NCBI GenBank assembly: GCA_949752745.1 | Contig: OX457024.1 | Coordinates: forward strand, 48,984,490-49,048,489 | DNA length: 64,000 nt | Origin: Protula sp. h YS-2021 | Lineage: Eukaryota; Annelida; Polychaeta; Sabellida; Serpulidae | Reading direction: 5' to 3' | In this document: in pieces, positions 1-64,000 of the stretch | Numbering within the stretch: position 1 is the first letter of the stretch | Layout of the letters: each line of letters begins with the position of its first letter | The notes under the pieces: model-generated | The model's database searches: none | Told to the model about the DNA's origin: nothing | The model's input: the letters and a program-made list of their open reading frames with translations, nothing else | Translations under genes and position numbers: made by a program

Positions 1-2129
1 GTAGACAAGCCATATAGAATCAGCGATAAAGCTTATATTTTAAAAATGAAATACTACCGTACAAAATATACGAGTTACCATAATGTTCTTCTGAACGCGC
101 CCCGCTCCTGAAATCCCGAACGCGAGGCGGGAACAGCCTACAATCTTCCCGCTTGAATTGAATTCCGGGAGACTGTCCCACCGGCAGACTTCGGTTATTC
201 AGGGTGAGGTCACGCTCGGATAACACATGGAACCCGCGATATTTTGTACGGAAGCAAAAACACTAAGAAAAACACTTAGCTCTGGTTTTCGAGTCCTCTT
301 GATCTTCCTTGGGAGTTGCATCTGATGCGGGCTGGCGATGGTGGATTCCATTCGGTGGCTGGTGGCGATGTCCCTCTGTTGCTGTCCGTGTTTTCCCTCT
401 CCGTGGCTGGCGGCAGCTGTCGCGGTCCTCACGTGGGCGGTGCTAACATTGTCCCTAGCCCAGGGTGGTACCGTCACTGTCCTTTGCCCTGGGCGGTTCT
501 AACAGTGTCCCTGGCCCAGAGTAGGACTGTCACTATCCTTTGCCCTGGATGGTTCTAACATTGTCCCTAGTGCAGAGTAGGACTGTTACTATCCCTTGCC
601 CTGGATGGTTCTAACATTGTCCCTAGTTCAGGGTAGGACTGTTATTGTCCCTTGCCCTGGGCGGTACTAGCATTGTCCCTAGCCCAAGGTGGGACTAACT
701 CTTTCTTGTCTTGGACGTTTATATCACTGTCCCTAGCCCAAGACTGTCTGCCTTTCCGCCGAGGGTGGTGGTGCTGTCTCCATTGCTGGTGTTGATCCTC
801 TCCGTTGCTGGTGTTGATCCTCTCCGTTGCTGGTGTTGATCCTCTCCGTTGCTGGTGCTGATCCTCTCCGTTCCTGTCGTTGGCGTTGTTCCTTTTCCTG
901 GCTTGAGGCGAAGCATCTGAAATATAAAAAAAGAACAAAGCCATGTAGACAAGGCATATAGAATCAGCAATAAAGCTTACATTTTAAAAAAGAAATACTA
1001 CCGTACAAAATATACGAGTTACCATAATGTTCTTCTGAACGCGCCCCGCTCCTGAAATCCCGAACGCGAGGCGGGAACAGCCTACAATCTTCCCGCTTGA
1101 ATTGAATTCCGGGAGACTGTCCCACCGGCAGACTTCGGTTATTCAGAGTGAGGTCATGCTCGGATAACACATGGTACCCGCGATATTTTGTACGGAAGCA
1201 AAAACACTAAGAAAAACACTTAGCTCTGGTTTTCGAGTCCTCTTGATCTTCCTTGGGAGTTGCATCTGATGCGGGCTGGCGATGGTGGATTCCCTTCGGT
1301 GGCTGGTGGCGATGTCCCTCTGTTGCTGTCCGTGTTTTCCCTCTCCGTGGCTGGCGGCAGCTGTTGCGGTCCTCGTCTGGGCGGTGCTAACATTGTCCCT
1401 AGCCCAGGGTGGTACCGTCACTGTCCTTTGCCCTGGGCGGTTCTAACATTGTCCCTAGTCCAGAGTAGGACTGTTACTATCCCTTGCCCTGGATGGTTCT
1501 AACATTGTCCCTAGTCCAGGGTAGGACTGTTATTGTCCCTTGCCCTGGATGGTTCTAACATTGTCCCTAGCCCAAGGTGGGACTATCTCTTCCTTGTCTT
1601 GGACGTTTATATCACTGTCCCTAGCCCAAGACTGTCTGCCTTTCCGCCGAGGGTGGTGTTGCTGTCTCCATTGCTGGTGTTGATTCTCTCCGTTGCTGGT
1701 GTTGATCCTCTCCGTTGCTGGTATTGATCCTCTCCGTTCCTGTCGTTGGCGTTGTCCCTTTTCCTGGCTGTAGGTGCCGCATCTGAAATACAAAAAAAAC
1801 AAAAAAAACAAGGCCATGTAGACAAGGCATTTAGAATCAGCGAAAAAGCTTATGTCTTAAAGAAATGCAACCGAACGAAATACACAAGTTACCGTAATGT
1901 TCCCCTGAACCCACCATACTCCCGAAACCCCGAACGCGAGGCGGGTACAGCCAGCAATCTTCCCGCTTGAATTGAATTCCGGGAGACTGTCATTCTGGTC
2001 TAACACAAGGAAGATTGGTATAATGTAAATTTTGAAAAGCTTACCAGTGGAGCTGCGCGGTGTTGACAATGACGGTCGTCGCCTTTCTCGGTTGCGAGAA
2101 GGATCTTGTCTGTCGAGAGCTGTCAAAAC

Positions 2130-3060
2130 GCGTTACATATCTGACAATTAAATCATTTAAATTACCTGCTTTTGTGCCTTTTAGCTATAGGAAACATTTC
2201 ACAACTCGCCTTTATAGCGCTGCTTAATAGACACACGAGACAGGCTTTATTCTTACCAACCTTTTACATGCGATAACTGACTCACACACATTTCTCAATT
2301 TTCTAAAAGGCTGTTATTGACAGTGAAAACTTTTCTTACGAGATGTTGGGCTCATCCAGATGATCCGATGTTATCAGTGACACCGGTTGTTCGCCGACTT
2401 GTGAACTGTCAATCAGATTATATATTTATTTTATGCAATTATTTGAAACGACAGATCCACCAATTGAATTATTACGTTTGTTGTTGTTTCCTCAGAAGGT
2501 ACAAGACAAAATTACGATTCCTACTTGCATCAGTTCTCAGCAAATCGTGAAATAAATTAATATCCAGTGTTTGCAAGTGGAAAGGGGCTTACGTGTTGCC
2601 GGCACCGCTCTTGCACGAGATATGCCCGCCCTCCTCTTTGCCCACATCTTCACTGAAAGCCCATCTTCTTTCCGCCTCTAAAACATTAGCAGAAAGATAT
2701 GCCGTATTAAAAGTGTCGTTGTCCAACAACCAGCCTCTACGGCCGTCCGTCTTTTGTGTGTAAAACCTTTTTACTCTGCGGTACGGTCTGTTGTGCATAA
2801 CACCTTTTTAACTCCATGGACCCCTTTTTGGATTCCCCAAGAGTAACTATATTTTGACATATCCATACGCTCTGCGTTTATATATAACCAATACGTTCAT
2901 TCAGGGGTCAGCTGTGTCATAACGATATTAAAAGGAAATAGAACATGCAAAAACGAAAAAAGTCCCGTGAATGTTGCTTATATTTGACAGACAGCACGGT
3001 GAATCAGCATCAGATTATCACTTTCAATATTATGTATGACTATCATGTCATTTGGCAAGT
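2130..3060. other. Mostly unique AT-rich spacer
   Basis: This stretch inside the third macrosatellite unit holds no recognisable gene. The only structured item is the exon-like segment at 2593-2677 on the minus strand. Confidence 0.5.
2593..2677 (-). other. Exon-like cassette (85 nt, outlying)
   Basis: On the minus strand this segment is preceded by 'gttttAG' and followed by 'CAACAC|GTAAG', the same donor context as the cassettes at 8-29 kb. The frame ending in N-T is open (contains EDVGKEEGGHIS). Its body does not match the A, B or C types, so it may be an older or 3'-ward relative. Splicing is inferred from sequence only. Confidence 0.35.
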
Positions 3061-3065
3061 CCTAC

Positions 3066-3365
3066 CTCGTTGTCCCTCTCGGTGGATGGTTGCGGCGTTG
3101 TCCCTCTCGGTGGATGGTTGCGGCGTTGTCCCTCTCGGTGGATGGTTGCGGCGTTGTCCCTCTCCGTGGATGGTTGCGGCGTTGTCCCTCTCCGTGGATG
3201 GTTGCGGCGTTGTCCCTCTCCGTGGATGGTTGCGGCGTTGTCCCTCTCCGTGGATGGTTGCGGCGTTGTCCCTCTCGGTGGATGGTTGCGGCGTTGTCCC
3301 TCTCGGTGGATGGTTGCGGCGTTGTCTCTCTCGGTGGATGGTTGCGGCGCTGCCCCTCTCCGTGA
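3066..3365. repeat. 28-bp minisatellite
   Basis: About eleven copies of a 28-bp unit ('gttgcggcgttgtccctctc' + 'ggtggatg') with C/G variation at one position. Because 28 is not a multiple of three, every frame cycles and stays open. The open frames over it are artefacts. Confidence 0.9.
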
Positions 3366-3784
3366 ATGGCGATGGTGAATTCTCTCTCCGTGGCTGGCGG
3401 CGGCTGTCGCGGTCCATGACCTGGGCGGTTCTAACATTGTCCCTAGCCCAGCGTAGGACTATTCCATGCCTTGGGCGTTTATATCATTGTCCATAGCCCA
3501 AGATTGTCTGCCTTTCCGTCGCGGGTGGTGAAACTGTCTCCGTTGCTGGTGTTGTAACTATGTGGCTGGCGTTGGCGCTGTCCAATTTTCTCACTGGCGT
3601 TGGCGTTGTCCTTCTTCCTGGCTGGCGGCGTCGCACCTGCCGGCTGGCGGCGTCGCATCTGAGATATAAAAAAAAGAACAAGGTCATGTAGACAAGGCAT
3701 TTAGAATCAGCGAAAAAGCTTATGTCTTAAAGAAATGCAACCGAACGAAATACACAAGTTACCGTAATGATCCCCTGAACCCAC

Positions 3785-4470
3785 CCCAAAGTTATTTTTG
3801 AGATAAAAAAATCAGTTTTATAAACTTAAAGTCTTAAGGGGGCATACATTTATATAAAATTTAACGAAACGTCAATTACTTTTTGGAGATAAAAAATTAA
3901 TTGACATCAATAATAAAATTGTTGAGCTCAAGAATTGCTTCTTCTTTGCGCAATCAAAAATTAACATTTTGTTCACAGATGTTTGCTTCAAAATGTTAGA
4001 TGTCAAAAAAATAGAAAGATGTTTTGATATCAAAAATTAATTCTTGAGAAAGTCATTCACAGATTTTAAAATGTAAATTAAAAAAAAACTATCATTCTGA
4101 AATAATGTTATCTAAAATGAATTCTTGATATTGATAAAAGGAAAACAAAACTACTGAGCTCATAATTGCGATGTTTCATTTTTCCTGTCAAGAATTTAAT
4201 TGTTGATCTCTAAAAATCTATTTTAGAGATCATTAAATCATTTTTGATAAATATTTTTGTTATCTCTAAATATCAATTGATACCAAGAATACATTAAGAG
4301 ATATCAAAAATTTAGAGAGCAAAAATTAATTCTTTATATCAAAAATTGATGTTTGAGCTCAAAAATTAATTCTTGGTATCAAAGAATCAATTTGAGATCA
4401 AAATTTAATTCGTGATATCAATAATTGCCTAATAAATGTGAAAATGGCATTCCGCACTTATTGAGCATGA
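3785..4470. repeat. AT-rich block with scattered 'atcaaaaattaattcttgat' motifs
   Basis: Low-GC DNA carries many degenerate, partly palindromic copies of a 'gatatcaaaaattaattc' type motif. No open frame or RNA signal is seen. It could be decayed satellite or a matrix-attachment-like region. Confidence 0.5.
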
Positions 4471-4798
4471 TTTGAAATGTAATGATATTTCTCCCAGCGC
4501 TTTATTTTGGCGACTCTTCCAGCGTCTGTTCAGATCATTTCTTTCTCGAAGAAATGTCTTATAGTTAGTTAGTAAGCTACTGACATGGCACTAGAGAGAC
4601 TTGTCCCCTGCTTTCATGTTCTATAATAATAACACGAAAAAATATGGCAAGGGAGCGTACTGGAAACGTGGGGAAGGGTGGGGGGGGGGGGGGGGGGTAG
4701 TGCGAGAGACAAGAATGGTGAGTGCGGTGGAATAACGCCATCTTCTGCTTTTCCTTTCCGGTCCCAGATTTTTTTTTAAATCAAAGACAAACGCTTAC

Positions 4799-4863
4799 CT
4801 ATTGCTGGACTCTTCAGTGACTCAGACGCTCTTCGTCTAGTTTCCTTGGCAGCTTTTCTCGTG
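4799..4863 (-). other. Exon-like cassette, C type
   Basis: A 65-nt minus-strand segment bounded by 'cacAG' and 'AATAG|GTAAG'. It aligns with the C-type cassettes at 9361, 11660, 17090 and 24320 (start CACGAG..., later GAGTCACT.A.GA). Confidence 0.4.
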
Positions 4864-4899
4864 CTGTGAAACATTAATGTGCGCAGTACAGACGAAATC

Positions 4900-5330
4900 A
4901 CTTAATCGGGCACCGGATAAACGCATAAACCGGTTAGTCGCATAGAATTTCGAAATCCCAAACCGTTTCCATTGATAATAAGAAAATTTACCGGATAAAA
5001 ATTGCATACCGCTTAAACGCATACACCGGTTAATCGCATACATTTTTTTCAGCTAAAATGGGGGTAAATATGTAAATATCGCTTAATCGCATTACGCTGC
5101 ATAACGAATTCACCAGTGCAACGAAACACTATCTCAAATTAAACACATAAAATTTGAGCTTGGTCTTATCAGTGTTTGATGTTGTTTACCCTTTGCTCCT
5201 CACCCTCTCGCCCCAACCCCTTTTACGGGCCGCTTTCCCCAGACATTAAGGATTAAAAATTACCCATTATGCTTTCACAAACGAGGTATTTAAGGTAGCC
5301 ATTAACTTGTGTAAGCGGGGAAAACTTTCT
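4900..5330. repeat. Dispersed 'accggttaatcgcata' copies
   Basis: Between 4903 and 5095 the phrase 'ccggttaatcgcata' recurs four or five times with variations. The rest to 5330 is AT-rich sequence in which I see nothing. Confidence 0.45.
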
Positions 5331-5364
5331 ACATGAGAAATATTATGTAACATGACATTGTATA

Positions 5365-5750
5365 AGTGGGGGGGGGGGGCTGTTGGCAGAGGGTCGGGTT
5401 GTGATGGAGAAGGTTAGGGGGCTGATTGTGGGCATTAGGGGGGGGGGGGGGCTGATGGACAGGGTTGGGCAGGACTGACGGAGAGGATCGGGGGCAGGGC
5501 TGATGGAGAAGGTGGGGGGGGGGGGGGCTGGAGTCCTCATAGGGAGGATCGGGGGAGCTAATGTACAGGGTCAGGTTGGGGGGGGGGGGGGAGACTGATG
5601 GAAGGGGTCGGTTTGCTGATGCAAGAGGGTCGGGAGGCTGATGCAAAAGTCTGGGAACTGATGCAAGAGGGTCACGGGGGCTGATGCAAGAGAGTCGGAG
5701 AGCTGATTCAAGAGGGTCGGGGGGGGGGGGGGGGGAGGTGGCTGATGCAA
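5365..5750. repeat. Poly-G and G-rich low-complexity DNA
   Basis: Runs of 9-15 G alternate with 'ctgatg.a.agggtcgg' phrases that grade into the 22-bp minisatellite. The Pro-rich minus-strand frames here are by-products. Confidence 0.8.
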
Positions 5751-7035
5751 GAGTCGGGAGGCTGAAGCAAGAGTCTGGGAACTGATGCAAGAGGGTCAGA
5801 GAGCTGATGGAAGAGAGTCGTGGGTTGATGCAAGACAGTCGAGAGCTGATGCAAGAGGGTCGAGGACTGAAGCAAGAGGGCCGGGAACTGATGCAAGAGG
5901 GTCCGAGAGTTCATGTAAGACGGTCCGAGAGTTCATGCAAGGGGGTCCGAGAGTTCATGCAAGGGGGTCCGAGAGTTCATGCAAGGGAGTCCGAGAGTTC
6001 ATGCAAGAGGGTCCGAGAGTTCATGCAAGAGGGTCCGAGAGTTCATGCAAGGGGGTCCGAGAGTTCATGCAAGGGGGTCCGAGAGTTCATGCAAGGGGGT
6101 CCGAGAGTTCATGCAAGGGGGTCCGAGAGTTCATGCAAGGGGGTCCGAGAGTTCATGCAAGGGGGTCCGAGAATTCATGCAAGGGGGTCCGAGAGTTCAT
6201 GCAAAGGGGGTCCGAGAGTTCATGCAAAGGGGGTCCGAGAGTTCATGCAAAGGGGGTCCGAGAGTTCATGCAAAGGGGTCCGAGAGTTCATGCAAAGGGG
6301 TCCGAGAGTTCATGCAAGAGTATCCGAGAGTTCATGCAAGAGTGTCCGAGAGTTCATGCAAGAGTGTCCGAGAGTTCATGCAAGAGGGTCGGGCAGCTGA
6401 TGCAAGAGGGTCGGGCAGCTGATGCAAGAGGGTCGGGCAGCTGATGCAAGAGGGTCGGGCAGCTGATGCAAGAGGGTCTGGCAGCTGATGCAAGAGGGTC
6501 GGGCAGCTGATGCAAGAGGGTCGGGCAGCTGATGCAAGAGGGCCGCGGGGCTGATGCAAGAGGGTCGGGCAGCTGATGCAAGAGGGTCGGGCAGCTGATG
6601 TAAGAGGGTCGGGCAGCTGATGCAGAGGGCCGCGGGGCTGATGCAAGAGGGTCGGGCAGCTGATGCAAGAGGGTCGGGGAGCTGATGCAAGAGGGTCGGG
6701 GAGCTGATGCAAGAGAGTCGGGAGGGCTGATGCAAGAGGGTCGGGGAGCTGATGCAAGAGGCTGGCGGGGCTGATGCAAGAGGGTGGCGGGGCTGATGCA
6801 AGAGGGTCGGGCAGCTGATGTAAGAGGGTCGGGGAGCTGATGCAAGACAGTCGGGAGGGCTGATGCAAGAGGGTCGGGGAGCTGATGCAAGAGGGTCGGA
6901 GAGCTGATGCAAGAGGGTCGCGGGGCTGATGCAAGAGGGTCGGGGAGCTGATGCAAGAGGGTGGGGGAGCTGATGCAAGAGGGTCGGGCAGCTGATGCAA
7001 GAGGGTCGAGGGGCTGATGCAAGAGGGTCAGGGGT
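5590..7035. repeat. 22-bp minisatellite, ~60 copies in two sub-families
   Basis: From ~5895 to 6385 the unit is 'agttcatgcaagggggtccg' + 'ag'. Before and after this block it is 'agctgatgcaagagggtcgg' + 'gc'. Some units are 23 bp through an extra G. All six frames are long-open because 22 is not a multiple of three and the unit has no stop, so none of the long frames is credited as a gene. Confidence 0.92.
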
Positions 7036-7039
7036 CGCA

Positions 7040-8030
7040 TAACTCCAACATGTATTTTCACTGTAGCAACAATCAAAAGCCAGGATTGAATAGCGGCTGA
7101 GATTTCGCGTGCACAAAGTTGCACTGTAGGCAATAGAAATACTAAAAAATTGCCTATTTAAAAACAAGTCGCCATTTCGTCACTTTTTGGTCGGATCGGA
7201 AAATAATGCAACGTCGCACAACTTCAATATATATATTTTCACTGTGGCAACAATCAAAGGCCCGGACTGAATAGTAACTGAGATATCACGTGCACAAAGT
7301 TGCACTGGGGCCAAGAGAAATAAAGAAAATTGCCCATTTTCAACAAGTCACCATTTCGTCTTTTTTGGTAAAATCGAAAAATAATGCGACGTCGCACAAC
7401 TTCAATATATATATTTTCACTGTAGCAACAATTAAAAGCCAGGGTTGAATAGCGGCTGAGATATCGCATGCATAAATTTGCCGATTTCAACAATAATACG
7501 AAAAGGCACATCTGCAATATATATATGTTTCCACTATGCAAGGTAACAAAAGCATGTGCCTCACAACTCGGTAGAACTGTCATGGACAAAACTCCATCTG
7601 TAAACCAAGTGAACGCATAAATTTTGTCAGGTTTTAACAAGTCCTAATTTGGTCAATTTTTGGTAGATTTCAACAAGATTATGAAAAGGCACATCTGCAA
7701 TATATATTTCCACCATGCAAGGTAACAAAAGCATGTGCCTTTATAGCTTTCAAGAACTGTCGCGGACAAAACTCCATCTATATACCAAGTGAACACAAAT
7801 TTACAAAATCCAAATTTGGTCAATTTCTGGTAGATTTCAACAATAATATGAAAAGGCACATCTGTAATATATATATTTTCATTGTGCTGGGTAAGAAAAT
7901 CATACACCATATTGTTGCGGAGAACTGGCGCGACAAACTCTACAAAAAATGTTGACGGACAGACGAACAGAAGGTAACTTATTAGACCCCTCACCTTTCA
8001 GGGGTTGAGGCCTAATAAGAGATCTTGGTT
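7040..8030. mobile_element. Tandem-core dispersed repeat, pearl/HINE-like
   Basis: About five imperfect ~180-bp units share 'cgcacaacttcaatatatat' and 'ttttcactgtagcaacaat'. They are followed by 'cggacagacgaacag' and a terminal hairpin ('tagacccctcacc...ggggttgaggccta'). Tandem core, GGAC-type microsatellite and 3' hairpin is the layout of Helentron-associated non-autonomous elements in bivalves. Family assignment is inference. Confidence 0.5.
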
Positions 8031-8238
8031 AACCAAAAAGGGGGCATAAAATGTCACTAGTTTTCCACTGTAATAATGTTTTTTTTTTGCTTTTCATTTG
8101 ACGTAATGTATTTTGGATAATGTTGGTCCGAGCTGATGTTGTCATCTCATAGCAGAATAGGAAGCGTTGGGATTAGCGGAGCAAATCAATGTCGAATCTG
8201 CTATTTTCTTTTAATAATGAAACATAATGAAACTTACA

Positions 8239-8400
8239 TAGTTGTTAGACTCATCCAAATGTCCTCCGCTGGTGGGCTGTCCTCCGCTGGTGGGCTGTCC
8301 TCCGCTGGTGGGCTGTCCTCCGCTGGTGGGCTGTCCTCCGCTGGTGGGCTGTCCTCCGCTGGTGGGCTGTCCTCCGCTGGTGGGCTGTCCTCCGCTGGGC
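8239..8400 (-). repeat. D-type cassette with 18-bp repeats
   Basis: Nearly eight copies of an 18-bp unit ('gtcctccgctggtgggct'). On the minus strand it runs from 'tttcAG|AAGATAACAG' to 'AACAACTAT|GTAAG'. The repeat length is a multiple of three, and the frame EDSPPA is open throughout. I read it as an exon encoding a short disordered repeat. Confidence 0.55.
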
Positions 8401-8547
8401 TGTTATCTTCTGAAACACTTTGAGAAACGAAAAGAGTAATATTTTGATAATGCAAAAGAAACCCGAACCGAACCTTGAAAAACCCGGAACCCGGAATGGA
8501 ATACGTCAATATTCACGATTTAAAAAATAAATAAATAAAAATTTGAC

Positions 8548-8749
8548 TTATCACTGTCCGCTGCTTGGCTGTCCGCTGCTTGGCTGTCTGCCTTTTGGCT
8601 GTCCGCTGCTTGGCTGCCCGCTGCTTGGCTGCCCGCTGCTTGGCTGCCCGCTGCTTGGCTGCCCGCTGCTTGGCTGCCCGCTGCTTGGCTGTCCGCTGCT
8701 TGGCTGTCCTCTGCCTGGCTGTCCTCTGCTTGGCTGTCCTGTGCTAGAC
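8548..8749 (-). repeat. D-type cassette with 15-bp repeats
   Basis: About twelve copies of 'gctgcccgctgcttg' and variants. On the minus strand it begins at 'gtctAG|CACAGG' and ends near 'GGACAGTGATAAG'. It pairs with the array at 8239 across a conserved spacer carrying 'ggaatacgtcaatattcac'. The same doublet layout recurs at 12.7/13.0, 17.8/18.2 and 27.7/28.3 kb. Confidence 0.55.
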
Positions 8750-9009
8750 AAATTAAATATATTGTGCAGTATTTCTAACGAAAGAAAAGATTTGGGTACT
8801 TTTATGGTCTTCATACCCTTGTTAACTTTTCTAGCATAGTTTTACATCTCTCAGAATGTTGCGCGTTTGCAAACTTCAGCGCTTCCAAGTTTTCCAAAGG
8901 TTATTACCGGGTGTGAGCAGGCGAGCATGGCTACGTGCTAGTGGTAAAAACAGTCAATTCATCGTATTTATTCTGACAAAAGTATTTTTATTTAGATGAA
9001 CATTCTTAC

Positions 9010-10473
9010 GTGTTGATTGACTCATCCACATGACCTGATGCTCTTGTCTGTTCTCCAGCCTCTTTAGGCGAGCTATAGAACACACAAAATATTTCCCCGG
9101 TCTATTACCAAAATAACCAGCTATTACTATCAAGCTGTCCGTTTGAAAAGTTGTTAAGTTTCCGGCGTTGCCAAAGTGCTGTTGTCATGCTGTTTCTTTT
9201 TTCTTAACGTGATTTAAAAGTTTTCAAAGCTTGGGTCAGCAATAATGGAAGGAGGAGGGAGAGGGAGAAAGAGAGGGGGAGGGAGGATGAGAATGATAAG
9301 TCATCGCTTGCTGGTTTTCGTACTATCTCCACATGTTAAAAATTCAAGCCAATCGCTTACGTGTTGGTGGACAGATGAAGAGCAGCTGAGTCATTAGGAC
9401 GCGTTTTCCTGGGCTGCTTCCCTCTCGCTGTTAAACGTAAAATATGTGTGCAATGTTCTTGCTAATAAAAATTGTGATGTAACATGCCATTTTAAAACTT
9501 CTCTGGCATCTCCTCGCGAGCTATCAAACAAAATAAAAGTTTGTCAACCACGGAGCCCTCTGTGTAGTTTTGCTTCTTTTTTGAAACTTTTAATCAAGTT
9601 TCTAGTGTTGAATAAGTTTAATTTTGTATTGTTATGTGGCGTATACCGTTAAAAAATGCCTTCAAAAAGTTGTTAGGATGTAGTAAAGGGGGTGGCTGGG
9701 GTGGAAGGGGGTGGAGGTGAGAGGCGGTGAGGGCGACGGGGGAAGGGTGCGGTAGGAGAGGTGGAGAGTGTGAAGAGAGTAGAGTGGGGGGGGGGGGGTG
9801 GGAGCGACAGGCGAGTCGGAATGGGGGAGAGCGAGTAGGGAAGAGGTCAAATTTACAATATTTGCAAAAAAATTTTAGAGTTGGGGAGAGTGGTGGAGGC
9901 GAGTCGGGATGGGGGAGAGCGGGTAGGGGAGAGAAGAGGTGGGTCGAGGTTAGGGAGAGCACAGTACTTCTTATCCGGGCTAAGGATATTAGTTTTTTTA
10001 TTTAACAATTCCTTACGTGTTGGAGAGCTTGTCTGAGTGACTCGATGCTCGTGACGTTTGTTGGTTGTCCGGCATCTTCACTCCAGCTATTAAACATTAA
10101 GTGTAATATTTTTGCTGACCAGAGAGCCATCAATAACGTCACATTTCAAAGTTTTCAAGTTATAAGTCTATTTGACTGTTGCATTTCATATGGATGTAGC
10201 ATCTTTTTTTAGAATATAAGTCAGAGCTGTCTGGCATGTCATAGTGTTTGAGGTGGGAGTGTGGGGAATGAGGGAAGTCGAACAATCATGGATCTATTTT
10301 TATTCTAAATAATGGCACTTACGTCGTTGAGTGGCTGGTCCAAATGACGTGATGTTTCTCCGCTTGGCTGTCCTCCGATGGAACTGTTTCTCCGCTTGGC
10401 TGTCCTCCGATGGAACTGTTCCTCCGCTTGGCCGTCCTCCGCTAGAGCTGTTCCTCCGCTTGGCTGTCCTCTG
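9010..10473 (-). other. Cassette module A-C-B-D (minus-strand order D-B-C-A)
   Basis: Four exon-like segments, each flanked by AG upstream and GTAAG downstream on the minus strand: A 9010-9072 (63 nt), C 9361-9427 (67 nt), B 10017-10086 (70 nt), D 10323-10473 (151 nt with 15-bp repeats). All share a 3' motif reading G/S-H-x-D-x-P/S-I/L-N just before the donor, in one consistent frame. Segments between them are AT-rich and intron-like, with G-rich low complexity at 9690-9960. D ends in phase 0 and A, B and C in phase 2. Confidence 0.5.
9690..9960. repeat. G-rich low-complexity DNA
   Basis: 'ggtggagg/gagagtg' phrases with a 13-G run. No gene is seen. Confidence 0.7.
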
Positions 10474-10549
10474 CTAAGCAAATTACATTTGTTAGTTTTG
10501 GTAACCAAGAAGCAGCTTTTTATTCACCTTTATCTTTTCATTATTTAAA

Positions 10550-11190
10550 AAACAAGCCATCGTCGAAGGCGCAGACCGCAACTGGACACAATCAGTGACA
10601 CAGGTGTCTTGTTCCAAGTTTCCAGGTGAAACCACGGGGAGGTACTACCAAAGAGTCACCCACGTTAAGTATAGTAGCAAAAGACACGCCGTCAAAAATT
10701 TACACCGTGAAAGCGATAAGTAATAAAAGAAAACTACCAAGTTTTGAAATGTTATTCGCATATTTCAATCGGGTGTGGTATAACCTGCATAAAAATGAGG
10801 TCAAGCTCAAAAAAATTTAAAGTTTTCGCATTTTTGCAATTTTTCGAGAAATTCAAAAATAGCGCTTTGTCGCATAGCTCCACTACTTGGTCTTTCTATG
10901 TGCAAAAGGAAATTGAAATCGCTTGAATGGTGCCGGAGATATGGCGCGTACAAACTGCATATAATGAGGTAAAGCGCTAACAAATTTCAAAAGTTTCCGC
11001 ATTTTTTTTTTAATTTTTCGAGAAATCCGAAAATGCTTCGTCGCACAGCTCCACTACTTGGTCTTTCTGTGTGCAAAATCGGTTGAACGGAGCCAGAGAT
11101 ATAGCGCGTATAAAAATCGGACGGACGGACGAACTGACAGAGGTCAATCCAATAGACCCCTCTGGGTTCACCCGGTTGGGTTCTTTAAAA
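10550..11190. mobile_element. Dispersed repeat, pearl/HINE-like (family 1)
   Basis: Begins 'aagccatcgtcgaaggcgca', has two ~140-bp tandem units ('cacagctccactacttggtc'), then 'cggacggacgaactgacag', and ends 'aatagacccctctgg' + 'gttcacccggttgggttct'. The same two ends bound copies at 26.58-27.54 and 32.52-33.0 kb and, inverted, at 30.69-31.35 kb, while the tandem core differs. Confidence 0.5.
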
Positions 11191-11368
11191 TTAGTTTAAA
11201 ATCGTTCAGATTGTTGCGTTTTTACTCTGCATTGGTTCAAATTTTTGGGGAAGCGGGGAGGGAGGGGAGCAGGGGGAAGTGGTTACTACATGTGTATGTG
11301 TGTAGCAATAAGGTTAATTTATGGAATTTTTCTTATGATAGTATTTTTATTTATATAGACATGCTAAC

Positions 11369-13389
11369 TTGTTGATGGGCTCCTCCACATGTTCCGATGC
11401 TCTCATCTTTCATGTTCGGCGTCTCTGGGCGATCTATGGAACACAAAAAAATTGCCCAAGGGTTATTTATTACCCAAAGTACCGTCTATTATATAGCTGT
11501 CCTTTGAAAAGTTAATTTTCTAGCATTGATTAAAAAGCTGCTTTAGTGTTATTTTTAAGGCGAAAAAAGAATGGCTGTACCGTCGACCATAAAACTAACG
11601 ATTCCTCTGATTTTCTTTTCTAATCTTTCTTTGTTACAATATTCGAGATAAAGATTTACGTGTTGATGGATTCGTCCTGGTGACTCGGATGTTCTTCCTC
11701 GGTCGTTTTCTCGGGCTGCTTCCCCTCGCGCTGTTAGAACATAAAATACGTGTATAACATTTGTTGAATATTTATAACATAAGATGTTGAAAAATTATTA
11801 CATAAGATGTCATCATACAAGTTATTTCAGTCTTTTGTGCAAATTTACTAATACAGCTGTATTAGTTTTTTTTAAAGCTTCAGCTCAGTTTGGCATTCAA
11901 TGCCAAATTTTGTCATTGCATATTACTGCTGACGAACAGGCATCCAATGGTTGGACGTCACCTGATTCCAACCATTGGATCCAACCATGTAACGTTATTC
12001 TAAGCTGAAAAACGCACGTGCTGATAAGCTGGTCCTCATGACTTGACGCCGGAGACCTTTTTTTGATTGTCCGGTATCTTCTCGCCAGCTATCAAATATA
12101 AAATGGGATATTCTGTGAACCAGAATGACATCTATTTATTGTTGCTAAATTAACCTTGTGAAACTTTTGTGCGTTACATTGCTCACCTAAATATGCCGAG
12201 TAAGGACACAGTGGCCTCTACATGGCTATCAGCACGTAATAAGGTTATTTAAATACAAAGTGTTGCCAGAAAGAAATCAGCAACTATCGATTCATCGGAT
12301 TTCAAATAAAGTATTTAAGAATAGTAAAATTTTCACTGAAATAAAACAATTCCTCACGTGTTGATGAGCTTGACCTCATGATCCGATGCTCGCGATGTTT
12401 GACGGCTGTTAGGCATCTGCTTGCGAGCTAGTAAACATAAAATGTGATTATTCTTTACAGAACAGCGATCTATAATATGTAAACAAAATTAAGAAAGCAA
12501 ATATCTGTTTCATTGTTGCATTTCACATGGACGTAATATCTTTTCTAAAGAATATAAGTCAGAGTTGGTCAAGCGTATCGTAGCCTTAGGCGCGAGGGGG
12601 GGGGGGGGGGGCGAGTGTTGGTAATGGAACAAGCAAAGAATATTGAATCCGTTTAGTTTCTCTTCTGATAAATGAAACTTACGTCGTTGATTGGCTGGGC
12701 GAAATAACGCGATGCATCCCGGCTTGGCTGCCCTCCGCTTGGCTTTTCACCGCTTGACTGTCTTCCGCTTGGCTCTTCACCGCTTGGCTGCCCACACAGC
12801 TTGGCTCTTCACCGCTTGGCTGCCCACACAGCTTGGCTCTTCACCGCTTGGCTCTTCACCGCTTGGCTGTCCCCTGCATCTTCTGAAATACTTTGAAAAC
12901 GAAGAAATTAACAGATTGATAACGCAAGCACTGTCCGCACCGAACCCAGAGAAGCCCGAAACCCGGAATGGAATACGTCAATATTCACGATTTAAAAAAA
13001 GGAGAAAAATTTGACTTATCACTGTCCGCTGCTTGGCTGTCTGCTGCTTGGCTGTCCACCGCTTGGCTGTCCACCGCTTGGCTGTCCACCGCTTGGCTGT
13101 CCTCTGCTTGGCTGTCCTCTGCTTGGCTGTCCTCTGCTTGGCTGTCCTCTGCTTGGCTGTCCACCGCTTGGCTGTCCACCGCTTGGCTGTCCACCGCTTG
13201 GCTGTCCACCGCTTGGCTGTCCACCGCTTGGCTGTCCACCGCTTGGCTGTCCACCGCTTGGCTGTCCACCGCTTGGCTGTCCACCGCTTGGCTGTCCACC
13301 GCTTGGCTGTCCTCCGCTTGGCTGTAATCCGCTTGGCTGTCCGCTTCTTGGCTGTACTCCGATTCTGTCTGCTGCTTGGCTTTCTTCTG
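11369..13389 (-). other. Cassette module A-C-B-B-D-D
   Basis: Exon-like segments on the minus strand: A 11369-11433 (65 nt), C 11660-11730 (71 nt, fully open, starting REGKQPEK), B 12018-12088 and 12358-12427 (71 and 70 nt), D 12683-12882 and D ~13017-13389. D 12683-12882 ends in the AACGAC|GTAAG donor. A poly-G tract lies at 12596-12610. The A copy carries an in-frame stop in the shared frame, so at least some cassettes are decayed. Confidence 0.5.
13020..13350 (-). repeat. 15-bp minisatellite, ~22 copies
   Basis: Near-perfect tandem copies of 'caccgcttggctgtc' with blocks of 'ctctgcttggctgtc'. The minus-strand frames are (GQPSG)n, (DSQAV)n and (TAKRW)n, and all are open. Only (GQPSG)n is continuous with the conserved D-cassette tail seen in the single-D copies. 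Confidence 0.85.
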
Positions 13390-14157
13390 CTAAACAAGTG
13401 TGTCGTTGGTTTTGTTAACCAACATTTATGAGCATTTTTTTATTTTTAGACAATTGCTAGCGTAACTTGAAATCGTTCAGAATTTTTCAATACCGCATTA
13501 TTAAGTGGCATAAAAAGCGTACAGTAGTCGCGAATATCTGCAAGGATGTAGTAAAGAATCTGCCCGTGGGGGGGGGGGGGGGTGGGGAGGGCAGCGTGAA
13601 GCATAGGGAGGGTATGAGTGAAGGAAATGGCGGGTCGTTAATTACAACCGTCGAATCATCTGCTTTCTGTTCTGTACTAAAGGCACTAAATGACATTGAC
13701 ATTAGATTGACATTAAATGACTGCTTACGTGTTTGTGGGCTTGTCCTCGTGACCCGATGCCCGTGACGTTTGATGCTTGGCCGACATCTTCTTGCGAGCT
13801 ATAAAACATAAAGCACGATATCTATTAACCAAACAACCATCAATAATGACCTTTTAAAGTTCTTAACTGAGACAACTATCTGTTTTATTGTTAGGCGTCG
13901 TATCGTTTATTTTCTTTTCTTCACTGAAGATGCTAATATTTTTTATTGAAATTAAAGCATTCCTTACGTGTTGATGGGTTTGTCCTAATGACCCCGTGGT
14001 CGTGACGTTCCTTGGTTGTCCGGCATCTTCTCGGGCGCTATTTCACATAAAATTGATGCATTTGTTAACCAGAAAGCCATCAATGACGTCACATTTCAAA
14101 GTTTTCCACTAAGTCAAATACTTATTTGATTGTTGCATGTTACATGGGTGTAGTGTC

Positions 14158-14357
14158 NNNNNNNNNNNNNNNNNNNNNNNNNNNNNNNNNNNNNNNNNNN
14201 NNNNNNNNNNNNNNNNNNNNNNNNNNNNNNNNNNNNNNNNNNNNNNNNNNNNNNNNNNNNNNNNNNNNNNNNNNNNNNNNNNNNNNNNNNNNNNNNNNNN
14301 NNNNNNNNNNNNNNNNNNNNNNNNNNNNNNNNNNNNNNNNNNNNNNNNNNNNNNNNN
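14158..14357. other. Assembly gap (200 N)
   Basis: The ~112 bp just left of the gap (14046-14157) is almost identical to the ~112 bp just right of it (14358-14470). The gap therefore sits inside a tandem duplication and its true length is unknown. At least one B cassette is probably hidden. Confidence 0.95.
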
Positions 14358-14939
14358 ACATAAAATTGATGCATTTGTTAACCAGAAAGCCATCAATGAC
14401 GTCACATTTCAAAGTTTTCCACGAAGTCCAATACTTATTTGATTGTTGCATGTTACATGGGCGTAGTGTCCTTTATAAGAATGTAGGTCCGAGTTGACCA
14501 GGCGTTTCATAGCGTTAGATAAGGTGTGAATATGGGGAATGAGAGAAGAAAACTATGTTGAATCTGAATAATTAAACTTACGTCGTTGATTGAGTGGTCC
14601 AAGCGACGCCATTTTCTCCGCTTGGCTGTCCTCCGTTTGCTGTCCTCCACTTGGCTGTCCTCCGCTAAGCAAATGAAATATGTCGTATTAGTTTTATTAA
14701 CCGAAGAAACAACTTTTATGCACGTTTCTCCTTTGTATACTAATAAATAATTTTCCAATGTTATATAGTTCATAATGTTGCACCACAGAACAATGTGCTT
14801 AATGTTGCTTTTTTAACATTTAATCACTTTTCTAGCTGAGGTTGAAAAATCTTTTAATATTGTATTATTAATTGATGTTAGAAACGCTTACAGTAGTTGC
14901 AAAAAAGTTGATAACACAAGCTGTGACTGGGGGGTTAGG

Positions 14940-15060
14940 ATGTCGCACAGGCTGTGTGTGTGTGGGGGGGGGGGGGTGAGATAAGGATGGGGGGGGGGGG
15001 GAGTGGGTAGAAGAGTGTGGAGTGGGGGAGGGCAGAGGTGGGTAGTGGTTAGGATTGAGT
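14940..15060. repeat. G-rich low-complexity DNA
   Basis: Poly-G runs and 'gtgggg' phrases inside an intron-like spacer. Confidence 0.7.
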
Positions 15061-15714
15061 GGTCGGATATGGCGGGTCGTTGTTGACAACCATCGTACTA
15101 ATACTAATATTTTGTATTGAAATTATTCAATTGCTTACGTGTTGATGGGCGGGCTTGCCTCCTGATTATGCTTCTGGCGTTTGTTGGTTGTCCGCCATCT
15201 TGTCTCGAGCTATTAAACATAAAATATGATACCTTTGTTAACCAGACCACCATCAGCTATGTCACTTTTCAAAATTTTCCATTGAGTCAAATATCTTTAT
15301 AATTGTTGCATTTCGCATGGATCTGGTTATCGTTTTTTTGAGACTATAAGTCAGATCTGGTCAGGCGTATCAAAGTGTGTGTGGGTACTGAGGAAAGCAA
15401 ACAATCGGTTCATTTTCTATTCTGAACAATGAAACTTACGTGGTCGATTGGCTGCTCCAAATGATGCGATGTTTCTCCGCTTGGCTGTCATCCGCTTGGC
15501 TGTCATCCGCTTGGCTGTCATCCGCTTGGCTGTCTTCTGCTAAGTAAATAAAATTTGTCGTGTTTTGTTATCCAAAGAATCAAGTTTTAATCATCTTTCT
15601 ATTCAATATCTCTGAAAAAATGTAGTTTAAAATCGTTCAGAATGGGCGGGGTATTACTGGAAGGCAATACGATGAATCATACGATGAACCTTTTTACACT
15701 ACTTTTTTAAACTA

Positions 15715-16740
15715 GAGCCTCAGTAAGGCAGGATCCCCCGTGAAGCAGTAAAAGTAAAATGCATGAAAAAGCTACAGGTAAACATTAACGATTTTTTACA
15801 GCTTTCCTCACGTGAATTTTTGGCAGATTTTCAAAATAACTTAATTTATATTGTTTCAATACACATTCCGCATGCAAAAACTATTAAAGCACGTGTAACG
15901 ACAGAGTCTAAGTGTAGATGAACACACTATCAATAATCCTTAAAACACATGCAAAATGTGCAAGGTTTCCTGAAACGCAACCGCATTTGAATTATTTTTT
16001 AAATAAGTATTAACTACAGATCATACGTAAATCGTAACGCTAAAATTTCAAAATGTATTTCTGAAATAAACGTCGAATGCAGAAATGTAAATACCACATA
16101 GTAACGTCGTAGAGTTCGGTCGGACAAAACATCGTCTCATGGCTAAGTTCAAGCCAAAGGTTCACCATTTTTGACAATTTCCCACGACGTCAATTTTTGG
16201 CCGATTTCTACAATAATGCCACGTTGCACATCTTCAATATATATATTTTCACCATGCAAGGTTTCGGGTTCCTATGACAATCCCTTCTATGAGAAGTCGG
16301 TTGGACAAAACATCGTCTCACGGCTAAGTTCAAGCCAAAAATTCACCATGTTTGACAGTTTCCCACGACGCCAATTTTTGGCCGATTTAGACAACAATGC
16401 TACGTTGCACATCTTCAATATATGTATTTTCACCAAGCAAGGTTTCAGGTTCCTATGACATACCCTTGTAAAAGTCGACCGGACAAAACATCGTCATGGC
16501 TAAGTTCAGGGCAAAGATTTACCATTTTGACGATTTCCCACGACGTCAATTTTCCCCATTTTGACAATAATGCCATGTTGCACATCTTCAATATACATTT
16601 TTTCCCCATGCAAGGTTTCAGATTCCTATGACAACCACTTCTGTGACAAGTCGGCCAGACAAAACCTAGTAATTTTTGCGGACAGACAGACAGACGGACG
16701 GATGGACCAGCTCATAACTATATCCCTCCGTTTTACGGGG
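15715..16740. mobile_element. Dispersed repeat, pearl/HINE-like (family 2)
   Basis: Begins near 'gagcctcagtaaggcaggat'. It has four ~190-bp units ('acgttgcacatcttcaatat', 'ggtttcaggttcctatgac', 'gacaaaacatcgtc'), then 'gacagacagacagacggacg', and ends in the hairpin 'atccctccgttttacggggg' + 'ata'. The copy at 28.93-29.30 kb has the same start and end. Plus-strand 15744-15776 duplicates the exon-like patch at 29.98-30.03 kb. Confidence 0.5.
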
Positions 16741-16758
16741 GATAAGAAACATGCTTAC

Positions 16759-17364
16759 TTGTTGATGGGCCACGTGTTCCGATGCTCTCTTCTTTCTTCT
16801 TCGGCTTCTCTGAGCGATCTATGGAGCACAAAATTTTCTCAAGGTTTATTTATCACCAAAGAACTATCTGGGATGTAGCTGTCCTTTAAAAAAATTGTTG
16901 AAATGTTTCTACTTAAGGCCATTTTTCAAAAAAAAACTTGGGGTCCGAAGAATTATTTCGAACGGTGGGGGGGGGGGGATGGGGTGGTGGGGAAGGATGA
17001 GGGGTGGTAACAAGGGGGTAGAATAGCGGATCCTCTACTATAAAGCATTATCGATTCATTGTAAAATATTTGTAAGATTCAATAGTTACGTGTTGATGGA
17101 TTCGTCCTAGTGACTCGGAGGCTCTTCCTCGGTTGTTTTCTCGGGCTGCTTCCCCTCGTGCTGTTAAATATAAAATCCTTGTATAATATTTGTTGAAAAA
17201 GTATTATATAAGATGTCATTTACAACTTTAAAACTAAGTTTCTTATGCAAATTTACAAATACAGTATTAGTTTTGTCAAAGCTTTGGGGCAGTTTGGTAT
17301 GGAATGCCAAATTTGGTCAATCCGTATGTCTGAGGACTAGCAAGAGTCAAATGGTTGGTCTTTT

Positions 17365-17403
<39 letters not shown>

Positions 17404-18549
17404 ATTCCTTCGATTTTTTCGATCACAGAATGTGACTATTAAATAAGTTGAAAAACTCACGTTGACAGGCTGGTCCTCAAGACTTGATACTCCAGGCCTT
17501 TGTTGATTGTCCGGCATCTTCTCGCCAACTATCAAATATAAAGCGTAGTATTGTGTCAGCAAGAGCCATAGATTCATGTTGTTTCTTTCACTTCTTATTC
17601 CAATTTCTAGCATTGGTTAAAAAGTTATCTTACTGATCGGCGAAGAAATACGAAAAAATAGTAGTTGGCAAAAGTTGTTAGGGTGTACTACAAGGTGCGA
17701 CTTGAGGCGAGAGTGAGGGGGGCGAGTGGGAGAGGAGGGCTAGGTCGGGAATTGGGGTGAGTGGTGGGAAATAGCGGCTCGTTGTTGGCAACGCGTTACA
17801 TCTTTCTTTTCTGGACTATTTTCTATTCTGCATAATGAAACATACGACAATAACTGGCTGGCCCAAATGGCACGATGTTTCTCCGCTTGGCTGTCCTCGG
17901 CTTGGCTTTCCTCCGCCTGGCTGTGCTCGGCTTGGCTTTCCTCCGCCTGGCTGTGCTCGGCTTGGCTGTCCTCGGCTTGGCTTTCCTCCGCCTGGCTGTG
18001 CTCGGCTTGGCTGTCCTCCGCTTGGCCGTTTCCTGCATCTTCTGAAATACTTTGGAAACGAAGAAATCAACAAAATGATAGCGCAAACACTTCCCGAACC
18101 GAACCCGAAAAAGCCCGAAACCCGGAATGGAATACGTCAATATTCACGATTTAAAAAAAGGAAATAAAAAATTGACTTATCACACTCCGCTGATTGACTG
18201 TGCTTGGCTGTCCGCTGATTGGCTGTCCACTGCTTGGCTGTCCACTGCTTGGCTGTGCTCCGCTTGGCTGTCCGCCGCTTGGCTGTGCTTCGCTTGGCTG
18301 TCCGCCGCTTGGCTGTGCTTCGCTTGGCTGTCCGCCGCTTGGCTGTGCTTCGCTTGGCTGTGCTCCGCTTGGCTGTGCTTCGCTTGGCTGTGCTCCGCTT
18401 GGCTGTCCGCCGCTTGGCTGTGCTTCGCTTGGCTGTCCGCCGCTTGGCTGTGCTTCGCTTGGCTGTGCTCCGCTTGGCTGTGCTCCGCTTGGCTGTCCGC
18501 CGCTTGGATGTCCCTTCTTGCTGGTCCTCTGGTCCTTGGTTGTCCGCTG
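16759..18549 (-). other. Cassette module A-C-B-D-D
   Basis: Minus-strand segments A 16759-16818 (60 nt), C 17090-17160 (71 nt), B 17461-17528 (68 nt), D 17846-18041 (196 nt) and D ~18180-18549. This is the same order as the modules at 9.0 and 11.4 kb. A poly-A run at 17368-17399 and G-rich DNA at 16960-17010 and 17700-17770 lie in the spacers. This C copy has a stop in the shared frame. Confidence 0.5.
18186..18512 (-). repeat. 15-bp minisatellite, ~21 copies
   Basis: Alternating variants of 'gtgcttcgcttggct' and 'gtccgccgcttggct'. A higher-order 30-bp alternation is visible through most of the array. It forms the body of a D cassette starting at 'tttAG|CAGCGGACAACC' on the minus strand. Confidence 0.85.
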
Positions 18550-18710
18550 CTAAAGAAATATGTCGTGTTAGTTTTGTTCACTGAAGAACCAATTTGTTTG
18601 CATTTCTCTTAAAATCCTTGAACAATTTCCTGTAGTTTTGGTCTTGGTGGCAAGAAAACTATTGTTTTTTTCTGGAAGTAGTGTTTTATTTATACAAACA
18701 ATATTATTAC

Positions 18711-18778
18711 CTGTTGATGGTCTCGTCCACATCAACCGATGCCTTCATCTTTGTTGCTCGGCACCTTTCATGGTGGCT
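18711..18778 (-). other. Exon-like cassette, A type
   Basis: 68 nt on the minus strand between 'ttaaAG' and 'ATCAACAG|GTAAT'. The frame KASVDVDETIN is open and starts in phase 0. The next cassette in the series (C) lies 5.5 kb away at 24320, so a repeat block appears to have inserted here. Confidence 0.45.
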
Positions 18779-18909
18779 CTTTAACATACAAAAATTTTCC
18801 AAGCTATGTATATATCACCAAAAAGAACAAAAACTCATCGCAAAAAAAAAAAAAAAAAACAATTATGTAGCTGTCCTTTACAAAAGCTTTCGAAAAGATG
18901 CTAGCATGG

Positions 18910-20805
18910 TTTAACAAGAAAGTCCGTGGACATTATGGCCAGTCATAAAAGCGAAGACGCTACAAAGGTGAAACGAGAAACCCGCCAATGCTGAGAAAAT
19001 TTAAATTTGGAAGGTCTCATGGCCAGCATTCTTATTAAAAGTACTTGGACTAAACCTGTTGGACTAGCAGCATAGTTTGCATTTCTTTTGAAGCCATCCG
19101 TTTATTTTGCCTGTTTTTGTCGAGTCGATAATAAAAATATTACAGCTCCACTAAAACTTCACTGAAAATCTACTTCGAATGGAAAGCAAGAAAAGCAAGA
19201 AAGAATGAAAGAGCAAGAATGTCCAGGAACATTGTGACCAGCCGAGATCTAGTGAATCTGAATAAGTTTGCATGGTTGCCAAAAAAGTGGAAGTCACATT
19301 GTACAAGTTTGTGTAAGGACAAAGTCCCAGCTTACGAAAAGCGAGAACATCAATTCCACTGTGCATGAATAAGGGAAATTTCCCTAAAAAAAAGGGATTC
19401 CAAATACGAGATGACAAAGAGTGAGCTAACTCAATTTAGCAGCGGACATAAACTGATAAATACAAAAATTTGTTTCCCAGAAAAAACGGGAAAGCAGATT
19501 TTGAGTATGACTGGGTAGTCTACTAGAGATACCTTCGAAAACGTATCGAAATTGTAGCCACACACGTGTTCTGTTGGTAGGACAGAACGTAATTATTTCA
19601 AGGAGCAGAAAGGACCAGTGAATGGTGATAAGACCAAACACGTGTGATTACGTTTGCGTTTGCCTTTTCACAAGAAGAAAATACCGCCACTAAAACATTA
19701 TTACCTAAGTTTTAATGTTTTGGTATGTATTTATTTGCGGGGTTTGTATTTTGTCCCGGTCACATGTTTATTGAACTTGCATCGATGTGTGGTTTGCATT
19801 TCGGACCAATGCGCATGTTTATTTAACTTGCCGTTATGCTCTGTTTGCATTTCGGACCAGTGCGCATGTTTATCTAGCTTGCGTTGATGTGCGGTTCGCA
19901 AATGCGCATGTTTATTTAACATGTACTGCTGCGCGGTTCGCATTTCAGACCTGAGTGCACATGCTTATTTAACTTGCGCTGATGCGCAGTTTTTATTTTA
20001 GACCAATGCGCATATTCACGTAACTTGCGTTGATGCACGGTTCGCATTTCCGACCAGTGCGCATGTTTGTTTAGCTGGGATGGGATGGGAGTTTCACTTT
20101 TCGAACCAGTGCTCATGTTTGGGATGGGATGGGAGTTTCACTTTTCGAACCAGTGCTCATGTTTATTTTTGACCAGTTCTTATTTTTGATCAGTGCGCAT
20201 GTTTATTTTACATGCATCGATGCGCGGTTCGCATTTCAGACCAATGCGCATGTTTAGTCCTCTTCCGTTGATGAGCGGTTCGCAATTTGGTCCAGTGCGC
20301 ATATTTATTTAGCGCATATTTATTTAGCTTGTGGCGGGGCGCGGTTCACATTTCGCACCACTGCGCATGTTTATTTAACATGCGTTGATGAGCAGTTGGC
20401 ATTACGGACCAGTGCGCATGTTTACTTAACTTGCGTCGATGGGCGGTCCGCATTTCGGACCAATGCGCATGTTTATTCAACTTCTGATTTTGGCGGACCG
20501 CCAAAACAAAATTATTCAAGAGGGGCCTACCTAGAGAAGACTCGTATAAAATTGGAAAGAAATTCAATCAAAACTGTGGGAGGAAAAGCATTTTGAAAAC
20601 TGTCAACGAAAAAACTACAAATGCCCCCATTTGGTCGCCAATGGCGGATTGAGACAAAAAGTAACTTTTCAAGAGATGCCTACCTAGAGAACATTTCTAC
20701 AAAATTTTAAAGGAATCCTATCACAACTGAAGCATTTTCAGTAAAGGTTTACACACGTACATACATAGTGATAAGACCAGCCCGACGTAGTCGGCTGGTC
20801 TAAAA
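18910..20805. mobile_element. Dispersed repeat with 51-bp minisatellite core
   Basis: Nothing gene-like is seen at 18910-19690. From ~19770 to 20490 there is a 51-bp-type minisatellite. The block ends at 20765-20803 with 'gtgataagaccagcccgacg' + 'tagtcggctggtcta', a hairpin tail whose relative closes the block at 24.13 kb. Confidence 0.45.
19770..20490 (-). repeat. ~51-bp minisatellite encoding NKHAHWSEM-type repeats
   Basis: About 13 units around 'cggaccagtgcgcatgttta' and 'cgcggttcgcatttc'. Units of 51 bp keep a minus-strand frame of 17-residue repeats (NKHAHWSEMRTAHQRKL). The frame is broken into three open stretches by indels, and no splice or start context is evident. I treat it as a repeat, not a gene. 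Confidence 0.7.
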
Positions 20806-20819
20806 ACGTTTTATGTCTT

Positions 20820-21083
20820 CATGTTTTCATACAATTTTGCTATATATCTATATCTCCATATCTATCTATATCTACATAACTATTATATATGTATATGTAC
20901 ATATCTATTATATATCTATATTTACATATCTATTATATATCTATATCTACATATCTATCTATATCACACATCTATATCTATATACATAGATATCTATCCA
21001 TCATATACCTATATCTATCCATCATATACCTATATCTATCCATCATATACCTATATCTATCCATAATATATACCTATATCTAT

Positions 21084-21114
<31 letters not shown>

Positions 21115-21118
21115 TATG
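20820..21118. repeat. ATCTAT/TATATC microsatellite
   Basis: Simple sequence of 'tatatctatatctacatatc' type ending in an (AT)n run. Confidence 0.9.
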
Positions 21119-21139
21119 CATAGTAAATCGGCTTGAGAA

Positions 21140-24135
21140 AAATTGAATTAAAACATCAGTATATGACAAGAATGCCCAGGGACCTTGTGAGCAGCCCAGA
21201 TCTGGTGAATCAAGTATCGACAGACTTGTATGGTCACCAAAAAGTGGTAGTCATTTTTTTAAATCGGTTATTCAAAATTTAACATTGTAACAAAAGTTTA
21301 GAGGCATCTGGTCAAAATTGTAGGGGAAGAAGAATTTTGAAAATTGGGCATTTTTGTTTAAATGCCCCCATTTAACCAAATTTTGGCTAAATGGGTGCAT
21401 TTAAACAAATGGGGGCATTTTTACAAGAGAACAGGTCAGTGATCATTTACAAAATGGTAAGGAAAAAAACCTTTGAAAAACTGACTACCAAAAAAATTCA
21501 ACCTGTTGCGCCTATTTTTGGTGGATCGCAAAAAAAGGACACATTCACATAAAATTGAAAAGGAGTTCGATTCAAATTGTGGAAGTAAAACTAATTTGAA
21601 AAAGGGCTACCGAAAAATTGAAAACTGCCTCCCATTTGGTCAGCTTTTGGTGGATCGCCAAAAATATAACTTTTTAAAAGACAAAAGGTTAGTGAATATT
21701 TATGCAATTTATGCATTTCAAGGCATTAGGATAAAAATTGTAGAAGAAAAAACCTTTGGAAAATTGACTACCAAAACTTTTTTAAAATGCCTCCTTTTGG
21801 GCAAATTTTTGGTGGATCGCCAAAAACTTTTAAGAGAGACCTACCGAGTACACATTCGTACAAAATTTGAACGGAATCTTGTCCAAATTGTGAAGTAGAA
21901 ATATTTCGTAAACTAGCCACCAAAAATGTAACTATGTCCCCCATTTAGCCATTTTTCTTTTGGTTCGCCAAAAAATTAACTAGCCAAGACTGGACGGCCC
22001 AGTGAACATTTATGAAAATTTAAAGATAACCCGATCAAAATTGTTGAACAAGCAGAAGAAAGAAGAAGGGCGAAGAAGAAGAAGAAAAAGGAGGAAGAAG
22101 GAGGATGAAGAAGAAAAAGGAGGAAGAAGAAGAAGAGGAGGAAGGAAGAAGAAAGAAGAAGAAGAAGAAGAGGAAGGAAGAAGAAGAAAAAAGGAAGAAG
22201 AAGAAGAAAGAAGAAGAGGAGGAAAGAAGAAGGAAGAATAAGAAGAAAGGAGAAGGAAGACGAAGGAGAAAAAGGAAGAAGAAAGGACAAGGAAGACGAA
22301 GGAGAAGGAAGAAGAAAGAAGAAAGAAAGAAGAAAGAAGGAAGAAAGAAGAAAGAAGAAAGAAGAAGGAAGAAGAAAGAAGGAAGAAGAAGGAAGAAGAA
22401 AGAAGGAAGAAGAATAAGGAAGACGAAAGGAGAAGGAAGACGAAGGAGAAGAAGGAAGAAAGGAAGGAAGGAAAGGGAAGGAAGGAAGGAAGGAAGGAAG
22501 GAAGAAAAGGAAGGAAAGGAAGGAAATGAAGGAAGGAAGGAAGGAAAGAAAGAAAAGGAAGGAAGAAAGGAAGGAAAGGAAAGGAAGGAAGGAAGGAAGG
22601 AAGGAAGGAAAGGAAGGAAGGAAGGAAGGAAGGAAGGAAGGAAGGAAAGGAAGGAAAGAAGGAAGGAAGGAAGGAAGGAAGGAAGGAAGGAAGGGAAAGG
22701 GAAAGGGAAAGGGAAGGGGAAGGAAGGGAGAAGGAGGAGAAGGAGGAGAAGGAGAAGAAGGAGAAGAAGGAGAAGAAGAAGAAGAAGAAGAAGAAGAAGA
22801 AGAAGAAGAAGAAGAAGAAGAAGAAGAAGGAAGAAGGAAGAAGGAAGAAGGAAGAAGGAAGAAGAAAGAAGAAAGAAAGAAGGGAGAAAGAAGAAAGAAA
22901 GAAGCAGCATTTTGATAATGGCAACAAAAAAACTTTATAATTGCTCCCATCCCCAATAAGCCATTTTGGCGGATCGACAAAAAAAAAAAAAAAAAAAATT
23001 TCAGGAGGGAACAACAGAGAACAAATCGTACAAAATTTGAAGAAAATCTTATCAAAACTGTGTGAGAAGCATTTTGAAAATTGACAACCAAAAAATTTTA
23101 ATGTCCCCACGAAGCCAGTTTTTTTTGTGAATCACCATAAAAGTTACTTTTCAAGAGAAACCTACCTAGAGAACGTACGTACAAAATTTGAAAGCAATCC
23201 AATCTTAATGGTTGGAGAAGAAACACTGAAAATCAGCAAGAAAAATTTAAAAAGTAACTTTTCAATAGAGAACACTAAGACAAAAACTGTGTAAAAATTG
23301 GAAAGAATCCAATCAAAATTGTAGGAGAAGCATTTTGAAAATGGGCTACCAATAAATTTCAAATGCACCCCATTTGGCTAATGTTTTGGCGGAAAAGTAA
23401 TTTTTTCAAGAGAAGCCTACCTAAAAGTATTCGTGCACAATTAAAAGAAAACCTAATCAAAGTTGTGAGAAAAGAAGCATGTTGGGAATTGCCAACCAAA
23501 AAAATTTTAAATCCCAACCATTTAGGCAATTTTTCGAGAGAAGCCCATCTGGAGAACATTCGTACAAAATTAGAATGGAATCCAATTAAAATGGTGGCAG
23601 TAAGTATTTTGAAAATGGGCCACCAATAAATTCTAAATGCCCCCCCCCCTCCCCACATTTGACTAATTTTTGGCGCATCGCCAAAAAAAAAAAGTAAGCT
23701 TTCGAGACAGACCCACCTAGAGAACATTCGAGTGCAAGTAAAAGAAAATCTGATCAATGTGCCAGAAATATCATTTTGGAAACTGACACCCATGAAATTT
23801 AAATGCCAACCATTTCGCCAAATTTCGTACAAAATTTGAAAAGAATGCGATCAACATTGTGGGAGAAGCATTTTGAAAACTGGCTACCAATAAATTTAAA
23901 TTGCTCCTATTTAGCCAATTTTTGGCAGATCGCCATTTTTTTTTTTTTTATTATTATTTTTTTTTTTTTGAAGAGAAGCCTGCCTAGAGAACATTCGTAC
24001 AAAATGTGAAAGGAATCCTATCAAAACTGAAGCATTTTAAGTAAAAGGTTACATGTGTACATACGTACATATGGACGACAGATGCCCCGGTATTGATGTT
24101 ACCAGACCATCTCGACGAATTCGGCTGGTTTAAAA
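21140..24135. mobile_element. Dispersed repeat with ~190-bp degenerate units
   Basis: Repeating phrases are 'ttggcggatcgccaaaa', 'agagaacattcgtacaaaat', 'ttgaaaggaatcc.atcaaa' and 'gaagcattttgaaaa'. They are interrupted by the purine tract at 22060-22915. The end is 'gtacatacgtacatatggac' and the hairpin 'accagaccatctcgacgaat' + 'tcggctggttta'. No coding capacity is credited. Confidence 0.5.
22060..22915. repeat. ~860-bp polypurine tract (GAA/GGAA)n
   Basis: The plus strand is almost purely A/G: (GAAGAAGGA)n, then (GGAA)n around 22450-22700, then (GAA)n. The Glu/Lys/Arg-rich and Ser/Phe-rich frames over it are artefacts. Confidence 0.95.
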
Positions 24136-24319
24136 ACTTTCTGAGCTAAAACAGCTGTTTTGATAGGGGTATGAATGTTTCCAAAACTGGAATATTGGTG
24201 GAAGCGGGGAGAAGGGGTAAGAATAGTGCATCATTGGTGCCAGCACAAACCGCTTTTCCTGATTTTCTTTCCTGGTCTCATTGTTTTTCAAACTAATTTT
24301 AATTTTAATTAACGCTTAC

Positions 24320-26523
24320 GTGTTGTGGACTCGTCCTGATAACTCGGATGATCTTCATCTGTCGTTTTCCCCAGCAGCTGCTCTTGTCCTGTTAAAAAGT
24401 AAAATCTGAGTAATATGTTTTGTAAATAAAGAAGTATTCAGTGACATGCGAGTTCGCGCCATTGGTGGCAAAACCATGCAAATTCGCCAGACTTTCTTTT
24501 TAAATCTCAGAATATGAATATATTTTACTGAAATTAAAGCAAAATCCTCATATATTTAGAGACGTGTCCTCATGACCCGATGCTCTCGACCTTCACTGCT
24601 TGCACGGTATTTTCTTTCGAGCTATCAAATCTGACGCAGCTTTCGAAATTTCTTGCGTTGGTTTAAAAGCTATATGGTATAATGGTACATCTTTAATTAC
24701 CCAAAAACGTTTACAGCAGTACTGGAATGACCGGAGGAGGTGGTGAAGGAGCTATAGAGTGGGGCAGGGGTGCAGCTGGGGGAGGAGACAGAGGGAAGAG
24801 TGGACAGAGGGGAGAGGGAGTGCGGTGTGATGGGAGTTGGGGGGAGTAGGGGAGAGTAGTGAGGGTGAGGAAAAGTTGGGTGGGGAGAATGAAAGTAGAG
24901 GGAGAAAGATGAAGTGAATAAAGAGTAACTGACGTATGGTGGTATAATTGTGCAAAAGCTTGAGCTCCAGCAGTTTCGTCTCGCTGTGTTATTTATATAC
25001 AATTGTTCCACCAGTAAATGTTTTATTTTCTCGCGAACCACATTTTCTGTCATCCAAGTCGTCACTAATTTCTGCACGCGATTTTTATTAGTCAAAATAT
25101 ATTATAAATTGACGCTTCAGAATTTTTGCGTTCCAAAATTAGGAAATCTCATTCGGATGCATGTTACATCAAACCACCAGTCAGCGGATCAAACGCATGC
25201 TCAAGCATTCTTACAAATACAGGTTTGAAAGTAGGGTGATTATTTTAAAATGCCCGAAAAAAATATGACGAAGTTAAAGAGCGAACGTCGAATTTAAATG
25301 TTGCGCCGCGGGCCATTTAAAGGGAAATGCGGCTATCTATGCGTCATCTAGCGACCGAAATGCGCATTACATTGAATATGGCTGGGTTTGAATCCATGTT
25401 TACACAGTATCAATAACTACTAAATCCGTCTAGATCGAAAAATTCTTTTCAAAGACAAATTGGGTCATGTCCAGAAGTGGTCTGTATTTATATTTTTTTC
25501 CTGGAAGGGTCTGTGCTGACATACTGTCCATTAAAATCATATTACACTGTTTTCACCATTTATTGAGTCAATGGGAGTTTGTCAAAAAGATTGTATAATT
25601 CTCTTATTGATACGGTGACATATATTTTTTTTTTTTGCTCAAAACATTCTGATGATGTGTTCTTCAAACAGGGGAAAAGGGGGCAATTGTCAATTGTGAT
25701 TATTTGAATTTTGCATTTTGATTGAAATTTCTTGGTTTTCCCATTTCTAGAGTAAAACTACGCGACCTTTCAGTGTATCTCTTGACCCCCCATTTTCTTT
25801 TCAATTTTTGAATTTATACCTTCAAAGCATTAAACTGTGAAAGTATGAAGGAAATGTCAATTGTAGGTGAGATACCCACATTTCCCTTTAAACGAATGCG
25901 ACAAAAAAAATGAAATATACAACATGTGCGTTTTGATTTTTTGGACAAATACACCACCATATTCGCGCTCCAACAGATGTTTTTGAGCAGCAGCAACAAA
26001 CAGATTATCGAGAGATTTATTTTTGTGCATCATGGAAAAATCAACACTGAATGAAATCGGGGTGGGACGGGGGAGTGGAATGGGTGAAGAGTGGAGATGG
26101 GGAGTGGGTGAGGAGTGAGGTTGGCAGAGGGTGTGTGAGTGGAGGCAAGTGGGTAAGGAGTGGGGCTGGGGGGAGGTGTGCAAGTGGATGAGTAAGGGGA
26201 GGTGAAGAGGATGGCTGAACAGTGGGGGAGAGTGGAAGGAAGAGACACGAGGAGAATGGAAGGGAGAGTGGTGGACACTTGGGCCGTGGGGAGATAGTTG
26301 AAGTGGGAGGGGGCGGGGGAGGGGGAAGAGTGCCGGGGCGAGAGTTGGGGACTGGTAGAATGGAGAGACTGGGGAATGGAAGAGAAGGGGGGTGGGGGCG
26401 GGGAGGAAGCCGGCCGTCGGTGGCAAGCATGGAATAGTTTCTGTTCACCTTACGGGTTGAAAGGTGGGTCCTCCTGGCACCATGCCCGCGACCTTTGCTG
26501 GTTGCCCGGCATCTTCTCGCGAA
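24320..26523 (-). other. Cassettes C-B-B
   Basis: Minus-strand C 24320-24388 (69 nt), a decayed B at about 24555-24621 with no clear GT donor, and B 26454-26523 (70 nt). Between them, 24720-24920 and 26050-26430 are G-rich low complexity, and 24930-26040 is AT-rich sequence in which I see no gene. Confidence 0.45.
26040..26430. repeat. G-rich low-complexity DNA
   Basis: 'agtggggaggtg/ggagagtgg' phrases. The Pro/His/Ser-rich complement frames are artefacts. Confidence 0.75.
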
Positions 26524-26579
26524 CTATCAAATATAAAATTATATTTTTTTCAAACAAGAAGCTGTTTATAACACATTTT

Positions 26580-27538
26580 AACAAGCCATTGTCGAGGGCG
26601 CAGACCAAAAGAACACTGACTAAACGATAAAAATCACCGGAATATAATAACCAGTAACCGATAGCAATGATTGGAAGGAAGAAACATTACTTGAACTGAC
26701 AGAAGTTTACTGGGATATCTGCTGGTCTCACAAAGGAAACTCAACACAAGTCCCACATTGCAGTTATCTCACAAAATCGTAATTTTTGACAAGTCGCTAT
26801 TTTTTGGCAATTTTTGACCAATTTGAAAAATACGACGTTGCACAACTTCAGTATATATATTTTCACTGTGCAAGGTAGCAATGCCTGGGGTAAATAATTT
26901 CGGAGAACTGGCGTGGAAAGCACCCAAGTCTTGCATTGCAGTTATCTAAAAAAAATCACAATTTTTAACAAGTCGCCATTTTGGCAATTTTTGGCCGATT
27001 TGAAAAATAACACAACGTTGCATAACTTCAATATATATATATTTTCACTGCACAAGGTGGGATATGTCTGGGGTAAATAGTTTTGGAGAACACGCGTGGA
27101 AACCGAAGTAATACATTATTTATCTAAAAAAAAATTGACAAGTTTTGTTAAGTCTCCATTTGAAAAATAACACGATGTTGCACAACTTCAGTATGAATAT
27201 TTTCACTGTGCAAGATAGCATATGCCTAGGATTCATTGTTTCGGAGATCTTGCGTGGAAAGCACCCAAGTCTTACATTGCAGTTATCTCAAATAAATACA
27301 GTTTTTGACAAGTCGCCATTTTGGCAATCTTTTACCGATTAAAAATAACACGACGTTGCACAACTTCAATATATATATATATATATATATATTCACTGTG
27401 CAAGCTTGCGTATGCCTAGGGTAAATAGTTTCGGAGAACTTGCGTGGAAAGAAAACAACATGCAAAGTGTAACACACGGAGAGACAGAGGGCAATCCTAT
27501 AGTCCCCCCGAGCTCGCCCGGTTGGGGTCTAAAAACTT
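26580..27538. mobile_element. Dispersed repeat, pearl/HINE-like (family 1)
   Basis: Begins 'aagccattgtcgagggcgca'. It has four ~190-bp units ('cgttgcacaacttcaatata', 'caagtcgccattttggcaat') and ends 'gggcaatcctatagtccccc' + 'cgagctcgcccggttggggt'. The first ~120 bp is found inverted at 31200-31345. Confidence 0.55.
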
Positions 27539-27690
27539 TTCTAGTTTCCCATGCAACTTAAAGAATGTGGGTCAAAGCGATATTGCAAATTCTGGGGCTG
27601 GGGTTTCGCGGTGAGGGGAGAGGGGGGGTTGGGAATGGGGAAAGCAAAAGAATAAAATTTTATTTCCATTCTCAATATAAAAACACTTAC

Positions 27691-28141
27691 CTGGCTGCTT
27701 GGCTCGTCTAAATGACGTGATACTTCTTCGTGTGGCTGTCCACTACTTGGCTGTACGCTGCTTGGCTGTCCTCGGCTTGGCTGTCCTCGGCTTGGCTGTC
27801 CTCGGCTTGGCTGTCCGCCGCTTGGCTGTCCGCCGCTTGGCTGTCCGCCGATTGGCTGTCCGCCGCTTGGCTGTCCTCCGCTTGGCTGTCCCCCGCTTGA
27901 CTGTCCTCCGCTTGGCTGTCCTCCGCTTGGCTGTCCTCCGCTTGGCTGTCCCCCGCTTGGCTGTCCCCCGCTTGGCTGTCCCCCGCTTAGCTGTCCTGGG
28001 CTTGGCTGTCCTGGGCTTGGCTGTCCTCGGCTTGGATGCCCTCGGCTTGGATGCCCTGGGCTTGGCTGTCCTCCGCTTGGCTGTCCTCCGCTTGGCTGTC
28101 CTCCGCTTGGCTGTCCTCCACTGGGCTGTATGCTGCATGTT
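27691..28141 (-). repeat. D-type cassette, 15-bp repeats (~27 copies)
   Basis: Runs on the minus strand from 'tttcAG|AACATGCAGC' to a GTAAG donor at 27686-27690. Units of 'ctccgcttggctgtc' vary mostly at two positions. The array is framed by the same non-repeat head and tail as the other D2 cassettes. Confidence 0.6.
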
Positions 28142-28264
28142 CTGAAACACTATGAGAAACGGAGAACGTAATGTGACGATAATGCAATCAAAACCTGAAC
28201 CGAACCCAAAAAAAAAATCCGGAATGGAATACGTCAATATTCACGTTAGAATAAACAAAAGACT

Positions 28265-28600
28265 TCTCGCTGTCCGCTGCTTGGTTGTCCTCCGCTTGGC
28301 TGTCCTCCGCTTGGCTGTCCTCCGCTTGGCTGTCCACTGCTTGGCTGTCCTCCGCTTGGCTGTCCTCCGCTTGGCTGTCCTCCGCTTGGCTGTCCTCCGC
28401 TTGGCTGTCCTCTGCTTGGCTGTCCTCCGCTTGGCTGTCCTCCGCTTGGCTGTCCTCCGCTTGGCTGTCCTCCGCTTGGCTGTCCTCCGCTTGGCTGTCC
28501 ACTGCTTGGCTGTCCACTGCTTGGCTGTCCACTGCTTGGCTGTCCTCTTGGCTGACCTCCGCTTGGCTGTGCGTTGCTTGCCTGTCCTCCGCTTGGCTGT
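28265..28600 (-). repeat. D-type array, 15-bp repeats (~22 copies)
   Basis: The partner of the 27691 array across the conserved spacer with 'ggaatacgtcaatattcac'. Its minus-strand 5' border is unclear. The array shades out near 28595. Confidence 0.55.
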
Positions 28601-28840
28601 ACAATGCAGAATTTAAAATTAAGTTTTCTGGTTTGTTCTTAAACAAGGGAGATTTGGGAAGTGGAAAATGCTACAATCGTCATTTTCAAAGAATGTTTTG
28701 CAACTCTTCTCACTAAAAAGTTATTTTCTGCAATACTGGGTAGCCATTACTCTCTTGTGTACAATATATATCTGCTTTGTTATGTCAAAAAAGCAGCTCC
28801 GTGACAATCATTCAAGGTTAATTTACAAACAAATAATTAC

Positions 28841-28901
28841 CTGTCGATGGGCTGATCCAAACATCATATTCTTCACTGGTCTTCCACCATCTTGTCGGTA
28901 G
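28841..28901 (-). other. Exon-like cassette, A type
   Basis: 61 nt on the minus strand between 'ctAG' and 'GACAG|GTAAT'. It is the last recognisable member of the series on this side, so the 5' part of any transcription unit would lie above 28.9 kb. I cannot identify a promoter or first exon there. Confidence 0.35.
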
Positions 28902-28924
28902 CTAGAAAAAAAGGTTTACCAAGC

Positions 28925-30420
28925 TAAACTAGAGCCTCAGTAAGGTTGGATCCCCCGTAAAATGAGGTCAAGTCACGCTGAAAGTTCTCAGTTCCTATGA
29001 CAATCCCTTCTATGAAAAGTCGGCCGGACAAAACATCGTCTCACGGCTAATTTCAAGCCAAAAATTCACCATATTTGACAATTTCCCACGACGTCAATTT
29101 TTGGCCGATTTTGACAATAATGCCACACTACACATCTTTATATATATATTTTCACCACGCACAGTTTCAGGTTCCTACGACAATCCCTTCTATAAAAAGT
29201 CACCCGGACAAAACTTAGTAATTTTTGTTGGCAGACAGACGGACGGGCAGTCGGACGGATCGGCTCATAACTATATCCCTTCGTTTCACGGGGGATAATA
29301 AAACACTTCTCAGTGGTTTTTCATTTGAATTCAAAAAGTGACCCTTTTATTCATAAGAATGATTGAAGTGATCAAATAAAAAAGTGATCAGTGAAACTGA
29401 TGAATGTCCCCCGTCACGAACTATGGTCGAATCGAAAAATAATGCGACGTCGCACACCTTCAATATATTCAATATATATATTTTCACTGTAGCAACAATC
29501 AAAAGCCAGGGTTGAATAGAGGCTGAGATATCGTGTGCACAAAATTGTATTATAGGCAACAGAAATACTAAAACATTGCCTATTTTCAACAAGTCGCCAT
29601 TTTGTCATTTTGGTCCAATCGAAAAATAATACGACGCCGCACAACTTCAATATATATATTTTCACTGAAGCAACAAACAATCAAAAGCCAGGAGTGAATA
29701 GCGGCGGAGATATCGAGAGCACAAATTTGTGCTTCCAAGTGTCGCCGGACAGACTGACCCGAATACTATAGTTCCCCGCTCCGCGCCACGCGGCGGCTCG
29801 GGACTAACATGCTGGCAGCGAAATCTGGCAAGTCTCCCGCGAAACATGTCCTCCTTTACTACTGCCCAATGCCTAAAATATTTGATCAATCGATTTAGGA
29901 AATGTAGACTTTGAAAATACTTGAAAAAATTCAGCGCAGCCCGTGTCTCTAGGCCGATCTGTATCATTTCCAAAAGGGAGGATCTTCGTGAAGCAGTAAA
30001 AGTAAAATGCATGAAAAAGTTACAGGTAACTAGAAATGTGTCCGTTGGAGCATGTATAGCCCGCCTGCCCCCATTTGTCACAGCTTTGAGAGAAGTTTTT
30101 TGGGCCCATTCTTGAAAGAAGTTGAGGACAAAGCGCTACACGTGTACATGTACTGAAAACGTGTATTTTGAGCCTAAGTTCGGGCGACACTCATGGACTG
30201 ACGGACGGACCGACGCTGACCCAAAGGAGAGGTACACAAGTGCAACCCATAAGCTCTCAGTCTATATAGGTTTCAATTAGATTAAATCAAAACCCTAGGA
30301 CAAGTTCGGTGTACAAAACCTAAAAACTGCACTAAGAGCCGTTCTACGCCTGAGTTCAGAGGTCACTCACGGACGGACAAGTCAAAAACATAATAGTCCT
30401 TCCGACCAGCGTCGGGCGGG
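28925..30420. mobile_element. Three dispersed-repeat fragments
   Basis: 28925-29300 is a family-2 element with a single core unit. 29400-29735 repeats the 7.0-8.0 kb family core ('gcgacgtcgcac', 'ttttcactgtagcaacaat'). 29740-30420 is a further piece ending 'gaccagcgtcgggcgggcta' after 'cggacggac'. Within it, 29980-30026 (plus) reads DLREAVKVKCMKKLQ before CAG|GTAAC, an exon-like patch also seen near 15744-15776. Confidence 0.4.
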
Positions 30421-30689
30421 CTATAAAAAATAACGATTTTCGACATCTTTCCTCATGTGAATTTTCGGTAGATTTTCAAAATAACTTCAATTGATATATT
30501 TTTCACAATCCAGTGTTTAATATTCTCCGATTTACCCTTAAAGTAGTAGTTGACCGGTTACGTCACGGAGAAAATATCGCTGACTGCTGGTAAGTGGAGG
30601 GGGATCGACTAGTGGGGGACTCAGCACGCACCCAGCTAACCAAGCTTCGCTGACTAATTTGTTGAGGCAGTTTCTTTTGCACGTTCTTT

Positions 30690-31345
30690 TTTTTAGACCC
30701 CAACCGGGCGATTCCGTATGTCACACTTTGGATGCTGTTTTCTTTTTACGCAAGTTCTCCAGAACTATTTATCCCAGGCATATGCAACCTTGCACAGTGA
30801 AAATATATATATTGAAGTTGTGCAACATCGTATTATTTTTCAAATTGGTCGAAATTGCCAAAATGGCGACTTGTCAAAAATTATGATTTTTTTTAGATAA
30901 CTAATGTAGGTCTTGGGTGGCTTTCCACGCAAGTTCTCCGAAACTATTTATCCTAGCTATATGCAACCTTGCGCAGTGAAAACATTTATATTGAAATAGT
31001 GCAACGTCATTTTATTTTTCAAATGTCAAAAATTGCCAAGATTGCGACTTGTCAAAAATTGTTATTTTTGAGATAACTGTAGTGTAACACTTGTGTGCTT
31101 TCTACGTAAGTTCGTCGAAAGAGAGAGGCAAATGCTTCAGTAGCTAATTTGATAATCTATTGGGGTTCTGTCACAAAGACGCAACGAACACGGTACTATT
31201 TCACTGATCAACTTCTCTATCAGTTCAAGTAACGTTTTTTTTCCTTCCAATCATTGCTATCGGTTGCCGATTCCTATATTCCACTGATTATTATCGTTTA
31301 GTCAATCAGCATTCAGTTGGGATCTGCGCCCTCGACGATGGCTTC
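30690..31345 (-). mobile_element. Inverted copy of pearl/HINE-like family 1
   Basis: Starts 'agaccccaaccgggcg' and ends 'ggatctgcgccctcgacgat' + 'ggctt', the reverse complement of the ends of the copies at 10.55 and 26.58 kb. It carries two ~190-bp core units. Confidence 0.55.
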
Positions 31346-32515
31346 TTTTCTTCTTTTTTTTTTTTTTTTTTTGGAATTCGTAATACAAAGATGGCTGAAA
31401 AAGGCCAAGCGGATATGCTCCACAGCACATAAAATTAACTTCTAAAATAGGAATAGCAATACAGTATCAAAAAAGGAACACCTATTTTCTAATGAAATTG
31501 CAACGGTTTAGGGCCCGGGGGAGGGAAAACGTATAGATAGGCAGGGGGTCATTTTGAGGCCAGTAGCAATCCGCGCGGAATGCCACTTTCGTTTAAAAAT
31601 TAACATTTCATACAGTACTCTACATTTACCACAAAAATGGGGTTCTTTGAGAACTTGGGGTATGACTTCAAACTTAGCACTCCGCGTTTCGTTGTCTTTT
31701 TAAAAAACCAGGGACACGCATGGCAACCAGTTCATACGCGAGTGCCGCTCCCCCCCCCCCCCCCCAACGCCTGCCTGGGCTCTCGGTCAACACGAAGTTT
31801 ATAAAGTACCAAAGACTTCAGTATACACCGCTGTAGCCGTATCTCGCGGTACCTACTTCTTGATTTTCTTCACAAGAACGGCGATTTCGATAAATCAGAC
31901 ATTTTACGCGTGTTATTGACTTTTAAAATTGAACTTTCATTTTTCACAGGTCTGTTAAAAATGAAACGTGAAAAATAAAAAAAAAAATAATATAAAGATA
32001 TGAAAGTTCGGGCTACGATCTATTTTTTTCCAGAAAAAATTCCAGACGAGACGGTCGGCCGGGTCTATAATTAGGATCTTATTTCTCTTCCTGGCCAGAG
32101 GCTCAGCTGTGTGGAGGGGGAAGGGTCTTTGCATGCTTACGCTAACTTGTGACTTCTAATAATACAGGAGTCAACTCGGGTAGATAAGCGACAAAAAACG
32201 TTTTCCATGCCACCTCACTCACGCTAGAAAATCGCAGCTATTCCAGTGTTTTCGGACATGGTACATGTTAATTTCTTTTTATTCACACACAAAACTGTAA
32301 AACTGACACTTTCACCAAAAAAAAATGAAAAAAATCTAAAAAACAGTTGAATCGGATCAAGACCGGGTACATTGGCCACTGGTGTTTTTATGTGTTTTTT
32401 TTTTTTTTTTGAGTACTATGGTATTTCTAAGTGCATGCGCACATAGAATCTAAATCCCACATTGCAGAGGCAGGAACACCAGAGTGCGCTGTGTTTGCAG
32501 CCAGAATTCTACATG
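31346..32515. other. Spacer without recognisable genes
   Basis: AT-rich with poly-T (31349-31372) and poly-C (31750-31764) runs. I see no coding, RNA or repeat structure beyond this. Confidence 0.5.
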
Positions 32516-32519
32516 TAAC

Positions 32520-32998
32520 AGTTAAGCCATCGTCGCAGGCGTAGACCACAACCGGACACAACAAGTCGCCATGTAGGCAATTTGTGACAGATTTGAAAAA
32601 TAATACGACGTTGCACAACTTCAATATATATATTCACTGTGCAAGGTAGCATATGCCTAGGATAAATAGTTTAGTAGGAGAACTCGCGTGGAAACTACCC
32701 AAGCCTTACATTGCAGTTATCTCAAATAAATGAAATTTTTGACAAGTCGCCATTTTGGCAATTTTTGGCTGATTTAAAAAATAATACAACGTTGCACAAC
32801 TTCATTATATATATTTTCATTGTGCAAGGTTGTATATGTCTAGGGTAAATACTTTCGCAGAACTTGCGTGGAAACAAAACAGTATCCAAAGTGTGACACA
32901 CGGACGGACGGACAGACTGACGATAGCCGGACAGAGGGCAATCCTATAGACCCCCCCCCCCCCCCCCCCCGCCCGGGCTCGCCCGGTTGATGTCTAGA
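32520..32998. mobile_element. Dispersed repeat, pearl/HINE-like (family 1)
   Basis: Begins 'aagccatcgtcgcaggcgta'. It has two ~190-bp units, then 'cggacggacggacagactga', and ends 'gggcaatcctatagaccccc' ... 'cccggttgatgtct'. Confidence 0.55.
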
Positions 32999-32999
32999 A

Positions 33000-34735
33000 A
33001 ATAATAAATAATAATAATAAAAATAATAACACAACACACAAAGGATGTGCCTTGATTTTAACGTTAAGCGTTAAAATGAACGTTAATCATAATAGAATTT
33101 AGTGAAAAGCTATGCGGAGCACTAAATTGAGAGAACAGGTGGCCTGAATTCACCTCCCACACGTGAAAGGCTAAATTTCCTTTTCACTCCCCGTATTCAA
33201 CTTCTATCGACAATTTCAACCGCTGTTTTATCGTCAGCATACTTTGTAATGTCTATGCCACAAAATATCTGCCAAACATTTATAGACTTCCATTTGTAAG
33301 CAAGGTGAGGTAAGGGGCCAGTGGAAGCTTCCACGTGTAAATTGGTTACTTGCCATACATGTCTGACATTTTTAAAACGATCCTTGAAACTGGTACTCCG
33401 CGCCTACCCGCCTGATCTAGAAATTGTCTCCCTCCCCCTTCTTCCCGTTTTTTTCGGACATGCATGGTGACACATATCAAATGCACCCCCCCCCCCCGAA
33501 CCTGGCCTTGGATGCGCACACACAGGCCAGTTCTGTATCTGCCAGATCGCGACCAAACCACTCTTATTAAAAATTAAGCCAGGTCGGCTGGTCGGCTGTA
33601 TCCTCGAGGCAAATGTCCTGATAAGGACGCCCGGAGGGTGCTATCCTATAGGAGCCCGGAAAGCGATTGGGGTATGCCGTGGAATTCCACAAGGCGATAC
33701 AAGAGCGACATTTCCAGAAAAAAATAAAGCTCGCTTCTTTCTCCTTTTGGAGCACCAATATACCATATAATAAAGACAAATTTCTTGGCCTGGATCACAA
33801 ATTTGCGTTCTTTTTTTGTCGAACAATATTTAGCGAACTCAGGTCATTTTTAACCAGAACACTTGACACATCCGCGATCTATTGGGCACCTTTCCCCATG
33901 TCAACATGTACAGTCTTTTCACCTTCAAATTTTCGCCCCGTGCATTCCCCCGCCACACGTCGGAAATTCGATCATTTCGAGAAAACCATACGTCGTTGTA
34001 TCCCCGAAAACGCAAAAACGTCTTTCCCTATCACACGACAATGATACTAAGTAAAAAAAATAAAAAAAAGACGAGCTGGACAGGTCCACTTTCCTTGAAG
34101 TTTTTAACCTACAGCTTTTGGTCTTCACAAAAATCTGTTTACTAAAAGAAAAAGATAGATTTCTTGCCGAACCGAAAAAATTGCCGAGAATTCCTCGAGT
34201 CTGGAAAAGTTCCAGGAGTTTTTTTTTTTTTTTTTTTGCACATTCTGCATTAATTTTCCAAATTTTGCGATAGGAACAAGTGTGCAGACATTTAAAATAT
34301 TAATAATTTATAAAATAATCAACGTACCTTGGATAATGGAAGTAAATATTCAATTTTTCTTTATTTTTTTTCTCCATGTCCACTTTCTTCCCTCCATTTT
34401 GCTTGTTTGAATGGAAAGTTATGTTCAGTTGAGAAGTCGTGTCAAGCACTGGGATTGTCCCAGCCAATCAGAAGCGCACATTATGTCCTGCGCGGGAGGC
34501 ACCCGGTAATATTCCAGGTGGAAAACGGCTGACTCGAAATGGAAGGTCAGATCGGAACGCCCTCTGTCGTGAAGGTTAAAGGCCAAATTAGAATGCTTTG
34601 ACACTCTGTCGCAAGTCCCATTCATTTTACTGCCTTGGAAAAATACGAAAGACCTAGATTTCTGACTGTGGGTTGGTGCTCTGAGGTGGTGCTCTATCTA
34701 GTGAATAGAATCTAACATTTTGTCCACGGTTTGAG
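33000..34735. other. Spacer without recognisable genes
   Basis: Mixed unique sequence with poly-C (33485-33497) and poly-T (34219-34237) runs. The short frames here (for example 33567-33779 minus) lack family motifs or splice context and are not called. Confidence 0.5.
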
Positions 34736-34949
34736 AGGGGGTGTTGTAGGGTGGGGGGGGGGGGGGGAGGGGTGGTGAGTTGGGCGGTGGGGGGCAAGGA
34801 GGTTAAAACTCTGGCATTTTCGCATATGTTTACGTGTTCTAAAAAAAATTGATGTTGCGACATTTGATCAGCGTTGTACAGACGTTGCTCCCCAGAAAAT
34901 AACCGACGTCTTTTTTTGGTTAGAAAAAGGTTGGATTTTGGTCGCAACG

Positions 34950-36290
34950 ACTTCACAACCATATTCTGACCTATTCCCCCAAATCCGACTATATTCCGGC
35001 GTCGAAGCGACGTCGGTTTTCTGACGTCATTCCGACGTTGCAAAAACGACCAAAAAGCGGTGAATATTTATTATCGCTCACCGGAAATAGAAGTCATTTT
35101 GAAAAAAGAGGAAGAAAAAACGTAATTTTTACATGAAAATTTTAGAATTTTGATGGCGCGTCGGTATTTTTCTTCCTAGATTGTAAAAATTTACATGGAA
35201 AATGCTTTCGTATGTATTTCACAACAGCAGTTGAATGAATAATTATCTATTAATTTTGTAACTCTAGTCAGTTTCAGGTTGGGATCCGACGTCGGTTCCA
35301 ATCTCATATGCAACCTAAAACCGACTTAATTCCGACGTCGGATTTAGGTCGGAACCCACGTCATTCTGACATTGGAAACCCGACGTCGGTTCCATTTCAT
35401 ATACAACCAAAACCGGCACGTCAGTCCGACTTCGGAAACGTCGGATCACGACGTCGACCCGACCTCATTCTGACGTCTTAATGTTTGCTGGGTCCTGACG
35501 TGGGACCAAAGTCGGCGTTCGGTTGTTTTGGAAGTAGGAACTACGTCAATATGATGACGTTAGATGGACGTCGATTACAAAACTTCTTCTCAACGTTGTG
35601 AAAAGAATGCAAATGGAAGTCGAAACATAGTCTGTTTTCCAACGTTATAGAGGCATCATGAGAGCGATGATGTATAGGCCTTGGGAAGTATCCAGAATCG
35701 ACATCTTGACAGTGATAATGATAGGGAGCGTCGAGATCCGTGCGTCAACGTAACACCGTGCGTCGACGTAACACCGTTATTATTTCATCCAGTAACTCAA
35801 AATATGCATGAAGTCAATTCATAAGTATTTTCAAAAGTAGGCGGGGGAAAGCGCTCTCGAAATTCCCATACTCTACGATCTCAATTTCGCTTTTTTTTTC
35901 GAAGCGAGCCTGTCAGGAATTCAATTTCAGTCAACACGAGGCCGTTGTTAATTGGTTGATTGGTTGTGACTCCTGACGTCTGTGCAATCTCGATTATTCG
36001 ACATCTATTTATCTTCTGTTTTCCGACATCTATTCAACGTCAAACTAAAGACGTTGAATAGATGACGGTGAAAGTTGGGTTTTGGTTGCGACCAAAATCA
36101 ACGTCGAAACATCGTTCCCCATCCATCATTTATTCAACGGTGTGTCAAAGACATCGATCAGGCATTGATCTATGATTGCGAGAAATCATAACCACATTAA
36201 ATTCAGATTCAATGTTGCAGTTTGGTCGGGTCGGCATGGCAAGCTAAAATCGACTTCGGATCGATGTTGGAATGTTTACTGGGTAGACGT
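34950..36290. repeat. GACGTC-rich degenerate repeat
   Basis: Dozens of 'gacgtcgg', 'acgtcattc.gacgtt' and 'caacgtcgaaac' phrases occur as imperfect, partly palindromic tandem units. No open frame or RNA signature accompanies them. Confidence 0.6.
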
Positions 36291-36604
36291 ATTTTGCTGG
36301 ATTTAAACATTTTTTAGATATAATCTTTTCATCTGATATTTTGTCCATTACCACAGGCTCCGCTTATAAAAACATACACGAGGGTCATTGTATTTCCAGG
36401 CTAATTAACTGGTATGCAGATGACGCGTACCAGACGCGGGATAAGCGTGAAGACGCGACATCGCATCAATGATCGAGACACGTGTCATTATAAAAGTCGT
36501 AAGAACCCCTCCCCCCTCCCCCCCGACGTTTGACAAGACACTGGGAATCAACGTTTTACTGGTTTTATGCCATGAGAGTGATCGTTTTATTCTTATTTCA
36601 TGAC

Positions 36605-36738
36605 GTTTAACTTCTTTCTTCTTCTTTTTCACTTCCTCCCCTTCCTTCTCCTTCTTGTTCTTCTTGTTCTTCTACTTCTTGTTCTTCGTCTTCTTTTCTT
36701 CCTTCTCATTATCCTCCTCATTATTCGTCTTCTTCTTT

Positions 36739-36812
<74 letters not shown>

Positions 36813-36915
36813 TGTCTTCTTCATCTTCGTCTTCTTCCCTATCTCAACCTTCTTCTTCTCCCTCCTCCTTCTCCTCCTCCTCTTTCACTTCTTCTTACTT
36901 TTCTTTTTTTCCTGG
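36605..36915. repeat. (CTT)n and (CAT)n microsatellite
   Basis: Pyrimidine-rich CTT/TTC DNA surrounds a perfect run of about 23 CAT units at 36738-36810. Confidence 0.95.
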
Positions 36916-37163
36916 CAATTGACGATTCGGTGTTGTTGTTTTCCCGCCAAATTTTTACAGAAGTTAGAAAAGGCGGACCTTTTCTGTAGGTGACAGACAA
37001 TTCAGTACTTTGTGCTTCGAGTCAAAGACAGCCACGTGTCTTAGACGTGGGGAGGTAGAAGCAAAGATCCATTTACAGATAAAAAAAGGTACATTCTTGG
37101 AGTTTGGCCACGAATTTCACGTCTTTGAAAACTCTTTTAAACTTATGTTTTGAACAAATTTAT

Positions 37164-37470
37164 CTAAACTTGTTTGTTTTCTTTAAGCTTTCTTTGTTCC
37201 TGTTTTAGTAATTCCGTATACAATACATCCTCCCTCCCAAGTACTATGTACGGGATCACCCCGTGTTCCCCATTGGCATTTCTGTGATTACAGTATATGA
37301 CGTATTTGACCACTGCTACGTCATCATTTTCTGAAAGAATCTGTAGGTCGAACATGAATTTTATGGTCGCCGGTCCAACAGGTAAACGCTTGAAAACGTG
37401 GAATCCCGGCACTGCATGGAAGCGTACCGCGTGTGCTCCAGCACTATTGCCTATTTATGTAGAAGCCATA
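37164..37470 (-). other. Unidentified open frame (possible exon)
   Basis: An open minus-strand frame of about 90-100 codons ends in a Lys/Gln-rich tail and stop at 37164. It lacks an ATG, and the earliest conventional start would be GTG at 37412. It has mixed composition, unlike the repeat frames around it (for example KFMFDLQILSENDDVAVV). I recognise no family. It could be the last exon of a host gene or a chance frame. Confidence 0.25.
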
Positions 37471-37499
37471 ATCGATTTAGTGTGAACTCTTTGCTACCT

Positions 37500-38160
37500 T
37501 TTGAACTTTGTGTTACCTGTTTTGGAATGTCATAGTTCTAGCCTGTAACATATACATACAGCGGCGTGCCATATTATTATAAACAAACATGGCGGCGACG
37601 TTCGCAATAACGTTGAAACGCACGTTTTAAATTTAAAAATTTTAAAATTTAAAAATCATTGTTCTTGGGCAATTTAAAACATAAAATCTTACCTCAGTAC
37701 TTGGTGATAAAACCCTTTGCTGTTATAATTTGCAACATTCGCCTCGGCAACGAGTTGTACAAACTTTTAATAAACACTAATGCGATTCCTTGCCATACAT
37801 CCCGAACTTCAGCTTCCACTTCCGTTTTTGCATATAAAATGTCTCTGATAAATTTGGTCGTCCTCGCCCTTCGCGTGACAAGGTTTTGACGAAAAAAAAA
37901 GAATCATACGGAAACACTTTACGGAATCGTACGAATTCAATAAACTGGTGTAATAAATACATTTTTTCATACATTTACCCTCTCCTCCAGTGTTATTTAC
38001 TAGTTAAACAGATTATCCAGTCCCAGTACCCGTGTTCACAACTGCACTGGTCCTCTGTCTGGGTCCTGTGTGAACACGGTACCTAGTTCACATTGGTCAC
38101 CTGCCACATAGTTGAGTAATGGTGCACGTGATTATTTGTACTGTCTTTGAACAGATTTAG
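37500..38160. other. Spacer with a small hairpin
   Basis: Nothing gene-like. A hairpin is formed by 'ccgtgttcaca' (38028) and 'tgtgaacacgg' (38070). Confidence 0.4.
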
Positions 38161-38164
38161 TAGT

Positions 38165-38345
38165 TGATAAATGGGCTCCGAAAACAGGAAGTGACGCCAT
38201 AATGACGTCATAGGGCGTTTTCGGACCCCATGGGGCTCCGAAAACAGTGACGTCATATAATGACGTCACAGGCTCTTTTAGAACCAACGTTGGTTCTGAG
38301 TCACCTGTCAGTCATCGTGACGTCATCAGTCACGTGACCTGTCAA
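38165..38345. repeat. Palindrome-rich TGACGTCA cluster
   Basis: Several TGACGTCA or near copies occur with 'gaaccaacgttggttc' and 'ggctccgaaaacag'. A related cluster lies between the two RING-like genes at 45750-45885. TGACGTCA is the consensus CREB/ATF site, but function here is untested. Confidence 0.6.
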
Positions 38346-38360
38346 TCATCATCGGTCATG

Positions 38361-38380
38361 TGACCCTAACCCTAACCCTA
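38361..38380. repeat. Short telomere-like (CCCTAA)n
   Basis: Three 'ccctaa' units, matching the common metazoan telomere hexamer. Too short to indicate a telomere. Confidence 0.6.
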
Positions 38381-38414
38381 TATGAGGATTGTTTTCCAGA
38401 GCATTAACCTTACG

Positions 38415-38487
38415 TCCCGAGTAGCTCACCTGGTAAAGCATGGGACTCTTGAGCGGGAGATTGGTGGTTCGATCCCACCCCTGGGCA
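38415..38487 (+). tRNA. tRNA-like sequence (CTT position; probable pseudogene or SINE head)
   Basis: The 73-nt spacing fits a tRNA template. The A box (TAGCTCACCTGG) and B box (GGTTCGATCCC) are intact and the T arm pairs perfectly (GGTGG/CCACC). The nominal anticodon is CTT. The anticodon stem does not pair and the acceptor stem has mismatches, so I doubt it is a working tRNA. It sits at the head of a minisatellite and resembles the two copies inside the E1 arms. Confidence 0.5.
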
Positions 38488-38489
38488 AC

Positions 38490-39045
38490 ATTCCTACCAT
38501 CTGTCTATCATACCTCTATGTGAGGACCCACCCTGAGTCAACCATGTGAGGACCCCCTTGGGTGCTCCATATGAGGACCCACCCCCTCCCTCCCTGGGTC
38601 CTCCATGTGAGGACTTCCACCATCTGTCTATCATACCTCCATGTGTGGACCCCCCTCCCTGGGTCCTCCATGTGAGGACTTCCACCATCTGTCTATCATA
38701 CCTCCATGTGAGGACCCCCTCCCTGGGTCCTCCATGTGAGGACTTCCACCATCTGTCTATCATACCCCCTATGTGAGGCCCCCCCCCCTCCCTGGGTCCT
38801 CCACGTGAGGACTTCCACCATCTGTCTATCATACCTCCATGTGAGGCCCCCCTCCCTGGGTCCTCCGTGTGAGGACTTCCACCATCTGTCTATCCTACCT
38901 CCATGTGAGGACCCCCTCCCTGGGTCCTCCATGTGAGGACTTCCAGCATCTGTCTATCATACCTCCATGTGAGGCCTCCCTCCCTGGGTCCTCCATGTGA
39001 GGACTTCCACCATCTGTCTATCATACCTCCATGTGAGGCCCCCTA
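38490..39045. repeat. ~64-bp minisatellite
   Basis: About nine units of 'cttccaccatctgtctatca' + 'tacctccatgtgaggacc' + 'ccctccctgggtcctccatg' + 'tgagga'. The last units run into the outer end of the E1 left arm. A trace of the same phrase lies at the outer end of the right arm (44765-44800). Confidence 0.85.
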
Positions 39046-39334
39046 GCACGTGATTCATCAGCCTTTAAAAGCACATTGTGTGTGCACAAGTGTTCCATTC
39101 TTGCTGTGGCTGCTGTTGGATACACATGGATTTTTTTTTGGGACAGGGGCGAAGAGCACACGCCATTGACAGGAACGTATTTGAATGGCACGCGCACCAT
39201 TCACATAAGAAGGTGTTTGAAAGACAAGCTTCTCCCATTCACAAGATGTGTTTGAATGATAAGCTTCTCCCATTCACAACTTGTGATCAAATGGGAGAAC
39301 CAGCTCCGCTCCATTCAAAGACGTGATCAGCCCA

Positions 39335-39530
39335 CATACTATGTGACTATGTGACTCTATGTGACACTATGCGACACTATGTTACACTATGTGACACTAT
39401 GTGACATTATATGACTATGTGACACTATGTGACACTATGTGACACTATGTTACACTATGTGACATTATGTGACTATGTGACACTATGTGACACTATGTGA
39501 CATCATATGACTATGTGACACCATGTGAGG
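39335..39530. repeat. 'ctatgtgacac' minisatellite (left arm)
   Basis: 10-11-bp units of 'ctatgtgaca'. The mirrored array is at 44352-44500. Confidence 0.85.
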
Positions 39531-39600
39531 ACTATGTAAGGGCTATGTGAGGACAATTAGTCTCACTATGTATGTAATTATCAGATCGTTCACCAGACCT

Positions 39601-39673
39601 GCCCTGTTAGCTCACCTGGTAGAGCATGAGACTCGTGGGCGGAAGATTGGTGGTTCGATCCCACCTATGGGCA
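39601..39673 (+). tRNA. tRNA-like sequence in E1 left arm (CGT position)
   Basis: Exactly 73 nt in the canonical arm spacing. D stem GCTC/GAGC and T arm GGTGG/CCACC pair fully, and the acceptor pairs at GCCC/GGGC. A and B boxes are intact. The nominal anticodon is CGT. The anticodon stem does not pair, so it may act only as a polymerase III promoter or be a tRNA-derived relic. It is followed by T-rich DNA that could serve as a pol III terminator. Confidence 0.55.
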
Positions 39674-39879
39674 AACATAACTTTTTGTTTCGTTTTTTTT
39701 TTTGTTTGTTTTGTTTTGTTTCTTTTGTTGTTTTTTTTTGTTTCTTTGTTTGTTTTTTGGTTTTTTCTTAACATAGTGACCATATTTCTATAACTATTTG
39801 CACTGATAATATTTAATTAGTCATACTTCAGTGGTTCTATTACACTAACCACTCACACACACAAAGTGTAGGAATAAGT

Positions 39880-40095
39880 ATATGAAAGACCTCATAGCGT
39901 GGAAACGAACAATAAATTTGAGAGCAAAAGACTTCAGAGCGTGAGAACGATCAATAAATTTGAGAACATCAAAGACCACAGAGCGTGAGAACGATCAATA
40001 AATTTGAGAACATCAAATGCCTAGAGCGTGGGAACGATCAATAAATTTGAGAGCGAAAGACTTCAGATCGTGGGAACGATCAATAAATTTGATAA
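39880..40095. repeat. ~44-bp repeat (left arm)
   Basis: Five units of 'gagcgtgagaacgatcaata' + 'aatttgagaacatcaaagac'. Mirrored at 43795-44120. Confidence 0.8.
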
Positions 40096-40139
40096 GGAAT
40101 GAGATTTTCCCCGCGCTAAGTGTAATGTTATGTTTTATG

Positions 40140-40440
40140 TTATAGTAGTGGGAAAATGGTGGTTCTAAAGCGCATTTAAAAATTTAGTTTTTGAAAACAT
40201 ATGATGTATAAAATAAGTTTTAGCACTTTACCATGCTACTAATTCGAATGCTTTGAAGTCATAGTAGGGGAAAAACGATGCTTCTAGACCAACTTTAACA
40301 AATTTAGTTTTTGAAAACATATAATGTATAAAATAAGTTTGGACATTTTACCAAGCTACTTATTTGAATACTCTGAAGTCATAGTAGTGAGAAAATCAGG
40401 GCTTTAAACCAACTTTAACAAATTTAGTTTTTGACACCAT
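40140..40440. repeat. ~120-bp repeat (left arm)
   Basis: Three units sharing 'atttagtttttgaaaacata' and 'gaagtcatagtag'. Mirrored, with a further copy, at 43345-43760. Confidence 0.75.
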
Positions 40441-40736
40441 ATTATGCCATGGTATGCGGGAAAATTTGAGATTTTTGCATATTTACACGTTTCAGACGAT
40501 TCTGCCACTTGGTTGCTGGTTGGCTGTTGGAAACTGGGAAGTGAAAATGTGGTTAGTTATGTAGGAAGATCGCGCCTATTCAAACATGTGTTCGAATGGC
40601 AAGCCCCATTCAAAGACGTGTTCGAATGGCAAGCCCATTCGAAACACGTGTTCGAATTATTTTTGGAACATATTACGTCATGGTATTGTTCAACAATTTT
40701 TTGAACAAGTTCAACAATTGTTCAACAAATTGTTCG

Positions 40737-40834
40737 ACAAGTTGCTCAGCATGTTCAACATGTTCAATATGTTCAACATGTTCAGCATGTTCAACATGTT
40801 GTTCAACATGTTCAACAAATTGTTGTATATAAAG
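40737..40834 (+). promoter_or_regulatory. E1 left-arm promoter with GTTCAACAT cluster
   Basis: A dense run of GTTCAACAT/ATGTTGAAC half-sites is followed at 40826-40834 by TATATAAAG. This lies ~55 bp before the ATG of the zinc-finger frame at 40887 and fires inward. The mirror promoter is at 42947-43080. Confidence 0.65.
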
Positions 40835-40886
40835 CTATGTTTAAAGATTTTTTCATCTTTTGAAAAGTTTAGGTTGAACCGAAAGG

Positions 40887-40952
40887 ATGTATAAATGCAA
40901 CATTTGTTCGAAATCTTACAATTTGCCACAAAGTCACAAAGTTTTTTTCTAA
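40887..40952 (+). pseudogene. Truncated zinc-finger start (left arm)
   Basis: Opens with the same first 12 residues as the right-arm zinc-finger gene (MYKCNICSKSYN), then diverges at the arm boundary and stops after 21 codons. It shows that the arm duplication includes the 5' end of a gene. Confidence 0.6.
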
Positions 40953-41280
40953 ACATATTGGGGCATAGTGTGTCCAACCTCGAGTGTGACAACTCCCTAT
41001 AGAGCATAAAAGGCACCTGCCCTCAGACGTAACACACATTCTGTATCAAGATACTGAAGAGTGAAAATATCTGCAGTGAGTGAAGAACAACTGCCATCTA
41101 TGGCAATACCTGCAGAAAATTTCATAGTAAAGCCTGAGACAATACCTACAGCAAAGTCTAAGGTAATGCCCATGGTAAAGTCTAAGGTGAAGTCACTACC
41201 AATGTGGCAGCATTAAAAGCAACCACATTTTAGAAAGATAAAAAGAGATGAGTTAACAGCTAGGACGGCGCCGTGTAAAA

Positions 41281-41650
41281 TGCGAAAAATTAAGACAGAG
41301 CCTAATATGAAGCGAGAACTGGAGCATAAAGCTGATACCACCAAGTCCAGGAAGAAGATGCGTGTAGACGATTCACCGGTTATGAAACCCAGTAATGGAG
41401 AAACATATGTTAAAATGGTGAAATATCAACAGAAAGTGATGGTTAACATTCGTAAATATATTACGAATCATGCATCTGGGAGGTTATATCCTACCAAGAA
41501 GGGAATTTTGTTGTTATTAAAAAACTGGTAAATGCTGAAGAAGCAAATGGCGTCAGTGGCTCTCATGCTTCAGAAAATGGATGTGTATAAATGCAGTAAC
41601 TGTCAGAAGATGTTTGAGTAGAAAGTCATTGAGCGAGACGACTGTATGCA
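41281..41650 (+). pseudogene. PC4-like protein, broken
   Basis: An 83-codon frame with a Lys/Arg-rich N-terminus and a PC4 (transcription coactivator p15) fold pattern: ETYVKMVKY, VNIRKYI, TKKGILL. It is closely related to the intact protein at 51968. The frame stops just after the Trp of the fold, where the relative continues through a Lys-rich helix. Reading on in the same frame gives more related residues and a CxxC half-finger before another stop. A TATA-like box (cataaaagg) lies at 41004. PC4 binds single-stranded DNA; here function is probably lost. Confidence 0.6.
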
Positions 41651-42152
41651 GTTTTAACAGTATGACTATGAAATGAATTAACATTATCTATGTTGATGTG
41701 AAGTCAGTTTTTATAACATTTGTAAACTTATCAATTTAAGTTCTTATGAGTGGGTACATGTATTAGCATAATATGTATTTGAAATATTTTTGTTTTTTAT
41801 CATAATTACAAATATTTGTAATATTTAATAAAAGAAACACATATGATGCTTTTTAACTTATTTATTTTTCTCATACAATACTTGAATATAATACATAATA
41901 ATAAAATACTTGAATATAATACATAGTGATACAATACTGGAATATAATACATAATAATACCATATTAATTATAATACATAATATATGATATATCATGTAT
42001 GGTTTACGTGTGAATTCACACCGCACCAGGGACCTTAGCCTCTCGCAACTTCATATTTTGTAAAGCAAGACATATATTAATACACAACGCTTAAGTTAAT
42101 AAAATATTACAACATTTACAAAGTCTTTATTATAAAGTTTAGTCAAATAAGA

Positions 42153-42894
42153 CTATTTTTCTTCATCTGTTTCACTCTGTTGCACCTCACTGTCCATGCC
42201 ACTTTCTTCATCACTGCTGTCATCCTCCTCCTGCTCCATATCTAGTAGTTCCTCAAGGAATGCATTGTTTTTCCTTATAGCCGCCTTTAGTGCCTTTGAA
42301 TACTTATAATGTTTTTCATCAACAAAGTAATTAAAGTTCTCTAAAATCTTTTGATAATGTTGGCTTTGTTCTAGACGTTGGGTATATTTGAATAGTCTCA
42401 TAAACAGTCGTTTTAGTCCATGCTTATAAATGGGTTAAAGGTCATAACTTGCTATTTCACGCTCATCTTCAAGTCCTTGTCCTTCATATTCTAAATCCGT
42501 TTCTTGAAATTTGTCATCATAGTCAAAGTAGACTTCGTGAACCATATCATGCCAAACAGAGTCTTTTTCTGACTCACTTTCAGAGTCTGTTTCTGACTCA
42601 CTTTCAGAACTTCTATCAACAGCATCGTAACCACACTGCTCCATATGTTTGAGCACAGCTTCTTCGCTGTTGTATAATGGACCACATTCTGTACAAGCAT
42701 GTACATTCTTTTCACTCATGTTGACGCTTTGACTTTCCAAAAGAAGACTCATCTAAAGTTTCCGTGAAAGGTAGTTTTACAGGGTTTTCCATATCCGATT
42801 CCATATCCACTTCTGAAGTGTGAGCATCCTTTAAGTGTCTTTTAACACTTTGTGGCCAATTGTAAGATTTCGAACAAATGTTGCATTTATACAT
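42153..42894 (-). pseudogene. Two-finger C2H2 protein, broken
   Basis: Starts at the ATG at 42894, ~53 bp after the right-arm TATA. First finger C-x2-C-x12-H-x4-H (residues 4-25), then an acidic linker. A frame change near 42740 leads to a second finger-like motif (CTEC...HMEQC) and a Ser/Glu-rich stretch. A stop at 42435 is followed in the same frame by ~80 further codons ending in an acidic tail at 42153. One frameshift and one stop therefore split what was probably a single regulatory DNA-binding gene. I give the breaks only. Confidence 0.55.
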
Positions 42895-42946
42895 CCTTTC
42901 GGTTCAACCTACACTTTTCAAATGATGAGAAAGTCTTTAAGCATAG

Positions 42947-43080
42947 CTTTATATACAACAATTTGTTGCACAACAACTTGCTGAACATGTTGAACAACAT
43001 GTTGAACAACATGTTGAACATGTTGAACAACACGTTGAACATGCTGAACATGTTGAACAATTTGTTGAACAATTGTTGAA
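42947..43080 (-). promoter_or_regulatory. E1 right-arm promoter with GTTCAACAT cluster
   Basis: Mirror of the left-arm promoter: ATGTTGAAC repeats and TATATAAAG at 42947-42955 on the minus strand, upstream of the zinc-finger ATG at 42894. Repeated palindromic 9-mers next to a TATA box suggest a binding array, possibly for the encoded finger protein (inference). Confidence 0.65.
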
Positions 43081-44276
43081 CTTGTTCAAAAGTTGTTGAA
43101 CAATACCATGACGTAATATGTTCCAAAAATAATTCGAACACGTGTTTCGAATGGGCTTGCCATTCGAACACGTCTTTGAATGGGGCTTGCCATTCGAACA
43201 CATGTTTGAATAGGCGCGATCGTCCTACATAACTAACCACATTTTCACTTCCCAGTTTCCAACAACCAACCAGCAACCAAGTGGCAGAATCGTCTGAAAC
43301 GTGTAAATATGCAAAAATCTCAAATTTTCCCGCATACCATGGCATAATATGGTGTCAAAAACTAAATTTGTTAAAGTTGGTTTAAAACCCTGATTTTCCC
43401 ACTACTATGACTTCAGAGTATTCAAATAAGTAGCTTGGTAAAATGTCAAAACTTATTTTATACATTATATGTTTTCAAAAACTAAATTTGTTAAAGTTGG
43501 TCTAGAAGCATCGTTTTTCCCCTACTATGACTTCAAAGCATTCGAATTAGTAGCATGGTAAAATTTTCAAAACTATTTTATGCATTATATGTTTTCAAAA
43601 ACTAAATGTGTTAAAAGCTGGTCTAGAAGCATCGCTTTCCCCTACTTTGACTTTAGAGCATTCGAATTAGTAGCATGGTAAAATGCTAAAACTTATTTAT
43701 ACATCATATGTTTTCCCAAAACTAAATTGTTAAATGTGTTTTAGAACCACCATTTTCCCACTATTATAACATAAAAATAACATTACACATAGCGGGAAAA
43801 TCTCGATCCTTCTCAAATTTATTGATCGTTCCCACGCTCTGTAATCTTTCACTCTCAAATTTATTGATCGTTCCCACGCTCTGTGGTCTTTGATGTTTTC
43901 AAATTTATTGATCGTTCTCACGCTCTAGGCATTTGATGTTCTCACATTTATTGATCGTGCTCACGCTCTGTGGTTTTTGATGTTCTCAAATTTATTGATC
44001 GTTCCCACGCTCTAGGCCTTCGATGTTCTCAAATTTATTGATCATTCTCACGCTCTGTGGTTTTTTGATGCTCTCTAATTTATTGATCGTTCCCACGCTC
44101 TGAGGTCTTTCATTTACTTATTCCTACGCTTTGTGTATATGAGTGGTTACTGAAATAGAACTACTGAAATATGACTAATTAAATATTATCAGCGAAAATA
44201 GTTATAGAAATATGGTCACTATGTTAAAAAAAAACAAAAAACAAAAAAAAAAACAAAAAAAAAAGTTATGTTTGCC

Positions 44277-44349
44277 CATAGGTGGGATCGAACCACCAAT
44301 CTTCCGCCCACGAGTCCCATGCTCTACCAGGTGAGCTAACAGGGCAGGT
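44277..44349 (-). tRNA. tRNA-like sequence in E1 right arm (CGT position)
   Basis: Mirror copy of 39601-39673 with one or two base differences. Pol III A and B boxes are kept. The same unpaired anticodon stem argues against an active tRNA. Confidence 0.55.
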
Positions 44350-44911
44350 CTGGTCACATAGTGTCACATAGTCACATAATGTCACATAGTGTCACATAGT
44401 CACATAATGTCACATAGTGTAAAATAGTGTCACATATTGTCACATAGTGTCACATATTTTCACATAATGTCACATAGTGTCACACAGTGTCATATAGTAA
44501 GTGGGCTGATCACGTCTTTGAATGGAGGGGAGCTAGTTCTCCCATTTGAACACATCTTGTGAATGGGAGAAGCTTGTCTTTCAAACACCTTATTATGTGA
44601 ATGGTGCGCGAGCCATTCAAATACGTTCCTGTCAATGGCGTGTGCTCTTCGCCCCTGCCCCCCCCCAAAAAAAATCCATGTGTATCCAACAGCAGCCACA
44701 GCAAGAATGGAACACTTGTGCACACACAATGTGCTTTTAAAGGCTGATGAATCACGTGCTAGGGGGTCCTCACATGGAGGACCCAGGGGGGTCATCACAT
44801 GGTATATGTGCTTTGGGGTGGGGTGGGGTGGGCTGGGGGTCCCCTATACTATATAATTGCTGGCTATATCATTTCTTGCTTCACAACCGCTTTCAACTTT
44901 ATGCTGTCAAC

Positions 44912-45607
44912 ATGGAGTGCTACTTTGCGCTAGAACTCGCTCTAACGTTCAGAGAAATTCAAGAAGTTAATCTACCAGCTGTACTGCCAATCAGCCAACC
45001 TTTGCGATTTTACTTCTTCCAGCTGCTGCCGGACCCGGTCAACGCCTCGGTACTTTGTTTGCCGGTATTTTTTTTTGATCGCATGGTGACGATGGGGAAA
45101 CGACTGAGGAATATAGAAGACGGCCACTACCACCAAGCGTACTTCCGAACTGCCATGCTCAGGGAGGCGATTCCGTCGCGATTGGAGGAGGAAGAATACC
45201 CAGCTTGGGCCAGATTCTTCCTACAGGAAGACGTCATCCTGCGCATCGGCTGTGGATGCTTGGTAGGCGGCGACAAGGTGGTGGCAGCAGGCTGTGGCCA
45301 TCAGACGTGCCTGTATTGCGAGAATATTTGGACCTACCTAGCAGCTCTACGCCACGAGTATGGTGGCCATCAGACGTGCCTGTATTGCGAGAATATTTGG
45401 ACCTACCTAGCAGCTCTACGCCACGAGTATGGTGGCCATCAGACGTGCCTGTATTGCGAGAATATTTGGACCTACCTAGCAGCTCTACGCCACGAGTATG
45501 GTATTAGATGTCTCAGCTGCGGATTCAGAACCGATCACTTTATGTTTAATGGCCAGCAGCTGATAGAGTGCGGAAGACCTATCCAGGACGTGGTCACATT
45601 CTTTTGA
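44912..45607 (+). CDS. RING-like zinc protein with triplicated segment (copy 1)
   Basis: 231 aa from the ATG at 44912, after a TATATAAT near 44851. The N-terminal ~125 residues match the second copy (46469-47023) but no family I know. The C-terminal third carries a RING-like pattern: CGC, then CGHQTCLYC, then RCLSC, spaced as in C3HC4 E3 ligase fingers, though the first Cys of a classical RING is Arg here. A 69-bp segment (GGHQTCLYCENIW..., 23 aa) occurs three times in tandem within the finger, in frame, which should distort metal binding. A ubiquitin-ligase role is inference. Confidence 0.6.
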   Translation: MECYFALELALTFREIQEVNLPAVLPISQPLRFYFFQLLPDPVNASVLCLPVFFFDRMVTMGKRLRNIEDGHYHQAYFRTAMLREAIPSRLEEEEYPAWARFFLQEDVILRIGCGCLVGGDKVVAAGCGHQTCLYCENIWTYLAALRHEYGGHQTCLYCENIWTYLAALRHEYGGHQTCLYCENIWTYLAALRHEYGIRCLSCGFRTDHFMFNGQQLIECGRPIQDVVTFF

Positions 45608-46140
45608 ACCGGCGCCGGCAGCAGCAAACTAAGACTCCCCGGCTGCCGTTTTCAGGGCGGCCACCAACTAATACGAAATAAGCGCTATTTGTGTCATGGT
45701 GTGTGTGTGTATGCATGGGAGTGTGGGAAATGTTTGAAAAAAAAACACAGTGTGGTTGTGGTTCTAAGTCACCCCTGTGACGTCATTATGACATCACAGG
45801 TGACTCAGAACCAAGGATGGTTCTGAGTCAGCCCCTGTGACGTCAGTATGACGTCACAGATGACTCAGAATCAACGTTTTTACCCTACTAGCAATGCTGT
45901 GACAAACGAGTGGTGAATAATAGAATGGGTTGTTGTCCTCAGCAAATTTTTTCTCTTTTAGTACCGTCATAGCATGAATCATGGGAAAATGACCAATTTG
46001 CTTTATTAATTTCCATATTGGCATCTTCTCCTCAGGGTTCGGACCGACTCAGTAAAGGAGGGAAATGATCACTTTCCTATAGTTCGTCTAAATTCTCCAG
46101 TTAAAAAGTTTGTAGAAACTGTACATAGGAGTAGTATGAA
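45608..46140. other. RING-pair spacer with TGACGTCA palindromes
   Basis: 45750-45885 has four TGACGTCA-type sites between 'ggttctgagtca' phrases, like 38165-38345. 45696-45735 ('tatgcatgggagtgtggga') is inverted at 46335-46375, so similarity between the two halves extends beyond the genes. Confidence 0.6.
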
Positions 46141-46142
46141 AA

Positions 46143-46275
46143 CGTTGGTTCTACCGCACTTGCGGTAGAACCAACGTTGGTTCTACCGCAAGTGCGGTAG
46201 AACCAACGTTTGGTTCTGCTGCAGAACCAATGTTTTGCATTGCAGCAGAACCAACGTTGGTTCTGCTGCAGAATC
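46143..46275. repeat. Nested palindromes 'gttggttctaccgcaagtgc...'
   Basis: Back-to-back perfect inverted repeats: GTTGGTTCTACCGCA with TGCGGTAGAACCAAC twice, then GTTGGTTCTGCTGCA with its complement. Strong hairpin or cruciform potential. Directly followed by 'cagacggacagacgg'. Confidence 0.85.
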
Positions 46276-46468
46276 GGCAGATGGTAGACAGACGGTCAGA
46301 CGGACAGACGGACAGACAATAACTTTTTTTTTCCCATTTCCCACACTCTCATGCATACACACATATACCAACACCATGATAAATTGTTTTGCTTATTTTG
46401 TAATAAGTGGCGGCCGCTCTGAAAAGAGCAGCCTGGAGTTGAAACTCCTCACTCTTTTTGCTTCCAGT

Positions 46469-47023
46469 CTAGTAGAAGACTACTGTTTGTTGTACTGGTC
46501 TGGCACATGAGGTCATCTGCTGAGAGTTGAATAAGAAGTGGTCTGTTGTCAAACCACATGTAAAACATCTCAGCGTATATCTGTCTCTCAGCGCGGAGTG
46601 GCAGGTCCAGATGAAGGCGCAAAAGAGACATGTTTGATGTCCACATCCTGCTGCTATGACCCGGTCTGGGGACAGCATGCACCCACATCCAATGCAAAAT
46701 TGGATGTCTTCCTGTAGGAAGTATCGACCCCAGGCCGGGTATTCATCCTCTTCAGTCTTTGATGGAATGTCTTCTCCTAGAACAGCAGATCTGAAGTAGG
46801 CCTGCCTGTAACACCCGTCTTCTATGTCTCTAATGCGTTGCCCAATCATAGCCCCTCTATGGAAGTATATCGGAATGCATAGCGCAGCGGCTTTAGCTGG
46901 ATCCGGCAGCAGATGCAAAAACGACTGCCTCTCAGACGGATAGATTGGTGGTGTTACTTGAACAACCACCTCTCTAATCTCTCTTATTATGCGTGAATCG
47001 TCGATCGCGGCTAGAACTTCCAT
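46469..47023 (-). CDS. RING-like zinc protein (copy 2)
   Basis: 184 aa if started at the ATG at 47023, downstream of a TATATATAT box at 47068-47078. An upstream in-frame ATG at 47101 lies before that box. Single-copy finger: C-x2-C, x13, C-x-H-x2-C-x2-C, x20, C-x2-C, a good C3HC4 RING fit. It shares with copy 1 the blocks LLPDP, RIEDG-type R.IEDG.Y.QAYFR and YPAW. The two genes converge. A likely role is ubiquitin ligase or regulator, by family pattern only. Confidence 0.6.
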   Translation of the reverse strand: MEVLAAIDDSRIIREIREVVVQVTPPIYPSERQSFLHLLPDPAKAAALCIPIYFHRGAMIGQRIRDIEDGCYRQAYFRSAVLGEDIPSKTEEDEYPAWGRYFLQEDIQFCIGCGCMLSPDRVIAAGCGHQTCLFCAFIWTCHSALRDRYTLRCFTCGLTTDHFLFNSQQMTSCARPVQQTVVFY

Positions 47024-47136
47024 GTCAGCAGGCAGTGGTAAACTGTGGAAAGCTGTGAAGATAGTACATATATATAGGGTAGAAAACCAAAATGACGTCA
47101 TTGCAAAATGATGTAAAGATGGAAAAAAGTTAACGT

Positions 47137-47390
47137 CTAACCCCCCCCCCCCCGGGACAGACTATGTACCGACCCCCCCCCCCCCGGGACAGACTATGTA
47201 CGGACCCCCCCCCCCCCCCCGGGACAGACTATGTACCGACCCCCCCCGGGACAGACTATGTACCGACCCCCCCCCCCCCCAAGAGAGCAAAAAAAAAATT
47301 GTGCTGAATCAGCTTGATGAAATCGTTGATTCAGCATGATAAAATCGTATATAAGTGTAGTGTCTCGAGGCTCAGACACCGTCAGACATC
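47137..47390 (+). repeat. Polinton left inverted repeat
   Basis: Four copies of 'gacagactatgtaccga' separated by 7-17 C, then 'gtgctgaatcag' and 'gaaatcgttgattcagcatg', a TATA box and 'gtagtgtctcgaggct'. All recur inverted at the right end, which has twelve copies of the iteron, so the left end looks contracted. Confidence 0.85.
47348..47355 (+). promoter_or_regulatory. Left-TIR TATA box
   Basis: TATATAAG, ~55 bp before the ATG at 47403. The mirrored TATATAAA at 63545-63551 serves the minus-strand gene at 63490. Confidence 0.75.
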
Positions 47391-47402
47391 ATTAGACACA
47401 TC

Positions 47403-47768
47403 ATGGACAACACACCAGCTACTACGACAAGTAAGAAAGTGATGCGAGAGGGCAGGGTAGTGACACTAACGACAGAATGTTATAAGTGTTGGGTGTGGTT
47501 GGAGTACCCAGGTCAACCACACAACTGTCCAGTGCACCACAACGCACCACGGCATTACTGCTGCAAAACCTGTGGTGGATTGCTCTGGTATAAGTTTACT
47601 GCAAGATTGCCAGGACCGGAGCCATGCACAGACTGCTGGTGGTGCGGTGCGACGCTGAAAAACTTCGGCTATTACAACTTTCATCCGTTCAAGTGCTCGA
47701 GAAGGCCTTTCTCCATGGAGCAGTTTTACAGATACCAGTGTGATTGTGGAAATCCCACTTGCTGGTGA
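47403..47768 (+). CDS. Cys-rich zinc-binding early protein
   Basis: 121 aa, the first gene driven by the left-TIR promoter. It has at least five Cys pairs: CYKC (26-29), CPVHH, HYCCKTC, CTDCWWC, and CDCGNPTC at the C-terminus. This is consistent with two or three zinc sites. I recognise no family. Position next to the terminal promoter suggests an early regulatory role. Confidence 0.65.
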   Translation: MDNTPATTTSKKVMREGRVVTLTTECYKCWVWLEYPGQPHNCPVHHNAPRHYCCKTCGGLLWYKFTARLPGPEPCTDCWWCGATLKNFGYYNFHPFKCSRRPFSMEQFYRYQCDCGNPTCW

Positions 47769-47769
47769 A

Positions 47770-48170
47770 GAAGTACTAACATCTTTCAGCCCTTTTAAGG
47801 GCTATCCTATATTATGAAATGAAGCAAAACATGTCTGTCTGTCTGTGTGTGTGTGTGTGTGAGAGAGAGAATACATTTTATCACATTTCAGATCTATTTG
47901 GCGGATGAATACCATTTGACGGATGAATACCATTTGGCAGACCATTTGACTTCACCGCTAGATGTCTCTGCTGTGTAGCAGTGCAGCTGTACAACTGTAA
48001 GTGAGACATTCATATACACAAGTAAAATTCTGCTGAGTCAGCAATTTTAACATTTTTGAAACAAGTTACACACCATATTTTGATTACATGGAAGTAGCAT
48101 AAAAGCATGAGTGAAACATGTCAACTAGTCAACTAGTGATACATTCTGCTGAGTTAACACACCATTGAAG
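47770..48170. other. Intergenic spacer with short repeats
   Basis: A (GT)n/(GA)n microsatellite at 47845-47870, 'accatttgacggatgaatac' repeated at 47911-47945, and 'cattctgctgagt' phrases upstream of the polymerase promoter. 48096-48118 resembles the region at 48172-48196 (promoter duplication). Confidence 0.5.
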
Positions 48171-48173
48171 TGG

Positions 48174-48181
48174 TATAAAAG
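48174..48181 (+). promoter_or_regulatory. TATA box of the polymerase gene
   Basis: TATAAAAG, ~60 bp before the ATG at 48241. The same box recurs before other genes of the element (61810, 62274). Confidence 0.65.
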
Positions 48182-48240
48182 GAAGAGTGAAACGTGTATT
48201 TTACTTCATTTCAGTTCTAGCAGTTGAAGAAACAACAAGG

Positions 48241-51200
48241 ATGACAGCAGTCTACTGTCATGATTGTGATGTGACATTTCCATCTCTGGAATTGTTCGTG
48301 ACACACACATGTAAGAAAACTAGGATGAAACGTGCTCATGATGAGCTTGTTGAGCAGATTCAAACCAAGAGACAAAAGACGTTACAAGATGGTGTTGACA
48401 GACCTGATCCAGTCCTCTGCTGTAAATGCGTCAAGATATTTTCATCTTTGGATGCGTTTGAGACACATGTATGCATACCTCATGAAGAACAAAGAAAGAA
48501 AGAGACAGGACAAGTAGGCAGAGGGAGAAGAGTGAGTCTTGGTGAAAACGCGCAGGAAAGACGGTTTGAGCCTGAAGATAGATCAGATTTGTTACTTGAA
48601 ATGCGACAACAAGAGAATAGAATCAAGAGACATTTGCTAGAAACGTTAAACCGTGGCATGAAATGGTACATTGTGGTACATGCACGCTTCAAGAAAATGA
48701 CACCAAATGTTGAAGGTGTGATGGTAGAACAAGTGGATAATGCCTTCATCAGTAGTCCGACATATGCAGCATACAATCCAACGGATATTGAGAAGGACTT
48801 ACCAGAAGCCTATAAAGAATTGTTTACCAGGTTTGATGAACATGAGCGACAAGGCTCTGGTTGGGTGTTGGATAACATATTATTCATTGAAGTGCATACA
48901 GCTACGTCAGCGCCACTGGAAGCGAGCAGTTTTATCCCACTACCGAAGAAAGTAAAGACTACAAAGGCGGTGTTAAACATTCAGAATAAAGACAACAAGT
49001 GCTTCTTATGGTCTGTATTGGCTCACCTTCACCCTTCAACAAGCAATGACCCACAGCGTGTGCATCAATACAAGCTATTTGAGAACGAATTGAAGGTGGA
49101 AGACATGACATTTCCAACACCGATTACAGACATTCCAAAGTTTGAAAAGGAGAACGATATGTCCATTAACGTGTTTGGATATGAACATGATGTCATTGTT
49201 CCCATACAACTCAGTCGAAACACCAGCGCCAACAGCGTCAGAGAAATTAACTTGCTTTTGATTAGCAATGACAAGACAAGACATTACTGCCTCATCAAGA
49301 ATTTTAGCAGACTGATGGCTTATCGAACAAAGCGTCAGAATGCAATATTTTATTGTTTCAACTGTCTTCATGGGTTTATGCGACAAGATCTTTTAGACAA
49401 GCATCGTGAAGTGTGTGGCAAGCATGGCGCACAACGTTTATCATTTCCCAAGGAACCCTTCATCAAGTTCAAGAATGTAGCCAAACAACAGCGAGCGCCG
49501 TTTGTCATTTATGCAGACTTTGAATGTTTCACGAAAAAGCATGAAGGAGACAAGTATCAGCATCATCGTCCAAACAGCTTTGCCTATGTGGTTGTGAGCC
49601 AGTATGAGACACGCGCTCCAGTCGTATATCGAGGAGATAATGCTGTGAAAGTCTTTTTAGACCATATGGTGAATGAGCGTGATCGTATTGTGCATGGCTT
49701 GCTACAGCCAAAGAAAATGGTGATGACTCATGAAGATGAAGAGCATTATAAGAACGCGGCAGATTGCTACATTTGTCATGAGCCTCTAGGAGCAGATCAT
49801 GTGAGAGATCATGACCATATCAATGGCAAATACCGCGGAGCTGCACATAGTCAATGCAATTTACAATTCCGATTTCGAAAGGATAAGCAGGATGTTGAAG
49901 ATTCTTTCATCATTCCTGTCTTTTTCCACAATTTACGAGGCTATGACAGCCATTTGATCATGGAAGAAATTGGAAAGTTCAAAAATGAAACCATTACAGT
50001 CATTCCCAACACCGTTGAGAAATATATTGCATTCACCATGAGCAATCTGAAATTTACAGACAGCTTTCAGTTCATGAGTACTTCTCTACAGAAGCTGGTA
50101 TCCAACCTGGCAGCAGAAGGGAAAGACAATTTTTATAACATGACGTCACACATTCACGATAGTGACCAACAAGATTTACTGTTGAGAAAGGGAGTGTACC
50201 CTTATGATTACGTGGATGAGCCATCCAAGTTTGCTGAAACACAACTGCCGTCCAAGGACAAGTTTTACAGTCTGCTCAGTGAAGAAGACATTAGCGATGA
50301 GGATTATGCGCATGCGCAGAAGGTGTGGGAGACATTCCACTGTACTACATTTGGTGAATACCATGACTTGTACCTGAAATCAGATGTGTTGCTGCTGGCT
50401 GACGTGTTTGAAAACTTTCGTCACGTATGTCTTAACACGTATGAATTAGATCCTGCTCACTACTATACAGCGCCAGGACTGTCGTGGGATGCCATGTTGA
50501 AAGCGACAAAGGTGAAATTAGAATTGATCAACGACATTGACATGTACCAAATGGTTGAACAAGGCCTACGTGGGGGAATATCTGTCATCACACACAAGTA
50601 TGCGAAAGCAAATAACCCCTACGTAGCAGATTACGATCCCTTGAAACCAACCAACTACTTGACGTACCTGGATGCAAACAACTTGTATGGCTGGGCTATG
50701 TCGCAAAGCATGCCAGAAAGTGGATTTATGTGGGTGAGCGAGCCAGAATCCATTGACTTTATGGATGTGGATGAAGATGATGAGATTGGCTACATTTTAG
50801 AAGTGGATTTAGAATACCCACAATCCATTCATAATCATCATAATCACTATCCAGTGGCTCCAGAACGGAAATGTGTGAAAGTGGGAGAATTATCAAAACA
50901 TAGTCAGAAGCTACGGAAAGATCTAGACATGAAAAGCAAGCCTAGTGAAAAGCTCATTCCCAACTTGTGTGACAAGAAGAAATATGTGCTTCATTATAGA
51001 AATTTACAGCAATATGTCTCACTGGGATTGAAAGTCACGAAGGTGCATCGTGCCATCATGTTTGCACAGAGCAAATGGTTGGCAAAATACATCTCCTTGA
51101 ACACAGAAAAGAGAAAGTTGGCTAAGAACCCGTTTGAGAAAGACTTCTTCAAATTGATGAACAACTCGGTGTTTGGCAAAACCATGGAAAATGTAAGAAA

Positions 51201-51912
51201 ACGCATCAATGTGGAACTTGTTCACCAGGAAAAGCGGTTCAAGAAACTTGTGGCCAAACCTTCCTTCCACAAATTTAGAATTTTCAACGAAGATTTAACC
51301 GCGGTACATTTACGCAAAGTGGATCTGCTTCTGGATAAACCCATTCAAGTTGGGTTCACCATTCTCGACCTCAGCAAAGTGCTCATGTTCCACTTTCATT
51401 ACAACTACATCATGACCAAGTATCCCAACACCAAACTCTTGTTCAGCGACACCGACAGTCTATGTTATGACATAGAAACGGACGATATCTACAAAGACAT
51501 GCAGGAAGATGCCGACTTGTTCGACACAAGTGACTATCCCCCAGATCATTTCCTGCATTCCAACGTGAACAAGAAAGTGCTTGGGAAAATGAAAGATGAG
51601 ACGGCGGGCATTCCCATTGAAGAGTTTGTTGGACTTCGGCCGAAAATGTATAGTATGATGTATGGTGGGAAAGAAAAACGTACGGCTAAAGGCATCACTC
51701 GCGCGTGTCAAAGACGGATGAAACATCAGCAGTATAGAGACAGTTTGTTCAACCAAACGCAAACGATGACTACAGGACACATCATTCGAAGTCATAACCA
51801 CCAGATTTTCTCGGAGAAGTTGAGGAAAGTGGCTCTCTCTCCCTTTGATGATAAGCGATATGTGATGAGTGATGGCTATTCCACTTTGGCGCATGGGCAT
51901 TACAGTATATAA
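48241..51912 (+). CDS. polB: Protein-primed family B DNA polymerase with embedded HNH
   Basis: 1,223 aa from the ATG at 48241, which I prefer because the frame upstream runs into the TATA box. Two C2H2-like fingers open the protein (3-23, 58-78), and a third precedes the exonuclease (~369-391). ExoI YADFE (~426), ExoII NLRGYDSH (~564) and ExoIII YHDLYLKSD (~707) are present, as are PolA YLDANNLYG (~809), PolB KLMNNSVFGK (~972) and PolC FSDTDS (~1068). Between ExoI and ExoII lies an endonuclease VII-type HNH: CYIC...DHDH...AHSQCN (~510-541). Intact, no frame breaks. It replicates the linear element using a protein primer, by family. The stop codon lies inside the next gene's TATA box. Confidence 0.95.
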   Translation: MTAVYCHDCDVTFPSLELFVTHTCKKTRMKRAHDELVEQIQTKRQKTLQDGVDRPDPVLCCKCVKIFSSLDAFETHVCIPHEEQRKKETGQVGRGRRVSLGENAQERRFEPEDRSDLLLEMRQQENRIKRHLLETLNRGMKWYIVVHARFKKMTPNVEGVMVEQVDNAFISSPTYAAYNPTDIEKDLPEAYKELFTRFDEHERQGSGWVLDNILFIEVHTATSAPLEASSFIPLPKKVKTTKAVLNIQNKDNKCFLWSVLAHLHPSTSNDPQRVHQYKLFENELKVEDMTFPTPITDIPKFEKENDMSINVFGYEHDVIVPIQLSRNTSANSVREINLLLISNDKTRHYCLIKNFSRLMAYRTKRQNAIFYCFNCLHGFMRQDLLDKHREVCGKHGAQRLSFPKEPFIKFKNVAKQQRAPFVIYADFECFTKKHEGDKYQHHRPNSFAYVVVSQYETRAPVVYRGDNAVKVFLDHMVNERDRIVHGLLQPKKMVMTHEDEEHYKNAADCYICHEPLGADHVRDHDHINGKYRGAAHSQCNLQFRFRKDKQDVEDSFIIPVFFHNLRGYDSHLIMEEIGKFKNETITVIPNTVEKYIAFTMSNLKFTDSFQFMSTSLQKLVSNLAAEGKDNFYNMTSHIHDSDQQDLLLRKGVYPYDYVDEPSKFAETQLPSKDKFYSLLSEEDISDEDYAHAQKVWETFHCTTFGEYHDLYLKSDVLLLADVFENFRHVCLNTYELDPAHYYTAPGLSWDAMLKATKVKLELINDIDMYQMVEQGLRGGISVITHKYAKANNPYVADYDPLKPTNYLTYLDANNLYGWAMSQSMPESGFMWVSEPESIDFMDVDEDDEIGYILEVDLEYPQSIHNHHNHYPVAPERKCVKVGELSKHSQKLRKDLDMKSKPSEKLIPNLCDKKKYVLHYRNLQQYVSLGLKVTKVHRAIMFAQSKWLAKYISLNTEKRKLAKNPFEKDFFKLMNNSVFGKTMENVRKRINVELVHQEKRFKKLVAKPSFHKFRIFNEDLTAVHLRKVDLLLDKPIQVGFTILDLSKVLMFHFHYNYIMTKYPNTKLLFSDTDSLCYDIETDDIYKDMQEDADLFDTSDYPPDHFLHSNVNKKVLGKMKDETAGIPIEEFVGLRPKMYSMMYGGKEKRTAKGITRACQRRMKHQQYRDSLFNQTQTMTTGHIIRSHNHQIFSEKLRKVALSPFDDKRYVMSDGYSTLAHGHYSI

Positions 51913-51913
51913 G
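51906..51913 (+). promoter_or_regulatory. TATA box overlapping the polB stop codon
   Basis: TATATAAG at 51906-51913. The polB stop TAA is 51910-51912. The PC4-like gene starts 55 bp later at 51968. Confidence 0.65.
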
Positions 51914-51967
51914 GGGGAGACACTTCAACTTTAGAGTCAGTTGAGGTGTGAACACTGAAGCGTCAAC

Positions 51968-52312
51968 ATGAAAAGATCTGCACCAACGGATATGGATACT
52001 CTAGCAGATACGGTGAAAGACATGAAAGTGAAACATCCTGATACTACCATTAAGAAATTAAAAGTGGAGATAGCACCAACACCACAGTCGTGGGATGGAA
52101 TGCTTTCTCTAGGCAATGGAAAGTATATCAAGATTATGAAACAAAGTAATGAAGGTGTGGTAAACATTCGCAAATACCTCAGAGATGAGGGGACTGGAAA
52201 AAACCGTCCAACGAAAAAGGGAATTTTGCTGACAATACCTGAATGGAAAATGATGAAGAAGCAGGTGAAAGAAGTGGATAAAAGGCTTCGCAGACAAGAC
52301 GACAAGTCATAA
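51968..52312 (+). CDS. PC4-like single-strand DNA-binding protein
   Basis: 114 aa. A Lys-rich N-terminus is followed by the PC4/p15 pattern at ~40-90: GKYIKIMK, VVNIRKYL, RPTKKGILL, PEW, then a Lys-rich helix. By family it binds single-stranded DNA and could coat displaced strands in protein-primed replication, or act in transcription. It is the best match to the broken gene in E1 (41281). It lies at the head of a row of small related genes. Confidence 0.75.
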   Translation: MKRSAPTDMDTLADTVKDMKVKHPDTTIKKLKVEIAPTPQSWDGMLSLGNGKYIKIMKQSNEGVVNIRKYLRDEGTGKNRPTKKGILLTIPEWKMMKKQVKEVDKRLRRQDDKS

Positions 52313-52324
52313 CAAGGTAAAAAC

Positions 52325-52696
52325 ATGAATGCACTCATGCTGAACGGTGGTGTTTACCTTACTGTCAATGAGAGGAATGAAGTGATACTAGATTCTAAGA
52401 CAAGTTATCATCGGTTTAAACCTGAAGTGTGGAAAGACTTTAAAAACATACCACTTGAACCTGGGTTTAAACGCAGACTTGAAAATAAAGTGGAAGTGAC
52501 GGTGGCTGAATATGATTCTAACATACGTGTAGAAATCTGTAGAAATCTTTTACAGGATTATCCAAAGGATTATAAGGGAGTTGTACCAGATACACCATAT
52601 ACAGATTTGATCATCTTTGATATCAAGAACTGGCGCGCAGTCTTACGATTCCTAGAAGTGATACAACATCCACTCTTCGCCATCTTGCGAGCATAA
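52325..52696 (+). CDS. PC4-fold-like protein 2
   Basis: 123 aa, 12 bp after the previous gene. The central and C-terminal part repeats the strand-strand-strand-helix pattern: EVTVAEYD, IRVEIC, LIIFDIKNW, then RAVLRFLEVI. The likeness to PC4 is in pattern and position, not strong identity. Possibly a second single-strand DNA-binding protein from an old duplication. Confidence 0.5.
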   Translation: MNALMLNGGVYLTVNERNEVILDSKTSYHRFKPEVWKDFKNIPLEPGFKRRLENKVEVTVAEYDSNIRVEICRNLLQDYPKDYKGVVPDTPYTDLIIFDIKNWRAVLRFLEVIQHPLFAILRA

Positions 52697-52751
52697 AAAA
52701 CGTCTTTGCAGACAAGGAGACAGCTCATAGTTCATCTGACTGCTGGACGAG

Positions 52752-53092
52752 ATGGAAGACTTTTTAACGGAATATAAACCAATTACGCATGGGTTCTCAT
52801 ATCTGAGAAACGAATATGATGACATTGTGCTAAAACATTTTGGACAGTATCTCGTCCTATCACTTGATGACCAATCCGTGTTGAAAGACCATCTAGAGAA
52901 GTTCAGGATACCTGCTTTCTCCTGACAGTCTCAAATGAATTAGAAGTGCGTGTGACTGAGAACTGCTTAGACGTGTTTGTACAATTTCGCCAATATGACG
53001 AGCTTACAGAAAACTATGACTACATCACCCTCAACACAGTGGAATGGAACGCGTTGTTACAAGCATTGGATTGGAAAGTACCTAACGCTTGA
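52752..53092 (+). pseudogene. PC4-fold-like protein 3, frameshifted
   Basis: Opens at the ATG at 52752 (MEDFLTEYKP) and stops at ~52925 in that frame. From ~52920 a different frame continues with the same family pattern (LEVRVTEN, VFVQF, YITLNTVEWNALLQAL) to 53092. One indel near 52915-52925 explains it. It may be a sequencing error or a real lesion. I give no repaired product. Confidence 0.5.
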
Positions 53093-53369
53093 ATTCAAAG
53101 AAACAGAAATATGGCTTACACGAGGCATCAAATCCATTGAGCTGACACAACCTATGCGTGTGATGGACATTGACTTAGAAGAAGGATATGAACTGAAACT
53201 GTCTGAACATGTAACTGTTAAAGTGATAAAGTTTGGTGATGTGTGTTATGTGAGCTTTCATAGCATTTACAAACATGGATGTAATGTCTATGATACCTAT
53301 ATCAATTTAGATTCTAATGAATGGTATTCATTGATGAATGTATTGAAAAATGTATGTGTTTGTAAATAA
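52995..53369 (+). CDS. PC4-fold-like protein 4
   Basis: Up to 124 aa. The convincing part starts near 53077 (KYLTLEF), because the upstream codons overlap the preceding gene in another frame and may not be translated. The core pattern is HVTVKVIKF, VCYVSFHS, YINLDSNEWYSLM. An AATAAA overlaps the stop codon (53365-53370). It is the last plus-strand gene before the convergent minus cluster. Confidence 0.45.
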   Translation: MTSLQKTMTTSPSTQWNGTRCYKHWIGKYLTLEFKETEIWLTRGIKSIELTQPMRVMDIDLEEGYELKLSEHVTVKVIKFGDVCYVSFHSIYKHGCNVYDTYINLDSNEWYSLMNVLKNVCVCK

Positions 53370-53760
53370 AAAGTTTGTAAATAGTGTAAATAGACTTTGT
53401 AGTTAAGAGTTTGTAGTTAAGAATTTTGTAAATAGTGTAAATAGTGTAAATAAAAGTTTGTAAATAGTGTAAATAGAATTTGTAGTTAAGAATTTGTAAA
53501 TAGTGTAAATAGCGTTTGTAGTTAAGAGTTTGTAAATAGTGTTTGTAAACTTTGTAAATAGTGTTTGTAGTTAAGAATTTGTAAATAAACGTATGTACAA
53601 CACAATAAACAAGACAGTTGTTTGAAACTTGATTTGTTTTATTTAACAACAACAACAACTTAACTAATATAACAACAACAACAACAACTTAACTAATATA
53701 ACAACAACAACAACTTAACTAATATAACAACAACAACTTAACTAATATAACAACAACAAC
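53370..53760. terminator. Convergent 3' spacer with repeats and polyA signals
   Basis: 'ttgtaaatagtgtaaatag' repeats (53385-53590) are followed by 'aacaacaacttaactaatat' repeats (53645-53760). AATAAA is present on the plus strand (53365) and minus strand (53638-53643), so both gene sets probably end here. Confidence 0.6.
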
Positions 53761-53761
53761 A

Positions 53762-54199
53762 TTAATAAAACAATGGTTTATAATGTCTATATACAAAATC
53801 CTTTACAATAAAATCACCATCCTTTCTTTTTAATATATTCACAATATCAAACATACTCTGACCTCGAGCTCTATGTAATATATAATAGACACAATAAAAA
53901 CCACATGACGATGATATTGGCGTTTGTAATGATATAGAATTATACATATAGTCATTTCTTAAAAACATATCTAAACGATCATCGAGAGGGAACAGTCCAT
54001 AAGAGTCAAAATATTCTGCAGGGTCTTTGTCATAATACACTGCCACCCAATGTTCTCCTGGTTCATCTTGATCGTCTGTGTTGATCACATAGGCGCCGCG
54101 TTGTAAAGACGGTAACTGGTCCATGGCAAACACGCCTTGAAACAAGTCTTTGGTCATGACATCATGACTCAATATGGCATCAATCTGCTTCGTGTTCAT
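53762..54199 (-). CDS. Adenain-type cysteine protease
   Basis: 145 aa. C5/Ulp1-type protease: His50 (GEHWVAVYYD), Asp65 (EYFDSYG), Gln92 and Cys99 (SSSCGFYC), with the Gln-to-Cys spacing of adenovirus protease. The family matures capsid precursors inside virions. Its start overlaps the capsid gene stop by 4 nt (ATGA). Complete. Confidence 0.92.
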   Translation of the reverse strand: MNTKQIDAILSHDVMTKDLFQGVFAMDQLPSLQRGAYVINTDDQDEPGEHWVAVYYDKDPAEYFDSYGLFPLDDRLDMFLRNDYMYNSISLQTPISSSCGFYCVYYILHRARGQSMFDIVNILKRKDGDFIVKDFVYRHYKPLFY

Positions 54200-55569
54200 G
54201 ACTGGTAGTCGAATTGGATGCTGCGATTTGCACTGATCTCAATAATGTTGTCAAATTCAGCATAGACAATGACATTGATGGTATGTTGCAAAGCCGTAGC
54301 AAAGTTCATTTCTAGCCGCAAATTCCCATGCTTGATCAGGGGGAAATGATCATCACCATCATAATCCGGTGTTAAGTCAAACGAAAATAAAGCATAACCT
54401 CTAGGCCAATCTTCCCGTTTTATAATGGAACTTTTCTCACCATTCAACCGATCAAACGATTTGTAAAGCGTTTCAAAAGCGTCCAGGTATTTGTTCTGTG
54501 TAATGTCAAGCTTGAGAGGTTTGGATAGAACTGGTTCACCATCCGTGTACAGTTGCATATAGTCCAGATTAAAATGTTTGAAATCATATGGATTCCTCAA
54601 TACTGATCCACCAAAAGCTTCATTATGAACCAGACCAATGACAATACGATTTGGTAATTGACCCAAAAAGATGTTATCTTTCACAAAAGACTGAAATCCT
54701 GCTGGAATAGCCAAGACTTTACATTCTTTTCTAGTGATGATGATCTTGGCAGGACTTTTCATCAATGCATCTGTATGTCCTAACTGAATACCTGGACTCA
54801 CCCTCACTTTGCGAATGGTTAAAAATGCCTCTTTCACTTCTACCTTATAGGTATTATCTGCAGCCATCAATACATAGTCATCTTTTTGTCTATGGAAACG
54901 CAATTTCAAACTGATACCATTCGGAAGATAACGATCCTGCTCAAACAAATCTATCCTTAAACCGCCAGTAAGCATAACATCACGGCTAAGACGTGTATGC
55001 AAATAACGATGATGTAAGCCATTGTTGCCTTGCTCAGCCAAGTCACCGCCGTCGGCATTGACATGAAACCCGGATACATATTGTTCATGATTAGGTCTTT
55101 TCACCTCATAGCTATTCATTGACCCAGCAGTATCCTTATACATGAGACGCATAGAGCGCTCAGAATGTAGACTTTCTTCCGAATCATGGATGAGATGAGA
55201 GATAATACTGGTATAACCATGAGTATTGTTGCTATGCGAAACCAAACGATCATTCAGAAACAATTCAATATTAGACCATAACCCATTAAACACATCATTG
55301 ATGCAAGAGACATTATCATCTGCGCCACACGCTGTTCCATCAGCCTTTAGAATGCGACATACAATATGAAGTTTGCTGTTCTTTAAATCCAGATATTCTT
55401 CTGTACTCGCAGGAATGTAGAATTCTATTGGAGCGCCTTCTCTAATGCTTGTAAGTGGTTGATAGTCAACATTATAACTTTTCTCTACAGCAGTTTGCGT
55501 TGGTGGTACGTGAAACCATTCCAATGGAGAAAGACTACATTCACACGAATGATTATGAATGAGAGACAT
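54196..55569 (-). CDS. Major capsid protein (hexon-like, double jelly-roll)
   Basis: 457 aa. It has the Polinton major capsid hallmarks, including the N-terminal FYIPASTEEYLDLKNS region at ~50-65 and the order of conserved blocks of the nematode F54H12.2-type proteins. These are the double jelly-roll capsid proteins of Polintons and adintoviruses. It lies between the basic pX/pVI-like gene and the protease, as in related elements. No internal breaks. Confidence 0.88.
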   Translation of the reverse strand: MSLIHNHSCECSLSPLEWFHVPPTQTAVEKSYNVDYQPLTSIREGAPIEFYIPASTEEYLDLKNSKLHIVCRILKADGTACGADDNVSCINDVFNGLWSNIELFLNDRLVSHSNNTHGYTSIISHLIHDSEESLHSERSMRLMYKDTAGSMNSYEVKRPNHEQYVSGFHVNADGGDLAEQGNNGLHHRYLHTRLSRDVMLTGGLRIDLFEQDRYLPNGISLKLRFHRQKDDYVLMAADNTYKVEVKEAFLTIRKVRVSPGIQLGHTDALMKSPAKIIITRKECKVLAIPAGFQSFVKDNIFLGQLPNRIVIGLVHNEAFGGSVLRNPYDFKHFNLDYMQLYTDGEPVLSKPLKLDITQNKYLDAFETLYKSFDRLNGEKSSIIKREDWPRGYALFSFDLTPDYDGDDHFPLIKHGNLRLEMNFATALQHTINVIVYAEFDNIIEISANRSIQFDYQS

Positions 55570-55578
55570 TTTTTTTCT

Positions 55579-55920
55579 TTAAAAAATATCTTTGCGATAT
55601 TTTGATGTTATCCGTCTGGCTGTTTTTCGTCTTCTGGCACGTTTCGTCGGTTGCATACGCTTTTGTTCACCAAACACACGTTCTGCTACTCGACCCGTCA
55701 CATCTTTCGCGACATTCTTTGCAGCCTTCTTAAGATGTGGCGCAACGATCTTAGCCCCAGCCTTAAGTAGTGGAATAGCTTTGCGAGCCAATGATCCCAG
55801 TATTGAACCAATACCATCGCCATACTGGATTCGCGCTCCTTTGAATCCTGGTAATTCCCCGCCCACTTGACGAAGAAAATGGTTGCGATATGCAGACGGA
55901 TCGTGTGTATAAGCTTTCAT
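55579..55920 (-). CDS. Small basic pX/pVI-like virion protein
   Basis: 113 aa. A GGELPGFKG...YGDGIG head is followed by an amphipathic stretch (SLARKAIPLLKAGAKIV) and a strongly basic tail. The head plus amphipathic helix resembles adenovirus pVI/pX-type cement or core proteins, which can be protease substrates and membrane-active. Assignment is by pattern. Its start overlaps the penton gene stop by 4 nt. Confidence 0.6.
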   Translation of the reverse strand: MKAYTHDPSAYRNHFLRQVGGELPGFKGARIQYGDGIGSILGSLARKAIPLLKAGAKIVAPHLKKAAKNVAKDVTGRVAERVFGEQKRMQPTKRARRRKTARRITSKYRKDIF

Positions 55921-56678
55921 ATTGCTTTTGGTCGAAAATGAAGTTTACAGATCACCTTTCCAGTTTGAAATGGAACATTATAGCCTGTGTCGTCCTTAAT
56001 ATTCATTTCTATCACGTCAAATTTGGACGTGTTTACAGGAACATAATGCGGTTCGCCGTACGTTTTCATGATAATGTCACCATCATGGCCTTGTATGCCA
56101 ACAGAACGTAGTAACGGCACATAATAATCACCAACAACTTGTGGTTCACAAATGCTACAATACACATACAGTGTATAAAATCCCTGTTTCACATCTGCTT
56201 TATGTTCAGCTGTACATGTTTCAGTATACCATTGCTCTGGGATAAATCCTAAAATCTCAGCCAATCCAGCGGAAAAGGACACTTCAAAACCATAATTTAG
56301 AAATAGAAACACACGTCGTCTAATTTTATCATACTTTATCCGAATAGCTTCTTTAAGATCATCTTTCATAGAATGAGTTGCTTCTTCATTCACTGCCTGA
56401 CATATTTCTTGTATGGATCTATAATAACCATAGGGAATATTGATAGTGTCAAGTGTCTCTGTCAGTGGTTGTTGTCGATACTGAATAGAATAGTCCATGT
56501 CATGTCTCATCGTTGTCCATGTATGTGGATATTGAATTTCAGCTAAAGCCACTTCATATTTTCCATTCAGATAGATGGTTCGAGGCATACGAATTTGATA
56601 ATTCGAAGCCTTGTTGTTGGGATAATAGTTCATACTCGCATTGCTAGGCAAAGTGATGTAAAAGCTTGTCGACTCCAT
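55917..56678 (-). CDS. Minor capsid protein (penton-like, single jelly-roll)
   Basis: 253 aa. It matches the Polinton PX/penton type: an early SNYQIRMPRTIYLNGKYEVAL block (~25-45), LAEILGF at ~140, and a C-terminal half with Cys and Pro. Partner of the hexon-like protein at capsid vertices by family. Same gene order as adintoviruses. Confidence 0.82.
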   Translation of the reverse strand: MESTSFYITLPSNASMNYYPNNKASNYQIRMPRTIYLNGKYEVALAEIQYPHTWTTMRHDMDYSIQYRQQPLTETLDTINIPYGYYRSIQEICQAVNEEATHSMKDDLKEAIRIKYDKIRRRVFLFLNYGFEVSFSAGLAEILGFIPEQWYTETCTAEHKADVKQGFYTLYVYCSICEPQVVGDYYVPLLRSVGIQGHDGDIIMKTYGEPHYVPVNTSKFDVIEMNIKDDTGYNVPFQTGKVICKLHFRPKAI

Positions 56679-56689
56679 GATGGTGGGAA

Positions 56690-56911
56690 CTAAATGGTAT
56701 AGGTGCGTTGACGTTGTCTATATACTTCACGATAGCGCGCGCCATTCGACCAAGTATGCAAATGGTCTTTTACATCATGATGATGATCTAGATGATCTAT
56801 GACTTCTCCTTCACAACAAGCAATTGTACATCTGATCTTCACAGGAATAGTTGATTTATCTTCCTCACAACAACAACATAGCTCTTTCAGCCATGTTAAA
56901 AATTTTCCCAT
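56690..56911 (-). CDS. Small Cys-rich, possibly lipid-modified protein
   Basis: 73 aa. It begins MGKFLTWLKELCCCC: Gly2 could be myristoylated and the CCCC cluster palmitoylated, and a His-rich stretch follows (DHLDHHHD). I do not know the family. Overlaps the preceding gene by 16 nt. Perhaps a membrane-associated virion or egress factor (inference). Confidence 0.5.
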   Translation of the reverse strand: MGKFLTWLKELCCCCEEDKSTIPVKIRCTIACCEGEVIDHLDHHHDVKDHLHTWSNGARYREVYRQRQRTYTI

Positions 56912-57474
56912 CCTTCAGGAAACCGTCTTTGTTGACGTTGTTTCATTTCTGTTGTAATGTCGTCACGAGTGGTCTTTTTACTAAACATTGTTTTTGGAAT
57001 ATTAGCATCAACAATTTCCTGGATAAACGGATGCCAGCCATGTGGTGGTATGGCTCGTTCTTTTCTTCTTGTCGCCACCAATGCTTCTTTCATCAAATCA
57101 ACCATGTTGGAATTTGCTATAATATCGCCCGTTTTCAACACAAGTTCATTCTTCTCTGACCATGTCGTACCATATTTCTTCAGTTCTGCTAAAAGTTGTG
57201 TTACTTTTCCATGATAGATAGGTTGAAAATGACTTAAAAATAACTTTTCTGGCTTTTCAGGTGGTGATGATGATGAGGGCTTTTGCTGCCTAGACTGACT
57301 TGTTCGTAAATGACGACCAAGAAGTTGAGATATTTCTATAGCCTTTTCACGTGTTCGTTTCCCACGTAAAAGTTTATTCACTTTCGTTTTGATTTCACCA
57401 TCTTTACCCTTCTTTTCTAGCAACATTTTATATTCATATTCAGGAATGAGGACCATTTTCATCGTATGTTTCAT
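56896..57474 (-). CDS. Conserved Polinton-type protein, unknown
   Basis: 192 aa, charged. Head MVLIPEYEYKMLLEKK, a Ser/Pro/Lys linker at ~65-80, then a helical domain and a basic tail (MKQRQQRRFPEG). Position in the virion cluster suggests a structural or DNA-condensing role. Overlaps the previous stop by 4 nt. Confidence 0.6.
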   Translation of the reverse strand: MKHTMKMVLIPEYEYKMLLEKKGKDGEIKTKVNKLLRGKRTREKAIEISQLLGRHLRTSQSRQQKPSSSSPPEKPEKLFLSHFQPIYHGKVTQLLAELKKYGTTWSEKNELVLKTGDIIANSNMVDLMKEALVATRRKERAIPPHGWHPFIQEIVDANIPKTMFSKKTTRDDITTEMKQRQQRRFPEGWENF

Positions 57475-57797
57475 TTTAGCAGTAGTTTGGCTAACAAGGG
57501 CAATGCCAATCTAGCAATAACTCCAATGAATCCTCCTTTCTGATTAATCAACTTCTTTTTTCGTCGAAGGGATATCTTCTTATCTGCTAGAGTACGTAGC
57601 GTATGACGTTCACGTTTAAATTCCTTAAACCGTTTTGAGCTTAAGGGTAAATGTCCTTGCAATATATTCAAACAAATTTCAAACAAGCTTGTTAATTCCT
57701 CCTTTGTAGCTTGCTGTAGCAAGGATTTACGTCGTTTAGGCCCACTGCGTGCAAGCAAATGAAGAAACGGCTGGTTCGCTCGAATACGTTTAGACAT
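57471..57797 (-). CDS. Small basic protein with hydrophobic C-terminus
   Basis: 108 aa. A SGPKRRKSLLQQ head, a helical middle (FEICLNILQG), a very basic stretch (LRRKKKLINQKGG) and a hydrophobic, possibly membrane-active end (FIGVIARLALPLLAKLLLK). Similar short proteins are common beside the ATPase in Polintons. Probably a virion component. Confidence 0.6.
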   Translation of the reverse strand: MSKRIRANQPFLHLLARSGPKRRKSLLQQATKEELTSLFEICLNILQGHLPLSSKRFKEFKRERHTLRTLADKKISLRRKKKLINQKGGFIGVIARLALPLLAKLLLK

Positions 57798-58449
57798 CTT
57801 GACTGCGAATGGTTAAATGACTTGGTTCTTGTTCATACACTGCTTTATCAATATATACATAATGTGTATCTTTTGGTAAAATGCCTGTACGAATACGTAG
57901 TTGATCATTTGTCTTTGGTTTTAAATCAATGAATAAATAACCATGAGGTTTGCTAGTAGCATCTTGATAGGCTTCTATGAGAAATTGAGATCTTCTAGGA
58001 TACATTTGCCGCGCCAATGTACTAATTTGTTGACTGTCTCTCGGATTTTTAAACAGAATGATATAATGTGTATTCAAACTAATATTTCGCATCTCTTTCC
58101 CATGATGGAATAAATTATGCACAATAAAAATAATGCTTAGATTTTGATGACTGCTGCCAACACTAAAGAGACGTGTCATACGCTCATCACTATGGCATTT
58201 CGTCATTAAGTCATCAATGATAAGTAAGTTTGGTTTCTTCGGGTTAAAACGCTCTTCAATGTCATCTGGAATGCCTTGGTAAAATTTCACGCCTTTCATT
58301 CCCTTGTACAAAGGCTGATCTGCTGCATAGAGCCATAAAATGCTTTTTGGAGAGGGTTTAATCAACTTTTGTTCTAGAATTTCCTTCACCAGAGACGTTT
58401 TGCCACTGCCTGTAGGTCCAGAGACTAAACATGTAAATGGATGCTTCAT
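57790..58449 (-). CDS. A32-type DNA-packaging ATPase (FtsK/HerA)
   Basis: 219 aa from the ATG at 58449, which overlaps the integrase stop as ATGA; an upstream start at 58476 is possible. Walker A GPTGSGKTS (~11-19), Walker B NLLIIDDL, and a conserved asparagine-bearing segment (FIVHNLFHHGKEMR). It pumps genome into capsids by family. Intact. Confidence 0.93.
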   Translation of the reverse strand: MKHPFTCLVSGPTGSGKTSLVKEILEQKLIKPSPKSILWLYAADQPLYKGMKGVKFYQGIPDDIEERFNPKKPNLLIIDDLMTKCHSDERMTRLFSVGSSHQNLSIIFIVHNLFHHGKEMRNISLNTHYIILFKNPRDSQQISTLARQMYPRRSQFLIEAYQDATSKPHGYLFIDLKPKTNDQLRIRTGILPKDTHYVYIDKAVYEQEPSHLTIRSQDV

Positions 58450-59558
58450 TGTTGAATGTCTGTTTCTTTCACCCAACTGTTAAACTTGTTTGGCCAACCT
58501 AACCACTTGACAAATAATTCTTTCACACCTCCTCCTCGTCTTTTACGTGTTTTCAAGACTTTTTCAATTCTATAAATAGATTCAATATCTTTGGTCACTT
58601 TCTGCAGTTCTTCTTCATAGAAATGACCATCAATATCTTCGTCTAAAAAGTCTTTCACACGATATAAATGTATTCCTTGCTTCTTACAACGATGTGTGAC
58701 AATGAAGACTTCTTGCGTCCATTTGATGTGATAATCCCGTTGAAACACATATTTAATGTGAGAAATGCGAACATGATCACCAATGTTAAATTTGTACTTC
58801 TTCTTCTTCTTCTTCTTAGGTTTCAATTTCAGTTTGTCGACATACATATACTTCCACACTTTTGATTCGTTGTCTTTACGAATCTCGGCTGGAGCATATT
58901 TATTAGGAAGAGAACCATGAGGTCTATGGTTGTAATTGTACACCAAGTCTGGAAGAATGTCTAAATAACGGTAAGTTTGATTATGTAGAAAATACCGATA
59001 CATCATTCCCTTTAGAGTACGAATGACTCTTTCAGCAAAGTTGGCTTTGGTTTCATTCTTTGTGGTATAAGCATGAATGCCTTCTTTCTTCAAAAATGCT
59101 TTTACCCATCTGTTTTTAAATTCTGTTCCTTTATCAGACCTTAGAGTTCGCGGTCTTCGTCGTGTGTCATGAAAAATCTTTTGGAAAGCTTGTATGACGC
59201 TGGTATGTGATTTATTAGGTATTGGCTGTACCCAGACATATTTGGAAAACACATCAATGACAATGAGTAAAAAGCGTATGTCATCATTATAGGGAGCTAT
59301 GTTTCCCATATCAGCCAAATCAATATCCCACATGTCATCAATACCACGTGTAATGACACGTTGTCTTTTGAACCTGTATTTGACAGGTTGGAGTAAACTA
59401 AAAGCATCTTGATCCTGCAAACATTTCTTCACTGGTGACTGTGTGACTGGTTGATTATGTTTTCGTAAGATGTGATACAGTTTGTAAGGACCAGCAAATG
59501 CTCCAGGCTGTCCAGGTTTGAAGTAAATATTGGTCAAGTAGTCTTTCCACGTCGACAT
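58446..59558 (-). CDS. Retroviral-type integrase with chromodomain
   Basis: 370 aa from the ATG at 59558, ~45 bp after a TATAAAAT box (59603-59610). An upstream in-frame ATG at 59615 lies before that box. The N-terminal IYFKPGQPGAFAG head is typical of Polinton integrases. The rve core has the D-D-E set: WDIDLADM, RSDKGTEF, NFAERVIRTLK. A C-terminal chromodomain is visible (YRIEKVL, KELFVKWLGW, SWVKETDI). It inserts the element into host DNA. Confidence 0.93.
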   Translation of the reverse strand: MSTWKDYLTNIYFKPGQPGAFAGPYKLYHILRKHNQPVTQSPVKKCLQDQDAFSLLQPVKYRFKRQRVITRGIDDMWDIDLADMGNIAPYNDDIRFLLIVIDVFSKYVWVQPIPNKSHTSVIQAFQKIFHDTRRRPRTLRSDKGTEFKNRWVKAFLKKEGIHAYTTKNETKANFAERVIRTLKGMMYRYFLHNQTYRYLDILPDLVYNYNHRPHGSLPNKYAPAEIRKDNESKVWKYMYVDKLKLKPKKKKKKKYKFNIGDHVRISHIKYVFQRDYHIKWTQEVFIVTHRCKKQGIHLYRVKDFLDEDIDGHFYEEELQKVTKDIESIYRIEKVLKTRKRRGGGVKELFVKWLGWPNKFNSWVKETDIQQ

Positions 59559-59663
59559 GGTCACACCGAATGAAAACCACCTTCTCAACAGAACAGCTTT
59601 TATTTTATAACTCAACCAACATCACTTAACTAACATGCATTTATAACTTAACTAACAAGTTTT

Positions 59664-60014
59664 TTACAAATCAAGTATAGATACAATGGTATGAATCACT
59701 GGAGACCATTGGTCTTCAATGAACACTAACCAATGACTGAGTTCATCCAATGTAATAGCATCTACACCATATTTCTCACAACGTTGATTTGCATTCTCTA
59801 ACACTTTATCTAAATGCATGTAATATTTAGCTTCATTCCAATATGTATAAACAGATGCAAAATGACAAGTATGTTCTTGACACTCTTCATGTTGACAAGC
59901 AGGACAGACTAAATATGCAAACATTTTTACAGCTGATAACATTTCTTCACAATAAGCTTTTTGCACAATATATTGTCTCAGTGTCATGTCCGCCATTGTG
60001 CAGTCTTGAATCAA
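59664..60014 (-). CDS. Small Cys/His protein, unknown
   Basis: 116 aa; a later ATG (59996) is possible. CPACQHEECQEHTCH at ~36-50 could bind one or two zinc ions, followed by a helical domain. Family not recognised. Its size and helical layout recall the paralogous pair at 60734 and 61812. Confidence 0.5.
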   Translation of the reverse strand: MIQDCTMADMTLRQYIVQKAYCEEMLSAVKMFAYLVCPACQHEECQEHTCHFASVYTYWNEAKYYMHLDKVLENANQRCEKYGVDAITLDELSHWLVFIEDQWSPVIHTIVSILDL

Positions 60015-60097
60015 TGTAACACAAGTTAAACATACTTTAAATTTACATGTTCACACGTCTGCACACCATGACGGTTGGCAAGCAAATGAAAAAGTCT

Positions 60098-60535
60098 CTA
60101 ACCCTCACACAACAGTTCTAACAACTTTCCCATGATATTCTGACCAGGATATCCAGATGACACTTGTTTCACACCAGCTCCCCACCAATGATCATACGTT
60201 GCTTCAACTAAAGTTTTGTCTTTACATTCTTTCAACTTGTTGCGAAACAATACACACTGATCCAGTTTGACTTGTAAAACATCTTGCATTTTGCTTCTCT
60301 TCACTGTATGCCATAAAGGACATGGCTTTATCACTTTAGCAATACGTTTTGCTTCATATCCATTTCTACATGAAGCAATGGCTGAAGCAATATCTTGACG
60401 GTGATGAAACACTGCTTTCTCATATTGATACAACGCTTCACTTGAGTTGAACACATGTCCATACTTTTCAAGTCGTGTTGGAAACATATTTGAAAGAACG
60501 TCCTTATGACCGCTGAATAGTACAAGATTCTCCAT
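60098..60535 (-). CDS. NADAR-domain protein (YbiA-like)
   Basis: 145 aa, covering the whole domain: LSNMFPT head, FNSSEALYQYEKA (the E...Q/Y..K signature), LVEATYDHWWGAGV and PGQNIMGKLLELL. NADAR proteins act on ADP-ribose or N-glycosidic bonds. In bacteria they include enzymes reversing guanine ADP-ribosylation, and YbiA acts on riboflavin intermediates. Here a likely role is countering host NAD- or ADP-ribose-based defence, which is inference. No breaks. Confidence 0.85.
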   Translation of the reverse strand: MENLVLFSGHKDVLSNMFPTRLEKYGHVFNSSEALYQYEKAVFHHRQDIASAIASCRNGYEAKRIAKVIKPCPLWHTVKRSKMQDVLQVKLDQCVLFRNKLKECKDKTLVEATYDHWWGAGVKQVSSGYPGQNIMGKLLELLCEG

Positions 60536-60556
60536 GTTGACTTTGCTTCTGCTGTT

Positions 60557-60688
60557 TTATTCTGACATGTCGGTTTCTTCCTGTAATAAAATATCTTTTA
60601 ATATATTTGCTGCCTCTTCTATCATATTCTTTCTTTGTTTACGTTGAAACCACTCACATAAAACTAAATTTGCTAGTAAGAAAAACAT
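60557..60688 (-). CDS. Possible 43-aa membrane peptide
   Basis: Short frame with an N-terminal hydrophobic run (FFLLANLVLCEWF), then basic and acidic parts. It fills the gap between two genes of the same strand. Small size makes the call weak. Confidence 0.3.
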   Translation of the reverse strand: MFFLLANLVLCEWFQRKQRKNMIEEAANILKDILLQEETDMSE

Positions 60689-60733
60689 TGTTATGTCTTT
60701 GAGAAACAATTCACTATGTTGTCATAAACATGT

Positions 60734-61066
60734 TTAAAAAAGGTTTTTATAACTTACCTGATAAAGCTGCTCGGTTTCCTCTTCTTCTTTACAACAATCT
60801 CTCAAATGATCAACCACGGTGAAATATACTTCCACATCAGTGCGAGCAGAATAAAGTGCAGAATCAAAGTCAAAGTCAGGATCTTCTTCTATTCCAGTTT
60901 TATGACATTCTCCAAGAAATCTTGAATGCAGTTCAATCACATCAAGACTATGATGTACAACATCCCAAAAAGCATCCAAATGATAAAGTTGATAGTCTGG
61001 AGTGCCACAGCAAGCAAGTTTAGCAATCATCAAGTCAATATAAGCATTTTTAAAACATGCGTCCAT
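60734..61066 (-). CDS. Unknown helical protein, paralogue of 61812-62219
   Basis: 110 aa. MDACFKNAYIDLMIAKL aligns with the start of the protein at 62219 (MDDVFKVNYADYVFSKL). Later blocks SRFLGEC and FDSALY match SFLRECED and IDSAFI. No known family. Probably a regulatory accessory protein. Confidence 0.6.
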   Translation of the reverse strand: MDACFKNAYIDLMIAKLACCGTPDYQLYHLDAFWDVVHHSLDVIELHSRFLGECHKTGIEEDPDFDFDSALYSARTDVEVYFTVVDHLRDCCKEEEETEQLYQVSYKNLF

Positions 61067-61092
61067 CTTGTTTCAATGTGTCTTGTGGGCTT

Positions 61093-61731
61093 TTACTTTG
61101 CTTCACTGACTTTAAGTACTCCACACTTGCCGCAGAAGTTGCTTGGTTCACACAAATTGCAATTATACTTGTGGCAGTGGCAATGATAATCCTCCACATA
61201 TCCACAAGCACCGCAATAGTCACAGGTAAGTCCAAGTTGATTTTGTACGTTCATGTTCTCCAACTGAACTTCAGCCAGCCTTTTCTTGGATAGCTTTGAC
61301 AACTTCATCCGACCATCCTTTTGCAGCTTGATGATCGTTTTCTTGTCATGACATTCCTCACATGGTGATAGGGCTGAGTTGATGTTGTCCATCTCCTGAA
61401 GCAGTGTCTCCCATTCAACATCATTCATGTTGATGTGATGTGTGTATTCTTTCCCTTCAAACCGTGACGTGCGCACAAAACTCACATAGCGCATATCCAA
61501 GTATGAAATGACTTCAAGCCACTTCGTTTGCGTTAAGTACAGTTTGAAGCCAATGTCACGTAAATTTTTCAAGCTTTGACATATAATCCTCCACAAAGAT
61601 GGTGAATAAGCACACCATCTCTCTCCACGTGTGATGCGTAGAAATGGCCCATATTCTCCATGCTCCACAGTAATGGTTAAGTTAGCACTAATTTTAAAGC
61701 TGCTGCTGCTGCTGCTTGTCTTGTTCTCCAT
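61093..61731 (-). CDS. Two-domain PC4-like protein with C-terminal zinc region
   Basis: 212 aa from the ATG at 61731, ~80 bp after TATAAAAG (61810-61817). The longer frame starts with a non-ATG codon beside the TATA box and is not credited. A Ser run is followed by two strand-strand-strand-helix units: LTITVEHG...LRITRG...LWRIICQSL and WLEVISY...YVSFVRTS...EWETLLQEM. Then CEEC and a Cys/His cluster (CDYCGACGY, CHCHKYNCNLC, FCGKCG). Probably a single-strand DNA-binding or transcription factor. Confidence 0.6.
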   Translation of the reverse strand: MENKTSSSSSSFKISANLTITVEHGEYGPFLRITRGERWCAYSPSLWRIICQSLKNLRDIGFKLYLTQTKWLEVISYLDMRYVSFVRTSRFEGKEYTHHINMNDVEWETLLQEMDNINSALSPCEECHDKKTIIKLQKDGRMKLSKLSKKRLAEVQLENMNVQNQLGLTCDYCGACGYVEDYHCHCHKYNCNLCEPSNFCGKCGVLKVSEAK

Positions 61732-61809
61732 GGCTGCTACAATGTACTGATGATCCACTCCCTCCAACTGTCTGCTGAGAAATGACTTCACTCTGCTGAG
61801 TCCACTCCC

Positions 61810-61817
61810 TTTTATAC
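61810..61817 (-). promoter_or_regulatory. TATA box for the 61731 gene
   Basis: TATAAAAG on the minus strand. 'gctgagt' phrases nearby resemble those upstream of polB. Confidence 0.6.
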
Positions 61818-62219
61818 CCAACTGTTTGCTGAGTCAGCTTTCTTTTCAAAGAACTTGCAAAGTTTTGAATTCACTTCAACTCGTCCATGGTTGAATCGGA
61901 CAAGCTCTGATACATTCGTCTTCAATGGAACATCATCATCATAATGTAAAATGATTCTTGCAGCCACATCTAACATGAGCTCAACTGCCCAAATTGTATT
62001 CACGTTGATAAATGCTGAATCAATGTCATAAGTTAACGGTAAATGTAGATCTTCACATTCACGTAGAAACGAGCGGATGAAACGATCTCTTGGAATGGTC
62101 TTTCCAACAGCTTCCCAATGCTGATGTAAATTCTTCACTTGCAGCATCCAATCCGATTCAAAAGCAGGAAGCTTTGAAAACACATAGTCAGCATAATTCA
62201 CTTTGAAGACGTCATCCAT
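61812..62219 (-). CDS. Unknown helical protein, paralogue of 60734-61066
   Basis: 135 aa from the ATG at 62219. I prefer this to 62255 because TATAAAAG lies at 62274-62281, too close for the upstream start, and because MDDVFK then aligns with MDACFK of the paralogue. No family recognised. Its 3' end overlaps the next gene's TATA box. Confidence 0.6.
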   Translation of the reverse strand: MDDVFKVNYADYVFSKLPAFESDWMLQVKNLHQHWEAVGKTIPRDRFIRSFLRECEDLHLPLTYDIDSAFINVNTIWAVELMLDVAARIILHYDDDVPLKTNVSELVRFNHGRVEVNSKLCKFFEKKADSANSWV

Positions 62220-62273
62220 GGTCTCTACACATCGATGAAGAAGCAATGTTGACATTGTAGATGGTTTTACCTC

Positions 62274-62281
62274 CTTTTATA
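62274..62281 (-). promoter_or_regulatory. TATA box for the 62219 gene
   Basis: TATAAAAG on the minus strand, ~55 bp before the preferred ATG. Confidence 0.6.
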
Positions 62282-62287
62282 CAGAAG

Positions 62288-63490
62288 TTACATGTAGGTT
62301 TTCATGAGATGTTTGTAAAATCGCGGAGTCATGTCATTGAAACCGTCGAGAAAGGTTGTTGGTAAACCGTTTGTTAGCGATTGTACCATGACAATCACTA
62401 AAAAGTCTCCTGGGGTCCGATGCCCTAGTATCCATTGAAACAGCATTGACATAGTGAAATGTCCTTTTTCATAGAGGTAAGCCATCATATCATACACATG
62501 AATGCGTTCTTCAAGGTATTTGAAACCATGCAACATGACCTTTGCACATTTGAATTCACGATCCTCATCCAGAGACTTTGGCGCCGGTAGAGATAAAGTC
62601 TTAAAAAGTTCCTCATGAAGACTTTTAATAAGTTGAATGAAACGTTGAGTCATAGCTTCGGAGAACTTTGGCTCTGACGCCGGAACATGTTCTGTGTTTC
62701 CTTCTAACATGTAGATGAGTTGAATGACGGTATTCACTTCTTCCGTTAGATACATGTACGTGTGGTTGTTGAAAAAGCCTTCTTCACATAAACACCATAA
62801 AATGTTACAATCAATCAGAGGAAGTACTGCTCGAAAGTTCCGTTTCAACATTATAACATCTTCCTCAGTAACAGGTATGGTCTTACTCGATTCAATTTTA
62901 GATTTCAGCTGTTTGTCTTCTCCGTCATCGCTTGACATGTCCACTTCTGAATCCTCATTATCGCTTGACATGTCCAATTCTGAATCCTCATCATCATCAC
63001 TCACTTCGTTTTCCTCATAATGTGCTAGATGTGCTTTTAACTTTGCACTTAGTTGTGAGTTGTCACCATTGATAAGTCTATTCGCAACCCAGAACGGGTA
63101 GTCAGACCCCTCAGGATCTGGCATTTCTTGCTGCACTGCAGCGACATCTGATGGTGCATTTAATGCTTCCTCCTGAGGCATTGCTTGTTGCAATGTAGCG
63201 ACATCTGATGGTGCATTTAACGCTTCCTCCTGAGGCATTGCTTGTTGCACTGTAGCGACATCTGATGGTGCATTTAACGCTTCCTCCTGAGGCATTGCTT
63301 GTTGCACTGTAGCGACATCTGATGGTGCATTTAACGCTTCCTCCTGAGGCATTGCTTGTTGCACTGTAGCGACATCTGGCAGAGCAACTAACGCTTCCTT
63401 CAAAGCTGTTTCAACATCTTCAAAGAACGCATCTATCTCTTCCAACGATAATATTGTATCATCAAAAGTAACTGTTTCAAAGTCATCCAT
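62288..63490 (-). CDS. Acidic repeat protein with possible tandem death-fold domains
   Basis: 400 aa, the outermost minus-strand gene, driven by the right-TIR promoter. Residues ~38-120 are four and a half copies of a 20-residue repeat (DVATVQQAMPQEEALNAPS). Then come an acidic Ser/Asp stretch (~165-195) and two helical units (~215-300 and ~325-400). The helical units resemble CARD/DED layout: LKRNFRAVL...LCEEGFF, then HVYDMMAYLYEKGHFT...GDFLVIVMVQSL. If real, it could interfere with host apoptotic or immune signalling. This is pattern-based only. Confidence 0.6.
   Translation of the reverse strand: MDDFETVTFDDTILSLEEIDAFFEDVETALKEALVALPDVATVQQAMPQEEALNAPSDVATVQQAMPQEEALNAPSDVATVQQAMPQEEALNAPSDVATLQQAMPQEEALNAPSDVAAVQQEMPDPEGSDYPFWVANRLINGDNSQLSAKLKAHLAHYEENEVSDDDEDSELDMSSDNEDSEVDMSSDDGEDKQLKSKIESSKTIPVTEEDVIMLKRNFRAVLPLIDCNILWCLCEEGFFNNHTYMYLTEEVNTVIQLIYMLEGNTEHVPASEPKFSEAMTQRFIQLIKSLHEELFKTLSLPAPKSLDEDREFKCAKVMLHGFKYLEERIHVYDMMAYLYEKGHFTMSMLFQWILGHRTPGDFLVIVMVQSLTNGLPTTFLDGFNDMTPRFYKHLMKTYM
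63140..63385 (-). repeat. 60-bp coding minisatellite
   Basis: Four near-perfect 60-bp units within the gene above, in frame. Units differ by one or two bases. Confidence 0.9.
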
Positions 63491-63514
63491 GTCTATGTTG
63501 ATAGCTGGTGTGTC

Positions 63515-64000
63515 TGACGATGCCTAAGCCTCGAGACACTACATTTATATACGATTTTATCATGCTGAATCAACGATTTCATCATGCTGATTCAGCACAA
63601 TTTTTTTTTTTTTTTTTTTTTTTTAGTTTGTTCTCCTGGGGGGGGGGGGTCGGTACATAGTATGCCCCGGGGGGGGGTCGGTACATAGTATGCCCCGGGG
63701 GGGTCGGTACATAGTATGTCCTAGTGATGTCGGTACATAGTCTGTCCCGGGGGGGGGGGGGGTCGGTACATAGTATGCACTAGGGGGGGGGTCGGTACAT
63801 AGTATGTCCTAGTGATGTCGGTACATAGTCTGTCCCGGGGGGGGGGGTCGGTACATAGTATGCACTAGGGGGGGGGGTCGGTACATAGTATGCACTAGGG
63901 GGGGGGTCGGTACATAGTATGCACTAGGGGGGGGTCGGTACATAGTATGCACTAGGGGGGGGGTCGGTAAATATTATGCACTGGGGGGGTGACGTCATTT
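63515..64000 (-). repeat. Polinton right inverted repeat with twelve iterons
   Basis: Mirror of 47137-47390 with the same TATA (63545-63551) and 'gattcagcatg' phrases, then a T run. Twelve copies of 'tcggtacatagt.tg' start at 63650, 63678, 63704, 63730, 63763, 63792, 63818, 63848, 63878, 63907, 63935 and 63964, most of them separated by G runs. It ends 'tgacgtcattt' at the window edge; 'aaatgacgtca' also occurs at 47090-47100. Confidence 0.85.

Follow-up and report, generated by a model that had tools for sequence, protein, structure and literature searches.

The window, the whole 64,000-nucleotide stretch of Protula DNA that was analysed, carries on its minus strand an array of short exon-like cassettes. 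Within positions 8239 to 28901, a cassette list and profile search gave 18 cassettes of types A, B and C (A1 to A5, B1 to B9, C1 to C4), and there are also seven D arrays comprising 11 exon-like parts. The 18 cassettes and seven arrays make 25 segments of four types, which agrees with the count of about 25 in an earlier sequence-only reading. Along the minus strand the groups are A1; D1-B1-B2-C1-A2; D2-B3-C2-A3; D3-B4; D4-B5-B6; D5-B7-B8-C3-A4; D6-B9-C4-A5; and D7. The order D-B-C-A, which had been described as fixed, is never reversed, yet some groups are incomplete and others are enlarged, in places by extra B copies. The A cassettes lie at 28841 to 28901 (A1, 61 nt, donor GTAAT), 18711 to 18778 (A2, 68 nt), 16759 to 16818 (A3, 60 nt), 11369 to 11433 (A4, 65 nt) and 9010 to 9072 (A5, 63 nt). 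Six of the nine B copies are exactly 70 nt long, the prevailing B length already recognized, and lie at 26454 to 26523 (B1), 24552 to 24621 (B2, donor lost), 13968 to 14037 (B5), 13729 to 13798 (B6), 12358 to 12427 (B7) and 10017 to 10086 (B9). The remaining three are B3 (17461 to 17528, 68 nt), B4 (15139 to 15209, 71 nt) and B8 (12018 to 12088, 71 nt). The C cassettes are C1 (24320 to 24388, 69 nt), C2 (17090 to 17160, 71 nt), C3 (11660 to 11730, 71 nt) and C4 (9361 to 9427, 67 nt), and the profile search also found a truncated cassette relic, probably of B, at 9499 to 9531 (E=1.3e-5).

The array had been taken to end at 8239, and this limit has to be moved to the left. C5 (4799 to 4863, 65 nt) lies beyond it, with E=5.4e-18 for a C model that includes C5, as does X2 (2340 to 2405), a diverged cassette with AG and GTAAG borders that reaches E=5e-5 with a model from which it was absent. 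X1 (2593 to 2677) and X3 (2045 to 2119) are possible diverged cassettes, at only E=2.1 and E=1.3, and the array possibly continues as far as the left edge of the window. With C5, there are 19 A, B and C copies, which are 60 to 71 nt long; 3 of these 19 lengths are divisible by three. A gap of 200 N at 14158 to 14357 has 113-nt copies on both sides that are 97% identical. This pair of copies is probably a spurious duplication beside the gap, and therefore D4 and B5 probably adjoin. The window is rich in further tandem and dispersed repeats, and other repeats sit between the array units. Apart from the array, a capsid-like protein with 382 relatives was noted.

The D segments, also on the minus strand, are built from units of 15, 18 and 32 bp. 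The 15- and 18-bp repeats reported earlier are present, whereas the statement that the repeats are multiples of three does not extend to the 32-bp units. D1a (28271 to 28596) and D1b (27691 to 28141) are 15-bp arrays, the former with a 3' border of GC instead of GT and the latter with acceptor TTTCAG and donor GTAAGT. D2a (18186 to 18549), D2b (17846 to 18041), D5a (13023 to 13389) and D7a (8555 to 8743) are 15-bp arrays as well, D5b (12683 to 12882) is a mixed 15/32-bp array, and D7b (8238 to 8409) has 18-bp units. The undivided D segments are D3 (15440 to 15539, 100 nt), D4 (14582 to 14664, 83 nt) and D6 (10323 to 10473, 32-bp units). An invariant 25-nt element lies in the intron-like gap between D1a and D1b (28219 to 28243) and recurs in D2 (18122 to 18146), D5 (12963 to 12987) and D7 (8491 to 8515). 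Tandem exon-like arrays at 0.4 to 3.4 kb, again on the minus strand, have units of 22, 28 and 56 bp. They are E1 (3061 to 3660), a possible exon-like array of 28-bp units behind a CAG acceptor whose kinship to D was judged by eye, E2 (1240 to 1780), with 22- and 56-bp units behind TTTCAG, and its near-copy E3 (300 to 925), with the same two unit sizes. E2 and E3 are recent duplicates that by eye differ by one 22-bp unit (copy counts of 4.5 versus 4.1), and as 22 bp is not a multiple of three, this difference counts against encoded repeat peptides. The GGQPS frame is open in D1b, D2b and D7a; D3, D4, D5b and D7b have stops or frameshifts (D4 and D5b are frameshifted), and the majority of D arrays have more than one open frame. 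GGAGGA occurs 16.2 times per kb in D versus 0 in introns.

In nhmmer searches, the profile of one cassette type detects other types, for example B6 with the A model (E=2.3e-7) and B5 with the C model (E=2.7e-5). Every profile match in the window with E<=0.001 falls between 2.3 and 28.9 kb and is on the minus strand. Some of the weaker matches are on the plus strand, the best of them at E=0.0057 within C4, and the reversed window, as a control, gave a single match over four profiles, at E=4.5. As had been proposed, A, B, C and D derive from one exon, as this cross-detection shows, and the array was multiplied by segmental duplication.

The borders are mostly AG and GTAAG, as previously read. 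When the last border of each D array is counted, the donors of the 25 segments are GT in 24 and exactly GTAAG in 15, the exception being B2 with AT; the four internal D borders have GT at three and GC at D1a. AG is kept in all 19 A, B and C copies and both AG and GT are intact in 18, which is why the cassettes look like real exons. The binomial P for 18 of 19 is 8.5e-8, 6.8e-6 or 3.7e-3 if the retention per base is taken as 0.77, 0.82 or 0.90, respectively; border retention is overestimated, since AG and GT were partly used to choose the borders. The minus strand has 27 GT[AG]AG sites from 8238 to 28901, and 16 of them are at cassette ends. The proportion of exon dinucleotides that are as conserved as AG is 4% in B, 17% in C and 9% in A, and the corresponding values for GT are 34%, 17% and 9%. 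The splice dinucleotides are only moderately more conserved than the exon bodies, and the difference is not extreme.

Cassettes and introns differ clearly in composition, with a T content of 5 to 14% versus 34%. Similarity between copies peaks in the acceptor, cassette and donor; some 70 to 130 nt into the flanks it has fallen to that of shuffles. The excess over shuffles is +0.26 to +0.35 in the acceptor, +0.17 to +0.21 in the exon and +0.32 to +0.41 in the donor, versus +0.04 to +0.09 over the nearest 60 nt of flank and -0.01 to +0.03 further out. A comparison of all copies suggested that exons are far more conserved than introns. Segmentally paired copies, whose result is preferred, showed that for B this contrast largely reflects intron alignability lost through indels and not fewer exon substitutions. 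The segmentally paired sample consists of four of nine B copies, three of five A copies, one B-C pair and four D introns, and its intron distances, taken from alignable columns only, are lower bounds. In the B family (four of nine copies), divergence is 0.17 in the acceptor, 0.11 in the donor, 0.32 in the exon and 0.31 in the intron. For B3 and B8 with C2 and C3, the exon difference is 0.12 versus 0.32 for the intron, an exon constraint that exceeds the need of splicing alone. Substitution inside and outside the cassettes, which had been expected to differ, gives a mixed picture: it is equal in the four B copies sharing introns and lower inside for B3-C2/B8-C3 and for A. In some pairs exon identity is even below that of the aligned intron (B5/B7, 0.70 versus 0.78; A4/A5, 0.76 versus 0.83). 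Splice sites are slower in B and C and unclear in A, where the final six bases of the acceptor change at least as fast as intron, and exon 3' ends are constrained in C and A but not in B.

We found no phase chain that holds through the copies. Nine of the 13 indels in exons have lengths not divisible by three, as many as chance gives; a 1-nt insertion common to C2 and C3 is counted twice here, and there are possibly 12 events, 8 of them non-triplet. In the sole phase scheme that chains, only 6 of the 19 A, B and C copies are frame intact and 13 have a stop or a wrong length, and the donor-anchored frame is without a stop in 12 of 19. In the frame of the motif G/S-H-x-D-x-x-I/L-N, some copies carry stops, as was seen before: TAG in C2 and B5, TGA in A4 and three TGA in D3. 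The spliced array has no excess of open reading frame (526 aa versus 489 +/- 117 aa with shuffled exon order), and stop depletion beyond composition is not significant for A, B and C together (27 versus 32.2 +/- 3.6). D has fewer stops than its shuffles (15 versus 23.8 +/- 3.4), with repeats that are not independent. For the motif frame, pooled pN/pS comes to 0.66 versus 0.88 +/- 0.13 with permuted columns (P=0.033, uncorrected), and equally low values occur in other frames (C plus-frame 1, 0.64; C minus-frame 0, 0.59; A minus-frame 2, 0.66). This weak synonymous bias suggests that the ancestral exon was coding. The array observation of the sequence-only reading is confirmed and its peptide-gene interpretation is partly supported: a gene-like array of duplicated small exons stands, whereas the indels, phases, stops and reading frame speak against variable, disordered repeat peptides being encoded now.

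No common RNA fold was predicted for 15 of the 19 A, B and C exons (A1, B2, C4 and C5 were left out). Rfam gave no match at the gathering score in the whole window; at E<=1, positions 1 to 29500 gave one weak match to snR98 (21.6 bits versus a gathering score of 40). A snoRNA host gene with tandem units and intronic snoRNAs was considered and, for the snoRNA families in Rfam, rejected, as none of these reaches threshold in the window. ARAGORN found nothing at threshold. With six translations, Pfam gave only low-complexity matches of the Keratin_B2 and Extensin types and one weak phage-family match. High-sulphur keratin (Pfam PF13885) consists of cysteine-rich pentapeptides. Matches to this family (E=1.5e-16, 3.9e-15 and 6.1e-13) are above the curated cut-off, and we reject this identity as a low-complexity artefact because the GGQPS repeat is without cysteine. 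A protein database searched with two peptide composites (12 and 207 candidates) gave no match at E<=10 and E<=1; this is weak evidence, as length and shared words limited the candidates. Two DNA patterns had no matches in a viral contig collection, and among the matches listed by a literature text search on repeat peptides, no title describes such an array.

The reading towards which we tentatively lean is that of a spliced minus-strand gene that was tandemly exon duplicated and is now probably non-coding, perhaps with a coding ancestor. We infer transcription of the minus strand and use of the borders, and the RNA would be non-coding or no longer coding, because the splice signals are mostly kept and the frame apparently is not. 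Such a gene would have grown as a small segment of exon and intron was duplicated in tandem again and again, with A, B, C and D all stemming from a single exon some 70 nt long, and D, probably like E, would have acquired tandem purine-rich repeat units. The mature RNA may be a chain of interchangeable U-poor exons whose sequence drifts while selection on splicing holds. The GGA-rich repeat exons could be splicing enhancers or multivalent sites for RNA-binding proteins, comparable to the local repeats of Firre.

It is unlikely that the array is an active, rapidly evolving protein gene for disordered repeat peptides that uses a subset of its exons and skips the broken ones. Points in its favour are the weak synonymous bias of the motif frame, the scarcity of stops that T-poor exons bring to every frame, the open GGQPS frame of D1b, D2b and D7a and the conserved exons of the B3-C2/B8-C3 pair, and B exons evolving at intron speed would fit relaxed or diversifying coding sequence. 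However, the non-triplet indels, the broken D3, D4, D5b and D7b, the 13 copies with a stop or wrong length, a reading frame no better than with shuffled exon order and the lack of protein relatives for the two composites all argue against it. More doubtful still is a relic of a dead repeat-protein gene, whose borders would survive because too little time has passed. The truncated copy at 9499 to 9531, the lost donor of B2, the stops and frameshifts, the other repeats between units and the moderate conservation of the splice dinucleotides are all consistent with decay. Against this, 18 of 19 intact border pairs are more than drift would leave at a pairwise divergence of about 0.3, over the whole range of P values given above, and in the B family divergence is lower at the splice sites than in exon or intron.

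We consider it improbable that there is no gene and that locally amplified repeat DNA has units lying by chance after AG and before GTAAG. A window full of other tandem and dispersed repeats and the equal divergence of B exon bodies and introns would suit such an origin, but the sharp contrast in composition, the similarity excess focused on acceptor, exon and donor, the GT at 24 of 25 donors and the placement of GT[AG]AG sites at cassette ends speak against it. The least probable proposal is that B, C and A are present or past mutually exclusive versions of one exon, all of which pair with D. Read in the motif frame, the A and C consensus sequences begin in phase 0 and end in phase 2, as does B if an AG eight nt inside is used, and two of the three undivided D segments (D3 and D6) lead from phase 2 to phase 0; a chain would thus stay in frame only if it takes a single cassette, be it B, C or A, from one D exon to the next. 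If true, this would account for the phase conflict between D and the other cassettes and would give a combinatorial exon array with Dscam-like logic and variable disordered repeat chains. The spliced, probably non-coding gene that we favour would, if transcribed, be a clear case of a gene grown by tandem exon duplication whose frame was lost or never needed. Its graded exon paralogues in one genome allow the divergence of splice sites, exons and introns to be compared side by side and test whether selection can hold splicing once the reading frame is gone.

In the sections cited here of a study of the long non-coding RNA Firre (PMC4820808), the exonic local repeat RRD makes up 7 of 13 human exons and overlaps 11 of 23 mouse exons, and other local repeats are mostly intronic. 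The RRD retains Firre RNA in the nucleus. With the cassettes taken as exons, the array shares with Firre exon-borne repeats common to the exons of one locus, and it too has a repeated intron element separate from the exon copies. It differs from Firre, whose transcription has been shown, in that transcription of the array is putative, and in its four exon classes from one exon, D with internal tandem repeats. According to the cited part of a study of human lincRNAs (PMC4245815), purifying selection acts mostly on splice-related sequence and nearly all constraint is at exon ends, which is not so in Drosophila. Those lincRNAs have known transcripts and evolutionary rates, whereas we compared paralogues of one genome, in which C and A, but not B, have slower exon ends. 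The schistosome micro-exon genes (MEGs), as described in an excerpt of PMC10526429, have exons of <=81 bp, many of them very short and mostly multiples of three, and underwent gene duplication. The array resembles them in its very short exons and duplication, but 16 of 19 A, B and C cassettes are not multiples of three. In mutually exclusive clusters of the Dscam type, neighbouring exons derive from one exon and are often called homologous exons; to be predicted as such, exons must agree in frame, match in length and lack in-frame stops, and for many similar neighbouring exons mutual exclusion does not hold (PMC5740500, in the part cited). Neighbouring exons are homologous here too, but 13 of 19 copies fail on frame or stops. 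The limpet shell-matrix protein Lotgi1|235621 has 16 GGQPs/tT repeats in the portion of PMC3374290 cited. One frame of a D array resembles this repeat, a likeness of short low-complexity sequence only, and the D arrays differ in being mostly open in more than one frame. With its splice signals mostly kept and its reading frame apparently not, the array resembles a protein gene less than a spliced gene that is non-coding or has ceased to code.

Our catalogue of the window's minus strand contains 19 short exon-like cassettes of 60 to 71 nt (A1 to A5, B1 to B9, and C1 to C5), three further diverged candidates (X1 to X3), and seven exon-like tandem-repeat arrays (D1 to D7) comprising 11 exon-like parts. 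D3, D4, and D6 are undivided; D1, D2, D5, and D7 are each interrupted by an intron-like stretch of 129 to 145 nt, whose first bases are GTGATAAG or a close variant (in D1, GC) and whose last are TTTCAG. The sequence-only reading had given the order along the strand as D-B-C-A. This order was seen, but some B cassettes are doubled and some C and A cassettes are absent. The same reading bounded the array at 8239 to 28901, and here the left limit has to be moved, as the array extends leftward to C5 (4799 to 4863) and X2 (2340 to 2405). The E arrays (E1 to E3, at 0.3 to 3.7 kb) probably belong to this continuation, with kinship to D assessed by eye only, from a GGG-rich stretch and a CAG acceptor preceding ATGC. 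The E unit is tandemly duplicated at 1 to 1991 (86% over 1,128 columns), and by eye its copies differ by one 22-bp unit (4.5 versus 4.1 copies), a non-triplet difference. Between C5 and D7, at 5588 to 7034, a 22-bp unit (GGGGAGCTGATGCAAGAGGGTC) forms a satellite of about 66 copies, and low-complexity sequence rich in GAA/GGAA occupies about 850 nt inside the array, at 22046 to 22904.

Descent of all four types from one exon, as had been proposed, is borne out by profile searches of the window, for D with respect to its 3' part. The A profile matches B6 (E=2.3e-7), B7 (2e-5), and the 3' part of D3 (3.9e-4), and the C profile matches B5 (2.7e-5) and B9 (3.4e-5). Plus-strand matches are weak (best E=0.0057), and the reversed window gave a single match in total with the four profiles (E=4.5). 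Larger blocks were duplicated as well: 18581 to 17817 versus 13419 to 12654 (80% over 780 columns, mostly D arrays) and 15524 to 15128 versus 10409 to 10006 (74% over 416 columns).

The cassettes differ from their surroundings in composition, with a T content of 11 to 14% in A, B, and C and 4.5% in D compared to 34% in the rest of the array. Copy-to-copy identity over shuffles is highest in acceptor, exon, and donor; the excess is 0.04 to 0.09 in the nearest 60-nt flanks and -0.01 to 0.03 in the following 60 nt. In the alignments AG is kept in all 19 A, B, and C copies, and only B2 has lost its donor, so that both borders are intact in 18. The probability of at least 18 intact pairs is 8.5e-8, 6.8e-6, or 3.7e-3 at a per-base retention of 0.77 (about the exon average in the cassette alignments), 0.82, or 0.90. 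This evidence for exon character is good but not overwhelming, because the borders were partly used to find the cassettes and are not extreme relative to the exon bodies: the conservation of AG is matched by 4% of exon dinucleotides in B, 17% in C, and 9% in A, and that of GT by 34%, 17%, and 9%, respectively. GT[AG]AG occurs 27 times per strand at 8238 to 28901, and on the minus strand 11 of the 27 lie outside cassette ends, which possibly reflects a shortage of decoy donors or composition alone.

Among the four B copies with common introns (B4, B5, B7, and B9), divergence is 0.324 in the exon, 0.310 in the intron, 0.167 in the acceptor region, and 0.111 in the donor, with 1.4, 3.6, and 5.6 gap events per 100 aligned sites in exon, intron, and the short donor stretch. 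The pair B3-C2 versus B8-C3 shows 0.122 in exons and 0.323 in introns, and A3 to A5 show 0.221 and 0.294; in some individual pairs exon identity is below that of the aligned intron. The last 18 nt of the exon are slowest in C (0.21; core, 0.37) and A (0.19; core, 0.41), but not in B (0.34 versus 0.33). The acceptor region of A3 to A5 is slower than the intron (0.133 versus 0.294), but the last six acceptor bases across all five A copies are not (0.333 versus 0.327). Constraint is thus mixed, falling on splice sites in B and C and on exon sequence in B3-C2/B8-C3 and partly in A.

For coding, 9 of 13 exon indels are not divisible by three, the share expected by chance. A 200-N gap (14158 to 14357) is flanked by 113-nt copies that are 97% identical (14045 to 14157 and 14358 to 14470). 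The likely cause is either a falsely duplicated stretch or two haplotypes meeting where scaffolds were joined, and this indel count may therefore be slightly inflated by errors of local assembly. The three frames of A, B, and C hold 27 stops (32.2 ± 3.6 in shuffles), and 12 of the 19 copies have none in the donor-anchored frame. When 29 exon-like parts (omitting B2 and X1 to X3) were spliced in silico, the longest open stretch was 526 amino acids, compared to 489 ± 117 in 500 shuffled exon orders, 32% of which were at least as long. The main result in favor of a protein, in the past at least, is a synonymous bias in the frame with G/S-H-x-D-x-x-I/L-N just before the donor. Pooled pN/pS is 0.66 versus 0.88 ± 0.13 (P=0.033), and the separate values are 0.62 for B (P=0.04), 0.67 for C (P=0.115), and 0.86 for A (P=0.405). 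These are uncorrected for the three sense frames tested per type (six frames in a further comparison), and some other frames of C and A are equally low (0.59 to 0.66). In this frame the consensus phases are 0 to 2 for A and C and 1 to 2 for B (0 to 2 with an AG eight bases inside); undivided D arrays run from 2 to 0, judging by the lengths of D3 (100 nt) and D6 (151 nt), D4 being 83 nt. A, B, and C exons therefore could not join each other in frame, whereas any single one could between two D exons, a layout that, as read from sequence, corresponds to mutually exclusive exons. Correct length without a stop is found only in B1, B6, B7, B9, C3, and A2, and D3 has three stops in this frame, so this scheme, if it ever worked, is broken in most copies.

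What stands out most is the difference between the borders, intact in 18 of 19 copies, and the frame, intact in 6 of 19; because of it we tentatively read the array as a spliced gene that is non-coding or no longer coding. Its RNA would be selected for splicing and not for protein, so that borders are kept and the frame is lost. The synonymous bias would suit a living coding gene in which the bad exons are skipped, which we consider unlikely with so few intact frames. That the array is a relic is slightly more doubtful still, and the slow splice sites of B would have to be set against it. That there is no gene at all is the least probable explanation, in view of the retained borders.

None of the three frames of the 15-bp D unit GGACAGCCAAGCGGA contains a stop. 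GGAGGA reaches 16.2 per kb in D and 1.6 in A, B, and C and is absent from introns, AGGACAG reaches 20.0 per kb in D, and we take these purine-rich GGA units to resemble binding sites of the SR protein SRSF1. A 25-nt element is 100% identical in the intron-like stretches of D1 (28219 to 28243), D2 (18122 to 18146), D5 (12963 to 12987), and D7 (8491 to 8515), where shuffles lead one to expect 0.00 with up to three mismatches and the surrounding sequence diverges by 0.20 on average. It includes TGACGTA, CATTCC, and TTCCGG, which presumably resemble CREB/ATF, TEAD, and ETS sites, and is possibly a regulatory element. It adjoins a GGG-rich tract, and by eye a G-quadruplex could form in some copies.

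Elsewhere in the window, a large imperfect inverted repeat (39039 to 44766) has 527-nt arms, 97% complementary and 2,386 nt apart, and further nested arms. An ORF at 44741 to 45604, with a related one at 46472 to 47161 (minus strand), contains three identical 69-bp tandem units whose Cys/His-rich peptides look RING-like by eye; a Pfam search found no RING. The element at 47289 to 63610, bounded by 100-nt inverted repeats that are 95% complementary, is one we take to be Polinton/adintovirus-like. Its minus strand carries an integrase with a chromodomain (58449 to 59621), a packaging-ATPase-like ORF (57793 to 58479), an adenovirus-protease-like match slightly under the cutoff (53765 to 54238), a NADAR domain ORF (60101 to 60556), and an ORF with 382 relatives and no Pfam match (54199 to 55578), which is taken for the capsid protein. 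A plus-strand ORF of 1,247 amino acids (48169 to 51909), with only a weak Endonuclease_7 match in Pfam, is, we assume, possibly a polymerase.

Two known systems offer a likeness to the cassette array. Human lincRNAs are reported to have splice-dominated constraint (PMC4245815), to which the kept borders of the array can be compared. Firre bears local repeats in its exons with a function at the RNA level (PMC4820808), an arrangement comparable to the repeats in the exon-like parts described here.
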